A program made the translations under genes and the position numbers. Under the pieces are notes generated by a model that saw only the letters and a list, made by a program, of their open reading frames with translations, had not been told where the DNA came from and did no database searches. Positions 1 to 64,000 of a DNA stretch of 64,000 nt are shown one piece after another. Positions within the stretch are counted from its first letter, which is position 1. Each line of letters begins with the position of its first letter. Source of the DNA: Tribonema minus (Eukaryota > Sar > Xanthophyceae > Tribonematales > Tribonemataceae); the NCBI GenBank assembly GCA_017506865.1, contig JAFCMP010000083.1, forward strand, positions 124,001 through 188,000, in the 5' to 3' direction.

Positions 1-1047
1 CGTGGATCCATCTGTCGCCTATGTACCCACGCAAAGTACGCACTGAGCTGAGCTCCAGCTGTAATCCCACAGACGGCATGTGCACCATTGCACAGACAAG
101 TTGGCGCAGGCGCCGCGAGATGCAAACACAGATGTTGGGCATGGAACAGCTCGAGTAAACATTAATCCCATGTCCCTCCAGGGGAGCAAAAAAGCATGGC
201 GCTCTTGCACAACGCCCTGCACAACGTTTCGTCAGCGGTTGCACGGGGGATGCAATCCTCACCTCACAAAATGGGAAGGGGGCAACACAAACTTGTGTGC
301 TAACATTCAAGCACGCTTGCGCGGTAAGAGCGCCAGCATGCTTTCATACGGCTATGGTGGCCCACGTCTATGCGTCTACGAGGCCATCATGTTTTGCCAC
401 CCACGCTTATGCCCTTCCCGCTGTGCCTCTGGCGGCAAACGCGCGAACTGCTTTGTGCTCTATAGCTTGGGGACTGCACACTGGCGCAGGCACCAACAGC
501 GCGCGGCTGCGGTGCTCTACAGAGCACTGTTGCAGCGCGCTGCTGCCCCGATCGTGGCGCTGCTGCTGCCTCGTGATCCCCCATATGCCCAGGTCAATCA
601 AAGTGTCACTGCTTCCGGCATGGGCACACCACCGCACACGGCTAGCAGCACCCATGGCTTGCGCTCACGGGCAGCTAGCAGAGGCGACCCCGGGAGAGTA
701 GGGCAGAGGCAGCCGAGGCGGGGACGAGAGGGGCGCCGGGGGGGGGGTCGGGCCTCGCTCAAATGCCGCCTAGGTACTGCGCAGGTGTTTTGTGCATGCA
801 TATCCCCCTTGAGGGTGGCATGCCCTGAGTGCAGAGAGCAGCGGCTGCCACTGTGGCGCACGCTTTGAAAATGCGGCGCCGATTCCGCGGCGCCTGAAAA
901 GCGTTGCACACCGCTTGAGCAGCTGCATAGCGCCCCGTGCACCCTCCGGAGCAAGGTCTCGCCAGGGCGCTCACGTGCACTTGCACGCTGCGTGCCATCA
1001 GCTACGCAGCCGTTGTTTCGTCTGGGATCCGCCAGTCAGCGGGAGCG
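1..1047. other. No recognisable gene
   Basis: This stretch lies downstream of the kinase stop codon. Both strands contain open frames (for example about 260 codons on the plus strand from 80), but none shows a recognisable motif or a consistent splice structure. They look like chance frames in GC-rich DNA. A 3' untranslated region of the kinase probably occupies the right part. A gene entering from the left of the window cannot be excluded. Confidence 0.5.
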
Positions 1048-4000
1048 TCAGCCGTTGCTGGCCGGGACCAGGTGGCGCGTGCGGCGCCGCGACGAGCCCT
1101 TGGCGGTGGTGAGCAGGTCGCCCGCGCTCGTGGTGTGCAGCACGGCGGGATCGTACGCGTGGTGGCGCTTGCCTGCAGCAGCGCTCAGAGAGGGGCATCA
1201 AGGGCAGCGCCGGGCGGCAATGATGACACGGGTGAGTACACGCAAGCTTGTCTGTCTCTGCAAGCGTGCGGTGCTGCGCATTTCGAAGTAGGCACTGAAG
1301 GGCATGTCAACGGGATCATAAGAGGCGCGCCGCGGCGAGGGGGCCCCTGGACGGCCGTAAGCGATTTGCAGTCAGGGTGAGGATTAGGGTATTATGGTTT
1401 CAGCATGCAGCGTGGCTGACCGCAGGCGCAGGGCTGCTGTGTGGACCAAACACTTGCAAAACCACTGGTCACACGGAGCACAATTAAGGAATGCCTGCTG
1501 CACGCGCGGCGCGCGCAGCGAGGCGATCAGTGCTGGGCAGTCATGGGCCGGTCGCGCGTGCGCGTCTTCTTTGCAACGCACACACGGCGGAGCTTGCTGG
1601 CCCAGTGACACAGCGATCCGCGATGCCGCGTTGCTGCAGGTGATGCCGCCACCAGATCGACAGCATCATCACCGCCAGACATATGCCCGGCACAGCGCAC
1701 CACACAGAGCTGCGGGCGCGAACGACGGGCGCAATGCACACCAGCATCCCGGCGCCCTGGCTACCTACGCCGCGCCGTGCAGCTTCGCGCCGTACCTTGT
1801 CGCAGGTGATGCCGCCACCAGATGGTCCCGACGTCGGGCTCCACCCACTCGTTGCTGTGGCTGCGCATGCGCTGCTCCTGGAGCTCCAGCTGCTGCGCGT
1901 GCGACGGGGAGCGCGGCTGCGGCGGCGTGCGCCCTGCGCCCGCGTCGGCGTCCGCCTCATCCTCTATGATGGGCGTCCAGTTGTCCTGGCGGACGGGCGG
2001 CGCAGAGCGCGCGGAGAGGTGAATATGATGCGCTGGTGACCAGTTGTTGAAGTTGCGAGCATAACCTAAGTGTAGCAAGTAAGGCATGCGATGAAGTACT
2101 TGCGAGCATTGCCTAAGTGTAGTAAGTAAGGCATGCGATGAAGTACTTGGGAAAGCGCTACACGCCTGAAGCTCATGAGGCTGCAGCAGGCAGCACTGAT
2201 GCGGCGGCTCGTTCCGCGGCGCCGTGACCGCCTCCGCCGCGCCCTGCAGTGGGCCTGGTATGTTTGTGCCGCAGGCGCGCACCATGACTCAACGAAGCCA
2301 CCCTCCACGGTAATCATCTGCATTGCCATACTCGAGGCACTTGATCCCCTGGGGTATCGGGGTTCAAGATGTGAGGGCAACACGTGCGTCAATTGCCGCG
2401 TGCAACCTCCTGCACTTTGAGTGGTGTTCAGTCACCTCTCGAAGCATTACCTTGTGCCAACGTGGTCGTGCCGCAACTTCCTGGAACCCCAATGATATCA
2501 CTTCACTTCTTGAGTATTACCTTGTGCCAGTGCGGCCGCGGCCGCCGCGCGCGCTGCGGCGCCTCCTTCAGCAGCCGCGCCACCGGCTGCTCCGCCGCGC
2601 CCTGCGGCGGCGCGCGCCGCGCGGCGGCGGCGGCAGTAAATGCGCGGCCCGTGATCCAGGGGTGCCTGAGCACCTGCTGCGCCGTCCAGCGCGTCATGGG
2701 GTCGACGTCGAGCATGTGCGTCAGCAGCTCTTTGACGGAGTCACTGCGGCGGCGGCGGCGTGCAGCGCAGCGGGGGCGGAGGTGCAGCGGCGCGGCGCGT
2801 GAGACAGTGCATGTCGCTGTTGGCGCCAAGGGGGGGGAGGGGGGGGGGCTGCGAGCGGTAGCGGCGGCGTCTGCGCCCCTCATGCGCGGGAGTTTGCGGC
2901 TGCTGCGTGCAGGGGATGGCTGCGCGATGTAAGGGCACGCGCGCTGGGAGAGGCAGCGCAGCAGCTCTTGGCAGGGCGGTGAGAAGTGCTGTGGTCGGCC
3001 TTGCCTTCGTGGTGTGCCATTGTGGTGATGCTCAGCCGGCAGGAGCGCGTGAGCATCAGTCACCCTGTGTGACACGCTTGCACGGAGCATATGGACCACC
3101 AGTTGCTCGACGAAATATTGATCTGATGGCGACGCAGCAGGAAGTGGGGTGCATCGATGCGGGCACTACAGTAGTCAACTACGATTGTTCGCGACATCAC
3201 TGCGGAGGACCGGATGCAGTCGCCCGCACACGACAGTGGGGTGCACTGCACATGATGAAATGGCGCAATATCAACGCACGCTCCGGTGCGCAGTGCATCA
3301 CGAGATCTGGCGGAAGGTGGTCATGACAGTTTCAGTTTGTGGGCTACACATAAAAAAAAAATTGATGACAAGTGGCCCCAACACGTACCTGCGGCCCTTC
3401 CATTGCACCTCCGGAAACTTCAGCTCGTACCTGGCACGGCAGGAGCATGGCACACAAAGGCACCGGGTCAGGTGAATGCAAGGGCAGCACTTGAGGGCGC
3501 AAGCTGTTGGTCCCTTGCAACATCCTTAGGGTCAGAGAGAGGGCTACGGTGGCCATACATATGCACTCCGCAGCAAGCGCACTGACGGTGAACATTGCGA
3601 GCAACACGGGGGGGGGGGGGGGAAGGGAGAGGCGACGCTCCATGGGCCACAGTGCTCAGCGGCCACAAACAGTGGACGGCGCAATGGCATGCGTGTTTTG
3701 ACAGCTGAAAGACACCGGTGTCCGACTCCACTGGGTGAGAAACTGAGTGCCGCAGGCGTGCGGCGCTCGCTGCCTGCAATACAACACACAGTGCACGCAG
3801 CCAGCATGCCCTGAAGGCCAAGCCACAGACCTGGGCGATAATATACCTACCCCCACCTTTCTACCCCCACCTTTCGTAGATGTATTGGCGGTGGACAAAC
3901 GTCTAAAAACATGTACTTCCAACATCAAACAGTATACATGCACATGCGCTGACATGTCTCAATGGCATGCCTCCATTCAGTCTCACACGACCGATTGCAG

Positions 4001-7000
4001 CCGGGAATGGCCGACAATCAGCAAAGAGGTGGCATGCATTCTATTTTTGATGTCATTATGCCTCACTGAGCTCTCAGAGTTGAAGTTGACGCACCGCATC
4101 TGCGCGTGATGGCGCCCGTGGGGCAGCACGTCCACGTCCGAGTTGAACGGCAGGCGCCGCGAGTTGAGCAGGTAGATGAGCACGCCGCAGGCCCACATGT
4201 CCACGCTCTGCGAGGCACGTAGGGACGCCACAGAGTTGAAGTTTGAGTGATTGCTTAGTTGAAGTTTTGAGTACAGGATGTTTGTCAGCCTATCTGCACG
4301 TGTAGGCAGGTAGATGAGCACGCCGCAGGCCCACATGACAACGCGCTCTGCGAGGCACGTGGGGACGCCACGGATTTGAAGTTTGATAATTGCATAGCTG
4401 AAGTGTTGAGTACAGTGTGTTTGTCAGCGTATCTGCACGTGTAGACAGTGCGGCTACAGAGCTGAACCAATTTGAGATGAAGACTCGGGTGCCGATTCGA
4501 GTACACATATGTGCGTCAGGACATCTGCACGGTGTAGAAAGTGCAGCCACATGACGCCACAAGCTGAACGTTGCCACGGGATATAAATCGCATCGCCCCA
4601 CACTGCACTGCGTGCATGGACCGCAAGTGATTCCGCTGCCTGGCGGCCATCCTTCAACAGCGCATCTGCTTTGTATGTCCAGATGAGATGAGCATTCGAT
4701 GGTCTCCGCATCTTGAGATCTGATCAAAAACTGTTGTTATCATGTGGTGTACCGTCTTCCCGCCCCCTGTGCAGAGGCTGCCGAGTACTCCCAAGTTTCA
4801 CCGATATGGTGCTGTATCATCGGTGCATACCTGGCTGTAGCTGCGCTGCTGCCTGATCTCCGGAGCAATGTAGCCGCCCGTTCCCAGGAAGCTTCCCGTG
4901 AGATTGTACCGCAGAATGGTGCTGAAGCCGAAGTCAATGAGCTTCGCCTGCGGCCAGCGCGCAGCGCGGTCCACCAAAAGCAGGTTCTCCGCCTGTGGCA
5001 CAAAAAACCATGGCGAGTCATGGCGGTGAAGTTTGAGATGAGGTTCATGTGACATTGTAGATGAGAAGAATCTGAGAGCTTCTACAACTTTCAAGCAGCT
5101 TACAAGCTTTAATATCATGCCGATGGTCTATTTGGGACGACATGAGGCACTGAGCGTCCATGCACGTCATATACCTCCATTGGCATAATGTTCAAGTGCC
5201 CAGCCCCTGCTGCGCTGGCGCAAAAAAGCACTGCTAGCGATGGCGCAGCACCCCAGCTGCAGGAAAGCGTCCGCATCAGGCATGTATTAAAGCACGGAGG
5301 CGTGTAAACAGCACCCTTGCCCATAGCACACAGCATGGACGGCGCGAGGCCACCGTCGATGCCACTGCCGTTGGCGTCCGGCCGACCCCACAACGCGGCC
5401 ATGTTTCATGCCTCAGATCGAAACACAACGCGAGCGAGTCATGTGCAACCGCAAGGTCGCAGAACGCATGCTGCCGCGGCGCCAAGGCGTCATGCTTGTG
5501 TGACTCACATTGAAACACAGGGTGAGTCATGAGTCATGTGCTTCTGCGCGGTCGCAGAACGCCCTGCCGCGGCACCGCACCGCCATGCTTCGCGACTCAA
5601 TCAATACACAAGGTGAGTCGTGAGTCACGCGCTTCTGCAAAGCTGTAGACCGCGGCACCATGCACCCATGCTTCACGACTCAGATTGAAAAGGAAGGCGA
5701 GTCACGAGTCACACGCTTCCGCAACGTACAAGTGCGCTGCCGCGGCGCGGCGCGCGGCGCACCTTGAGGTCCCTGTGCACCACGCCGCGCGAGTGCATGT
5801 GCGCAATGCTGCTCACAACGCCATGCATGAGGTGTGCGGCGCCATGCCGCCATGCTTCATGCCTCAGATCGAAACACACTCAGATCAAAACACGGGGTGA
5901 GTCGTGAGTCACACGCTTCCGCACCTTGAGGTCCCTGTGCACCACGCCGCGCGAGTGCATGTACGCGATGCAGCTCACAACGCCGTGCATGAGGTGCGCG
6001 GCGCGCTCCTCCTCCATGCAGCCGTTCTCCAGCAGCCAGTCGAAGAGCTCGCCGCCCGACACCAGCTCCATCACAACCTGCCCAATATATAGGTCGCACA
6101 CAAAGCGTACGAAGTGGTCGTGACTGGCTGGCGCAAAGGCCATCAGAGCACAAAGAGATGAGCCAGGAGCAGGTGGTGAACAGGCGGCGGTCGTCACCAC
6201 CGATCGATACGGCGAGCCACAGGCCACGAGGACGATGCTGCTGGCAATCAGAGCACTGTGCGCATAGTGCAGTGGCAGATTAAAACAGTTTGCACACCGT
6301 GACCGGCGTCACACAACCTGCTGCGGACGGGGCGCAAGAGAACCCGCCGATGACGCGAGCGTCGCCGGCCGGCACACACAGCCTTGGGCACCGTCTAGGG
6401 GTAGAAGAAGCAGCTGGTAAACAGAGCACTGTGCGAGCTTTGCAGCAGCAGGTAGCACAACAAGCAGGGCGGTGGCGACCGGTCGGCATGACCGAGCCTC
6501 GCAAACGTGAAAGGCACATGGCGGACGGAGCACTACGCAGACGCCGCGACGCGCTTCGGCAGTGGGTCGCAATGGGCCGCGCACTGCACTTTGCAACAGG
6601 TGCGCATTGCGCTGAGCATCGCTGACCAACTCGCGGCGCCTTTACATACACTGCAGCAGAGCAGACGGCGTTTGCGCACTGCAGGAGCACCCAAGTGTGT
6701 AATACCCCCACTGCCACTCATGTCACTTGGTCAGCTACACGTGATGCACAGGGACAAGCGCCCGCACCCTGATCAGCTCGAGGGGGGAAACGCAGCCATG
6801 TCTGGCCCATGTAACTGAGGAAATTGCAGTCGCAACAGCAATCAAAACTCACTTCAACTTCAACCTTCCACATTTCATGAACTCGCTGCGCGATGCCTGA
6901 AGCTGCACTGCAACACGCGCTAGCCACTCACTTACGCCGACCGTCTCTACCACACCCGCAAGGCTGGCTGGGGTTTGTATAAAGTAGGTCCAGGACGCTC

Positions 7001-10000
7001 TCAAGTACTTATCGCAGCATCGACATCAACAAAGACTCACGTATATCATATCCGCAGTCTCCACCACGTCCTCAAACTTGACGATGTTGGGGTGCTGCAG
7101 GCTGCGCAGCGTGTCTATCTCGCGCCGCAGCTGCGTCAGCAGCTGCTCCTCCTGCTGCCCCGGCTCCAGGTTCAGCCGCCGCTTGTCTATGACCTTGCAC
7201 GCCAGCCGCTCGCCAGTCGCGCGCCGCAGGCACAGGAACACCTGTTCCATGCAATTTCGCAGTTCAATGCGGGCAACGCGTATGTCAAACATCGGCGCGC
7301 ACAGTGCTGGTGTCGAGTGATCATGCTCTGCAGTGCAGTACTACAGTACTGCGCAAAACGGACACGCTGTGCCAACTTCAAGATAATGCTCTGCAGCACT
7401 CTGCGCAAACCTATGAACTCTGGGCTTTGCAGAAAGCACGGAGCCCTCAGGCACGCCTTAATGACGCGGCAACGTGTCAAAGGATGAGAGCTGAACTTGA
7501 ACTTCTGAGATGAAATAATCAGGTGGCGCCCCGTTGTGCTTGGTAAACGCTGTGCATGCATCGCCACTCCAGCCTTGGCGCTCATGTACACGTTACAGCA
7601 TCTCTGCGGTACGCAACAGCGTAGATTTCCTATGGTGCCTCGCATTCATGAGGGAGCCTGCTTCACGTGTTGTGGCCAGTCTTCTTCAGCTTTATCCAGA
7701 GTGCTGAAAGCGTCGCCGACAGCAGCAACTCAACGACGAGTCGTATGAAAAAGAGTGTTACCCCCGCGCAGTATAGTCTAACCCTCTCAAACTTACCACT
7801 ACACACATCATAGGCGAGATGCCGAGTTGAGATGTCAACTTCAAGTGCGCATGTCACATCACATTATACATACTTGAAGTATGCCAGCATTTGCAGACGG
7901 CACTGTTGTAGCTGACGGCGCAGCGGCGCCAGAGCAGACTAGCAACAGCCAGTTGCAGCACCTGCCACAAGCCTCGAGCGTGCTACCATTACTCAAGAAG
8001 TGCCAGCGCTGACGGCGGAACGAAAGAACAACAATGAGCATGTCTAGAATCTGAGCTGCTGATAGATCTGACCTCCTGCGGTGATCACTGCGCCTGTCAG
8101 TGCCACGCACCTTGTTGAGCCCCCACATTTCATCATGCCCTTGCAGTACCGCATCCCGTAAGCAGACTGCCGTTTCTGATGTCGCGCATATATCGGCGCT
8201 CCAACAAACACGTTACCTCGGCAGTGATCATCACACTGAGCCGCTTCATTATGGGTGAGAGAGAGAGTGTGTGCGCGCGCGCACACAGCCGCTTGACTGC
8301 ACAGCGCCACTTGTCAGGTGCTCGATACGTATTGCGTCAGACCAAAATCACTGCCAGCAGAGCTTGCCTGCACAGCGAAGGAGTCAGAAGCTTGACGGCG
8401 AACCACACCTTGTCACCTACAGCTCTACGATCTTTTGATTCCTTTTTTCATTACATCAGAGCAAACTCATCACTGCCAGCTGAGCACTGGTGCAGTCACC
8501 TTGGCCGTGGTGCCCACGCCGATGAGCGAGCGCAGGTCGTAGATCTTGTTGAACTCCTCGGGGACGCTGGCGCGCTCGTGGTCGCGCAGCACGCCCTCGC
8601 TGTACGAGTTCTGCAGCGGCTGCCGCCGCGCGCGCTCGCTGCGGTGCGACTGACTCCGCTGGGCCTGCGCAACGAGACGCCAACAGCGGGGGCAATGATC
8701 ACTTCCAAGGCTGCGCTCCGTGTAAACAGTCTGATCCGTGCGTGCACGCAGCAACAGATTATGACTGGCGGCCTCAAGTATGATTGGGCTGTGTGCCACA
8801 GTAGGCGGCGCATTGCCGCCATTTCTCTTGGTCTTGGCACCGGTGCGCTGAACGCGCCCTTGGAGGTCTTGTGTACGTAGAGATCGTACGGCGCGTGCGC
8901 CCCTTGCTGTGCTAGAGCGCCGGAGCGCGCAAACTTGAAGCACGATGCAAACGGCTTTGCCGCGCGCGCCGCGGGGAGGCGACCGTGTGCACCCCGGGTC
9001 GCAATGAGCATGTTACAGTGATGCGTATGGTCAGATGATGGCGCCGCAGCGAGCACAGCGCGGCCTCTGCGCCGCTTCCGAGTGCTGCATATGCGCAGTG
9101 TCACGGCGCGCGCCGTTGACGCATACGCGAAACGGCTGCCCGCACAAGCGCTGGCGGTGAAGCAGCCGGGGATGCTGCGCCTGGGACGCGGCACCACGCG
9201 TCTGCCGTCATGTCATGTCCCGAAGCCCACAACAAAGCCTGCAGCTTTGTGTAAGACTGAAAGCTCCAGGTGCTGCAGCAAATGCCTTTACACAACTTCA
9301 CTTCTTGAGAATCAGTGGCTCTGCTGCAGTTATTCCTGCACGGCGCGCGTGCCTACATACATTACATATCCGTTATCCTGTACCATGCGCAAATACAGAC
9401 TCCTGTACAAGAGCGAGCTGTCTTTTCTAACAGCCTATCGCAGACCAGTTGCGGCATTCATAATGCAGAGAGTGCCCTGCCACCAGCCATTGCTTCCAGA
9501 AAGTCAGTTTGTTCTTTGACACTTGCAAAGCTGGTCAACTAACCTCAAAGTATTGTTTTGAGGGCTTTGAATGACGCTACTCCACAACGCCCTGGGGCAA
9601 TAACTTGTACATGGTAACACAATACACGTCAAGTACACAACGTGACTCTCCTACCTCAAGCTTCACGTATGGCTGCAAGCGCTGGCTGCAATGCCGACAA
9701 ACAATTCACCAATGACAGTCTTTGCACTGCCGCAACAAGCAATTCTTTCCCAGATATTAAGGCAACTATTCATCAAGTTTTACCCTTTTTTTGCTGCGCT
9801 CGAGTGTCACTGCTACTGCGGCTGCAGCGCATGAAGTTGGACTCGTATAGTGAGCATTGCATGCTCATGAATGTAATTGATTGCATGTGAGAGCCGGTGC
9901 TGGCAATCATCAGGGTCGCAATGACTGCAATGCACGCTGAATCTTACCACAGCAGGCATGACAGGTGTGTGCATGCAGCGTTTTAGACTGAACATAATAA

Positions 10001-10899
10001 GTATCACCAGCTATGTGCATGCCGCACTTCAGAGAGTAAGTTGCACTGTAAAAAAAGAGCAGTATGGTGATGCGATTAGGCGAATCTTGCTGAACGGTTG
10101 CAATGCGACTAGGCGAATGTGGAACATGCCTATCACAGAGAGTACTTTGAATGTCAGATGCCCGCAGCGCACCGTTTCTTTTCTTGCAGCTTCGCATTCT
10201 CACCGCGCTTTTCTCCTGCGCCAGCTGCACAATCCGCGCGGTCTCCGAGTAATGTCTCCCGTTGTGCATGGACCGTGCTGTTGCTGCAGCAGCGCCATTG
10301 CCAGTGCCGGTCCCCAAATTCGCCTGGTAGGCACCACCCCCATGCACCTTCGCATAAGCTGCTGTCCCGGTGTCGGCAGCCGTGCGAGGGCGTGCATTGA
10401 TTGGAGCTGACCACACGTGCTCATACCACCACGAGAAAGCCCCTGAGATCTGCGCAGAGCACACACACACGTGAGTTGAACATGTTCAGCGATTGTTGAA
10501 ATTGAAACAGATGATTTACACTCTGCAGCGATTGCACTGAAACAGCCGAAAGCACTATTAAGGTATTTTTGTACTACCTGCTCGCCGCACCAGCACGACA
10601 CCTCCTCTCGCTGTCTTGGCGTGCGCTGCGGCTTGCCGTAATCCAAGTCGATTGCGCGTTGTGACTGCCGGAGATGTGGCGCAGCGTTTGACTGTCCGCC
10701 GTTGTCAGGGTCTTCTTGCTTGCTGCAAAGCCAAGTATAATGTCACGAGCAGGAGCCGATGGTCAGCGTGTGCACGAGCAAGTCGAACCGAGAAGAAACA
10801 CGAGACTTGAGATGATGAGAGAGCAGCGAATGTTGGCCAGCAGAGCAGGCCCAGCATCCACAGCGCCAGCAGGGAGTCTCACCTCGCAAAGACACCCAT
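1048..10899 (-). CDS. CAMK-like serine/threonine protein kinase with N-myristoylation motif
   Basis: Twelve exons join in phase to 593 residues: 10883-10899, 10578-10722, 10204-10449, 8500-8664, 7041-7241, 5925-6077, 4831-4992, 4095-4207, 3389-3430, 2521-2743, 1796-1985, 1048-1172. The chosen ATG gives MGVFASK, a good N-myristoylation signal (Gly2, Ser6, Lys7), so membrane attachment is likely. Residues 1-170 are low-complexity with a CWCGEQ patch. The kinase domain runs from about 181 to 450: glycine loop GVGTTAKV, VAIK-type lysine in ACKVIDK (about 207), helix-C glutamate (about 232), HRDLK catalytic loop (Asp about 307), DFG (329) and APE (about 353), so all catalytic residues are present. 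The lobe ending in HPWITG and the HRDLKAENLLL loop resemble the CAMK/SnRK/MARK group. A 140-residue tail is rich in acidic and Gln/Pro residues. No EF hands are seen, so it is not a CDPK. The intron at 8665-10203 (1.5 kb) could hide another exon. Substrate is unknown. Confidence 0.92.
1633..1824. repeat. Duplicated donor edge of kinase exon 11
   Basis: About 25 bp from the 3' end of the kinase exon (1803-1824 on the plus strand) recur at 1636-1657, 167 bp further into the downstream intron. The copy has diverged just beyond this core. It is one of the exon-edge duplications described under findings. Confidence 0.7.
4095..4600. repeat. Tandem copies of the acceptor edge of kinase exon 8
   Basis: The first part of exon 8 (SVDMWACGVLIY) and the intron before it recur at about 4315-4440, with the acceptor and a stretch reading RASQSALSCGP. 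A weaker third copy lies at about 4490-4600. The unit is 120-130 bp. The intronic part carries the TTGAAGTTTGA motif and a TTTGTCAGC...ATCTGCACG(T/G)GTAG core. Copies in the intron lack a full exon, so they are probably non-coding. Confidence 0.8.
5400..5924. repeat. Tandem array in kinase intron 6, including a partial exon copy
   Basis: Four or five degenerate units of about 85-98 bp share a core of CATGCTTC.TG.CTCAGAT.GAAA followed by GTGAGTC.TGAGTCA. Units begin near 5401, 5489, 5586, 5669 and 5860. At 5758-5830 a unit also contains a copy of the 3' end of kinase exon 6 (catalytic-loop region, reverse complement of GVVHRDLK), which is real at 5925-5980. The array therefore starts at the exon's donor side and extends into the intron. 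Confidence 0.8.
8391..8459 (+). repeat. Dispersed repeat, copy A
   Basis: A segment of about 70 bp with the core CACCTTGTCACC..(A/C)AGCTCTACGATC and TTTTGATTCCTTTTTTCATT. Related copies lie at 24203-24250, 41829-41910, 42315-42340 (partial) and, inverted, 48770-48840. It is in the kinase intron between exons 4 and 5. The element class is not known. Confidence 0.7.
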
Positions 10900-11161
10900 G
10901 GTCGCGGCGCCTGAGGCTCTTCACAGCGCGTCGCACACAGGCATTGCGTCAACTCTCAAAGGCTGCACTTTCGGGATTAAACTTCAACAAAGGCTTGAAT
11001 TTGTGTGTTCGAAGACTTTCCTTGATTGTGGATCCATGGAGCCTCATGAGGTCGCAATGCTGCGCATAGATGGAAGTGCAGCTTAGAGTGAGGACAGCAA
11101 ACACCTGATCTAGTCCAAACACAGGCGCCGCGTGCTTTTGTGACAAAATCCCACGGAGCGA
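10900..11161. promoter_or_regulatory. Bidirectional promoter region between the kinase and USP
   Basis: The start codons of the kinase (10899, minus) and the USP (11162, plus) are 262 bp apart and face away from each other. All 5' untranslated sequence and both promoters must fit here or overlap the first introns. I see no convincing TATA box. A TTGAAGTT-like element (AAACTTCAACAAAGG) occurs at about 10979. Confidence 0.6.
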
Positions 11162-14100
11162 ATGCACGACATTGAACTTCGGGTCGAAGTGAGGCGTTTC
11201 GTTGAACACCAGGACGGTGCGTCGAGATCATTTGTATTCTTTACAATCAGCTATCATTTCTCAGCTGTCACCCTTTTGTTCCGTCACCTGTCTCGACCCG
11301 GGCCATGCAGTGCACAATGTCTGCTGTTGAAGTGAAAAACAGATTGCGAGCGCGCTGAAGCTCCCCTACCTCGTGGGGACGCCTCCTTTTGCTTCCTTTC
11401 CGCGCAGGTCACATCGTCTATGAAGCGGTCGTCTGTCTGCTCAGCACAGATCAGGCAAGCATTTGCCTCCAGGTTCACCATATTGCGTTGCCCTGTGTCG
11501 GAATGCACGCTGTGAGTGCAAGGCGTATCTGTGCCGGAAGTTATCGGGATCGTCGGTATTCGATGGACTCCGCTCTTCGCGACTGTCATGTGCGGTTGCT
11601 GCTTGTTGAAAACACCAACTCCTGCACAGTCCATGACCACGCGTCGAAGGCGTTGCCGACCACGTGCACGCACGCCAGAGCTCTCACACTTTCCCCATGA
11701 CAGAATTAGGTATTATCGATCGTAGAAGCATGTGAAGCTGCAATACGCTGCATGAGTTTTGCTCCTCATCACCACGAATATTGGGCTGTGCTGGTTTTCA
11801 AAGTCTCATGCGTGTCAACGACCAACCATCTTTCTCATCTCCAGGTATGGAGCGTGCACAAACGGTACTCGGCGTTCGTGCGGCTGCGGGCGGCGCTGAA
11901 GGCGCGCTACCTCGGCGGCCATGGCGCGCCAGCGGCGGGCGTGAAGTTCACGGGCGACATCCCGCTGCACGACATACTGAGCCACTGCAAGCTGCACCGC
12001 CACCCTTTGAGCCGCCTGGTCTCGCACGAGAAGGCGCTGGAGCAGCGCAGGGCTGACTGCAGCCATTTCCTGCAGGTCAGTGCGTCACGTGTAACCATTC
12101 AGCGATCGTATGTGCACTCGTTTGCACCAGGTCCGAGCTGGCGGTTACTAGCGGTTACCGCTGGCCTTCGCGCCTCCAGCTGCCTCGCGTTGTTCTCCAT
12201 CGTGCAGGAATAGCAGCGGGCGGACTGCAGCCATCCCAGCATACTGGTGATGTAGCGACAGCTTTAACTGAGCAGTTTGGCAATTGCTATCCAACTTGGC
12301 ACCTTGGAGAGGCCTTTCATGCCCAAGACAGCCAACTTCAATGGCACCGTCGCTTTAAGTGGAAGCTGCCTCCACGCACTGCATGACGCATCAGCACAAA
12401 TTCTGCTTTCTTGAAGTGCATCCTTGGACCTGCTACAGAGCGACTCCCCCCCCCCTCCCCCCACCCCCATCATCATTCACTCCGTTTCTCAGCAGCTGCT
12501 GATGCCCCCCATATCCATTCACTCCGTTCCGCCGCAGCTGCTGGTGGGTCTGCGGCCCGTTCCGCAGGAGGTCGCTGCGTTCCTCGAGCTCCTGCACGAG
12601 CAGCGCCTCGCGCTGCGCACGCACGGCTCCGGCGCCTACAGCTATGCCATCGCGTCGCCGCCGCTGTCCGTGCCCGCGTCCCCCCCCTCCTCGGCGGGGG
12701 GCGCCTCGGAGGGGAGAGGGGGTTCATCCCCCCCCCTCGCGTCGCCGCCGTCGCCCGACGGCAGCAGCGCCGAGGACTGGTCCTCGGACGACGACGCGTT
12801 ATATATGCAGGCGCGCGCGGCGGTCGTGGTGGTGGACTCGCGCGAGCCGGGGGACGCGGTGAACGAGGACAGGGGGGTGGCGGCGGCGGCGGCGGTGGCG
12901 ACGCTCAACGGCGGCGGCGGCGGCAACGATCGGATGGAGGTGGTGGACGAGGGGGATGGGGGGAAGGGGGCGGAGGGTGGAGGGGAGGGGGCGGAGCAGG
13001 ACATGGAGGCGACGCTCCTGCTGGAGTTTGTGCTGGGGTACATTGAGGGGGTCGTGAGGGGCGCGGTGGAGTCGCAGGTGGGGGCTGCGGGTGTTGACGC
13101 GTACGCGTCCAGCGTTTGTGCATTGCGTGTGTCTTTCAGTCGATTGAGTGCGTCCTGCAATTGCAATGCTCAACAGGGGCATAGGGGGGCGCTTCACCCC
13201 CAGCTGCCGGAGGTTGTGGAGGCAGCGCTCCTGATGTTGGTTGTGCTGGGGTGCACTGGCGGCATCGTGACAGGCCTGATGGAGATTGTCGATTATTCTG
13301 TCAGTATGTGAGTCATCTCCTAGTGGCAAGAGCGCTGTGCACTTTCTGGATCCAGGGCGGCGCATGTCAAGGTGGCATGCATATATTGGGCGATGAAGGG
13401 TTCTAGTAGACAACTGTCTCACACATAAAGCCGGGGGCCTCACTGACTTGCATCCGGCTGATGCTCTGAGTTGTAGAGAGTATCGAAGCTTTCCAGGATA
13501 TGCCGGCTCATTGCAGGCGCCTTCTGCGTAAACTCATGCGTACACGTCACCACACATCTTGCAGTACCTCACAACTGAGTAATCTCAGCCGACCTTGAAC
13601 ACCCCCTAGGTTGAACACCTGTTGAGCACTGCATATGCGTCACGTGTAACATGAACTTGCACATGAAAGTTGCACATGCCGATGCAACCGTTATGACAGT
13701 TGAAGGAACTCGATTGAGTAAAACACTATGAAGCCAGCAGTTGCGTCTTATCGTGCATTGGGGCACGTTTGGTGCTTTCAATTAGCGCTCTCTGCCTGGT
13801 CAGTTGTTCTGGTCCGGCCTCCACGCTCGTGCCGCTGACAACAGCGTGTCCCAGTTTGGTCACGCGACGCCACAGTGTGTTCTGAGGTATGTATTGAAGT
13901 ACTACAGCGTATGGCTCAGTGCAGTGCCTATCACTGAGACCGCCATACTCACCGCCTGCAGCATCACCTGAGCTGTCAGCAGGGCGCGCGTGCGCAGCCA
14001 CTGCTCTCACGCCACCACGCACGGTTGTAGTCACGGGCCACCCAAGCACGTGCTTTCAGGCGCTTACTTCCAATCTGCCCTGACACTGAGCCCACCCTAA

Positions 14101-16572
14101 CGAAATGTTGCTCCAAACGTGTGCAGGCACCGCGCAGGCTGCAGCAGGCCGCCGCCGCCGCGCCCCTGCTCTCGGAGGACGACCAGCGGCTGCGGATGGC
14201 GCAGCTGGCGAGCTTACACGTTGCGGGCCTCGGGGAGGCAGAGCTGGTGCTGCTGCTGAGACACTGCGACTGGAGCGCGCAGCGTGCGGCAGCGCTCTAC
14301 CAGGTGTGAAACCACCTGTACTCATATATATCCTTGGGAATGTAGAGGCTCAGCCGCTCCTTGTCGCGGCTGTAAACTGGCGACTGGAGAGTGTCTGCAC
14401 GGAGCAGGACGCCGTCGTCGTTGAGGCGATTGTCGGATGCAGTCACGGCGGCGTCATGCAGGAGCGTTGTCACGAAACTGCCGTATGATGCGCCCTGCAT
14501 CTGCATTCCATGATTGGGTGCTGGTTTCTGGTTTCCAACAGAGGTCAGAATCATGGCAGCATTCAGCATTGCTGATCAGATCAGCTGCTAAGTGGCAATG
14601 TAATACTCATACAAAAACTTGTCTGCACTGGTTTCTGGTTTCCAACAAAAGTCAAGATCATTGCAGCATGCAGCATTGCTCATCACATCAGCTGCCAAGT
14701 GGCAATGTAATGCTCGTACACGAAGTTGTATGTACGGCATGAGCGTACAGTTTGCGGCAGCGCGCTGTCCAGCCCGGCCAGCTTCGAATAGACGCCAGCG
14801 CGACGGCAGACACTTTCTGAGGTAGGAAACATGGTCAGATTCATGGCGGTGTTGTCGCCCAATTCACACTGTTCGCGTATGGGAACAATGCTCTGCGTGT
14901 ACAATGCTGGTGCGCCCCGCCTGTGCTCACCCACCAGGTATCTTTCTGCAGTGTGAGGCAGCATGGCAGTGTCTGATACGCAAGGTCAGAACCCATTGGA
15001 GTCCAAGTCTGAGTCTGACTTGTGCGCTTCGCACCTGCGCCCATTTCAATGCAGGAGCTCGTGGCCGCGGGCAAGGGCTTTTTGGAGCCCGTGCCAGCGG
15101 CGCCAGAGCGCGTGCGCGGCGCGACCAACGGCGGCAACACCTGCTACCTGGACAGTTTGCTGGTGGGTGCACAAAGCGAATGCAGCACATGGAAAGCGCT
15201 GCATGTGATATTGTTGAAGCGTAAGGACTCCACTTAAAGCGCCAGAGAGTGCACGTGCCACTCGGGCTTTTTGAGTGGGGGCGCTGAGAAACGGCATTGC
15301 GACTCACTCCACATCAGACTTGCCTGTGTGTTGTGGAGGCGAAGCGCTGCTGAGTGTTCTATATGGTCATGAACTGCAGCGTGTCACATGCCTCAATGGC
15401 AAAGAAATTAGTAATGGGTTTGGAGTCTAATCGCTAACTCTACGTAATGCATCACCAACTGCTGCTGCAACGTTAGCATTCTGGTCAGGCCGCCAACAGC
15501 AGCTTTCCACCGCAGGCGTGCATGTGGTCAAATACATGATGTGTGGAGCTCTGACCCCCCCCCCCCCCCCCCACTCCCCGCTGCTTGCTGTGCGCCTGTG
15601 CAGTTCGCCATGTTCGCGTGCACGAGCGCGTTCGACTGGCTGCTCATGAAGCCCCTGCGGCGCACGGACCCCGCATCTCTGCACCTTCTGCAGATGAACT
15701 TGAGGTTCTTCGTGGGACAGGTGCGCGCACACGCATCCGCGGTACTCGTCGAAAAGGACACCTGGGTTCAGAGGGGAAGCCATGTACCTGAGTCGTCTTA
15801 GCGGCCTTGTGCTTGCCCTGCTCGGCCGTCTCGCCCAACGCTAACATGACCTTGCAGAATGCTGAGACACGTCCAAAGCAGGAAGTTCCGCAAGTGCCTG
15901 TGGATTTCACCACAGAGCTTCGCCCATCATCCATGCTCCTCAAGCCACGGACCACGTCTGCAGGCGGTGTCTGGACTTGCTGACTTCTGAACCCCCCCCC
16001 CCCTCTCCCTGTTGCGCGCTGCTGCAGATGAGGCGCGGAGCGCTGGTGCCCGGCGACCACGCGAACGTCATCCGGCGCTGCCTGGTCGGCTGCGGCTGGG
16101 GGACCGCCGCGGGGGTGGGCGGGGACAGCGGCGCACTGCACTCGCAGCAGGTGCGCAAGCATGGTTGACGTCGCTTACAGCGGGGTAAAGTTGAAGTTGA
16201 AGTTAAAGACTGAGCGATGGACACCGCGCTGCGCACTTGCGCGGCTCTGAAACGGCGACTTTACTCTCGCTCGCCCCCCCCCGCACCACCTCCCTCCCCC
16301 GCCGTCTGTGTGGGATGTGAGCGAGCTGCACAGCTTGTGGCTCGCACTCTTCTGCGTGGCATCGCTGCCGCTCTGCCATTGCGTGTTCTGCAGCCGCCTT
16401 CTCCCCGCTGACTCCACTTGCCGCTGATCCTGAGCGCCGCTGCTAGCACTCCGCAGGCCGCGTCGTTCTGCGGTCCGCGCCAACTTTGAAGTTGCTTACA
16501 CTGCAGTGGGGCCAAGTTGGGAGGGATGACACCGCGCGCGCTTACGCCGCCCCTTTGACGGCGCCATCGCTC

Positions 16573-16603
<31 letters not shown>

Positions 16604-19600
16604 ACGCACCTGCCCGCTGTGCAGGACGCGAGTGAGCTTTACGGCTTCCTGCTGGCGCTGTTCCGAGCGCCTACGCGACCAGTAGGTTCACCTCCTGTAC
16701 GCCGTGCTGCTTTTTCGCCGTGACGCCAGCCGCTGTGGCGCCGCGCACATCGGTACATTGCGCCGCCTTGAAACGGTGCATTCACACACAAACACACACC
16801 CATTTACCCTCTGTGCAGGATGTGAGCGAGCTGTACGGCTTCCTGCTGTCGCTGTTCCGCGCGCCGACGCTGCCGCTGCCACTGAGCCACTTCGTGTTCC
16901 GCAGCTGCCTGTCTCCACGCCGCTGACTCCAATCACTAGTCGTCTCACTAGTCGTATCGAGGGCCGCTGCTAGCACATCGCAGGCCGCGTCGCTGTGCCG
17001 TCTGCGCTAACGCCGCCATCGCTCACGCACATGCCCTCTGTGCAGGACGTCAGGGAGCTCTGCTGCTGTCGCTCTTCCGCGCGCCAACGCTGCCGCTACC
17101 AGTTCACATCCTGTGCTTGTGCTCTTTCGCCCTGACGCCAGCCGCTGTGGCGATGCGCACGCCGCATGTTACTGCGCCGCTCTGAAACGGTGCATTCGGT
17201 GCATTCGCACACAAACACACCCGTTTACCCTTTGTGCAGGATGTGAGCGAGCTCTACGGCTTCCTGTTGTCGCTGTTCCGCGCGCCAACGCTGCCAGCAG
17301 TACAACTCCTGCGCGCCGCGCTGCTCTTTCGCCGTGGCGCCAGCCGCTGTGGCGCTGCACACATGGTTATCGCCGTGACGCCAGCTGCTGCGGCGCCGCA
17401 CACGTGGTTACATTTGCCGCTCTGAAACGGCGCATCCCCCCCCCCCCCCCCTGCGCCCGCCCTTTGTGCAGGATGTGAGCGAGCTGTACGGCTTCCTGCT
17501 GTCGCTCTTCCGCGCGCCAACGCTGCCGCTGAGCGAGCGCCTCTTCCACGGCGGCGTGAGCACGGACTACGACTCCAAGCTCGGCGGCGAGCGCGCGCTG
17601 CACCTGAGCCTGCCGCCGCGCGCGGAGCTCGATGCGGGCGCATCCAGCGTCGCGCTGGAGCAAGGTACATACCGTATGTTGCTCTGCACTGATCAGTTGT
17701 GATTGCTGAAGTTTACACGCCAAAGAGCATGTGCTCTCACCTTGCGCATCAACATGCACCCTCATTTAGCACTTGCGGTCAACGGAGTATTTGTAGACAC
17801 GCTGTGATACTGTTGTCATCATGGTACGCCTTGCTTTTGCATTTTGCGCACAGCTCCCTGTGTGTTTGTGGGAAGACACACTCACTATACAAATTGCGAT
17901 TACCTGCCTCTTCATGTGCAATCTTGTAAGCGCTACTGTGCTGGTTGCGCGCGTGCGGGCTGCGGACGTCGTGCATGTAACTGTCATGTAACTGTCACAC
18001 ACACAATGGATCATCGCATGCGCTTTGCACCATCTGGCGGTCGCGCTGCGTCGCCGCTGCGTCACGACTCCTTGTGCGGCGCGTCCTCAGAGGCTGCACG
18101 GCAGCAGCCCTGCGCAGCACAGTCTATCGTGAGTCGTCCCCTGCGTCCCTCGTGGTGAGCATCGCTGTCAGTACCAGTCACGGCTTCGACCCAGGCTTTC
18201 TGCTCCTTGCGTCAGTGCTGCGCAGCGATTTGCCTGACTCGCACTCGAACGCGCCGCGGAGCGTGAGCTGTCACAGACGCCATCTCTTTGTTTACTGCAT
18301 TTGCAAAGCGCGTTGGAACCCGTCTCCCTCAGAACGTCTCGAACCTCTCTGGCATTCTTGACCCTGGACCATCTGCTCGCTTGCTGCATCAGTGCTCCGC
18401 TACAACCTGTTTGACTCGCGCGTGGAGGGCCTGCGGCGGCAGGTGAGCGGCGACCTCTCAGAGCGCCAGGTGGCGGCCTGGAAGCAGGTCTTGCTGCTCC
18501 CCTTCTACGCGCTGGAGGAGCCCGCTTCAGCTCAGGAAGAGGTGGGTGCATTGCATTCGCTATGTTACTGGTGGCACCCGTGATGTGCGCAGTCAAAGTG
18601 TTGCTGCTTTGTATTGCGCACGTCGTGTCATCAGAGTGTGCCGCTTTGTGTTGTGCGTTGACGCTGCTCCCCCTCTACGAGGCCGCTTCAGCTCAGGAAG
18701 AGGTTAGTGCACTGAACACCCATTGCAAGGGGGTAGTGCCTCTGAGGTGCAGTGCAAAGTCGCTGTCATCATTGTCATGCTGCTTCGTGTTGTGCCAACT
18801 GCTGTCATCAGGGTGTGCTACTTCGTGTTGCGCGTTGAATGGCATCTGGTGCACAGCGCTGCTTGCGCGCAGCGGCGCTCTGTCTACGGCCTGAACGAGA
18901 GTGTTCAAGTCCACGCACGTAGCGATTTTAAAGCCTGAAGACAACACAATGGTGAGCTGTTGGTGCATATTTGTTCATCCGAACTGACATCATGGTACTT
19001 CAAGTGGCCCAGGCCTGGCACTGCAGATCGAAGGTTCATCTCCGCTGCGTCATGCTGCCTGAATGCTGAGCGCTTGCACTTCAAGTTTATGCACTTGAAG
19101 TCTGCCACCATCGCCTCACCATTTGATGCGCTGTGTGCTGCTGCAGCACGCGGTCCACCACGGCCGCGTCATGCTGCCCGTGGTGCTGAAGCGCTATCAG
19201 CTGCAGCAACGCGATGGGGGGCGGGGGGGGGGCAAGGGGGACGCCGCAGGGGGCCTCGTGCACGTGCGGAACCAGCTGCCAGGTGCGACATGGCCCTAAC
19301 CCTAACTGAAGATGTGGGCTACTGCGCTTCCAAGGGCGGGCCAGTGCTGTACATACCTCAGTATTCATGTATGCTACAAATGAGATGATGTTGAAACGTT
19401 TTGTTTGTAATGAAGATTATAAATTTACAAAATTAGGGAAAGCAGGTAGAAATCGTTGGTATGGTAGACGACCAATTGTAAGAGGGGTTGCAATAAATCC
19501 AGTAGATCACCCACAGAAGTACTCTTTGATGCCTTCTGACTACACTACAAGTACACTGCACCGCACGTGTCAGTACACTGCACTGCACCGCGGCCTTCCC

Positions 19601-20902
19601 AATTCACCAGGACGCACCATGCAGACCAGGCACGCTAGCAAGTACCGCTCTTGCTCTTGGCTTGTGGCAGTGGCTACCTGCAACAAGCTGTAGCTGTGCA
19701 TGCGACCTTGTCCTCGCGCGTCATCACAACCGCTTTTATAACGCGCGCGAGGGCATCATCCGCAACCCCCTCCCCCCCCCCCCCCCCCCCCCCCTTCCAC
19801 ATCGGTCGCAGTGATCATCCCCAACAAGCTGGACTTCTCGGACTTTGTCTCGGACGGCGACGCGGCGCGCGCGGGCGACTTCGTGCTCGTCCTGCGCAGC
19901 GCCGTCTGCCACCGCGGCGGCGCGTCGCTGCAGAGCGGCCACTACGTCGCGTACGCGTCGGCCGCCGCGCCCACGCACGTCGCCGCGACCACCGTCACCG
20001 ACTTCAGAAAGGCGGCTGCGGCAGCACAGCAGCAGCCGCAGAAGGCGCCCTTCGACATGGCCGGCGCCGCCGCGATGGAGACCGCCGCCGCCGCTTCTGA
20101 CGCTAGCCCTTCTGGCGAACAGGCGACGCTGCCGGCGGCGGCGGCGGAAACGGCGACACCCTTTGGCTGCCCGTGGCTGCTGCTGGATGACCTGATGCGC
20201 AGGGGGGGGGAGGAGGGGGGGGGGGGCGGGGGGGCGACGAGGGTGGCAGCGCTCAGCTCGCCGCCGGAGCTCGCGCACGCGTTCGGCGAGGAGCTGCCGG
20301 TGTGCGCGTACATGCTGTTCTTCGAGCTGGTGGACGCGCGCGGCGGCGCGGGCGGCAACGTGCTGCAGGTGAGATGCTATACCTTGCAGTATGCTGGCTG
20401 TGAACGCGTTTGAGAGATGAACCATGTTGTGTGAAGTACTTCAAGTGAAGTACTTGATTGAAGGGGATGGTCGCACCTGTCCAGCCAAAAGGGTGTGCGC
20501 CGTCTGCTGTTATTGTGTGGTTCTCCGCCTTGACCTTCGCACACCCGTGAGCCGCGCTGCGGCTGGGTGCCTGCAGTGTCGCAGGGCGCTCGCGCTGAGC
20601 TTGTGGGACAGAGCGCACGGTAGCGCTTGCGACACAGGGAGTCGGCGGGTGCTCTCTTTCTCGTACGCCTCCCACAGAAGGCATGCGCTGGCTCGCAGAA
20701 TGCAGAGCAATGAGTTCACGGGCGCACGAGTCGACTGGGCTCAGCAACTCACTGCCGTGTGCACCGCCGCGCTGCGCACTCCGCTTTCACGCAGGGGCTG
20801 CGCGAGAGCGCGGATCTCGCCATGGCGCAGCGCCTGCAGGTGGAGGAGGAGGGCGCCGCGACAGCAGCGGTGTGCGCTCAGGACAACTGCCCCATCTCCT
20901 GA
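11162..20902 (+). CDS. Ubiquitin-specific protease with N-terminal PX domain and UBA-like segment
   Basis: Thirteen exons join in phase to 846 residues: 11162-11216, 11408-11454, 11845-12075, 12538-13077, 14127-14303, 15055-15162, 15604-15720, 16028-16150, 17472-17664, 18393-18541, 19147-19282, 19812-20368, 20795-20902. Residues 1-130 form a PX (phosphoinositide-binding) domain: the strands HDIELRVEV and HIVYEAVV, then [10 protein letters not shown], then the C-terminal helix. A Gly/Asp/Glu-rich linker follows. Residues 310-350 resemble a UBA domain ([15 protein letters not shown]). The peptidase C19 fold runs from about 370: Cys box [11 protein letters not shown] (Cys about 380), [20 protein letters not shown], His box [10 protein letters not shown] (His about 669) and WLLLDD. 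The C-terminus ends in a UIM-like helix ([11 protein letters not shown]). It should remove ubiquitin from proteins at phosphoinositide-containing membranes. Intron 2 (11455-11844) begins GC, not GT. Confidence 0.92.
12473..12545. repeat. Duplicated acceptor edge before USP exon 4
   Basis: The sequence CATTCACTCCGTT.C.CAGCAGCTGCTG at 12473-12500 is repeated at 12515-12542, a shift of about 42 bp. The second copy carries the acceptor used in my model (exon starts at 12538). The first copy offers an alternative AG. Confidence 0.65.
13195..13290 (+). repeat. Decayed copy of the 3' end of USP exon 4
   Basis: This segment resembles exon 4 positions 13000-13070, sharing GAGGC.GCGCTCCTG, GTGCTGGGGT and GGC.TCGTGA. 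It lies about 200 bp downstream, inside the intron. It has diverged more than other exon-edge copies, and so appears older. Confidence 0.55.
14519..14740. repeat. Two-copy tandem repeat in USP intron 5
   Basis: A unit of about 110 bp is present twice (about 14519-14630 and 14631-14740). The shared core is CTGGTTTCTGGTTTCCAACA, then CAGCATT...GATCA..TCAGCTGC.AAGTGGCAATG. Unlike other arrays here it is not clearly anchored on an exon edge. Confidence 0.8.
16573..16599. repeat. CA dinucleotide microsatellite
   Basis: An uninterrupted run of about 13 CA units in the USP intron before exon 9. It is simple sequence with no evident role. Confidence 0.85.
16625..17471 (+). repeat. Four tandem decoy copies of the start of USP exon 9
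   Basis: Exon 9 (17472-17664) begins [19 protein letters not shown]. Its first 55-75 bp plus the acceptor and part of the preceding intron recur at 16625, 16819, 17046 and 17240. Copies 1, 2 and 4 keep the frame (copy 1 reads [19 protein letters not shown]) and each follows a good CAG acceptor. Copy 3 is deleted and frameshifted. After the shared part the copies diverge, and copy 2 runs into a stop. Only the 17472 copy continues into conserved USP sequence ending at a donor in the right phase, so I take it as the real exon. Inclusion of an upstream copy would duplicate this segment or truncate the protein. Confidence 0.85.
18661..18702 (+). repeat. Duplicated donor edge of USP exon 10
   Basis: The last 40-odd bases of exon 10 (coding for the ASAQEE end) recur about 161 bp downstream, followed by a usable GTTAGT donor. 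The copy is in the same orientation and shows several substitutions. Confidence 0.75.
19388..19512 (+). pseudogene. rpl2: Organelle-derived rpl2 fragment inserted in a USP intron
   Basis: An AT-rich stretch in an otherwise GC-rich gene encodes, in one open frame, [15 protein letters not shown] followed by [13 protein letters not shown]. This is the signature of bacterial-type ribosomal protein uL2 (rpl2), which normally continues HGGG; here the match stops abruptly. Codons are strongly A/T-ending, as in an organelle genome. It lies in the intron 19283-19811 of the USP and is not part of that protein. I read it as a nuclear insertion of mitochondrial or plastid DNA. The short fragment does not settle which organelle. 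Confidence 0.85.
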
Positions 20903-23528
20903 GGCGGCGCAGGGCGTGGCATCTGGGTTGTTGTGCGCAAGCGCTGCGGCACGGGAGAGAGCGCGCGGGGGGCAGTAGAAGCGGAGAGTTGACGCGTGCG
21001 AGTCGGCAGATCGAGGGCGCGGCAGGCGCGTGAGGTGATCAGAACACTCTGGCCTTCAGCTGAGCGCTGATATAGCTCTCAGCGCCGCTTGTGTCATTAT
21101 CACTACCCACAGGGCGGTCAGTCCACTTCCCCGGCAGCAAGCCTTGGTGGCAGAGAGAGGGACGGTGCACGTTTTGGGCGGCAACAGGGGGGGGGAAGGA
21201 GGCGGGGGAGGGGGGGCACATTTTGGCACTGAGGTGTCCTCAAGAGCACCACTCTGTCTTGAGGGGCGGGGCGCTTGTGGCATTGGCCCATTTCACACAG
21301 CTTAGGCGATAGAGGCCCTGCGGCTTGCGTGAAGTCTGGCTTTGTGTGCTTAGAACACACTGTCAAGCTCAGCCCCCCCTCCCCCCCCCCCCCGGGCTTC
21401 ACTGAACCATGGCTGCTAAGCGAACTGGCCTTTGCCTTGACACCATAGTGTGGGCAGACAATAGTATTTGGCCAGCGACCGTGGCGCCGCCGCAGTGGAC
21501 ACGGAGCTGCCGCAGCGCGCATGTTGCCCCCCCTCGCCTGGCACCTGGGACCATCTGCGGTGACAGCCCTTTGCACAACAAGTGCAGCTGCTGCAACACG
21601 CCGCAGCCTGCCGGCCACAGGCCTGCGCAACTATGGGTGACAGTGCTCACCCTCATGAAGGCGCTTGCGCTGTGTAGTACGCTTGGGGATCCCCGAGGTT
21701 TCCTTGCACTGGCATCCAGCCGGCAGTGCTGGCGCGTCACCGCGACAGCTCGGCATGCTGCAACAGTGCTCTAACATGTCACCCTGTGGGGAGAGTGAGT
21801 TCGCTGGTCGAGTAGGGGGGGGGCTTTTGTAGGTGCTCAGATGGGGAGCACTGAGCGCGCCAATGTGCAAATGCTGGTACTGACGTCATGTACATCGGTG
21901 AAACAGACAAGTGGTAGTTCTCACAGGCTGGATCAGGGGGCCATGGCTCTACAACCATGCGAGGGACTTGGTGTCGATACAGTGAGATTGTGCACATGGC
22001 TGTGGTTTTGTGTCGTTGCCCATCCTGCTGGGTGCAAGTGGTGTAAGAGTGCATCCTATTTTGTAACACATCTTTCCCCTTGTGCAACCTATCTTCTGTG
22101 GCGCTTTCCCTCTGCCTGCCAACCTGTGCGCGCAGCAATTCTCACTGATAATGCGGTCGAGTTGAGGGGAGAGCGCGCAGTGACACGTGGCTGCTTCACG
22201 TGAACCCCCCCCCCTCTCCCCCCCCCCCCCAAAGGGGGTGTCACCACTACTTTGCTGCGCTTGCTGCGGAGTAGGTGCGTGCAAAGTGCTTTGCTGCGGA
22301 CTGCAAAGTGCACTGCATACCTTGCGAATGTACTTCTTGTACGTGGTGCTCTGGGGCTCACTTTATGCTGGGCGTCTGGATCAGCAGCTCAGTAGTGCCG
22401 AATTCGGTGTCGATAGGAGCTTTTAGGCGCTCCAGGATGCTCAGCATCATCCTACCAACAAGGCACATTCAGAGAGATATCCAGAGGTGGTGAGCTGGAT
22501 GCAGCATTTGATGCGCCGCTTTGGTCATGCACAAATTACAGTCAATGCGGCTGTTGTTTCACCTGGCAGTGCTGCTGAGCGTTGCCCCCACTGAGCAGCT
22601 CCACTCAACATGGCACACTCTTCACCGGGCAATGAACGCCACGTTGTATCGGTGCAGCTGTGTGAATTGGGACAGAAGCTGGCTCAGACCGCAGCTTACA
22701 AGCATGCGCTCGGTCATCAAAAACTGTGTTGAGCCCGACCCTGTGCAACTCATAATACGTGGGGCTATTTGCGCCTCAACGCATGTTGCCTCCGTGCCAT
22801 CTGCATGCCCTTGGCGCATTTCAATGTAGGTGCAGTGCCTCTAGTGCCGCTCTACACCTTCGCTCTGCACGAGTGATCTGGTCCAGGGTGATGTGCACCT
22901 CAGCAGTGTTTCGGGCTACATCTTCAGCAGCCGCGTCACCCTTCTGCTGCTGCGAGCGCGCTGTCCCCCGACAACGTGGCCTCTGCCATACCATGATATG
23001 ACCCGTCAACGCAGTACACACACAGCCATGCAGGGGCACTGTGGTGCGCAGGGGTCATCACAGAGCATCACCCCCATACGCATGAATCATGCATGCGCAT
23101 AAGACATCATTCTCGACACCGCCGAGTGCATCGTTGACATTGGCAAAGATATACTGATGGACACAACCCTCCGTCAACTGACATTGCCGGCGGCACTTAC
23201 GGCACGACACGGCATTGTGATACGGAAGCCCTCAGTCATTTAAACTACTGCCATTGCATTGATGCTTCTGTTGTTGATATTGCCGGCACTCCTGCAGGCA
23301 ATTGCACGCGAGGGTAACATGTACTGAAGTTGTGTTGCGATTGCAAGGACGGCATGAGATACGGAAGGTCTCAGCCTGAGTATATGATATTCTTGCTATT
23401 GCATGGATATCATTGCGGCTCTCCTGCAGGCGCTTGCACGCAACGGTTGTGCTGACATCGTGTTGCGATGGCAAGGACGGCATTGAGATACACAAGCCCC
23501 CAGTCATTGATATTATGGTTATTGAATA
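20903..23528. other. Region between the USP and RPB11 stop codons; no confident gene
   Basis: The two neighbouring genes converge here. The stretch contains long C or G runs (21370-21394, 22205-22232), a possible minus-strand two-exon coding stretch (separate entry) and tandem copies of the RPB11 3' end (23221-23528). Two protein-like open stretches are discussed under findings. Nothing here matches a family I can name. Confidence 0.45.
22346..22995 (-). CDS. Possible two-exon coding fragment, unknown
   Basis: On the minus strand a frame reading AAAEDVARNTAEVHITLDQI, then TRAER, reaches a GT donor at about 22877 in phase 2. A downstream acceptor (about 22440) opens a frame in the matching phase that starts MMLSILERLKAPIDTE and reaches TTELLIQTPSIK, followed by a GTGAGC donor or a TGA. 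The joined piece has the look of a helical domain and faintly recalls the TFIIS N-terminal fold, but I cannot confirm that. I found neither a start nor further exons. It may equally be chance. Confidence 0.22.
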
Positions 23529-23570
23529 TTATTGATATTGCCGGCTCTCCTGCAGGCGCTTGCACGCCAG
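23221..23570. repeat. Three-unit tandem repeat of the RPB11 3' end
   Basis: Units of 139 and 129 bp begin at 23221, 23360 and 23489. Each contains GATATTGCCGG..CTCCTGCAGGC..TTGCACGC, which is the reverse complement of the end of the RPB11 coding sequence ([11 protein letters not shown]), and a shared GGCATTGAGATAC.. junction. Only the right-hand unit belongs to the gene. The copies lie immediately downstream of its stop codon. Confidence 0.85.
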
Positions 23571-26500
23571 GACGCCCTCCGCGAAGCGCTGCGTGAGGTT
23601 GTCCACTTCGCTCGTGAGATCCTCAATGGCAGTGCTCAGCGCGTCCATGGGCGTCACCTCGCCGTTCGTTTGCACCTGCCGCCGCGCGCGCCGCGATAGA
23701 AGAAAACATTGTATTTGAAGGTTTTTGAGTTTTAAAGGCATATGCTCCTTGTTTTTAATGTTCGTCGTGATTGAAACATTGAAAAAAATCCCCTTAAAGA
23801 AAAAGTGCACCGCAACGCATGAGATGACCATGCACGGTTTAGGTTGGATTGGCTGAGCATTGCATTGAGGTTGCTGAGTGCTGAAATGCGTTGAGGTATA
23901 AAAACACTGGTCATCAAGCACTGCCTCAGGGTGCTTGGGCACCAAGTTCCAACGTTGCCTGCGTGAATGAGCGCGTGATGACAGAACCATGGTGTGACAG
24001 GCGCAAGGAATATAGTACATAGCAGGGGGGGGGGGGCTAGGCTCTGAGGCCCGCCCTTGACCCCAGTCCGAACTCCGTCTGCACTTGCAGTGCCGTACTT
24101 CAAGTATATGCACAAGCACTTTGTACTGATCGGGGCTGGCAGATGCTCTGCACAAGTTGCTTTTGACGGCCAGGGGTCGCGTATTTCAGGATGCTGTCAG
24201 AATTTTGTCACCTAGAGCTCTACGATCTTTTGATTCGTTTTCATTAATATATCAAATGTACATCATAGTTGATAACAAAACATGACTGGTGCTTCAAGGT
24301 ATGTATCCCATGTAACGCTGTTGGTTGGAAAGCAGCGCAGTGTAGCTGCTGGGGGCGATGCAGCTCGTGCACGCGTGTTGAGTCGTGGTCAGCCCACCAC
24401 AGCAGAAACATTAAGTCATCCCTGAGAAGCGAATGCAATGACAGACATGAAGTACCACCGCCAGCTACGGTCGTGCAACGTAAGCCATTGCGCGCATTCA
24501 GGGAACAAACTGACAGAGGTTACTGAGGTGCTAGCTCTTCCACTGCCTCATAGCATCCTTCCAGCGGCACAGTTACACCATGCAGTGGTTGCAGGTGATA
24601 TTACATGGCGATCCACGAACCTGAACAGCTCACTTTATGTGCGGTGTGCTGCAGCAATACTGTCGGCTTCTTGAGCGCATTCTGGTGTGTCGACCGTACG
24701 TCATCGACCACGGTTACTGCAACGATGATGATGGCCAGCGCGCTCGCGCCGTCGCCTTGTGAGATCAAGCACGGCACGCGTGAAGTGGCGTGCCGGCCGT
24801 CGGTATCGACAAGGGCGGCGTGCACGCCCGCAGAGTTGAAGTGATACAAAGTTGAAGTTATGCATAAATGTTGAAGTGACGCACCTTGACCCGCATGATG
24901 TTCTCCAGGGGGTGCGGCATGAGGTAGCCCGCGAAGCGCACCTGATGAGGCGGATGCGCAGCATGACATCAAGCGGTGTCAGCCGACGCTGACTGCAACA
25001 GCAGGTCTGAAGATGCCCTACACCGTGGTCTGATGGGCTGTATGCTGATGTGCATGGACAGTCAGGGGCGCAGAGGCGACTCGGCAAGGGCGCGTGCTGC
25101 CAGCATGCGCTACCTATAGGGCAGCCAGGGTCCTTCCGTTGCGACGCCTGCAAGCCCCATGTAGGCATGAGGTACTCCTTCTTCTTCATCGCAATGCTCA
25201 GCTATCATAGCCATCATGAACATAGTGCCAGGTTGGCATTGTGCATCTGGACGCCCGTGTGAAGCGTAAATTCAGCCTCGAGATTGCCGTGACTTCACCG
25301 ATCAAGTGCTTTCCTACTATTAGTACTTCCAAAGCAGAAGTATGAAGTTGAACTTAAAATATTCAAACTCTCCCCCCTTCACGGCTTGCCTGCCGGTCCT
25401 GCAGCAGCTGCATGCGGATCAGGTTGCCCAGCGTGTGGTCCTCCTTCTTGATGATGAAGTTGCCGGCGTTGGGTATCTTGGTGTCCGGCTCGTAGTCCAC
25501 CTTCTCCTCGCCCTCGTTCAGCCTCCACGACTCCGATCTGCATGCCGCGGCGTGCGACAGCAGCGCGATCGTCAAAGGCACGTTTCATCACGATGCTGCG
25601 GGTTCATGTCTGTACAGGAAGGTGCGTAGCTGTCGGGTCCGCACACGCGACGAGGGGGTACAAGGTTTGCAACCATGGCACCTGTGGCGGAGCGTCTGAT
25701 AAGTTCGCCGTTCAGCTTCGACTCCGATCTGCGCGCCGCGGCGTGCGACGGCGCATGTGACCAAGGCGTGCTTCGTCACATACCTGAGGGTTCAAGCCTG
25801 TACAGGATGGTGCACAGCTGTGTGGTCCGCACACGTGACGAGGGGGTACGAGGTTTAAAACAAGGGGCATCATATGTGGTCCACGACTCCGATCTGCGCG
25901 CCGCGGCGTGCGACGGCGCGGTTGTCAGATCCGGTAGGTTATTACAATTGGGGTTGCACGAAGACGTATTTGGCCACACGAATACGGCGTACTTGGGGCG
26001 TTTTTGGCACCCAAGAATACGTCTTGAGCAAACCTCAGCATGATATTATGCTGCACGAAGGGCGTATTTGTGGGGCCTGTGGTGGGTCTGCTCAATTTTC
26101 GAGCATACACTTCACCGCAAAAGAGCACTTGAACTCAGAAATAAACTTCAAAAACGCTTCTGCGACCCTAGTTGTTGTGGAATAGCTATCGCGCAACGAA
26201 TAAAAGGTACGCCAGGGATAACAGGCTGATTCCTCCCTAGAGCACCGATCGACGGAGGAGTTTGGCACCTCGATGTCGACTCATCACATCCTGGAGGTGG
26301 AAAAGCTTCCAAGGCGCGTTTCATCACGATGCTGCGCGCTCAAGCCTGTTACAGGATGGTGCGCAGCTGTTTGGTCCGTAAGATATCACGAGGCGGTACA
26401 GGGTTTCGAACGATGGGCATCATCTGTGGTAGGACGTCTGTGGCTGACGATCAACGTTCAACTTTGCCTCTGTCGGCATGCAGCGGCAGCGTCTGTGATT

Positions 26501-27257
26501 GGACGCTAGAACACAGTGCTGATGGCAGCATGGTTCAGCATTGCTGCAGTCATCGGCGAGCCGGTGTCTGCGCGAAAGCGGTATTTGCTCTGCTGACACT
26601 TCAGGGAAACTGGCCCTTCACTTGCGGCAATGGGGCGCGCACATTGCTGGACAGCTCTGTCGGTTGCAGCAGCTGTTATTTTCTATGGTGATGCATTGTA
26701 TTGTGCGCCATGTCCTCGTCCCCGTGCAGCTGTGTCTCCTTGACATGGCAAGGAGTATCCGGGTTGACTGTTGGAATGCAAATGTTTTAATGAGCAGCTA
26801 CCAGAACTAGTACGATAGCTTGCCACTTCCGCAGGCTGCTTGCCGATGCACGCACCACAGGGTGCTGGGACGATTCCGATGATGGCAGAGGGTTCCGTGG
26901 GAAGCGCTTGCTGAGGTGCACAAAATTGCACTTGCCTGGCAGATAACATGAACAGCTAAAGCATTTGGCCTGCTTTTGAGTAGCCCCTGCATGGTCCTTT
27001 GAGCTGCCTATGCCGCCTGCTGTTTGTTCAGGCGTGAGCTTACTGCGGTTCAACTGAAGCAGCTCTTTCTACCTGCAGTGGCAGCACGCATGGAAGCGGC
27101 TTGTGAACCGCTGCAGTCAATTGGAAAATCAGACTCGGCACATGCACTAAAGTCCGTGGGGCTTCTGTGCTGTCTGTTGGCTGCTAATCGCCGTGTTGAG
27201 TTAGCAGCTAGAGATTTCTGGTTCTGTCGTCGCAGCTTACCGCTCTGGCGCGTTCAT
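23529..27257 (-). CDS. RPB11: DNA-directed RNA polymerase II subunit RPB11
   Basis: Four exons join in phase to 122 residues, close to the 115-120 usual for RPB11: 27241-27257, 25390-25537, 24885-24941, 23529-23675. The protein starts MNAPER, like the MNAP start of animal RPB11. It contains the conserved core [20 protein letters not shown], then [23 protein letters not shown], and the C-terminal helix [13 protein letters not shown]11 pairs with RPB3 to form the alpha-dimer-like platform of Pol II in the nucleus. MNAPER is encoded by a 17-bp first exon separated by a 1.7 kb intron. That intron contains tandem copies of the exon 2 edge and a mitochondrial rRNA fragment. Intron 2 begins GCAAGC (GC-AG). 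An RPAC2-type Pol I/III paralogue is less likely, given the MNAP start and full-length match. Confidence 0.95.
23696..23820. other. AT-rich insert-like stretch in RPB11 intron 3
   Basis: About 125 bp have a much higher A/T content than the surroundings. The minus strand has a short open frame ([14 protein letters not shown]). It resembles organelle DNA in composition, but I recognise no gene in it. Confidence 0.35.
24203..24250 (+). repeat. Dispersed repeat, copy B
   Basis: Contains TTGTCACCTAGAGCTCTACG followed by ATCTTTTGATTCGTTTTCATTA. It matches copy A at 8391 with few changes and lies in RPB11 intron 3. Confidence 0.7.
25531..26440. repeat. Tandem copies of the RPB11 exon 2 acceptor edge, interrupted by an insert
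   Basis: The element CTCCGATCTGC.(T/C)GCCGCGGCGTG (acceptor edge of exon 2, reverse complement) begins at 25531 (the real exon), 25722 and 25887. It is followed by a shared 130-bp intronic part (GTTTCATCACGATGCTGCG, TGTACAGGA.GGTGC, GACGAGGGGGTAC). The third unit is split: its right part resumes at about 26311. Roughly 390 bp, including the mitochondrial-type rRNA fragment, sit between the two halves. This gives a relative order of events: duplication first, insertion second. Confidence 0.8.
26184..26312 (+). pseudogene. Mitochondrial-type large-subunit rRNA fragment (domain V) in RPB11 intron 1
   Basis: The sequence follows the peptidyl-transferase region of bacterial-type LSU rRNA without gaps of note: AUCGC.CAACG.AUAAAAGGUA, GGGAUAACAGGCUGAU, GAUCGACGG, GUUUGGCACCUCGAUGUCG, then CUCAUCACAUCCUGG and CCAAGG. 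This corresponds to about E. coli 23S positions 2425-2550. The CUCAUCACAUCCUGG form is typical of bacteria and mitochondria; plastids usually have CUCUUCGCCACCUGG. The fragment is too short and too isolated to be a functional gene, so I read it as nuclear-integrated mitochondrial DNA. The 260 bp to its left may belong to the same insert; they contain a GACGTATTTGG / CCAAGAATACGTC inverted pair at about 25962-26027. Confidence 0.88.
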
Positions 27258-27898
27258 CTGTCAGCGATTCGGCGGTGGTGAAAAAATGCCAGCAAGCTCC
27301 TTCTCCCACAGCAGCAGCCACGCGCCTCCCTCAAACGTGCACAAAGATGGAATGATCTTCAACTACTTGAAGTCTTGCAGAAATTCCCTTCCGGAAGCGC
27401 CTTAATAGTTGTGGTCTGAATCGCCGTTGCAACCCACCACTTTTTTAAAATGTTTTGAAGCCCTGCATGACATCATGAGAGATTTACGGAGGGTGTGTTG
27501 CCTGCCGCCTGCGAAATACTGACCCCTCAGGCAGATGACAGCACATGTTGCCACACATGTCAAGTGGTGCACACATCGATGTCAGGCACACAGTTGGTCC
27601 TTCTGCAGCAATTTCGCAGAGCAAAGCAGCACAGTGACTGCAGTGCGCGCTCAAAAGATGGCACGCACAGGCAACAGGACCCTGAACATGATTGACAGTT
27701 TGTATCTTACGCATTGTCGCCATGCCTCTCACTGTAAAATGTGGCGCAATGTATCATCACCACCCCCCAAAACACGTCCCCCTACATACGGCGCTCTTCC
27801 CCTCACAAGCTCCAGTCTCTCTCACGCCACCTGCGTGCCGCAAATCAGCCGCTGCTGCAAGCCACGAGGGACAGGGGCGCGCGCTAGTACAAAGCCCT
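27258..27898. promoter_or_regulatory. Spacer between RPB11 start and CAF-1 stop
   Basis: This 641-bp gap separates the 5' end of RPB11 from the 3' end of the CAF-1 large-subunit gene, both on the minus strand. It must contain the RPB11 promoter and the CAF-1 polyadenylation site. A CTTCAACTACTTGAAG near-palindrome lies at about 27357. No gene is seen. Confidence 0.5.
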
Positions 27899-30800
27899 CT
27901 ATCGCCAGCGGTTAAGTTGCACGTTCGCACGCGCGACGCCTGTGCTGATCGCTGGCGCCGGCGCCGCGAGCAGCGCTCCGCCTTCGCAGCTTGCTGGATC
28001 TTCATCTTCAAGTGGCGCCTTGACCGGCGTCCCGCTCATCTTGAACTCGTCGTACCCCCCGTCCTCGTACGGGCCGCGAAACGGCAGATTCTTCCTCTCG
28101 CTTGCCACCGGTGATGCAAAAGGCGAAGCGAAGTTGCGCGAGGGAGCAGCGCCGCCGCCCAGCAACTTCAACTTCTTCTTGGCCGGAGTAGGAGCGCTGC
28201 TGCACTGCGTGCTGTCAGCGCCGCTGCCGGCGCTGTTCACAGCATGAGAGCCGCCCGTGCCAGCTGCATCCACAGCGGCAGCAGCGCCCGCAGCAGCAGC
28301 AGCAGCGGCGGTAGCACCACCGACAGCGGCAGCGGGCGGTGGCGGCGCCTGCACCGGAGATGCCGATACGCGCTTCACAAACCCCAGAAGCGTCTTCTGA
28401 CCCGGCAGGGGTCCCCCAGGGGTACTCGCGGCCTTCGCCTTCGGAGCCGGGCTGACCATGGCGCCGGCACCCGCGCCGCCATCGCCGCCGCTGCCGCCAT
28501 CAGCGGCTGCGCCGCCGTCCGCGCCGCCGCCGCTGCCGGTCTTGAGCTCAATCAGGCCGTGCTGCGCGCGCACGGCATCGGACACGAGCCAGACCATGCC
28601 GCCGCCGGGCGCCGCGGAGCGCTGCTTCGAGGCGCACGCGGTGATGGCCGTGTTGACGGCGTTCTTGGAGCACGCCGGGTGCGCCGCGATGAACTCGTCC
28701 ACGAGCTGCGGGGGCGGCGGAAGCGCGCGGACGTGCGTGAAGTGATGACGAGGGGGGCCGACGTATCTGACGTGTGGAGCGCTGCTGCGTGGTGGCACGT
28801 CACCTTGAAAGCTGCCACAAGAACACCAGGCCACCTGACTGAAGCAGCACACTCCACAAGTACTTCGGCATGTCAACAGCGACGGGGGGCCGTGCGGACT
28901 CGCGCACACTTTCAGGTGAAGGCTGCCTCTGCCCTCGGCACGTACGCGACATCCTTGTTGGCCGCACGGTTCCTCGCGTGCGGCATTACATGAGCTGCTG
29001 CACTTTGCAGTCATGGGCGACGCTGGCATGGCAGAGCCACTGCTCATCCGCAGAGTGAAGGACCATCTGCTTGACCATGTACCTGAGGGCCTAGACGCCC
29101 CCCCCAGCCCCCCCCCCCACACACACACCCTCTTCAGCCTACAATCTGTGAACTCAGCAAGGCAGCGACCCGCACCTACCCGTACAACGAGCAGAACGCC
29201 GATCAGATCCAGTCACCTCCTGTATCTACAAACGCCTGTAAGAAGAGGCCGGGAACCTGCGCACCGGACAGCGCCGTTTGCGCACCCCGCACCGCACACT
29301 TACCGCCGTACGCTTGTCGCGCCGCAGGTGGATCATCTGCACCAGCGCCTTTGTGAGCTCCTCGCTCAGCTTCCTGCGCAGCTTCTTGGGCCCGCCGCCC
29401 TCCCCCCCCGCACCCCCCTCCCCGCTGCCCCCCGCCGCAGCGCCGCGCTGCGCCGCTGCAGCCGCCGCCGCCGGCGGCGGTGGCGCGAGCGCCGCCCTGA
29501 CCGGCAGCGGCAGCGGCATCATGGGTATGACGCGGTACTTCTCGAGGACGGCGGCCATCTGAGCACTGCTGCTGGCGGTCACGCCCGGTTGGCCGCAGAG
29601 CTGCGGGGTCAGGGGGCAGCAGACGCGAGGGAGCGGGGGGTCAGGTGCGGCGCCGGGGAGAGTGAGACGCGGCGTGCCAAAGCAGCCGCGGCATCACGGC
29701 GACGGCCCGAATGTGGACAGAATCACAGGCCTTCCGGCGGGGCGTTCATCGCTGCGCGTCCGCAGGCGATAGTGCTGGGCTGTGCATCGCGCTGGAGAGC
29801 GATGGAAGAGCCAGGCTTGACATGGCGTGTACACAATACGGCCGGCAGCGTCAGCGCCATTTCCTCGAATAGCCCAATGTGAAAGATGCTTCACGAGGTA
29901 GCAGGTGGCTGGCGCCAGGATTGCGACCAGCCTTGCTGCGCAGCTCAGCAGTGCCTGGACTTGCAAGGCGCGGCGCTGTGCAGGTGTGCAAAATGCCGCC
30001 CTTACAACACATACACCGACGCTTGCCGAGCCCCGTTGGGCAGCCCCACACCGGCGGGCTGTGCCCTCACTGTGCTCGCTGCACCGTGCTAGCTATGATG
30101 AAGCCATTGCCGAGAGACCGCGCTGCCAAAGGACGCTCGTACAGCGACTCCTGCGCACCGCAGGAACTCTCCCTCTTGTCCTGCCACCGCCAACGCAGCT
30201 CGGCATCGCCCCCCCCCCACCCCCCCCAACACCACCCCACCACCCCCCCCCGTTGCACGCCTGCAACACACGCATACAGGCAGCGGCGGCGCGCGTCTGC
30301 GCCTGCGAGCGCCCTCAGCGCGCACACGCGCAACACGCACCTTGCCCGCCGCGCACTCCACGACGCCACCGCGCAGCGACACCGCCAACACAGCGCCGCA
30401 TCCCCCCCCCCCACCCGCCCTCCTTACACGCCTGTAACACTCGCGCACAGGCAGCGGCGGCGCACGCATGCGCCCGCCCTCACTGCACACGCGCAACACG
30501 CACCTTGCCCGCCGCGCACTCCACGACGCCGCCGCGCAGCGACACGAGGCTGACCAGCACCGGGCGCGGCGGCGCCGCCACCTTGGCCTTGCCGGAGCCG
30601 GGTCTGCTGACCGTGGCGCGCATGCTTGGTCTCTGCGCGCGTTCCTGTGGATGTAGCGCGGGAGTCAGGAACGTTTCTAAGTTAGAGAGCTGTTGTGGTT
30701 GGTGGACTGGCGTGACTGTAGGTGCGCGGCGTGGTGCTTTGGAGTCGGGGCGAGCGACGACTGTGTGCGCGTTGGCTGATGGCGAGGGGGGGACGCAGAC

Positions 30801-33065
30801 AGGGTTGAGCGGCGTCGCACGTGAGCCGCGCTGCGACACAGCCGCTCCGCAATGCAGCCTCATGCACAGCAAACCCGATCAGCGGCACACGAGTCAGCGG
30901 CTCTCAGTCTCCCTCCATGCTATCATCCCACTTCAGTCACCAGCACACAATAACTGAGCATCGCGCAATGACAGCACTGAGTCGGTGCGATCATCGCCAC
31001 GAACGCGCACGCCTCCGCGGCTCAGCGGCCGCCACACTGCAGCCCCTGGCGCTCCTCAAGGGCTGCACGTACGCGCCAAAAGAGCCCGCAGGAGGCACTG
31101 TGAACTCTGCCGGCGCACCCACAAGCGATATCGGAGCTTCGCGTCGAATGCAGCGAGTGGTACATATGCGGAGAACGAAAACGTGCCTCTTTCTCTGTGT
31201 CGGACAGCTCCCGCAGCTCGCTGTCGCTGAACTCGTCGTCGTACCGCATCCAACCGTCGTTGTAGTCGGGTTCGTCCAGGGGGTCCTTGGGGGGGGGGGG
31301 GGAGGGCAACAGCAGCAAAACAGTGGCATTCGTCAGTGGCGTTTGCGGCGTTGCGCGGGCAGACATGAGACGTTGCGGACAAGTGTTGTTGAAAAACGCT
31401 TTCCGATGGTATGTTGAAGAAGCCCATGAGCACTTGAAGTTGATGGCCGCAACTGCACAGTACGTAGGCATACGCCGTCGCTGCGTGTCCAGCGCGCAGC
31501 TGCAGTGGCGGCGGTGAATACCAGACTGCCCTGATTGAATGCTGCACAGCCACAGAAGGAGATGAGTGAACAATGTTTGCCAGTGCAGTTGAGGTATTGT
31601 TGTAAGCATTACTGTACTTTACCGCGAAGACGGGGGCGTCAGTCCCGGCGCTGGTGTGTATAGAAGTACGTAGTTTAAACTCATTTCATGAGCAAAGTCG
31701 TGAACTTTGCATTTCAACGACTGCACGTCACAGCGTAGATTGGGCGCTGTACTCTGTCGCGGCCATGTGGCACTCCCATCACAAATAAATTGAAAACGCA
31801 CATCACCAGTAAGGTCAGTGACCGCACTCCGCAGACGTCAAAAGAAACCTTTGACGCTTGCGCATGGTGACGGATCTTGCGGGCAGCAAGCCACTGATGA
31901 CGGCATGATACAGCACGTACGGGGGTATGTAGGCTTGTTGAAGTCTCAAAACATACATGCCCCTTGCACTCACCGACTCGTCCTCCAAGCCCGCGTCGGA
32001 GTCACACTCAGTCCGGGGATGTAGGCGGAGTCACAGGCAGTCTGGGTATGTAGGCTTGCTGATATACATACATTATCTATGTATATACATGCGCCGTGCA
32101 CTCACCGACTCGTCCTCTGAGCCCGCGTCGGAGCCAATGTCCTCCCCCTGATCGTCGCCCTCGCTCCAGCTGGCCTCGCTGTCATAGTCATAGTCCAGCC
32201 GCTCGTCGCGCCTGAGAGTTCAAAGGCGCGCACGCATCACGAGAGTTAACATGTTGAACATGTACTTCAAGTATGAAGTTCACATGGCATTGCCGCATAC
32301 TGTCGGGTGTGCGTCGATGTGCGGTGTCCGCGTGCGAATATGCGTCAACGCCCTGGCCGAAGCTGTTGCAGCAGGGTTCAATGGCGTACAACGCATCGAG
32401 TGGCAACACCTTAATATTATACTTCAAACTGAAAAATTGCAGCTGTGCGGGCGCGCACAGGCCCGCCTTTCGCGACATTGCGGCCATGCTGCTGTCAGAC
32501 TTGCGGCGGGGATGCCCTCGCTGCGCGCGAAGAAGCAGATAACACTACTGTGACCGTGCATCGCAACAGCGGCACAGTGCTCAGCAGGCGGTGTGCATCA
32601 TGCTCTGATTAGTGACGTTGCTGCAGTAAGACCTGCAGCGCTCCGGCCTGAAAACGCTCCAACAACGAGTGTAGCAACACGTTAAGTAGGTGTGCAGCAG
32701 CACGTTCGACTGAGCAGCTGCAAGGGGCTGCAAGTCTGCCAGCACATGGGCGCATTCTGGCGGTGCGCTGCGGCGCTGCGCACACACCCCAGCGCTGCAG
32801 ATTTTGGCCCTCAGACAGCTCGCACGCTCGCAACGCTCTTGTCTAACACCTACGTTAGCGCCCTGCGATACACCTCGCTCTACCGCGATCAGCATGCGCG
32901 CGCGGCCGCACTCACCCCAGCGGCCGCCGCCCCGTCACCGCGGCGCTGCGCTTCGAGAACGTTCCCCAGTACGGCGGCCGCACGTCCGCCGCGAACTGCA
33001 GCAGCTTCATGCGCGGCCGCAGCACCACCACCCTGGACCCCCCCTCCTCCTCCCCGAAGGCCCCC

Positions 33066-33103
<38 letters not shown>

Positions 33104-36100
33104 CGCCGCGGGCACCTCGATGCGCGCGCGCTTGCGCGGCGGCGCGTGGAACGCTCCTGCGCCGCGCTTCGCCCCAGTAACGTTCCTGGCGCGGTCCTCG
33201 GCGAGCAGCTGGTCCTGCGTGAGGCCGCGGCGCAGCTGCGCCTCGAAGGCGGCCTGGCGCGCCGGCGTCCACGCGGCGGGGGCGTCCGCGGGGGCGGCGC
33301 CCGCTGAGCGTTGAGGCGGAGGAGGCGGAGGCAGGGCTCAGCAGGCGGCGAAGGCGAAGGCGCAGTGCGCCTTGTGTGTGCACGTGTACCGCCAGAGGCA
33401 CGGGTGTGTGTGTGTGCAAAGGGGTGTGTGTGCGGGGGGCGTTACGGTTGTGTGAGATGTGACTGCTTGACCGAGGGCGGCGCTGATTCGTGCGAGGAGG
33501 AACTTGTTCGAAAGTTGAAATGCACGTGCTCGATCCGCTTCTCGCGTCACAGGGAATATGACACAAGCTACATCACACATAACCCCCCAAAGTAGGAAAG
33601 TGCGCTGGCAGCGGTAGCCTGGGGCATCGGTGCCGTTGCGCCTCATGGAAGGTGAGCACTGACATGTTGGTGTGCACGCAGGTGCTCAACACTGCCAGCT
33701 GCTTCAACTTGTGGTACTTCAAGTAGAGCTACCTTCAGATGTAGTGGCAGCTGCCGCACCTACCCTCATCAGATGCGTGGGGGCATACTTCGAAGCACCT
33801 ACCTTCAGTGCTGGCGGCAGCTGCCTCGGACACCGCGGCAGCAGCCTCCGGCGCTGGCGCCGGCGCCTTCTTGAAGAAATTGAGCACTGACATGTTTGCG
33901 GCCGCCTTGCGCGCAGCCTCCGCCTTGGCCTCCTTCTCGGCATTCTTCTCCGCGGCTTTCTCCGCGGCTTTCTCCGCCTTCGCCGCCGCTTTGACGCGCT
34001 TCTCCTGAGCGACCGCCAGCAGAGTTGGGAGTAAACGTGGGTTCATTCCAAGTCAACATGTTAGCAAACAGAGGCGCTCGAGCGGTGCTGAACGGCAGTG
34101 AAGTGCGGGGGATGCCGTGGCGCGGGTGCGTCTGGCATCGAGCAAATGCGCGGACGCACAGACAATGAAAGCACAGAGCATTGCTAAGGCATCATTCTGC
34201 TGCGTTGTGAATGCCACGAAAGCTTTCAAGACAGGCAAATGCCTGCATCATTGCTCAGGTGCTTGCAAGCACTGCACATGTCAAGAAGAATAGTGTACTA
34301 TGGTGTAAAGCTTTCAGCCATGAATCGTGAAATGTATGCGCGTCAATACATCAGTGCTCACCTCCTCCTTCGCTTGCCTGGTGCGCTCTTTGACGAGGTT
34401 CTTCTGCCGCTCCGCCTCTGCAGCGCGCGTGAACTTGGCCACCTTCTCCTCCTCCACGCTTATCTGCAGGGGCGGGGCGGGCATGAATTGCAGGAGGCTC
34501 TGTGACATCAGACACACAGAGCGTCGCCTACACCTGGGCGCCATTCACAGAGCATCGTGCGCCATTCACACAGGTATGTATGTACACAGTTATATGTTTC
34601 ATATGTATACTACTTGCCATCACTGTCGCTTCACAGCATGAGACAACCAGTCAGGGCCAACCTTCCCAGCGCGCCCTCAATCAGCCGTCGCGCAACGCAA
34701 CCAGCGACCAGCGTCCTCTCCTCACCCACCTTGGCGGCGTCGCCAGGGCTCTTGGCCATGACGTCGAGCAGCCGCCGCAGCGCGCGCACGTGCTGCCCCG
34801 CGCCCTTGCGCGCCGCGCGCGCCGCCTTCGCCGCCGCCTCCCCCCCGTCCAGCAGCTCCGCCGCCGCCACGACCTCCCACCGCCACACCGCCTCGTCACT
34901 CTCGTCCTCCAGGACCACCGTGCCGCGCGGCGTGGGGCCGTACGCGCGCCGCTCCGCCAGCGCGCGGATGCGCGCCGCGACGGCGCCCGCGTCGCCCGCC
35001 GCCGCCGCCGCGGCCGCGTCCCACGCCGGCGGCACCGCCGCGCGCAGCTCCGCCGCCGCCGCCACCGCCAGCGCCGCCAGCGGCGCGCGGCTGCCCTGCA
35101 CGATGCGCGCCAGCAGCGGCGAGAGCGCGTCCGGCAGCACCGCGGCGGCGGCGCCGCCGAGCGCTGTCACGGCGGCAGTTTCGTCATCTGCGACGGCGGC
35201 AGGCGGCGGCGGCGCGTCGGCGAGCGCCGCGGCGGCGCTGTCGACGCCGCGGCGGTGGTCGGGCTCGTCTTCGCGCGGCGCGGCGGCGATGTCGCGCACG
35301 AGCTGCGCGAGCTGCTCCGCGTAGTGCGCAAACTGCGGGTGCGGCGGCGCCGCTGCTGCCGCCGCTGCGTCCTTCTTGGCGCTCTTGGCGGCGCCTCTGC
35401 CGCCGCCGCCACTGCCGCGCCCCTTCCCCCGCCCCCTGGCGCTGCCCGTTCCCGAGCGCCCCCCCTGCTGCTGAGGCAGCGCGCGTGGGGTCTCGGGAAG
35501 CGGCAAAACTGCTGGCGCTGCGTCTTCCGCTTCATCTTCCAGATTGATGACGCTGTGCTGTGGCGTCTTTGCGGGCGGCGATTGCGCCGCGTCGCTGGCG
35601 GCACTGGCGTCGGCGCTGCCGGCGCCAGCGGCAGCAGGCAGCGGCGTTTGTGGCAGTGTCACCAACAACCTGGCTGCCGCTGCAGGCGCAGCAGCGGCAG
35701 CAACGCTCACCGCCGCGGCGGCGGTCTGCGGCTGCGAGACCGGTGCAGCCTCGGCAGCAGCGTCCGCAGGCGCGGGCGCATCGCTGACCTCCGCCACCTG
35801 CTGCTGCTGCTGCTCCTCTGCCTGCTGCTGCTGCAGCTCCTCCGCCTGCTGCGCAGCGCCGTCGCGCGCGCGCGTGGCGGGCGCGGGGCTCGGCGGCGTG
35901 AGGTCGATGACGTCCTCTTCGGCGCGCAGCGCGGACGCCGCCCTCGACTTGGCGGCCGGCGTCGCGCTGCGCGCCGCGGCGCCGCGCGCGCGCCCCCCGT
36001 CGGCGGCGGGGCTGTCCGCGAAGGGTATCGCCTTCTGCGCCGCGGCCGCGCCGCCCCCCGCGCGCCCCCCCCCCCCTTGCTGCTCCTCTTTGTGCGCGGC

Positions 36101-36740
36101 GGTCACCTCGCGGATATCCATGATGGCGGCGCCGGCGTCGTCGTCTGCGCCGCGCTGCGCCGCCGCCTGCCGCTGCTTGCCGGGCTTCTGCTGCTTCTTG
36201 GCCTCCGCGTCGATGGTGAGGCAGGGGGGCTGGGGCTGCTGTTGCCGCTGCTCTTTTGGCTGGTCGCGTTGCTCAGCATGGGGGCGCTTCTCGGCGGCGA
36301 GGGGCGCTGCGGGGGTCACAGCGGCGGCGGCGCTGTTTCCGGGGCAGACGGGAGGGGGAGTCTTGAAGCCGAAGAACGCGGAAATGCTCTTCTGTCCCTT
36401 CTTCGGATCCTTCTCTCCTGTGATGCAGAGCGCGGTGGCGTGGGGTCAGCGAGGTGCATCAACGCATACCGAACAGCGCATTTCTATTGATGCCTGTGCG
36501 AGTTTGAGCGCGCGGTATCTTATCTTCAGTTTAAACACTGTTTCGTGGCGTCAAATCTGCCTCGCAGACTCCCACCCTTTGTTCAGAGACGTATCAAAGT
36601 AGCTTGTCAGATTTGCCTGCACCATACGACAGACAACGACAAACAGAGAGAGAGGCAGCAGCAGCAGCATGGGGGGCACCTGTGCTAGGGGCATGCGCCG
36701 AGCCCTTCTTCCGTCCTGAGGCCTTGGCAGTTGGTGCCAT
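27899..36740 (-). CDS. Chromatin assembly factor 1, large subunit (p150/FAS1-like)
   Basis: Ten exons join in phase to 1282 residues: 36680-36740, 34730-36417, 34362-34463, 33803-34004, 32916-33303, 32106-32211, 31187-31285, 30504-30644, 29304-29558, 27899-28705. The role is deposition of H3-H4 onto newly replicated DNA together with p60 and p48. An N-terminal PCNA-binding box QKSISAFFGF lies at about 29-38, then a 540-residue Ala/Gln-rich, low-complexity region. A Lys/Glu/Arg-rich helix (KER-like) spans about 584-660 and is followed by SVLNFF. The family's core block MKLLQFAADVRPPYWGTFSK is in exon 5. The acidic block DYDYDSEASWSEGDD and PDYNDGWMRYDDEF follow. The C-terminal part has a winged-helix-like segment (CSKNAVNTAI) and a second PCNA-box-like motif, QKTLLGFV. 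Exon 5 encodes about 14 glycines from a CCG run. The exon 7 ends (AAG acceptor, GC donor) are the least certain. It ends in TAG. Confidence 0.92.
30341..30550. repeat. Duplicated donor edge of CAF-1 exon 8
   Basis: The end of exon 8 (VSLRGGVVECAAGK, reverse complement at 30504-30550) and its donor recur at 30341-30385. The intervening intron, with a C-run, GCAGCGGCGGCGC and CGCGCAACACGCAC, is copied as well. The unit is about 163-168 bp. A partial further unit lies at 30195-30320. Confidence 0.85.
31974..32135. repeat. Duplicated donor edge of CAF-1 exon 6
   Basis: The sequence GCACTCACCGACTCGTCCTC with AGCCCGCGTCGGAG (end of the acidic exon, donor GTGAGT) is present at 32098-32130 (real) and at 31967-32002. 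The copy is about 131 bp downstream in transcription order. Both copies have an intact donor. Confidence 0.8.
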
Positions 36741-38453
36741 GTTTGCTCGCCTCTTGAGCATTCACGCGTTGCCTCAGTTGGCTTTGCGAAAGCAATGACA
36801 GCGATCGCGCGTTGTCAGGCTGTGCGCGGCTCCCGGGTACAGCGATCGCCGTGCAGGTAAGGATTTTGATGTTCGCGCTCGATGATTCAAATTTGGCTGA
36901 GCAGCGCGCCGTTTTTGAAGTATACGTAGTGGCGGTTGTGAGCGTGTTGTGAATTTGTAAACAGTAGTACTGTGGTTTGACATTACAGTATGTATAGGAA
37001 TATAGCCGTGCACTGTAAACTGCTGGTTCAAGTACTGCCATTCTGACGAAACTTGTACTGCATACTGGTAACTTCCTGAGCCTACATGTTTTTCAGATCC
37101 TGCAACTGAATGTTGACGTTCTGCGACCATGTACATGCATTGCATGTTGAGCGCATGACGCGCAAGAGGCTAAATGCAGCTCGCAGCTGCTGATTGTGAC
37201 CTTGCAAATATCAAGTGAGCATTTGAGGCCCTAACCAACACTGACATGGGCGGTGCTGTCATTTACAAACCACAAAAGCGTGCAACGCCTGCTTTGACCA
37301 CCACAAGTGATTCACTGCTGGCAGTGAGTTGCGGGAGGTTGTACTTGGTAACGCTGCTGAAGGGACAGACAATAGATAAATATTGTGCGCGCTGTGGCGA
37401 AGCAGCAAGCCTTGACTTGAATGCTTCATGGCCAGTGTCGGGATCGCTGAACACTATCTGGACTCTACTTGGTTTTAAAAAATGCATACTGCACCATGAT
37501 TTGCAGAAACGCAAACTGCATAATGTGCAGGTGCCATTGTAAATGTTTCAATCAGGCGCTTGATGTTGGCCCGCGGGTGGAGTTGCCAGCTTGACGAGAC
37601 TGTTGGCCCACACAAACATGGGCTGCGTTCTACAATCAGCAAGCAGCAACGACGCAGAGGCATGTTCATAGTCAACTTGTCATGCTGTGCTGATGTGTAT
37701 GGAGAGAGCAGGGGTACATGGACGCCATTACGCAGTCTGCATGGGCGCCAAACATGTGCAGTACAAGCCAAACAACCTCTTCAATGTTAACATTTTGATG
37801 CAGCAGGTTTTTGAAAGAATCGTGTTCGTATTTTCTGCGCAACTGCATTGCAGCATGCCTGTCTAGTTGGTATGTACACGTCACAGCCGAGGGGAGGATG
37901 CTACACGACACACGCAATGGACAGAGAGCACATGGCAGTATTCTGCAGCCGGCTCACGGATCAAGACGCGCCACAACCAGTCTGCCTATACCTCTACTGC
38001 TTGCCATAAATTGAGCTCTAAAAGCCGGGCTGGTTGGACATAGCACAAGGGGCTACTGCAATGTAATTGCCAGCAAGCGGTCGCTGGCTTCTCCCCCCCG
38101 AATCGTGCTAGGTGGCCGGTGTTCATGGTGCAAACATCTGTACCCCTAGCACAGGGTGGTACCCTGTCAGGCACGATGCGCTTAATTAAACTATCAAATG
38201 GAAGATCAACTCTGGCGCTTCTACCGGGACAAGCTCAGCATCAGCCAGCTGCCGTGACCACAGCAGCTGCAATGGGTGCCATTTCCCCCTACCTTCCTTC
38301 CAAGGGATGACCAGCAGATACGTGCCAGCCATCGGCACTGAAGCCGCCACTCGCTGCACCGGGAACGCTACGCTCTCGCGAAGGTGATCCTCAGCGTCAA
38401 GGCGTGCGCGCCTCCGTGCCAGTCGCCCGCAATCCCCGCGACTCTCAGGCAGT
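36741..38453. other. Intergenic, no recognisable gene
   Basis: This stretch lies between the CAF-1 start codon and the stop of the multi-pass membrane gene, both on the minus strand. It should hold the CAF-1 promoter. Base composition is closer to 50% GC than in the exons. Short frames exist on both strands, but none has motifs or splice signals that I can support. Confidence 0.5.
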
Positions 38454-38901
38454 TCATGTCGGTGCGAAAGTGCCGTCGTCGCGCGCGAGCGCGTAGCCGC
38501 CGCGCTCCTCGCCGGCGCGCGCGCAGCAGTGCGGAATGTCCCTGCCGCACATGAACAGCAGCCAGTCGCGCCAGGACAGTCCGGGCGGCGCGCGGTCGAA
38601 GTCCAGCGGCGACACGAGCGCGCGGCAGGCGACGCACTGCGACGCAAATACCCCCACGAGCGGGAAGGCCATGTTGGAAGCAACGGTGCCCATGGAGGAG
38701 ATGATGGCGGCAGGGACGTCTGCTGGGCTGAGGCTCTCTGCGCCGGGCTCCGCGCTGAACGCGTCTGCCGCCAGCGTTGGAAACAGCAGTATGTACGGCG
38801 CCATCGCCATGAGAGGGATGAGGAGCGTCCACAGCTCCCGTGACTTGCGGAAGCCCGGCGGCGGCGGCGGCAGCGGCAGCCGCTGCGAGGTTGAGTGGAG
38901 G

Positions 38902-38938
<37 letters not shown>

Positions 38939-39953
38939 GTTGCTGCGGCTGCGCCTGCTCCCGCTGCATGCACTGTTCCAGCGCCGCACGCAGCGCTGGG
39001 GTAGCGTACGCCAGCTGCCACGCACGCACCACCCCTTCGTCACTGGTATATTTGGACACCCCCAGCGCCTCCAGAGGGTTGATGAGCTGGGAGAAGGCGG
39101 CTGTGCACGTCAGGGCGATGGCGCACGCAAACGTCACGGTGAGGTACAGAGTACCAACACACACGCGCAGCACAAACCCGTCACCGGCCCTTGCGACGGC
39201 AGCAGCCAGTGCGGCGGCCGCGAGCGTGTTGGCCACGACGCCGACTCCGAGGACGGCAAGCATCAGGAGGTAGAATTTCATGCTCCTTAAAGGGCGCCAC
39301 CGGGACGGCGGCTGCTGCTGTTGTTCGTCCTGCGCTGCTGCGAGCATTGCGTTTTGCAGCTCCTCCCTCTCCTTGTGAGAGTCACCCTTTCCCAGCGCCC
39401 GCCAGAAGGTCTCACGGAATTCGCAAATTTGCATGTCGACGGTCCCAGCCGCACGGGCCCTCCTTCCTGCGGCGGGGCTCTTGAAAAAATGTTCAGGAGA
39501 TACGCAGGGATTATAGCCCAGCTTGTATGCCAGCATGATGGTGATTGCCGCACTGATGATGAAGGCAGGCCAGCTGTATGCAGGCCAGCTTGGCGGAGGT
39601 GCCGGCTGCGCAGTGGCGCCTGTGCTGCTGGTGGTATTGTTAGCGCTGTCACTGGCGCCGAAAAATACCTCTAGTTCGTGCGTCAAGCACCTGCTCAGCA
39701 TCACGAAGCAGAGGGCGTGGAACGACACCCATGCTGAGTTTATAAACATGAGTATGCCTAAGCCCTCTTTGATGTTCCTGTAGGCAGAACGATAGGGCCT
39801 CGTTCTGCAGATAGCGTACCACTGCAGTGCAAGGGCAGCCAGGAACCCTAAGATGTAGTGTGGCTCGCTGTCGTCCCAGAAGTGGAGGCAGGTGGCTGCC
39901 GTCGACAAGGCCTGCTCAACGGCGATCACCGCCCGCACCGCCAGCGACATCAT
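38454..39953 (-). CDS. Intronless multi-pass membrane protein, family unknown
   Basis: A single open frame of 499 residues. I chose the ATG at 39953 (MMSLAVRAV) because the paralogue at 44886-46361 aligns from that point; the frame stays open further upstream. About seven hydrophobic segments are visible, for example FLAALALQWYAIC, FIISAAITIMLAYKLGY, FYLLMLAVLGVGVVANTL, LYLTVTFACAIALTC, LWTLLIPLMAMAPYILLF and MAFPLVGVFASQC. Between segments 3 and 4 lies a charged loop (DSHKEREELQNAMLAAAQDE). Between 5 and 6 is a polyglutamine run of about 11 residues encoded by CAG, then a proline run. The C-terminus has SWRDWLLFMCGRDIP. I do not recognise the family; a transporter or ion-channel-like role is possible but unsupported. 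The lack of introns sets it apart from every neighbour except its paralogue. It is divergent from the gene at 40152, 198 bp away. Confidence 0.8.
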
Positions 39954-40151
39954 GGCGCGTACGGATGTGCTGCGCCTTGCGCTGCGCAGATTAGCGAGCG
40001 ACCCGCCGAGGCGCAGCGCGGTAGAAGGTACGAGGAAAAAAGCTCTCAAGCACAGAAGTTCAACTTGAACTGATGTGCTTGAAGTTTTTGCAAATCTTTC
40101 GTGTGACTTGTTTGCGCGGGGAGTGGAGCAACTGACTGGCAAGCGCCCCTG
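39954..40151. promoter_or_regulatory. Bidirectional promoter region
   Basis: The start codons at 39953 (minus) and 40152 (plus) are 198 bp apart. Both genes must share this space. It contains AAGTTCAACTTGAACT and TGCTTGAAGTTTTT, two forms of the motif that is frequent in this window. Confidence 0.5.
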
Positions 40152-43100
40152 ATGACAAATTACACGTCAATAGAAGAGCCGCCGGAGTGGCCCAGTGCGG
40201 AGCGGACGGTGCTGATGCGTAGGAAGAAGATCCTGAGCGTGGTCACAGCCACCTTAATGGCATTGGCGCTGATTTTCACAATCTGTGTGGCGGTCGCGAG
40301 GTGCGTTTGCTGCTGGATACTGTTTTGTGAATAGTATGATCTCCTTCGCAGCGCCTATCGAAAGCTATCCGCGATCTTTTTCTCATAATCTGTCGATACG
40401 CTCAGGTAGTCGCGGCTACTTTGCAGCTTAAAAGTGCTACAGGTCGTGTGTTGTTGCCTTCAATACAGCCTACGGCCTTCTGAAAAGGGTGAGCAACTGG
40501 CAAAGTCCTCCAAGTCGTCCAAGTCGGGCAAGTCCGGCAAGACGAAGGTGGCCAAGGCCGTGGACAGTTGCAGCGCCAAAGATTTCTCGAAGAAGACGCT
40601 CAAGGTGCGTAAGGAAGGCCCTGTTTTCAATCATAATGTTGCACAATTGCAGCGTGCTTTGATTTGCCTTCTCGGCACTGGGATGTGTGCAGCTGTCCTG
40701 CTCTGATCAGCGACCGCTGGTGCTCGGTGTCTGACAAACGTCACGCGCGGCAGGCCAGCTGTGTGTCCTCGGCTGCTGCAACAGCTGCTCGATCTCACTT
40801 GCTACTGCTGCTGCAACCGCCTTCTTCGCGGTGGCTGGTGCAGCTTGCTTTTGAGAGCCCAATGACCGCCATGTACCTGTATCTGGGAGGCGAGCGCAAG
40901 CACGAGATGAGCGACGTCATGTTCCAGAACAACAAGTTCTACGCTGTGGGCGACTCCAGGCATGTGCAAGTCACTTTACCGCACCTGTGGTTGACACGTG
41001 GCCTCTCTCAGCTCGTGAAGGGGCGGGGGATGGTGCTGTATGAAGTTCAACCAGTACTCTTTGCCCGACGGGTGTGATGTGCTTGACCTACTGCATGAAC
41101 ATCGGCTGCAGGCACTTGTTGGCATGCATTGGTCATACAGTATGCTGTCCTCTTGTGGTCACCGTGCTTGTCATCAACAAATGCTGTGAGGCAGAAGCTT
41201 CGCCAGCAGACAAGTCATGAATGTGCTTTGAAAATGCCTTGCGGTCCTGCACGGCTGCATGCGAGCTGTGTTGTTCGTGGGCTGCAGTGTCCCTTAAGAT
41301 TTTGCGAGCTAGCTGCTTTGCTTCATTATGCCTTGCGTCATTCGTGCGACGGGACTACGTGTCAGCGTGACTTCTTTGCCTTGTTGTTGTGTACGGTGCT
41401 GATCTGATACTTTCTGCTTGGAAGGTCTGTATTTGAATAAAAATTTCACGGTCTGCAGTCGCAGCACAAGTGGCAACAAGAAGGACGTGCACAGAAGGCC
41501 AGCAGTGTTCATGCACGGTCATCTTCAAGTAGAGTCTTACGCCAGCTGGTTATGCGTGGGGGTTCTGGCCCATATTTTTGATGCTTTTGCTGCCTTTGAG
41601 CGTGCTGACGATCCTATCCTCTAGACTAGCTTGTCGTCTGGCAGCCAAATGTTGCATCTGCGGTAACACTTCTCAGCGTACTCAGCAGCGCAGACATTGC
41701 TGTTTACGCACCCGCAGATGATGCAACAGCGTACAGAGTCAGTCGTCATTCAGAGCCAACACGGACAGATGCTGCGCTCAATTCACCAATGTGCAGCAGT
41801 GCTTCGTGACAGTGTGCTTTACGACATATGGTGGAAAGCATTCAATTGGACGGCTAACCACACCTTGTCACCCAGAGCTCTACGGTCATCTGATTCCTTT
41901 CCATTTCGCCTTATATGCGGCATGCTGGTCACCTTGCAGCTGGAGCTTGTTTGAGATGGACCGATCTCTGCCCTACTTCAGCGAGACCAACCGCATCATC
42001 GACCCTGCCGAAGTCCCATATCCGGATGAAGAATCTTCATACGAGGCCATCTTCTATGACCAAGGTATGGCACCTCACGAACAGTCTTCACTGTGTAGCA
42101 TTTCTCTTAAGCACACCATGTGACTGCACTTTCCATTTGGAGCACGGTCGGGGCTGTTCCCGGACCTATGTGCTGCCCTGCCACTCCAGAAGCTGAAGGC
42201 TGCCCCGCCAAGTGTGCAAAAGCTTTCAAAGTTTGTGCACAAGGTTTGAATTGCGAAAAACTGTTTCAAAAACAGAACGCTGGATTGGGAAAACACGACC
42301 TAGCAATAACCTTTGGATCTTTTGAATCGTTTTCATTAACCTTTGGCTAAGTCTGGTGGAACCCTGCCGGCGGTCGCTGCTGCATTTCAACATATGTTGA
42401 GATTATGAGGCGAAGGCGCTGGTGTTGAAGCTGATTAGGACTTTGTGATGAGCAAGGAGCTTTCATCAAACTTCACTTTATAGTTGAACTTTCATGCTTC
42501 GCCAAAGTGCACATTTTATGTACATAGCGTCTACATCAATCTTTTTTTATGCATTAGTTGTGTCTACGCATGACTATCACTTCAGAGTCGCCACAATTGG
42601 TTCAGGTGTGGGGGGGTGTCATGTCTTGTGCCCCTTCAAGCGTGCACTAGCTTTATAGCTCACCGGTAATGCCAGAAACGCAACACCCCTCAGTACATTG
42701 AGACGCGAACCGAACCGCACTCTGGGCCATCTGAATATGTACTTGGAAGTATGTGGGCTGTGGTTGGATGTTGAACTTTTGCAATGACGAAACGCTAACT
42801 CTGAAGCCAAGCTGTGACCAGCTGCCGTGCTCTTCAACAGTTGTACGTACTGCAGGCGTCAGCTTTGATGCAGTAGTGCTGGTTACGCACCAGCATAATT
42901 TTATAGGCCACATACGTACAGGATGTAGAGGAAGCGCTTGCCATGCGGTCACAAAGGTCCGGGTTGTCAGCACCCTTGTGCTTCTAGATTGTAGAAGCAC
43001 TTCACAAAGCCAATAGAGTCATGGCAGGGCAATGTCAGTCACTCACTCCCAGTCAGGCCCAGTGCCAGCGTCACGATGCTAACAATGTGAGGTCAGGATT

Positions 43101-46100
43101 TAAGTACACGAAATACCATGACTCTCCATATTTGTATTCAGGTATCTGTGACTGTGGTGTGTACGCCAGCATAATTTACCCTCTAAACCCAGCAGAGCTA
43201 CGGTGAACCATCCAAGAATGCAATTCTCAATCCCTGTCTTTGCACATTCTGCGAATCTGTGCACTTATCATGGAGGTCAAGCAGCATCAATGGTCAGAGA
43301 TAAGCCTGCACTGCCAAAGGCATGTGGCCTTCAAGTTGCCCCAGCATGCACGGGCCAGGCAATTACTTGCTAGGCATATTGAAAGCTCAGGCTGTTGATC
43401 AGGTTAATTACGAGCATTGTCAAGCAAGAAACTAGAAAGCGGCCTGTGCACATGAATGATTGAAGCAATGCAGGCACCATGCATACTGCGTTATGCGCTG
43501 ACAGTGTTGCCGACGTGGGTGACAGGATGCATCAACGAGCATACATTAACACTACATGCGCACATTAGCATGGACCAGGTCAACAGCTCAGCTGCTGAGA
43601 GCACTCATTGACAAGTCAAAACTTCAAAGTAGTACTCTAGAGAGTACCGAATCATGCCTAAGCAAGTGCAAGCGTGAAACAGAGTGTTGTATTATGCCAC
43701 TGCACGATGGACAAGCTCACACATACTTGAAATGATATAGCCTTGTAGAATCCAATTATGATACCAATATACCCATGACGAGGCACGCTGTGAACAGGCC
43801 TCCAGGTGCCTCCAACTTCAACTTTGACTCACTGCGTGCATGACGCTGGTAGCATGCGCACATGCCGTTGAGCCGGCACGCGACTGCATGCAGTACAAAT
43901 GATCAGCATATCATTAATCACCTTCAATCATAACTAAAGTTCTGCAAAAAGGAGAAAAAAGTTGTAGTACAATTGGCCAAGTTGTGTTCTGTGTGGATAG
44001 GACGGTTGGGCTGCTGCAGTTATGGCCAGCCACTGCTTTGCAGTGGCGCCATCGTTGAACGCCACAGTCGCTGGGTGCCAACACGGAAGCGGCTTCGCGT
44101 TGATGTGCGTGCTCAGGGCCTGCAGGCATGCATCAATAGCACGGGGGGGGCCTGGGTCAGCATGAGAGCTCTTGTTTTGTTGAAGCACGAGCAGCGCGCG
44201 TCTGCTGAGCAGCTGAAGCAGATTGTTGAAGCATGATGGCAGCGCGTTCCTGATCCGCCAAAGCAGATGATGGGCTAATGAATCTCGACAGCTGTGCAAT
44301 GTCATTCGGACATCTGAATCATCAGATGATGATGATGATGATAGCTGCACTCTCGCGCTCATCGCTATTCATGTTCATTCATGTATCAGGTCCATGTAGC
44401 TGTTGCGTCCGTTGCGATGCAGATGAGCACTTCAAAGTGGTTTAATTCGCTCCCTCTGTTGCTGAGAACCCCAGCCCGCAGCACAATATGGCACACTGCG
44501 CTGGCACCTACGCCTAGCTGTAGAGCGCATGAAGTCGCGTTGTTTCACCATCACAGCAGCGCGCCGCAGCTGCACGCAGTGCTTGAGCTACACCAGCTGC
44601 AGCTGCAGTAGCTCACAACAAGTCTCCTGTCACAGCACTCAACGAAAAGTCTCACCTCACAGTTGACGACCGGCAATGCCGCTGCCGTACGTGGCGGACA
44701 CATGGATTGCACCACCCACGTGCCACTGGATGCAGGTACATGTTGGGATAGAGTTGCCAGTGGCATGCTGGTGCTGCGCGCCGCCGTTGCCGCTCCCTGC
44801 TCTAAGACTTGCAGTGTGAAGCTGGCGCAGGTGTACCTGCTACTCGGACCAGTGCGCACGCTGCAGTCATTGCGCTGCCTGGCATTCACTCGCTGTGCGG
44901 GCTAGCGCCAGGGAGCGCGTGGGGTGCTGGAATGTCTCTGCCGATCATGAACAGTAGCCACTCGGGCCAGCGGAGCTCGGGCGGCGGGGGCTCCAGGTCC
45001 AGTGGCGACACAATTTTACTGAAACCTGAGCGCTGGATGGCATTGCCTGGAACGGACAGGTTGGCCAGCAAAGGGGTCAGCATCAAAGCAAGAGGGACCG
45101 CGGGCCTCAAGATGGCGAGGAGCGCCAGCATACCGCGCCCCTCTTCCCTTTCCATGCTGCCCTGAGGCTCTGTGCTAAGCAATGCCGCCGCAGCCGCTGG
45201 GACGAGCAGCAGGTACGGCGCGAGCATCAGTAGCGGGATGAAGAGCACCCACAGTTCTGAACGCTCGCGGTAATCGTGTGGCGGCGGCAGCAGCTGAAGC
45301 GGCGCCTCTGGTGGCGGAAGCGGCGTGTGGCGAGGCGGCGGGCGATTGATGAAGTCGGTGATGCCCTGCGCCCACTGCGGCGGCTGCTCCAGCTCACTCT
45401 GCTCCTGCTGATCCTGCAGCTGCTGCTGTTCGTGCTGCTGTTGCTGCTGCGCGCACTGCTCGAGCACGGCGCGCAGCCACGGCGTCGCGTACGCCAGGCG
45501 CCACGCTTCCACCAGCACGTCGTCGTTGCTCCAGTAGCGCAGCTCCAGCCGCCTAGGGTCAGGCGGCAGCGCTTCCGTCGCTTTGATCAGCATGCAGAAA
45601 AGCAGCATGGTCGCCAACACAGCGTACACTGCACCAGCAGCCGCACGCAGCATGAAGCTCTCGCCGAGGCTTGAGACAGCCGACGCCAGCGCACGACGCG
45701 CCGGCATGTCCACCGCCACAGCGGCTGTCATCAGGCACGTGCCCATGGCGAAGGCCTTCAGTCCTCGTAGTGGGCGCCAGCGAGAGGGCGGGGAGCACGG
45801 ACGCCGAGCTTGTGCAGCCGATTGCATAGCGCTTTGAACCTTTGCCAGGTCCTCGTCGGCTATTGAAAGTGCGATCCAGAAACGGTCCCGGAATTGGCGG
45901 ATCGCTGCGTCTGCAGCGGCGCTATGAGTGCGATCCCGCCGCTTCAGGCCACTGTATACATCGATGCCTGGCCATATAATGAGATGCCAACCTATCGCGA
46001 ACAAGACAGCAAGCCGCACTAGGGTGAGCCAACTCTCCAGGGATAGATGTAGAAAGGTGGACTGTGGGTCGTCGCTGCTTTGGCCCCCGCTCAACCAGTG

Positions 46101-49100
46101 CGTCAAGCCTGTTGCCACCATCGGCCAATAGACCTAGAGCAGGAGCCACGAGAGGAATGATATTGCCCATATGCCCAGTTCCTCTCTCGCGTTGCGGTAC
46201 GGACCCGGCCAAGGCCACAGTTTGTAGACCGCCCGCCATTGCAGTGCCAGTGCAATAAGGAATGCTCCGATGAGGTGTGGCTGGTCATCGTGCAACAGAT
46301 GGAGGTTCGTGGCCGCTGAACGCAAGTACTCCTCTACCCGCACCGCCATCGGCAACACCATTCGCTACGATTCCTCTCAATGCAACCAACTTAATTTCAG
46401 CGCAAGTTCAACTTTTCATAGTTAAACCTAAACACTTTTATTACAGATTGAACTGTTGAAACACTTCATTGGTTTCATTTAAACTTTTATTATATTCCAC
46501 TTGTGGCTGTGGAAATGCCATGTTGTAGGTGTGTCGCCTTGTTCTCACTCTTGGATGTAGCATGCAAAGCTTGCACGCCACACCCCGCCCCCCATTTTGT
46601 ACTACGTGAAGCATAGGGTGCCACAGGGTGTCACACAGGACAGTGACAAGGCGGCACAACTCATTGAGAATCCCCGCCTTCCTCCCCCCCCCCCACGCCC
46701 TCACTACAGGCTCACTGATTCGAAAGAATGAACAGAGGGTATTCTTATAAATAAATAATCATGTGTATGCAGGAACTCTTGCTCCTTCAATATCATCACA
46801 AGTCTCCTATTTCTAAATTTGGTTCTGGTTTGTATTGTATCATATGGCATCGTTCGTTTACGAAAATATGCCTTGGATGGGCATCGACAAATCATGTCGA
46901 TGTCGATGAGCTGCCCTGCGTAGACAGAGGCTGTGATGTCAGCGTAAATAAGGCTATGGACAATGTGTCAGAGGTGCCGCATACACTGGCGGCACCGGTA
47001 CAGGCGCTTGAGTTGTAGTTAATGTTTGCCATGCATTACCGGTGCATGCAAATGCCATGTGACACAAGAAGCAAAACCTCATGCACGGTGCGCCCTTCCG
47101 TGAAGTGCCGTGAAGCTTGCCGCGTTGCCTGCATGCCTGAGTGCAGAGGGTGCACTACAGCAGATATGCCGCAACAGCACCTTGAACGCTGATCACAGCA
47201 GCAGCAGCAGCTACTGACATGTGCACACATCGAGTCCTCACTTCTGCAGCAGCTGCGGTCGCCGCGCCTTGCGCTTCCTGATCAGACACCATTCAAGGCA
47301 AAATTTGCTGAGAAGCGCACAAGTGGAGCCCTCACCCGTGCAGTGGCTGTGGTCGGCGCCCCTTGCGCTTCCTGATCAGACACCAATTACGGCAACATTT
47401 GCTGAGAAGTGCGCACATCGAGTCCTTACTTGTGCAGCCGCTGCGGTCGCCGCGCCTTGCGCTTCCTGATCAGACACCATTCAAGGCAAAATTTGCTGAG
47501 AAGCGCACATGTCGAGCCCTCACTCGTGCAGCCGCTGCGGTCGCCGCGCCTTGCGCTTCCTGATTAGGCACCATTCAACTTGAAGGCAACATTTGCTGAA
47601 AGTGCACATGTTCAGCCCTCACTTGTACAGCCGCTGTGGTCGCCGCGCCTTGCGCTTCCGATCAGGCAAAACTTAAGGCAACATTTGCTGACATGCGCAC
47701 ATGCCGAGCCCTCACTCATGCAGCCGCTGCGGTCGCCGCCCCTTTGCGCTTCCTGCTCAGGCACCATCTACATGGTGCGCGAGTCGCTCGCATCCACCAC
47801 GGCCAAGGGCGCAACGGAGTACCACGCCGCCGTGGTGGAGGCTCAGCTGCAGGAGACGCCGGTGATGCAGGGGGCGCTGACGGGGGCAGGGGGGGGCGAC
47901 AGCGGAGGGCGGGCTTCGTACACCGTCACCATGGAGTGCCCCGTGGAGGAGCTCTTCGAGGGAGACAGCAAGGGGTTCGAGGTTGGTGTAGCGATCGGGG
48001 GGGGGTGCATCGTGGTGCCCTGAGTTGCACACGTACGGGCGACAGGGATGTGCATCATGTACTTTGAATTCAATTCCTGCTCCGGGCGCGATAGAGTCCG
48101 GATGATTGACATCTAGGGTTGCACAGAACTGTGTGTGTGTGAGCTAACAATCGAACAGCAAGGGCTTTGAGGTGAGAAAGCTCTTCGGTGTACATGGTAC
48201 TGCAGGCGTCACGGCATCCGTAAGGTCACATCAACGCATTCTGTGAAGATTCTGTGACCCCTCTATACACGTATCAGGAATGCTCCATTTTGTCAGTGCA
48301 GCGAACACTTGACTGAACAGCCCAGACGCCTGCAAGGCGCTGCACTGTGCGCGCCTGCCTGTCAAGGTGTTGTATGATAGCGCGGCAATTCTGGCGGTGA
48401 CGCTGGGTCGACACTGATGGCATGTGAGCGCAACTGGTGCGGCGATGACAGATGCGCACCAAGCCTCAATGGGCCACCACGAGCAGGAATCAATGATGTT
48501 GCGTTGCAGGCGAACCCCTATGTAGACGTATGCATTCTCGTGTAATGCATCGATGTGTTGTGCCCACTCTGCCGCTGACCTGTGCGCATGTATGGTATGT
48601 ATGTATGTCATGGTGCGGCCGCAGGGCGCCATCCACCTGCACGACGCCACTGGGCAGCTGTACATGCTGGCGCTGTGCGAGGGCAACCACTGCGCGCAGA
48701 AGCAGAAGGGGCGCGAGAAGGGCAACGGTGAGCTTACCATCCTGTTGAACTGAGTAATATGTGACTTTTCTTGGAAACGAGTCAAAAGATCGCAGAGCTC
48801 TAGGTGACAAGGTGTGGGGAGCCGCAAGTGCCTTCCACCAATAACCGAGGTCGCCGCTGCTGCAGCCATTGGCCACGAGTCAAACAGCGCCACAATATCC
48901 ACAGTAGTCAAAGCCTTGAGTGTGCAAGCTTTTTAGCGTTCAAGGCATCTTCTTGGGGAAGCGCTGCCAAGTGTGATATGATGGTGTACACATAGCGAGG
49001 TGGGGTGCCAATCGGAATGCCAAGCACGCATGAGTATTCGGGCGACATCAAACTTCAACTGAAGAAGTCATGACCGCGGCAGGTGCAAACAGCACAGTCT

Positions 49101-51745
49101 TGACCCAAAAAGTTGGTCACGGGAAATGCTTTACTGTTCAGCCCGGATGGCATAATGTTGATCACTCTGAGCCAGAATGCTGAGCTGCGTGAGCACGCGT
49201 GTGTGCAGGCAGTGTATAACAAAAGGTGTCACCTACATGCACACAGCAGCTTAAGATGATGACCATTTAGCTTCTTGCCGCAGAGAATCTTAAATGCTCA
49301 GTGATTCTGGGCAATGTAGGTGCGAACAGTAAGCAACGCGGGCACACATGCATGTAGAGAGTGAACGCCTCCTGAGCTCAGCTGCGCCTCGATTAGGGCA
49401 TAGGTCAACTCCTCTGCTGACCGCTGCAATCAGACACAGGAGGGGCATGAGCAGGAAGATGGTTAGCTTAGCAACTGGCGGGGGCAGAAGCCAGTTGTGA
49501 GCCTCTTGAACTTGAACAGCATGTAGATGCTCAAGTTGAAGTTCATTCAAGTGCTCTTGAGTCAAATACTTTGAAGTATGCAAGTCACCATTGCATGACC
49601 ACGGCTGCGCCGCATCTGGTCCAGCTTTGCTGCAGACCGCTGCAAAGAGACGCAGAGTTGGCGCAGGCGCAGAGCAATCAAAGGACGCACTTTGGCTCAA
49701 GCCGCAACAGTGATTTCTGCGGCAGTATAGATCTGCAGGCGTGCCTGCCTCTACGTGTACGATCTTTCACTGGATACATGCTTCATGCGGTTATGTTATA
49801 AATGCTCTTCGCCCTTGCTCGCAACAGGCGTGCTGGTGGTGACGAAGAAGGTGGTGAAGGACGACGGCACGTGCAGCTGGCAGACCATCCGGCACATGAA
49901 GGTGCCGAGCTCCGCCATGTTCCAGGACTACTCGGGCATCAATATTCAGCAGGGCACTGGGCGCGTGCTCATCTCCAGTCAGGTGCGCCGCGTGCGCCGT
50001 GCGCATACCTTTAAATTGTTTGCATCATCCACGCCAGTAGCAGTTCTCTCGCATACCGTGCTCACGTGCACTGATGGGAGTGTGGTTGATAAGGACTACT
50101 CAGGCATCAACATTCAGCAGGGCACCGGGCGCGTGCTCATCTCCAGTCAGGTGCGTCGCGTGCGCCGTGCGCATGCCTCATAATCGTTTGCATTGTCCAC
50201 GCCAGTAGCAGTTCTCCCGTGCACCCGTACTTGCATGCACTGATGGGAGCGTACGAGTTGCGTGCCCTTCTGCCTGCATGGTCCACGGCCTAGTAGGTAC
50301 TGTACTGCGCAACAATATGCGCAGTGCCGTGCATGCGACGATGAGGACTCATTCATCGCCAGACAGTTATGCTGATGCGGTGAGGCGTCTGCTGCGCATT
50401 GATGCGGTCGCGTGGAGCGCTGACAAGCGCCCCCTGCGTGCGAACGTGTGGCGCCGACGTTGGTGAGCGCTGGTGCCCACATAGATTCGTATATGCTGCA
50501 ATTGTCTGCTCGGTCCGCGGCATAGCACACTTCACACAGCAACACTCAGCACAGCCACGTTTAGCACGACGTGCAGGGGCTGCGACACGACCGTTGTGCA
50601 GCCATGTCCTTGCATCGTTGAGGCCCACTCCATCGTTGTCATTAGGCGGGGCAGTAAGCAGATGCTCATTCAGATCTCGGCACGAAAGATCACCAAGAGC
50701 GTACGTGCATGAAAGACAATGCTGCAGTGTTCACAAAGGGGCCTTGTGGAGCTCCAACAGAGCTGACAAGCGAATATTCGAATATTCACCTATGACTGTG
50801 TGAGCACGCTGGATGCGGTGCCTGGTGCGTCACTGTCACTAAATGCTCGGTGTTGGTGCATTGTTCGTTGATAATGGACAGGAGGAGTCGCAGCTGTGGG
50901 TGGGGCGCATGTCTCTCTGCTCAGACGGCCGCTTTGACCCCATGAAGTCGGAGCTCGAGGGCGGCGTTGTGTTTGACTTCCCGCGCAACGACGCCTGCGA
51001 GATCATCTACTGCAACCTCGAGGCAAGTCATTGGCATATAGATTGGCAGTGAACAGTTCCTTTCGTACTTTTCAGCACCCACTTGCGATGCGTTTTCGCG
51101 ATTAGCCTCAGCGCTGACTTGTCTACATGCATGGCGTCAGGGTGAAGGCTTCGTGGTTGCGCCAGCCTGTTCCAACACTGTGTGATGCCGTGTGCAAAGC
51201 CACTGGTGCGCTGCGATTTGGATGCACGCTAGCTGTTGCTGATATATTGAGCAGATGCAGTCAAAACTGAGCCATGCAAACGTGACACTTGGTGGTGCTC
51301 GATGTTGCCATGTGGCGCCGCATCGCCATCCATTGGGGAAAAGTAGGATGAGCACTCTCTAGACTGGGAAAAGTAGGATGAGCACTCTCTAGACTACTGC
51401 ATTCCTCTTGGTCACGCTTTGAGGCCATGGTCGTGGGTGACCAACCACCATCACCGCTGTCGCACCCACGTATGGTGCGCGACAAACAAGGCCAAGCGGC
51501 CAACTACACTTCAGAAACCACCTCCAGCTGTACTTCACATTACACCATGTTCTTGCGGTCCCTTCTTCTTACTTCTATTCCCTCAGGGCGTGACGTGGGT
51601 CACCGACCACCTCATTGTCGCCGTCTCGGACCGCATGAAGGGCGGCGGCGCGCAGCCCTCGCGCTGCCAGGCCAAGGACCAGTCGATACACGTCTTTGCG
51701 CTGCCCGAGTCGTGGGAGAAGTCGCTCCAGGCGACGCTGCCCTAG
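40152..51745 (+). CDS. Single-pass membrane protein with large conserved-looking ectodomain, function unknown
   Basis: Nine exons join in phase to 434 residues: 40152-40300, 40469-40604, 40844-40959, 41940-42064, 47761-47981, 48625-48727, 49828-49982, 50882-51022, 51587-51745. Residues 1-26 are polar, 27-49 form one transmembrane helix preceded by RRKK (type II topology likely), then a Ser/Lys-rich stalk (SSKSSKSGKSGK). The remaining 330 residues have the alternating hydrophobic pattern of a beta-propeller: FYAVGDSSWSLFEMD, GTIYMVRESL, GQLYMLALCEGNHC, SGINIQQGTGRVLISSQEES, LWVGRMSLC, CEIIYCNLEGVTWV and CQAKDQSIHVFALP. It resembles in style uncharacterised proteins I recall from fungi and algae ending in KDQS-H-FA-P, but I cannot name the family. 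Introns 3 and 8 start with GC. Intron 4 (5.7 kb) contains a nested gene on the other strand. It ends in TAG. Confidence 0.87.
41829..41910 (+). repeat. Dispersed repeat, copy C
   Basis: Matches the family of 8391-8459 (ACACCTTGTCACCCAGAGCT, CTGATTCCTTTCCATT) and shares an extra GGTGGAAAGCA.T left part with the inverted copy at 48770. It ends about 30 bp before exon 4 of the membrane-protein gene. A further partial copy lies at 42315-42340. Confidence 0.7.
42065..44885. other. Left part of intron 4, no recognisable gene
   Basis: This is the left 2.8 kb of the long intron of the membrane-protein gene. It contains the partial dispersed repeat at 42315-42340 and AT-rich DNA around 42470-42560. 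Otherwise it shows only short open frames and a GAT microsatellite at 44323-44341. I see no coding or RNA gene here. Confidence 0.5.
44886..46361 (-). pseudogene. Intronless paralogue of the multi-pass membrane protein, with one in-frame TAG, nested in an intron
   Basis: A 492-codon frame is broken only by TAG at 46134-46136 (LSWLLL, stop, VYWPMVATGLTHW). Both sides align with the intact paralogue at 38454-39953: HLLHDDQPHLIGAFLIALAL matches its HFWDDSEPHYILGFLAALAL, SRWRPLRGLKAFAMG matches SRWRPLRSMKFYLLM, and LRWPEWLLFMIGRDIP matches LSWRDWLLFMCGRDIP. A Gln-rich loop is also present (QQQQHEQQQLQDQQEQ). The rest of the frame is intact and well conserved, so the stop is recent, a sequencing error, read through, or the downstream ATG (46121) gives a shorter protein. 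TAG is a genuine stop in two neighbouring genes, so general reassignment is unlikely. The whole gene sits inside intron 4 of the plus-strand membrane-protein gene. Confidence 0.8.
46740..46870. other. AT-rich stretch in intron 4
   Basis: About 130 bp are clearly more AT-rich than the surroundings, with ATAAATAAATAAT at its left end. Minus-strand reading gives MPYDTIQTRTKFRNRRLVMI. Composition suggests organelle-derived DNA, but no gene is recognised. Confidence 0.35.
47238..47770 (+). repeat. Six-unit tandem repeat ending at the acceptor of exon 5
   Basis: Units of 93-96 bp begin at about 47238, 47331, 47425, 47518, 47614 and 47709. Each has CTCAC..(G/T)(T/C)GCAGC.GCTG.GGTC, GCGCTTCCTGATCAG, GCACCATTCAAGG and ATTTGCTGA. 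In the last unit the CAG of TCCTGCTCAG is the acceptor for exon 5, which starts GCACCATCTACATGG. The earlier units therefore repeat the branch region, the acceptor and the first dozen bases of the exon, giving five decoy acceptors in tandem. Confidence 0.88.
48158..48180 (+). repeat. Short copy of the donor edge of exon 5
   Basis: ACAGCAAGGGCTTTGAG followed by GTGAGA copies the end of exon 5 (ACAGCAAGGGGTTCGAG, then GTTGGT) about 184 bp downstream. The copy's donor is nearer to consensus than the real one. Confidence 0.65.
48770..48840 (-). repeat. Dispersed repeat, copy E (inverted)
   Basis: On the minus strand: GGTGGAAGGCACTTGCGGCT, CCCCACACCTTGTCACC, TAGAGCTCTGCGATC and TTTTGACTCGTTTCC. 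This is the same element as at 8391, 24203 and 41829, in the opposite orientation, and it lies in intron 6 of the membrane-protein gene. Confidence 0.7.
49925..50260 (+). repeat. Exact-length 168-bp tandem duplication over the exon 7 donor
   Basis: Bases 49925-50092 (last 58 bp of exon 7, donor and intron) recur at 50093-50257 with about 10% change. The copied exon part still reads DYSGINIQQGTGRVLISSQ and is followed by a GTGCGT donor. Splicing at the second donor instead of the first would meet in-frame stops in the intervening intron (TTTAAATTG region), so the first donor is the likely functional one. Confidence 0.88.
51336..51396. repeat. Two-copy 30-bp direct repeat
   Basis: GGGAAAAGTAGGATGAGCAC, then TCTCTAGACT, is present twice in direct succession within intron 8 of the membrane-protein gene. 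The copies are almost identical, so the duplication is recent. Confidence 0.85.
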
Positions 51746-52811
51746 ACGCGGGATGGAGCCGCGGGCAATGGTGTCACCGACGCATTGCGCAGAGGGCTCT
51801 AGGGCAACGGAATGGCCGACTCATTGCACAGGGAACACACTCTCGAGGTGCAGGGGGGCTGAGCCATCTGCGGGGACGCCAGAGCTGGAGACGCCTGCGA
51901 CATAGTTGCCTGCGGCGTGCGGTGTCCGGGGTATTGGAGAGTGATGCTGCTTGGAGGCAGCAACCTGGAGGTGCCTGCACAGCAACTGCTCGCTGCTGCT
52001 GGAGCGATGTTGTACTTTAGGAGCTTGAGCGGCCATGCGCCGAGTTCGCCAAAAGCGGCCGCATGCGTCTTGCCCGACCGCACGGCCATGGCCTGCGTTG
52101 TGTGTGTTCTGGTGCTTTCGGGCGCGGGCGATGAGCGTGCGTCACCATTTGCAGAGCTCTGCGGCAGCTGGCCTGCAGAGCCTCCCTGTTTTTCCAAGGT
52201 TGCCGCTGTTTTTTGTGCTTGATGAAGGTGTGTGGTTGTGGGCAGCGCAGGGGGGGGGGGGGGGTGTAGAAGGGGTTGCAGGCATGTAGAGAAACTAGAC
52301 TGCCGCCATGTCAGACCCCGGTTCTGCAGTTAGAGCTGCATGCAGCCAGACGAAGGTTGTGCAGCGTAAATTGAGCGAGCCTTATACTTGGTATGTGATG
52401 AGAGATGAGTGGACTTCCCAGCGATGACAGACGTGTCCGTTTCGCATCCACAGCGCATTTGTGATTGGCCTGGTGTTCAATTTGCTGCTGCAACTTCTGT
52501 TCTGCTCCGCATGACTTGCCGCATTAAGTTACGCACAGTGATAAGATGGTGTTCTTGCATGCGCTGCTTTTTGCTTCTGTAGCCTTGGCTCCGGCACTTC
52601 TCTCTTTTCTAAGTTGCAGTTGAAGTTGAGTGAAACGGACGCTTGAAGTACCACCCCAAAGTTGAATGCAATGCCAATGGAAGAGCATTGATGCGCCTGC
52701 TGTAGTAACATGCAGGTGCAAGAATTGCTGGTAGCTGCTGCTGGCCTTCGCTGACTGCCCAGTGCAGATTTCTATTACTTGTACTAGCTGGGGTAAGGCA
52801 GGCTGATCATC
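51746..52811. other. Spacer between two plus-strand genes
   Basis: This region follows the stop of the membrane-protein gene and precedes the start of the coiled-coil gene. It contains a G-run at 52250-52263 and TTGAAGTTGAG at about 52621. Open frames on both strands lack motifs. It should contain the polyadenylation site of the first gene and the promoter of the second. Confidence 0.5.
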
Positions 52812-55800
52812 ATGCGGAGGCGCTACGGCTATGGGCTGAAGATGCCGCTCAACAAGCGAGTGTTGCCATCCATGCCACGGAAGCAACGACAGCGTGCGCT
52901 CCTAGCCTCAGCGAGCGACCCGTCCTTGCGCGCTCAGCACCACCATGGGGGCCTGCACCCTGGCGATCAGCACTTCGGGTTGGACGACGATGACATCATC
53001 AGCATCTTCAGCAACTCCATCGGAGGCTTAAATTCGATGGCTTCATCCACTGAGGGTTCTGTGGAGAGCTACCTGTCTGGAGCGCAGGAGGTCATCCAGG
53101 TGAACCACTTTGGCACGCCATCGCTGAAGTAATCTGTCATGTGCAAACCCACATGTTTGTGTCGCGCGCTGTCGGCAGTGCAAAGCTGGCTGTACGCCCC
53201 CCCTCCTCTCCACACTGATAATGCCCTCAACCAGTTAAATCTGCTGCTGCGCAGGCTCAGCGGCGCACGTGCGTGCGGCGGCAGCAGCTGTACGACCAGA
53301 TGCGCGACGGCGGCGGCAGGCGCGGCGAAGGCGGCGACGGCGATGCTGATGCCTCCAGCGTCGGCAGCTGGTCGCGCAGCATAGCGTCCATGGAATCGGT
53401 GGTGGGAGGGGGCGCGCAGCAGGAGCAGCAGTACTGCCAGTTGCAGGTGGGGCATGCGCTGCTGATGGCGCTGCGGTGTGGGCGCCGGACCACTGCCTGC
53501 AAGAGAGCGTGTCTGCATGTTGGTGTTCACTTCACTAGAGGTTGACCACGCCCAGTGGTTGTTGCAGTTGTACCACTGCTGACGTGCCAGTTGGCGCACC
53601 GGAGTGCTGACGTCTTCGAATGCGCTGCGCGATGCAGACACCGCCGGCGCGCCTTGCCGAGCGCTCCGCCGGCGTCAGCGCCCCCAGCAGCACTGCTCAA
53701 CCAGAAGACCATCGCACATGCCATCCTCAAGAACTGTCCGTGGAAAGTTCCAGGATCCGTGGCAGAGTGCGCTACGGACCCGTCCTGGAAGGGGAGACCC
53801 CCATCATCCTGGAGCAGAACTCCGATGGCGAAGCGTCAGCGACGCCTCGGCGGCGGGGGCGGCGGCGGCAGCGCATCGAGCTGGGGCTAGGGCTTGAGGA
53901 GACCCCGAGCCCGATCGTCGGTAGCAGCGTGCGGGCCAGGGGGAGCGGGGAGGGGGACGGGGACCCTGAGAGGTGGTCCACTGGGGGCGGGGCGGGGGGA
54001 GGGGGGGGGCTGGCGCCGGACCTGTCAATGCACTTCACGGAGCACATGCTGCACAGGGTGACGCGCGTGACGGGCGCGTGCCCGGTGAGTTGAGCGCTGC
54101 TGCAGCATGGATAGGATGCGATGTCGCACGCGCAGCGCTTGCATGTTGACGCGCATGGACGGGAGTGCAGCGCGTGCACGCCCCCTCTGTCGTGGAGTGG
54201 CTGACTGCATATGTTTGAGGCAGCGGACAACTCCACGTGGCTTCTGGCTTCACATTCTGTACAACAGTCATGGATATACAACGATTTGACGTGCTCAGAC
54301 GCCAAACTGTGGAGGCTCTCATGACGCACAGCAGCTCAGTTGCAAAGGCTGGCATTGAGAGTTGGCTGACCCTAGTGCGCAGCCACACCAAAGGTTCTCT
54401 GCCTAACCCTACCCATAACTTTAACCCTCATCCTAACCCTACACCCTAACCATAACCTTACTTTAACCCTCATCCTAACCCTACACCCTTACCCTAACCT
54501 TACCCTAACTTAGCACTTGTTTTCGTCGGCAATGCTAAAAAACGAGCAGGCAGTTGCGCTTATAGTTCAAGGCGCTGTTGGTGCAGGCGCTTTACTGCAC
54601 TATGTCGTCGGTGAACTTGTGACAATGCAGGGTTCTACTTCAGTCCAGCAGGTGTCTTATGCAACAGCTCCCAAGTGTCCAGCTCGGGTTAGGGTTAGGG
54701 TTAGGGTTAGGCTCTCATACCCGGTACTCAGCACACTCCCACAGGTTTGGACGCACTGTTGCGATTACAACCTTGTAGGCCCACAACTGAGATGTCTACA
54801 ACGTTCCTGTATGCCGATCATCTGAGATGTCTGCAACATTCCTGTATGCCAACTATCTTTGCTTTGAACAGGGCGAGGATGGCGCGTCCTCCGTGTGCAG
54901 CAGCTCAGTTGGCCCCGAGGTGGACGATGAGAAGGTGCTGCAGCTGGACAAACTCAGGCGCAGCGACGCGCTGGTGGCGACGATCAACAGCATGCAGAAG
55001 GTGACTCCGACTCACAGATCTGACTCAGACTCGTGGAATCGCATTTGCGAGTATTGCGCGGCAGTCCGCGTGCCAGGCGATAGCATGCAGAAGGTGACTT
55101 CGACTCACAAATCTGACTCATACTTGTTGACTCTTATTTGCGGGTGTTGTTCGGCAGTCCAGTCGCCTGGCACGCGGACCGCATGACGTGAATCATGCGC
55201 CACCATTTTAAAAGTGGCGGCATATATTGTGCACATGGCACAGGTTCCAGTTTGACACCGACATGAAGACTTGTACAGTAGGACTTTCAGGGCTCAGAGC
55301 GGTATGAAAGCTTTCAAGGGACAGGATACCTAAGTCAAAGACAACAGATACTGAGATGTTGACTTTGGTTCAAAGCTCAGGGTTCAACACACAGCCTGTG
55401 TGTTCGCAGACTCTCGGACAATTGGCATGGTTTAGGGGCCACGAAACCACTTGCGCGATGCATGCATGCTCCACTTTCACTTTCTTGCCTTCATGAAGCT
55501 AGGTGCAGCGCAATTCAACTCTGAGGATTCACATGGCTGGCACCATCATGCTGACATCCTTGCACTTCTGTGATTGCCTTGCCAGATATGTACTTATTCT
55601 CAGTGCACGTTGTGTACGACACAGGGCAGCATTGCGAATTCAAGCATCACGCCTGTACAGACCTGTCTGCATTGCATAATTGCAATGCAGCACCAACGGA
55701 CAGAACGTGATACAATAGTATGCAGATCGTTGAGGCAACAAATACACGCAGTGAATAAGTACGCCACTGAAAGCCCACATGCTCATTTCCCCCTACATTC

Positions 55801-58800
55801 TTGCTGGCACCACCGCGCGTGTCTGGCAGCTCGGGAACAGCTTTGAGGACACGATACGGCTGGTGTACGGGCACCGCAAACGCCTAGGAGATCAGCTGTG
55901 CCGCGTGCGCACCAAGTACATGCAGCTCTTCGAAGACATGCTCCAGGAGGTATGGCCGGGAAGTCAAATGTACTACTTCGAAGTATGATTTACTCATACT
56001 CATGTGCTTGGTGATCAGCTGTGCCGCGTGCGCACCGAGTGCATGCAGCTCTTCAAAGACATGCTTCGGGAGGTACGTACACATGCGAGCAAGGCATGGA
56101 CCCCAATGTGCTTGGACGTACTCATACTCGTATGAACATACCATATATATGCTCGTATGTGGCAGGGCAGGGTCATGTGGCGTGCGCATGTGACGTGCCT
56201 TTTCTTTGAGGCTTTGTTGTCACGGACAGCAGTGGGTGTGCGCCTCACACAAGCGGTGGAAGTGCGCAAAATGCCGACGCTGAGGCACGCACAAGTCGGC
56301 ATAACCCGGCGTGTGCTTGTGGGCGACCAAGTACATTGCGGTAGAACGCTGGACGAAAGTGCAGGCAACAGCGTGGAGGATCTTAGGGTCAGGGTCAGGG
56401 TCAGGGTTAGGGTTAGGGTTAGGGCTAGGTATATGCGCGCTTGACTCCGCAGTCCAACGGTCGCATGCACTGAGTGTGCTGCCGTCACACGATGGAGGGG
56501 TACGCTACGGCGACGGCCTCCGGCACATCGAATGCAGCGACTGCACAAGCTGCTTGCTTTCGTGTCGAGGGGCGTAAACGCATGCGACTGACTACGCACG
56601 CGGCGAGCACATCAAATGTAGCCTCCTGCACAAGCGAGCGGCCTGTGCGTCAAGGAGGCATGGGCGCGTGCGAGAGGCGGCACGCACGGCGCGCGTTAAA
56701 CGCCAGGCTCGGTTGCGCGCTGACCCTTAGGCACGTCACACCCTGTCCTGCACGTCACACCCTGTCCTTCTGCGATCGCGCGCAGCTGCTGCGCCTCCAG
56801 CGCGCCAAGGACCGCAACTTCAAGCGGCAGAACGCGGCGCTGCGGCAGTCGCTGGCGGCGCTGCGCGCGCGGCAGGAGGGGCTCATGGAGCTCACCGACC
56901 TGCAGGACAAGCAGTCGCTCGTGCTGAGCGCGACCAACACGGCGCTGAAGACGCAGGTGGGCGCGCGCGCGTGTGCGACGGATATTTTACCTGTATGACA
57001 GGCAATGGTCGTTGCAGGTTGGGAGGTACACAGAGCATGATGTGATAAGGACAAGCAGTCGCTCGTGCTGAGCGCGACCAACACGGCGCCGAAGACGCAG
57101 GTGGGCGCGCGCGCGCGCGTGCGGCGGAGGTTTGATATCAGTTGAAGTCTGACAAGCAATGATGCGCAGCTCCGCCCAGTGCAGCGCTGCACAAGTCGGG
57201 TGGCTGATTGTACATGTGTGTGGGCGTATGGTGCGACTGTCCGTGCAGGCGGGAGCCACAGCGCCAGGCATGATAACATGTATCTTTGTAAACTGCACAG
57301 GGGAGTGACTGGTTGATGCCCTGACATCAGTACTGGGGAGGAGGTTGTAGAGCGCGCCTCGTTTGTGGCGCAAATGAAAACTGCCCGCCCCCGCTTACAG
57401 TTGCTGATCCTATGATGCGTCATTGAACGCTGCCACCTCGCTACGGCGTGAATTCGCCTCCCCCCCCCCGTTGAGCTCCATCGCACGCACGAGGAACAGA
57501 GACGTGCGCTGCTGTGCGTACGCGCAACGCCCTTCGCACACGGAGCCTTGGCGCGTATCAGGGGCAGCGCTCAGCACTAGCACGGCCCGCACATCTATCC
57601 TCGCCGCCGTCGCCGCCGCAGCTCAAGCCTTAGCGTGTTGGCGCCGCTCGCTCCGTTGCAGGTCATGTGCATGGAGAAGCAGCTGGAGGACGCGGAGAAG
57701 ACGACGCTGCTGGCGGGCGCGGTGAGCGTCGCCTGCTCAAGTTGAAGTTATCAGACCTCAAATTGAAGTGCTAACAGCGTGTGCCCGCACTACACGTGAG
57801 GGAGAGCAGGCGCTGGGCGCGGTGAGGAGAGGGCGTGTCACGTGGTATTGCGGCACTGCAAAGAACCGCTGCAAAACAGGGACGTAGGCATGTATCTGCT
57901 GAGCGCTGCTGCATTCCTCAGAGAGCAGGCGTCTGTGCGCCTGCACTAGCGCTGTGTATGCAGCGCATGTTGTCAACTGCCGTGCGCAGCGCGCAAGAGG
58001 ATGCGCGTTGACCATGCTCCCCCATGTACCACGATCAAAGTTAGTTGGCGATGAGTATATGGGGATCTGGACACTTTCAACCCAAGTGACCATCGCCGCT
58101 GACCCTAGCTGACTGAGACCCCCCATGCGCCATTGTGGCAAAACTTGGTGAGCACCGCACAGAATCACACGCAGCTCAAGGAGGAGAGGGCGCAGCGCGA
58201 GCTGGAGCGGGCGCAGCTGGCGCAGCGCCTGCGGGACGAGGAGGAGGTGCTGGTGCGCCGCATGGCCGCAGAGGTGCGTCACCCACGGCTGAATAGGGTG
58301 GTTCTAGTCTCGAGAGGCTGTGTTTGCATGCACGGCGGTTGACAGCTGATGTGCTCCAATGCATGGCAGACACTCAAGAGGTACAGTTGAAGGGGGGTTG
58401 CGAGGTCTCGCAGCAGCTGGCGCAGCGCCTGCGGGAGGAGGAGGAGGTGCTGGTGCGCCGCTAACCCTAAGGTGCGTCACCCCCGTTCCAGCACTTGAAC
58501 TTTGGAGATGGTGTGTGTACTGCCATATGCCTGCGTGCATAGCGAGTGCGCAGCACGGAGGTTGGGTACCTTGCCGCACGCGGCGGCATGGCCTTCTCCA
58601 AAGCGCGAGCCTGCCTGATGTTGCCAAGAAGTTGCGGACACAGCGACCACGCGTACAGTGCTCAGTGATGCATACTTCAACACGCCGCATGCACCACGTG
58701 TGCGCGCTTGACAGCTCCTGCTTCACCTGGCCTCTACTGGACGCTCATCGTGCCTGCACTGAGGGTTAGGGTTAGGTTAGGGTTGGGATTAGGGCTAGGG

Positions 58801-61800
58801 TTAGGGTTAGGGTTAGGGTCAGGGTTAGAGTTAGGGTCAGGGTCCGCGCGCCCAGGCCAGGACGGGCCCGCACCATATTGTCAACTCAAAACATCATGTA
58901 CTCTCACTTGACGGCCCCGCGCTGCTGCGGCCATCAGCCACAAAGTGCACACCACGCGAGCGGCCCGTGTCTTCAACGTGAAGTAAACATACAGTGTACT
59001 GTACGCTCCTCGCTCGTGTGTTTGGTACTCTCATGCGTCTGTCTGCCCCGCGCCCGGCAGTCCGCGGCAGAGACGCGAGCGGCGGCGCGCGTCTGCCAGG
59101 AAGGTGCAAGCAGCGACCACACGCACAGTGCTCAGTAATGCATATTTCAACACGCTGCATGCGCCACGCGAGCGCCCTTGACAGCTTCTGCTTCACCTTA
59201 CCACATCTTCAGATAAGTATTAGACAGCAAACTGATACTCCCATGCGTCTGCCTGCCCCGCCTCTGGCAGTCGGCGGCAGAGACGCGAGCGGCGGCGCGC
59301 GTCAACGCGCTGGAGGGCCTGGAGGCCAGCATGGCGCGCGTCACCGCCTCGCAGGCGCAAGTTCAAAAGGTGGACCTCAGCAAGTTCAAGTGAGTCCGGG
59401 GGGGGAGAGGGGGTGATGATGCGCGCTGCTTTGCGGCCCTTCACGATCAGCGCAAATTGGCGATGGCTTGGGGTGTTGAATGACAGTAGTAGGTTCAAAT
59501 GAGTCCTGGGGGGAGGGGGGGGCGAGGTGATGCTACACGCTGCTTGGCGGTCCCCCTCATAGCGATTGTAGTATGGTAGCGGTTTGACGAATTGGAATCA
59601 TTTCTGCAGTGAAGGACTTCTATGACAGTCGCAGCTCTCGAAGTGACAAGAACCTTGCGTCCCTCAAGGGGCCTCATGGCAAAATCGTATGCCTTGAGCA
59701 GCAGCAAGATTCAGTGCTGTTTTTCTTAATGGCGGGTCTAGCATTGTGATCTTATGATGCACACCAACTTAAAGTGCTTTGACCATTGATTTGGCGGACA
59801 CCAACGGCGCCACAGCGCAGACTGCACTCTGACACCCTTGTCAAAAGCACGTCAAGCAGAGAAGGGCGATGCCTGACGCTCATTCTTCTGTGTCCTTTGT
59901 GATTCAACTATAAGAGGTCATCATGGCGTGAACCCGGCGTGACCCCGGCGTGTGCAACGCCATTGCCTTTAACTCCTGACCACGGCGACCTCCTCCCTCC
60001 CCCCTCCTGTGTGTGTGTGTGTGTGAACAAGCTGAACATTAACCCGAGCCCCACTTGCTTTGTGTTCTGCTGGTCGACTTTTGCAGGAGCATTGTGCCGG
60101 TGGCGGAGGCGTGGAGCCAGACGTTGGTCAACGACGACGGGCTGTGGGACATTCAGGTCAGCGCTCCGCGTGCACTTCAACTTCAGCAATTCATTGAAGT
60201 TCGTCTTCAACCAGTTGCAGTTGATGATGTGCGGAACCCTGCCATGAGCTCGCGGCGCTGAACTTGCGAGGCGTTGAGTTCTGTGGACTGTGGAACATTC
60301 CGGTCAGCACCTGCAAATGCGGGCGCATCGGCGTGCGTCCAACACATGCACATCACTGCGTGCACATGCCCGCGTCATTGTACCCGCCACCTCGTGAAGC
60401 ACGCGCAAGTACCGCCGCGTGAGCACGTACGTACACCTGCGCACACCCCTTGCGCGCGCGACCCAGTGGCTGCATGCGCAATGTTTGCCGTAACGTGTGC
60501 GCCAGACGCCCGCATTCTTATTTATAAGTCGGCTCAACTGATATGCGCCTGTTCTGAGCAATACATGCATACCCTTGCTTGCACACAGATACATACCCTG
60601 CACGTACACATGCATACATACCCTTGTGCCCACGGCAGGACGGCTGCGTGCGCGAGATCAGCCGCAACAGGCTCATTAATGTGCCCTTGCGTACAAATCC
60701 CTGCATGCACATCACCATACCTACATCTCTTTGCTACACGTAGATACCCGTGCGTGTACACATACGTAAAACAAATCCCTGTGCACCTTCTCTTGCGCCC
60801 GCGACAGGACGGCTGCGTGCGCGAGATCAGCCGCAACATGTGGCTGCGCATCCAGTGGCAGCGCGGGCGGAGGTTCGCTGCGTGCCCCGCGTGCAAAGGC
60901 GCCGGCAGCTACCTGCTGGCAGCTAAGGTACTATGTGATGCCATCTGGCATTGTTGTTACAGAACTGGTCATCAATGCATACTGAGACACTTTGTCACAA
61001 TGTACAGATTATGGTAGTCGAGCAAGCGAAGTAACAAGCAACATGTACAATCGAACGTATTCCGAAGTGTATCGAGCTGGGCTGTCTTGGTCTGCGCACT
61101 GCGTTGACGTACATGTGCTTAACCTGCTTCCGCTCAAGGGGCAGAAACCCTTTGAGTATGCAGGTCTTGCGCTTGTGGAACGTGTGTGTGCTCACGGCGC
61201 ATGCATGTAAGCTCCTTCACAGCAGCGCATTCCTCTGCTTGAGTGCGTTGTGCTGCACGGCGCTGCGTGTTTTATGGGGTGAATTCAGGCCCATCTGCTG
61301 ATGGCAATGCTCAGCGCTGTGCTCTCGAAATTGCCTTCTTGTTTCTTGACGCGCTCAGGACAACCGGAACCTTCCGCCAACGAAAGACCGTGCTGGCGAC
61401 GATCCAACACTGACACACACGTGAGTGCCATTTGTTGCTCTTTGGGGTTAACCACAAGTAGGGACTTGTATCGAAAGAAACTCAAAGCCGCTCACGAGGG
61501 CGCCAGAGCAGCGGCGCATTGCGGCAGGCATTGGGTGGCAACAGCTCTTGCAGCGCGTGACCCGACAATTTATTCATCGCAGTCAATGGTAATCGCCCCC
61601 CCCCCCAAGCTATGCGGTGTATGGGCCGTTGCGACCGCCTTGGGAACTGCGGTCGAACACAGAGCTAGCGAAGCACATACCTCTCGTTCACACGCATGCA
61701 TCCCTCAACACGCGTCATAGCCGCCGCGCGTGTTGGCAGCGCGCCCGTGAGCAGCGCTTGATGAGCGTGAAGCCCCTGCGCCGCTGCAGGCCCTGCCCAT

Positions 61801-63718
61801 ACACATGTCGTCAGCCACGTTGCCCGTACGTGCCAAACTCGTTGTTTGGCAAATGCGAACGCGTGCCAACATGCTTCAGTATGATATTGTGCTGCACCTT
61901 TGAGCCGCACTGCGCAAAGTGCACATCTCAGTTGGCGCTGAGCGTGCCACATTGTGATCAATGAACACCTAGTAGGGTAGGATAAAGTAGCACCAACTCT
62001 CAGCGGCGCTCTGCTGAACCCTTGCTGAACGATGACTCCTGTCTGATTGAGACCTCTGCGCCAGAGGTTGAAGCAAAAACGCGCGCGCGCGCTCCTCTGA
62101 ACCCATCTGCTGCTCGTCGATTGCGCGCGCAACGGCACCGGCACCAAGAGTGTTTATGCGTTGCCTACCAGCTAGGGCTCTGCTTCAGCTGTGTGCCTCC
62201 GTATTGTTGACCTGTGCCAGACAACAAACGACGGCGCTACGCTACGCTGCAGCTTCCCCGAGTCTCTCTGCAAAAACTTCACATTCTATTCCGTACGCCC
62301 ATTCCCCATCTTCTGCTCGTCGACTGCGCGCGCAGCGGCGCCGGCACCCAGAGCAAGCGGTCGCGCTCGAATAAACTCTCAGCGGCGCTCCGCAGAACCC
62401 TTGCCAAAGGACAACCCCTGTCTGAATGAGAACATCTGAAACTTATGTGCCAGAGGCTGGAGCCAGCGCGCACACGCTCTGTTGAACCCATCTGCTGCTC
62501 GTCTACTGCGCGCGCAGCGGCGCCGGCACCAAGAGCAAGTGGTCGCGCGCATCGCACCTAGGATAAACTCTCAATGGCACTCCGCTGAACCCTTGCTAAA
62601 CGGTAACTCCTCTCTGATAGAGACAATCTAAGATTTGTGTGCCAGAGACTGAAGCACATGCGCAAACGCCCCTTTGAACTATGTTTTACAGTCATTGGAC
62701 ACAGTCCACACTGCAGTCACAATCACTGTGTCAGCTGTCCGCTCGTTAGGGGTGGCTTGAAGTGCCCATCCGCCGCCCACCGACTGCGCGCGCAGCGGCG
62801 CCGGCACCAAGAGCAAGCGGTCGCGCGCGTCGCACCTCGACCGCCACTGGAGCATGCCCAACAAGCTGGTCGACTTCCTGTGCAACCTGCCCAAGACGGC
62901 GCAGGCGCTGCCCGTGCGGCCGCTGCGCTGGCTCGTGCGCCAGATCTGGGTCATCCTGGACGAGAAGGTACGGGCAAAAAGCAGATTGGACTTCAGCGTG
63001 GAGTTACACGGCGCAGATGGTGAATTGTTGTCTCCAAGTAGGTGGCCTGCCTGCATCTGTTGTCAATTGCGGTGTAGCAGATCTGGGTCATCCTGAACGA
63101 GAAGGTACGGGCGCGCACGCAGGCGCAATGCGCAGATGGTCAAACACGGTCCCCAAGTAGGCGGCCTCCCTACTTCTATTCTGCGGTGCAACTGTCCGCG
63201 GAGCCTGATGGGAGATGAAAATCCTAACCCTAACCCTAACCCTGACCCTAACCCATGGGGTAGCTTGCGCCGGGTGCTGCATCACCGTGAATGATGTAGT
63301 GCGTCCTTTGCGTAAGGCGCCACTGCTTGCGATAGCGCACGGCAAGAAGTGGCTTTCAGCAACGTTCGCCTAGTGCACTCCTACAGCCCGCCCGTGAAAC
63401 GAGCATTTGTGACTCTAGAGGTAGCTCCACCGCACGCCAAGCGCAGCTTCAACACAACTGTGCTGAGCAATGCAGCCTGGGGCCGCATCCCGGCAATGCT
63501 GCTCACCCCACCTGTCGTTTCACCACCACAGCCAATCACCCACCCCCCGCCGCCGCCGCCGCCGCCGACTGCACAACCGATGGTGCGCGTCCCACCTGTA
63601 ATGAACCTCACCTTGCATGAGCCACGCTCGTGTAACCGCCACCGCCTCCGCCGCCGATGAATGCGCGCCGCCGGCGCAGGAGCGCATGGACGCGATCGAC
63701 GACTTTGAGGACTCATAA
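52812..63718 (+). CDS. Coiled-coil protein of unknown function, 699 residues
   Basis: Fourteen exons join in phase: 52812-53099, 53255-53446, 53638-54084, 54872-55000, 55830-55949, 56786-56956, 57662-57721, 58163-58273, 59271-59389, 60087-60156, 60808-60927, 61359-61420, 62796-62967, 63680-63718. The N-terminus is basic (MRRRYGYGLKMPLNKR), then an acidic IISIFSN patch and Gly/Asp-rich low complexity to about 300. From about 375 to 545 there is a strong heptad pattern (LLRLQRAKDRNFKRQNAALR, LKEERAQRELERAQLAQRL). A CPACKGAG motif, like one DnaJ zinc repeat, is at about 597. The C-terminal block (NKLVDFLCNLPKTAQALPVR, PLRWLVRQIWVILDEK) looks like a conserved helical domain and ends ERMDAIDDFEDS. 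A cytoskeletal or ciliary role would fit such an architecture but is only a guess. The introns contain telomere-like tracts and many exon-edge duplications. The 62-bp exon 12 and the last exon are the least certain. Confidence 0.83.
54402..54511. repeat. Interstitial telomere-like tract 1 (C-rich strand)
   Basis: About 110 bp of imperfect CCCTAA-type repeats (CCTAACCCTACACCCTAACC, TTAACCCTCATCCTAACCC) in intron 3 of the coiled-coil gene. The degeneracy indicates age. Confidence 0.9.
54686..54711. repeat. Interstitial telomere-like tract 2 (G-rich strand)
   Basis: Four perfect TTAGGG units in the same intron as tract 1 but in the opposite orientation, 175 bp away. Confidence 0.9.
54989..55180 (+). 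repeat. Duplicated donor edge of coiled-coil exon 4
   Basis: A unit of about 93 bp (AGCATGCAGAAGGTGACT, CGACTCACA.ATCTGACTCA, GGCAGTCC) occurs at 54989 and 55082. The exon ends in the first copy (CAGAAG, then GTGACT). The second copy keeps the same exon end and donor. Confidence 0.85.
55888..56072 (+). repeat. Duplicated donor edge of coiled-coil exon 5
   Basis: The last 60 bp of exon 5 (GDQLCRVRTKYMQLFEDMLQ) recur at 56012-56072, 123 bp downstream, still open (DQLCRVRTECMQLFKDMLRE) and followed by a GTACGT donor that is stronger than the real GTATGG. Confidence 0.88.
56382..56430. repeat. Interstitial telomere-like tract 3
   Basis: Repeats of AGGGTC grading into AGGGTT (TTAGGG type) in intron 5 of the coiled-coil gene. 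Confidence 0.9.
57049..57100 (+). repeat. Duplicated donor edge of coiled-coil exon 6
   Basis: Copies the end of exon 6 (DKQSLVLSATNTALKTQ) 144 bp downstream with a single coding change in the core (CTGAAG to CCGAAG) and the same GTGGGCGCGCGC donor. Confidence 0.88.
58413..58470 (+). repeat. Duplicated donor edge of coiled-coil exon 8, carrying a telomere-like patch
   Basis: The end of exon 8 (QLAQRLRDEEEVLVRR) recurs about 200 bp downstream. In the copy the last bases of the exon are replaced by TAACCCTAAG directly before GTGCGTCACCC, so a telomere-type patch sits exactly at the exon end. Confidence 0.8.
58761..58844. repeat. Interstitial telomere-like tract 4
   Basis: About 84 bp of TTAGGG-type units with variants (TTGGGA, TTAGAG, TCAGGG) in intron 8 of the coiled-coil gene. 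Confidence 0.9.
59061..59093 (+). repeat. Upstream copy of the acceptor edge of coiled-coil exon 9
   Basis: GGCAG then TC(C/G)GCGGCAGAGACGCGAG and CGGCGGCGCGCGTC occurs at 59056 and at the real exon (59271), 210 bp apart. A donor-edge echo of the same exon lies at 59490-59520 (GTTCAAATGAGTCC, then a G-run). Confidence 0.8.
60639..60674 (+). repeat. Upstream copy of the acceptor edge of coiled-coil exon 11
   Basis: GACGGCTGCGTGCGCGAGAT, then CAGCCGCAACA, preceded by a CAG acceptor, is present at 60639 and at the real exon start 60808 (169 bp). Surrounding TACATACCC/GTACACATGCATAC sequence is also loosely repeated. Confidence 0.85.
62114..62840 (+). repeat. Four copies of the acceptor edge of coiled-coil exon 13
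   Basis: A block with GAACCCATCTGCTGCTCGTC, TGCGCGCGCAGCGGCGCCGG and CACCAAGAGCAAG.GGTCGCG is present at about 62099, 62305, 62485 and at the real exon (acceptor at 62795). Units are 180-310 bp and include TAAACTCTCA.(C/T)GGC.CTCCGC and AACCCTTGC. The first 35-45 bp of the exon are copied each time with an intact acceptor. Confidence 0.87.
63077..63110 (+). repeat. Duplicated donor edge of coiled-coil exon 13
   Basis: CAGATCTGGGTCATCCTG(G/A)A, then CGAGAAG and GTACGGGC, is repeated 137 bp downstream of the real exon end, with one substitution. Confidence 0.85.
63222..63254. repeat. Interstitial telomere-like tract 5 (C-rich strand)
   Basis: Five CCCTAA-type units (one CCCTGA) in intron 13 of the coiled-coil gene. 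Confidence 0.9.
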
Positions 63719-64000
63719 TGCGTGTGTGCAAGCGCGCGCGCACGCGTGCGTGTGTGCGTATGAGTGTGTGTATGCGTGTACTTAACCCCCACCGCTGGCA
63801 CCGACTGCATGCCGCAGAGGGAAGCCCGGCTGCACCAATGACTGACCATCATCGCTCACCGGCACACTGAGCACACGCTGTTGTGATATGTTTGTTTCGA
63901 GAGGCACCACCGCTCGCTCACCGGCACACTGAGCACACGCTGTTGTGATATGTTTGTTTCGAGAGGCACCACCGTTTGCGAGCGCGCACGGAGGGTGCCG
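63719..64000. repeat. 3' flank with GT-rich DNA and a 59-bp tandem duplication
   Basis: After the TAA at 63716 comes a GTGTG/GCGCGC-rich stretch. Two nearly perfect 59-bp units (GCTCACCGGCACACTGAGCA, CACGCTGTTGTGATATG, TTTGTTTCGAGAGGCACCACC) then occupy 63855-63973. No gene is seen. Confidence 0.8.

Follow-up and report, generated by a model that had tools for sequence, protein, structure and literature searches.

Intron gain by tandem genomic duplication was reportedly described by Gao and Lynch in 2009. In its accessible part, PMC3443670 treats the tandem genomic duplication of AGGT segments as a recognised route to new introns, and the accessible part of PMC4974935 presents a case. The exon-edge copies analysed here in Tribonema minus resemble this route in being local tandem duplications within genes, with repeats that carry splice sites and a protein left unchanged if the surplus is spliced out. 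They differ in their unit, which straddles a junction already in place and extends an intron that was there before; no case of a new intron was observed. Small tandem duplications have also been tied to breaks with complementary 3' protrusions (PMC8355091, accessible part). As far as that part describes them, these share the head-to-tail arrangement with our copies, which in contrast are concentrated at splice junctions and are known from sequence alone. Introners are mobile families, some with target duplications of 3-9 bp (PMC9860276, accessible part); there too, in that portion of the source, one process changes many introns of one genome, whereas our copies derive from the neighbouring exon. 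In the literature covered, mostly papers open without subscription and available in part, no genome was recognised with exon-edge duplication at such a scale.

Sequences, gene models and tests

The window, the whole stretch of DNA that was analysed, covers 64,000 nucleotides of the 158-Mb T. minus genome, which is assembled in 554 contigs. To it were added 20 loci of 10 kb on seven contigs, hand-picked at round coordinates before looking. An HMM gene finder was trained on the window and these loci, and its version with a strong intron penalty was used. All exons are predictions of this model, trained on the same loci as were counted. Predicted donors come close to AG/GTRMGT and acceptors read GCAG/, the slash marking the junction, and the predicted median lengths are 156 bp for exons and 623 bp for introns. 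One locus, L009, was predicted as a single 10-kb exon and was excluded from every count; open over positions 1-10000, with repeats mostly 315 bp apart, it perhaps encodes a giant repetitive protein. Exons shorter than 60 bp were left off the junction lists, and the self-alignment sample comprised the window and 19 loci (254 kb), with 180 predicted exons of at least 60 bp.

In the edge test, each exon edge was compared with the adjacent intron and scored against 100 non-adjacent intron stretches; at most about 1% are expected to pass by chance. A self-alignment cluster was counted as noncoding unless it shared at least 8 bp with an exon. One hit per cluster, that with the smallest spacing, was used in extent statistics and simulations alike. 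Forward simulations combined the real exon map with neutral substitution, indels, random tandem duplication, exon purging and balancing deletions.

Copies of exon edges in the window

The window was predicted to hold four genic blocks. Pfam searches with queries from three of them matched a protein kinase (7e-65), a ubiquitin hydrolase (7e-10) and an RPB11-like piece (3e-28), and the search with the query from the fourth gave no match. The third gene model (23529-45746, 1909 aa) is probably several genes fused, the last part being RPB11-like.

An initial annotation of this DNA had reported exon edges copied into the adjoining introns at 23 junctions. Fifteen of these pass the edge test (1796, 4207, 5925, 13077, 17472, 18541, 25537, 30504, 32106, 47981, 49982, 55949, 59271, here modelled as 59281, 60808 and 62796). 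At five more, a direct repeat in the self-alignment spans or reaches the edge: 47761 and 62967, which lay outside the edge-tested set, and 55000, 56956 and 58273, which scored below the edge-test threshold, the intron tested at 56956 being shortened by a predicted exon inside the copy. The remaining three are unconfirmed. The edge test confirmed no copy at 2521 (z 0.6) or 59389 (z -0.4), and 12538, outside the edge-tested set, is no junction in the HMM model and lies within a predicted exon, in a 42-bp repeat. Exon-edge copying is real and is found outside the window too, and the annotation as a whole is partly confirmed.

Table 1. Exon-edge copies and repeats in the window (z, edge-test score)
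Positions	Strand	Feature	Support
1631..1657	-	Donor-edge copy, exon 1796-1985 (kinase gene)	z 10.9; bounds read by eye
4168..4448	-	Tandem pair, period 138-139, acceptor edge of kinase exon 4095-4207, about 40 bp exonic	z 20.7
5758..5842	-	Donor-edge copy, kinase exon 5925-6077, 80 bp exonic, 94% identical	z 28.4
13217..13284	+	Weak donor-edge copy (75%), exon 12439-13077	z 6.0
16279..17531	+	Array of acceptor-edge copies, exon 17472-17664	z 34.1
18493..18838	+	Tandem pair, period 170, 68% identical, donor edge, exon 18393-18541	z 14.4
23209..23571	-	Repeat pair, spacing 133, left edge of predicted exon 23529-23675	Self-alignment
25515..25919	-	Tandem pair, period 194, acceptor edge, exon 25390-25537; related repeats to 26440	z 4.3
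30235..30545	-	Tandem pair, period 163 (TRF) or 171 (BLAST), donor edge, exon 30504-30644	z 17.5; outside filtered self-alignment list
31953..32004	-	Donor-edge copy, exon 32106-32211	z 15.3
47214..47768	+	About 5.7 tandem copies, period 94, acceptor edge, exon start 47718 or 47761 (two models differ)	Self-alignment
49924..50252	+	Tandem pair, period 168, donor edge, exon 49828-49982, 59 bp exonic	z 37.4
54989..55160	+	Tandem pair, period 93, donor edge, exon 54872-55000, 12 bp exonic	Self-alignment; z 1.8, below threshold
56007..56075	+	Donor-edge copy, exon 55830-55949, 66 bp exonic and 3 bp intronic	z 30.9
57048..57128	+	Donor-edge copy, exon 56786-56956, 53 bp exonic, 94%	Self-alignment; z 3.5, below threshold
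58413..58485	+	Donor-edge copy, exon 58175-58273, 61 bp exonic	Self-alignment; z 9.3, below threshold, not above every null draw
59023..59303	+	Repeat pair, spacing 210, acceptor edge, exon 59281-59389	z 7.9; outside filtered self-alignment list
60623..60669	+	Acceptor-edge copy, exon 60808-60927	z 15.8
61995..62837	+	Array of acceptor-edge copies, exon 62796-62967	z 17.0
63078..63112	+	Donor-edge copy, exon 62796-62967, 27 bp exonic, 97%	Self-alignment; outside edge-tested set

The left edge of exon 23529-23675 is a gene end in the HMM model and may be a donor instead. Where the unit copied from the 55949 edge would be expected to end, a 10-mer was recognised by eye; it suggests that this copy belongs to an old tandem unit with a turned-over intron part. 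Intronic minisatellites have periods and copy numbers comparable to those of some arrays. The array at 47214-47768 is like them in both respects, but its unit includes coding sequence and a splice site. A perfect 62-bp tandem pair also lies at 63852-63974, in predicted intergenic DNA.

Excess of duplications at splice junctions

Across the window and 19 loci, 50 of 302 exon edges proved to be copied into the intron next to them (donors 27/151, acceptors 23/151). This is beyond chance: exon-interior segments gave 5/166, slightly above the 1% that the test allows, and opposite edges 2/166. Without the window, the counts are 32 of 204 edges versus 4 of 118 interior segments. Self-alignment yielded 48 junction-spanning clusters, of which three (in L007, L011 and one in L013) may be coding repeats overrunning the predicted exon, and 20 noncoding clusters, at least three of which (L014, L015, L018) reach or end within 5 bp of an exon edge; one further cluster was exon-only. 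Outside the window, 31 of 47 clusters span a junction. The statement that every spliced gene carries such copies holds for all four blocks of the window but not genome-wide, loci varying greatly and 8 of the 19 others having no junction-spanning cluster.

The presence of the splice site in each copy, which had been taken as informative, proves nothing, because any tandem copy with exon sequence must contain the junction. We compared frequencies. In 300 draws of random viable placement, 20.0 +/- 3.4 of the 68 clusters spanned a junction (maximum 30), and placement within genic stretches only gave 34%. This null places one pair per cluster and is thus too low for arrays, so forward simulations were run. 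Forty of them, in four settings, gave a mean of 22-25% junction clusters (maximum 32.5%) against 48/68 observed; they were not tuned to the observed total, and this set made more noncoding clusters than were seen. For the 19 loci alone, 24 simulations gave 23% (maximum 36%) against 31/47. Picking breakpoints by available microhomology gave 21-25%, and we rejected microhomology supply as the cause of the junction focus (66-71% observed). Junctions are over-represented relative to both expectations.

The excess was stable over seven filter settings, which speaks against an artefact of low-complexity filtering, and three other exon sets gave 46-49 junction and 19-22 noncoding clusters, which speaks against the choice of exons as its cause. 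Age-matched counts of junction and noncoding clusters were 13/3, 26/14, 33/20 and 40/20 at exon-part divergences of up to 0.05, 0.10, 0.15 and 0.20. Array expansion contributes to the excess, since single-pair clusters in the 19 loci numbered 12 junction versus 13 noncoding, and four later 10-kb loci held two junction-spanning versus four noncoding clusters. Ten light-harvesting or kinase loci, chosen by gene family, gave three versus none.

The share of intron sequence covered by repeats is 12.5-16% up to 250 bp from a junction, 9-11% between 375 and 650 bp, and 2-5% at distances above 675 bp; donors alone show no steady fall with distance, coverage being 13-15% at 525-625 bp. Across the 19 loci, junction clusters, noncoding clusters and telomere-like repeats are pairwise correlated (Spearman 0.71, 0.62, 0.64), and exon count correlates with junction clusters at 0.47. 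The joint rise of the three kinds of repeat suggests a shared local mutation regime.

Anatomy and decay of the copies

The copies are head-to-tail and in direct orientation in self-alignments and paralog alignments alike, with an aligned length sometimes well below the spacing. Extent statistics cover 42 events with one exonic arm, the other 6 of the 48 junction clusters having no such hit. The exonic part measures 12-104 bp (median about 42) and the median spacing is 143 bp. Donors (27) and acceptors (15) have median exonic parts of 43 and 42 bp, and medians of 100 and 102 bp for spacing minus exonic part. The ratio of exonic extent to spacing exceeds 0.56 in none of the 42 events, as against 38-43% of simulated ones; its maximum is 0.65 when exons of at least 100 bp are used. 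Scaled to the limits set by exon length and spacing, the extent is not uniform (KS p 4e-7), and it is at most 68 bp in all of the 11 events, out of 42, that lie at exons of at least 200 bp.

Since the exon-side ends lie 12-104 bp inside the exon, they are not at AG/GT, and one paralog unit described below reaches about 58 bp into the intron; the proposal that duplication starts at the AG/GT junction is unsupported. The word tandem suits many cases. In nine of the 42 events, however, among them that at 55949, the alignment extends only 0-21 bp beyond the junction into the intron and is shorter than the spacing. We read these short ends as probable later turnover, and an AG/GT start or a copy ending near the junction would leave the same trace.

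Identity between copies is 91% in exonic and 74% in intronic parts (30 events), as expected if the original exon alone is constrained. The copied splice sites decay neutrally: the dinucleotide is kept in 37 of 47 donor copies (38.6 expected) and 24 of 28 acceptor copies (22.8 expected), 7 of the 75 original sites being model gene ends and not GT/GC or AG. In 60 bp of the 55949 copy, five changes read by eye fall at codon positions 1, 2, 1, 3 and 2.

Paralogous genes with and without copies

Chlorophyll-binding proteins are numerous in this genome, with at least 92 matches. Of solved relatives, one Lhc query matched fucoxanthin-chlorophyll proteins of diatom entries best, and another the LHCI chains of 9vfj. 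Two light-harvesting paralogs, L036 and L035, are about 90% alike. At one exon, L036 carries additional copies, two of the acceptor edge and three of the donor edge; L035 has none, and they are absent at the same exon of the more distant paralog L037. The intron upstream of this exon is 966 bp long in L036 versus 660 bp, and the acceptor unit, read by eye, comprises about 58 bp of intron and 65 bp of exon. Likewise, L023 has two acceptor-edge copies and its paralog L022 none. In these two cases, the joints, again read by eye, lie at CCCC (L036) and CCAC (L023). In both pairs the copy-free gene has an intron at the same place, and a gain of copies in L036 and L023 would be the simpler reading.

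The flanks on contigs C1 and C79 gave no alignment beyond the light-harvesting exons except a 151-bp match. Contigs C90 and C179 (L038/L039) are collinear, 91% identical over 9.9 kb including noncoding DNA, and may be diverged homologous segments or haplotypes; few exons are predicted in this stretch, and none of its repeats passed the filter. No second haplotype was present among the matches listed for the window stretch and L015, and none was recognised among those for L019. The small contig C296 shares an identical 3.4-kb stretch with C490 (L025/L026), either a recent duplication or an assembly duplicate.

Telomere-like repeats and other repeats

Contig C546 ends in TTAGGG repeats, and we therefore took TTAGGG as the telomere motif. 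Similar tracts lie in window introns at 54402-54509, 54684-54713, 56383-56429, 58760-58843 and 63220-63254. In all, 42 telomere-like clusters were found versus 0.8 expected in Markov sequence. Merged, they number 39 in 254 kb, and none overlaps a predicted exon of at least 60 bp. As a possible mark of breaks, these interstitial repeats were rejected: they lie weakly near duplications (18/34 within 150 bp versus 33% expected, p 0.014) and no nearer to junctions than chance.

One 7.3-kb window stretch was compared with the genome. Among the best candidates listed outside the stretch itself, all but three small matches, located on two contigs, were telomere-like; for this stretch, no dispersed family of similar introns was seen and introners were rejected. 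What had looked like an inverted-repeat element in L019 proved to be a poly-alanine coding repeat. Positions 1-1886 of L007 form a noncoding array with a period of about 109 bp.

Discussion

We consider it probable that the copies arise by local head-to-tail duplication straddling an existing splice junction, through repair or slippage, and that the change is nearly neutral. A unit of typically about 40 bp of exon and 100 bp of intron would be duplicated across the junction; the likeliest cause is replication slippage or the error-prone repair of a local break, in some cases with short microhomology at the joint. The surplus copy would come to lie on the intron side, where the original exon and its splice site could keep working; presumably it is spliced out, leaving the protein unchanged. 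Thereafter the copy would decay, while the intron would stay longer. Exon-edge duplication is common and makes introns longer, as the initial annotation had supposed.

The main question is what focuses the duplications on junctions. It is unlikely that nothing does, with duplications falling at random, exonic ones being purged and exon-anchored ones staying detectable longer through their constrained copy. Such a purely neutral process accounts for the junction in every exon-bearing tandem copy, by geometry, for the split in identity between exonic and intronic parts, and for repeat coverage that stays level across the junction and on through the first 250 bp of the intron; single-pair clusters (12/25, 19 loci) and the later loci (2/6) also come closer to its value. 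Yet it yields far fewer junction clusters in simulation than were observed, even with microhomology-chosen breakpoints, and many events beyond the 0.56 ratio that no real one exceeds. The junction excess together with the short exonic extent calls for more than tolerated duplication: a mutational hot zone or selective retention. If random duplications were selectively retained, those at junctions with short exonic parts would be kept, longer copies being, for example, recognised as exons and harming splicing. The similar extents at donors and acceptors fit a constraint of exon versus intron better than a 5'-to-3' RNA process, and the short extents at long exons fit as well. Retention nevertheless leaves the rarity of intron-only duplications, presumably harmless, unexplained, and the copied dinucleotides persist about as often as neutral decay predicts; we regard it as rather improbable. 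Breakage coupled to splicing or transcription, or RNA templating, at junctions would account for the junction focus and for the nine alignments ending just past the junction. The mirror symmetry of donor and acceptor extents speaks against a strongly polar RNA mechanism, and this too appears rather improbable.

Two further meanings offered for the copies find little room. Decoy or backup splice sites under selection would agree with the many copies that retain GT (36/47) or AG (23/28), but retention is about what neutral decay predicts and the changes in the 55949 copy are spread over all three codon positions; such selection is most improbable. The same goes for the birth of introns from an AGGT segment of an exon duplicated in tandem. 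The mechanism is a known one (PMC3443670, accessible part), but it predicts opposite-edge copies, which within exons were found at chance level, and the copy-free members of the two paralog pairs already have the intron. Returning to junction-straddling duplication by repair or slippage, we infer that exon borders may be a mutational hot zone rather than places of better retention. Tentatively, and with less confidence than in the duplication process itself, we propose that splice junctions could be mutational hot spots of tandem duplication in this lineage, at which a factor of exon borders (splicing, transcription or chromatin) would set the site of breaks or re-synthesis, and that introns may grow from their edges as the neighbouring exon is copied.

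For genome annotation the copies call for caution, as they mimic real exon ends; our HMM gene finder appears to call exons inside some of them (e.g. 57059-57129). Exon-edge copying bears on how introns lengthen and on whether splicing affects mutation of DNA. With about one exon edge in six carrying a recognisable copy, T. minus offers many events in which breakpoints can be read against splice sites.
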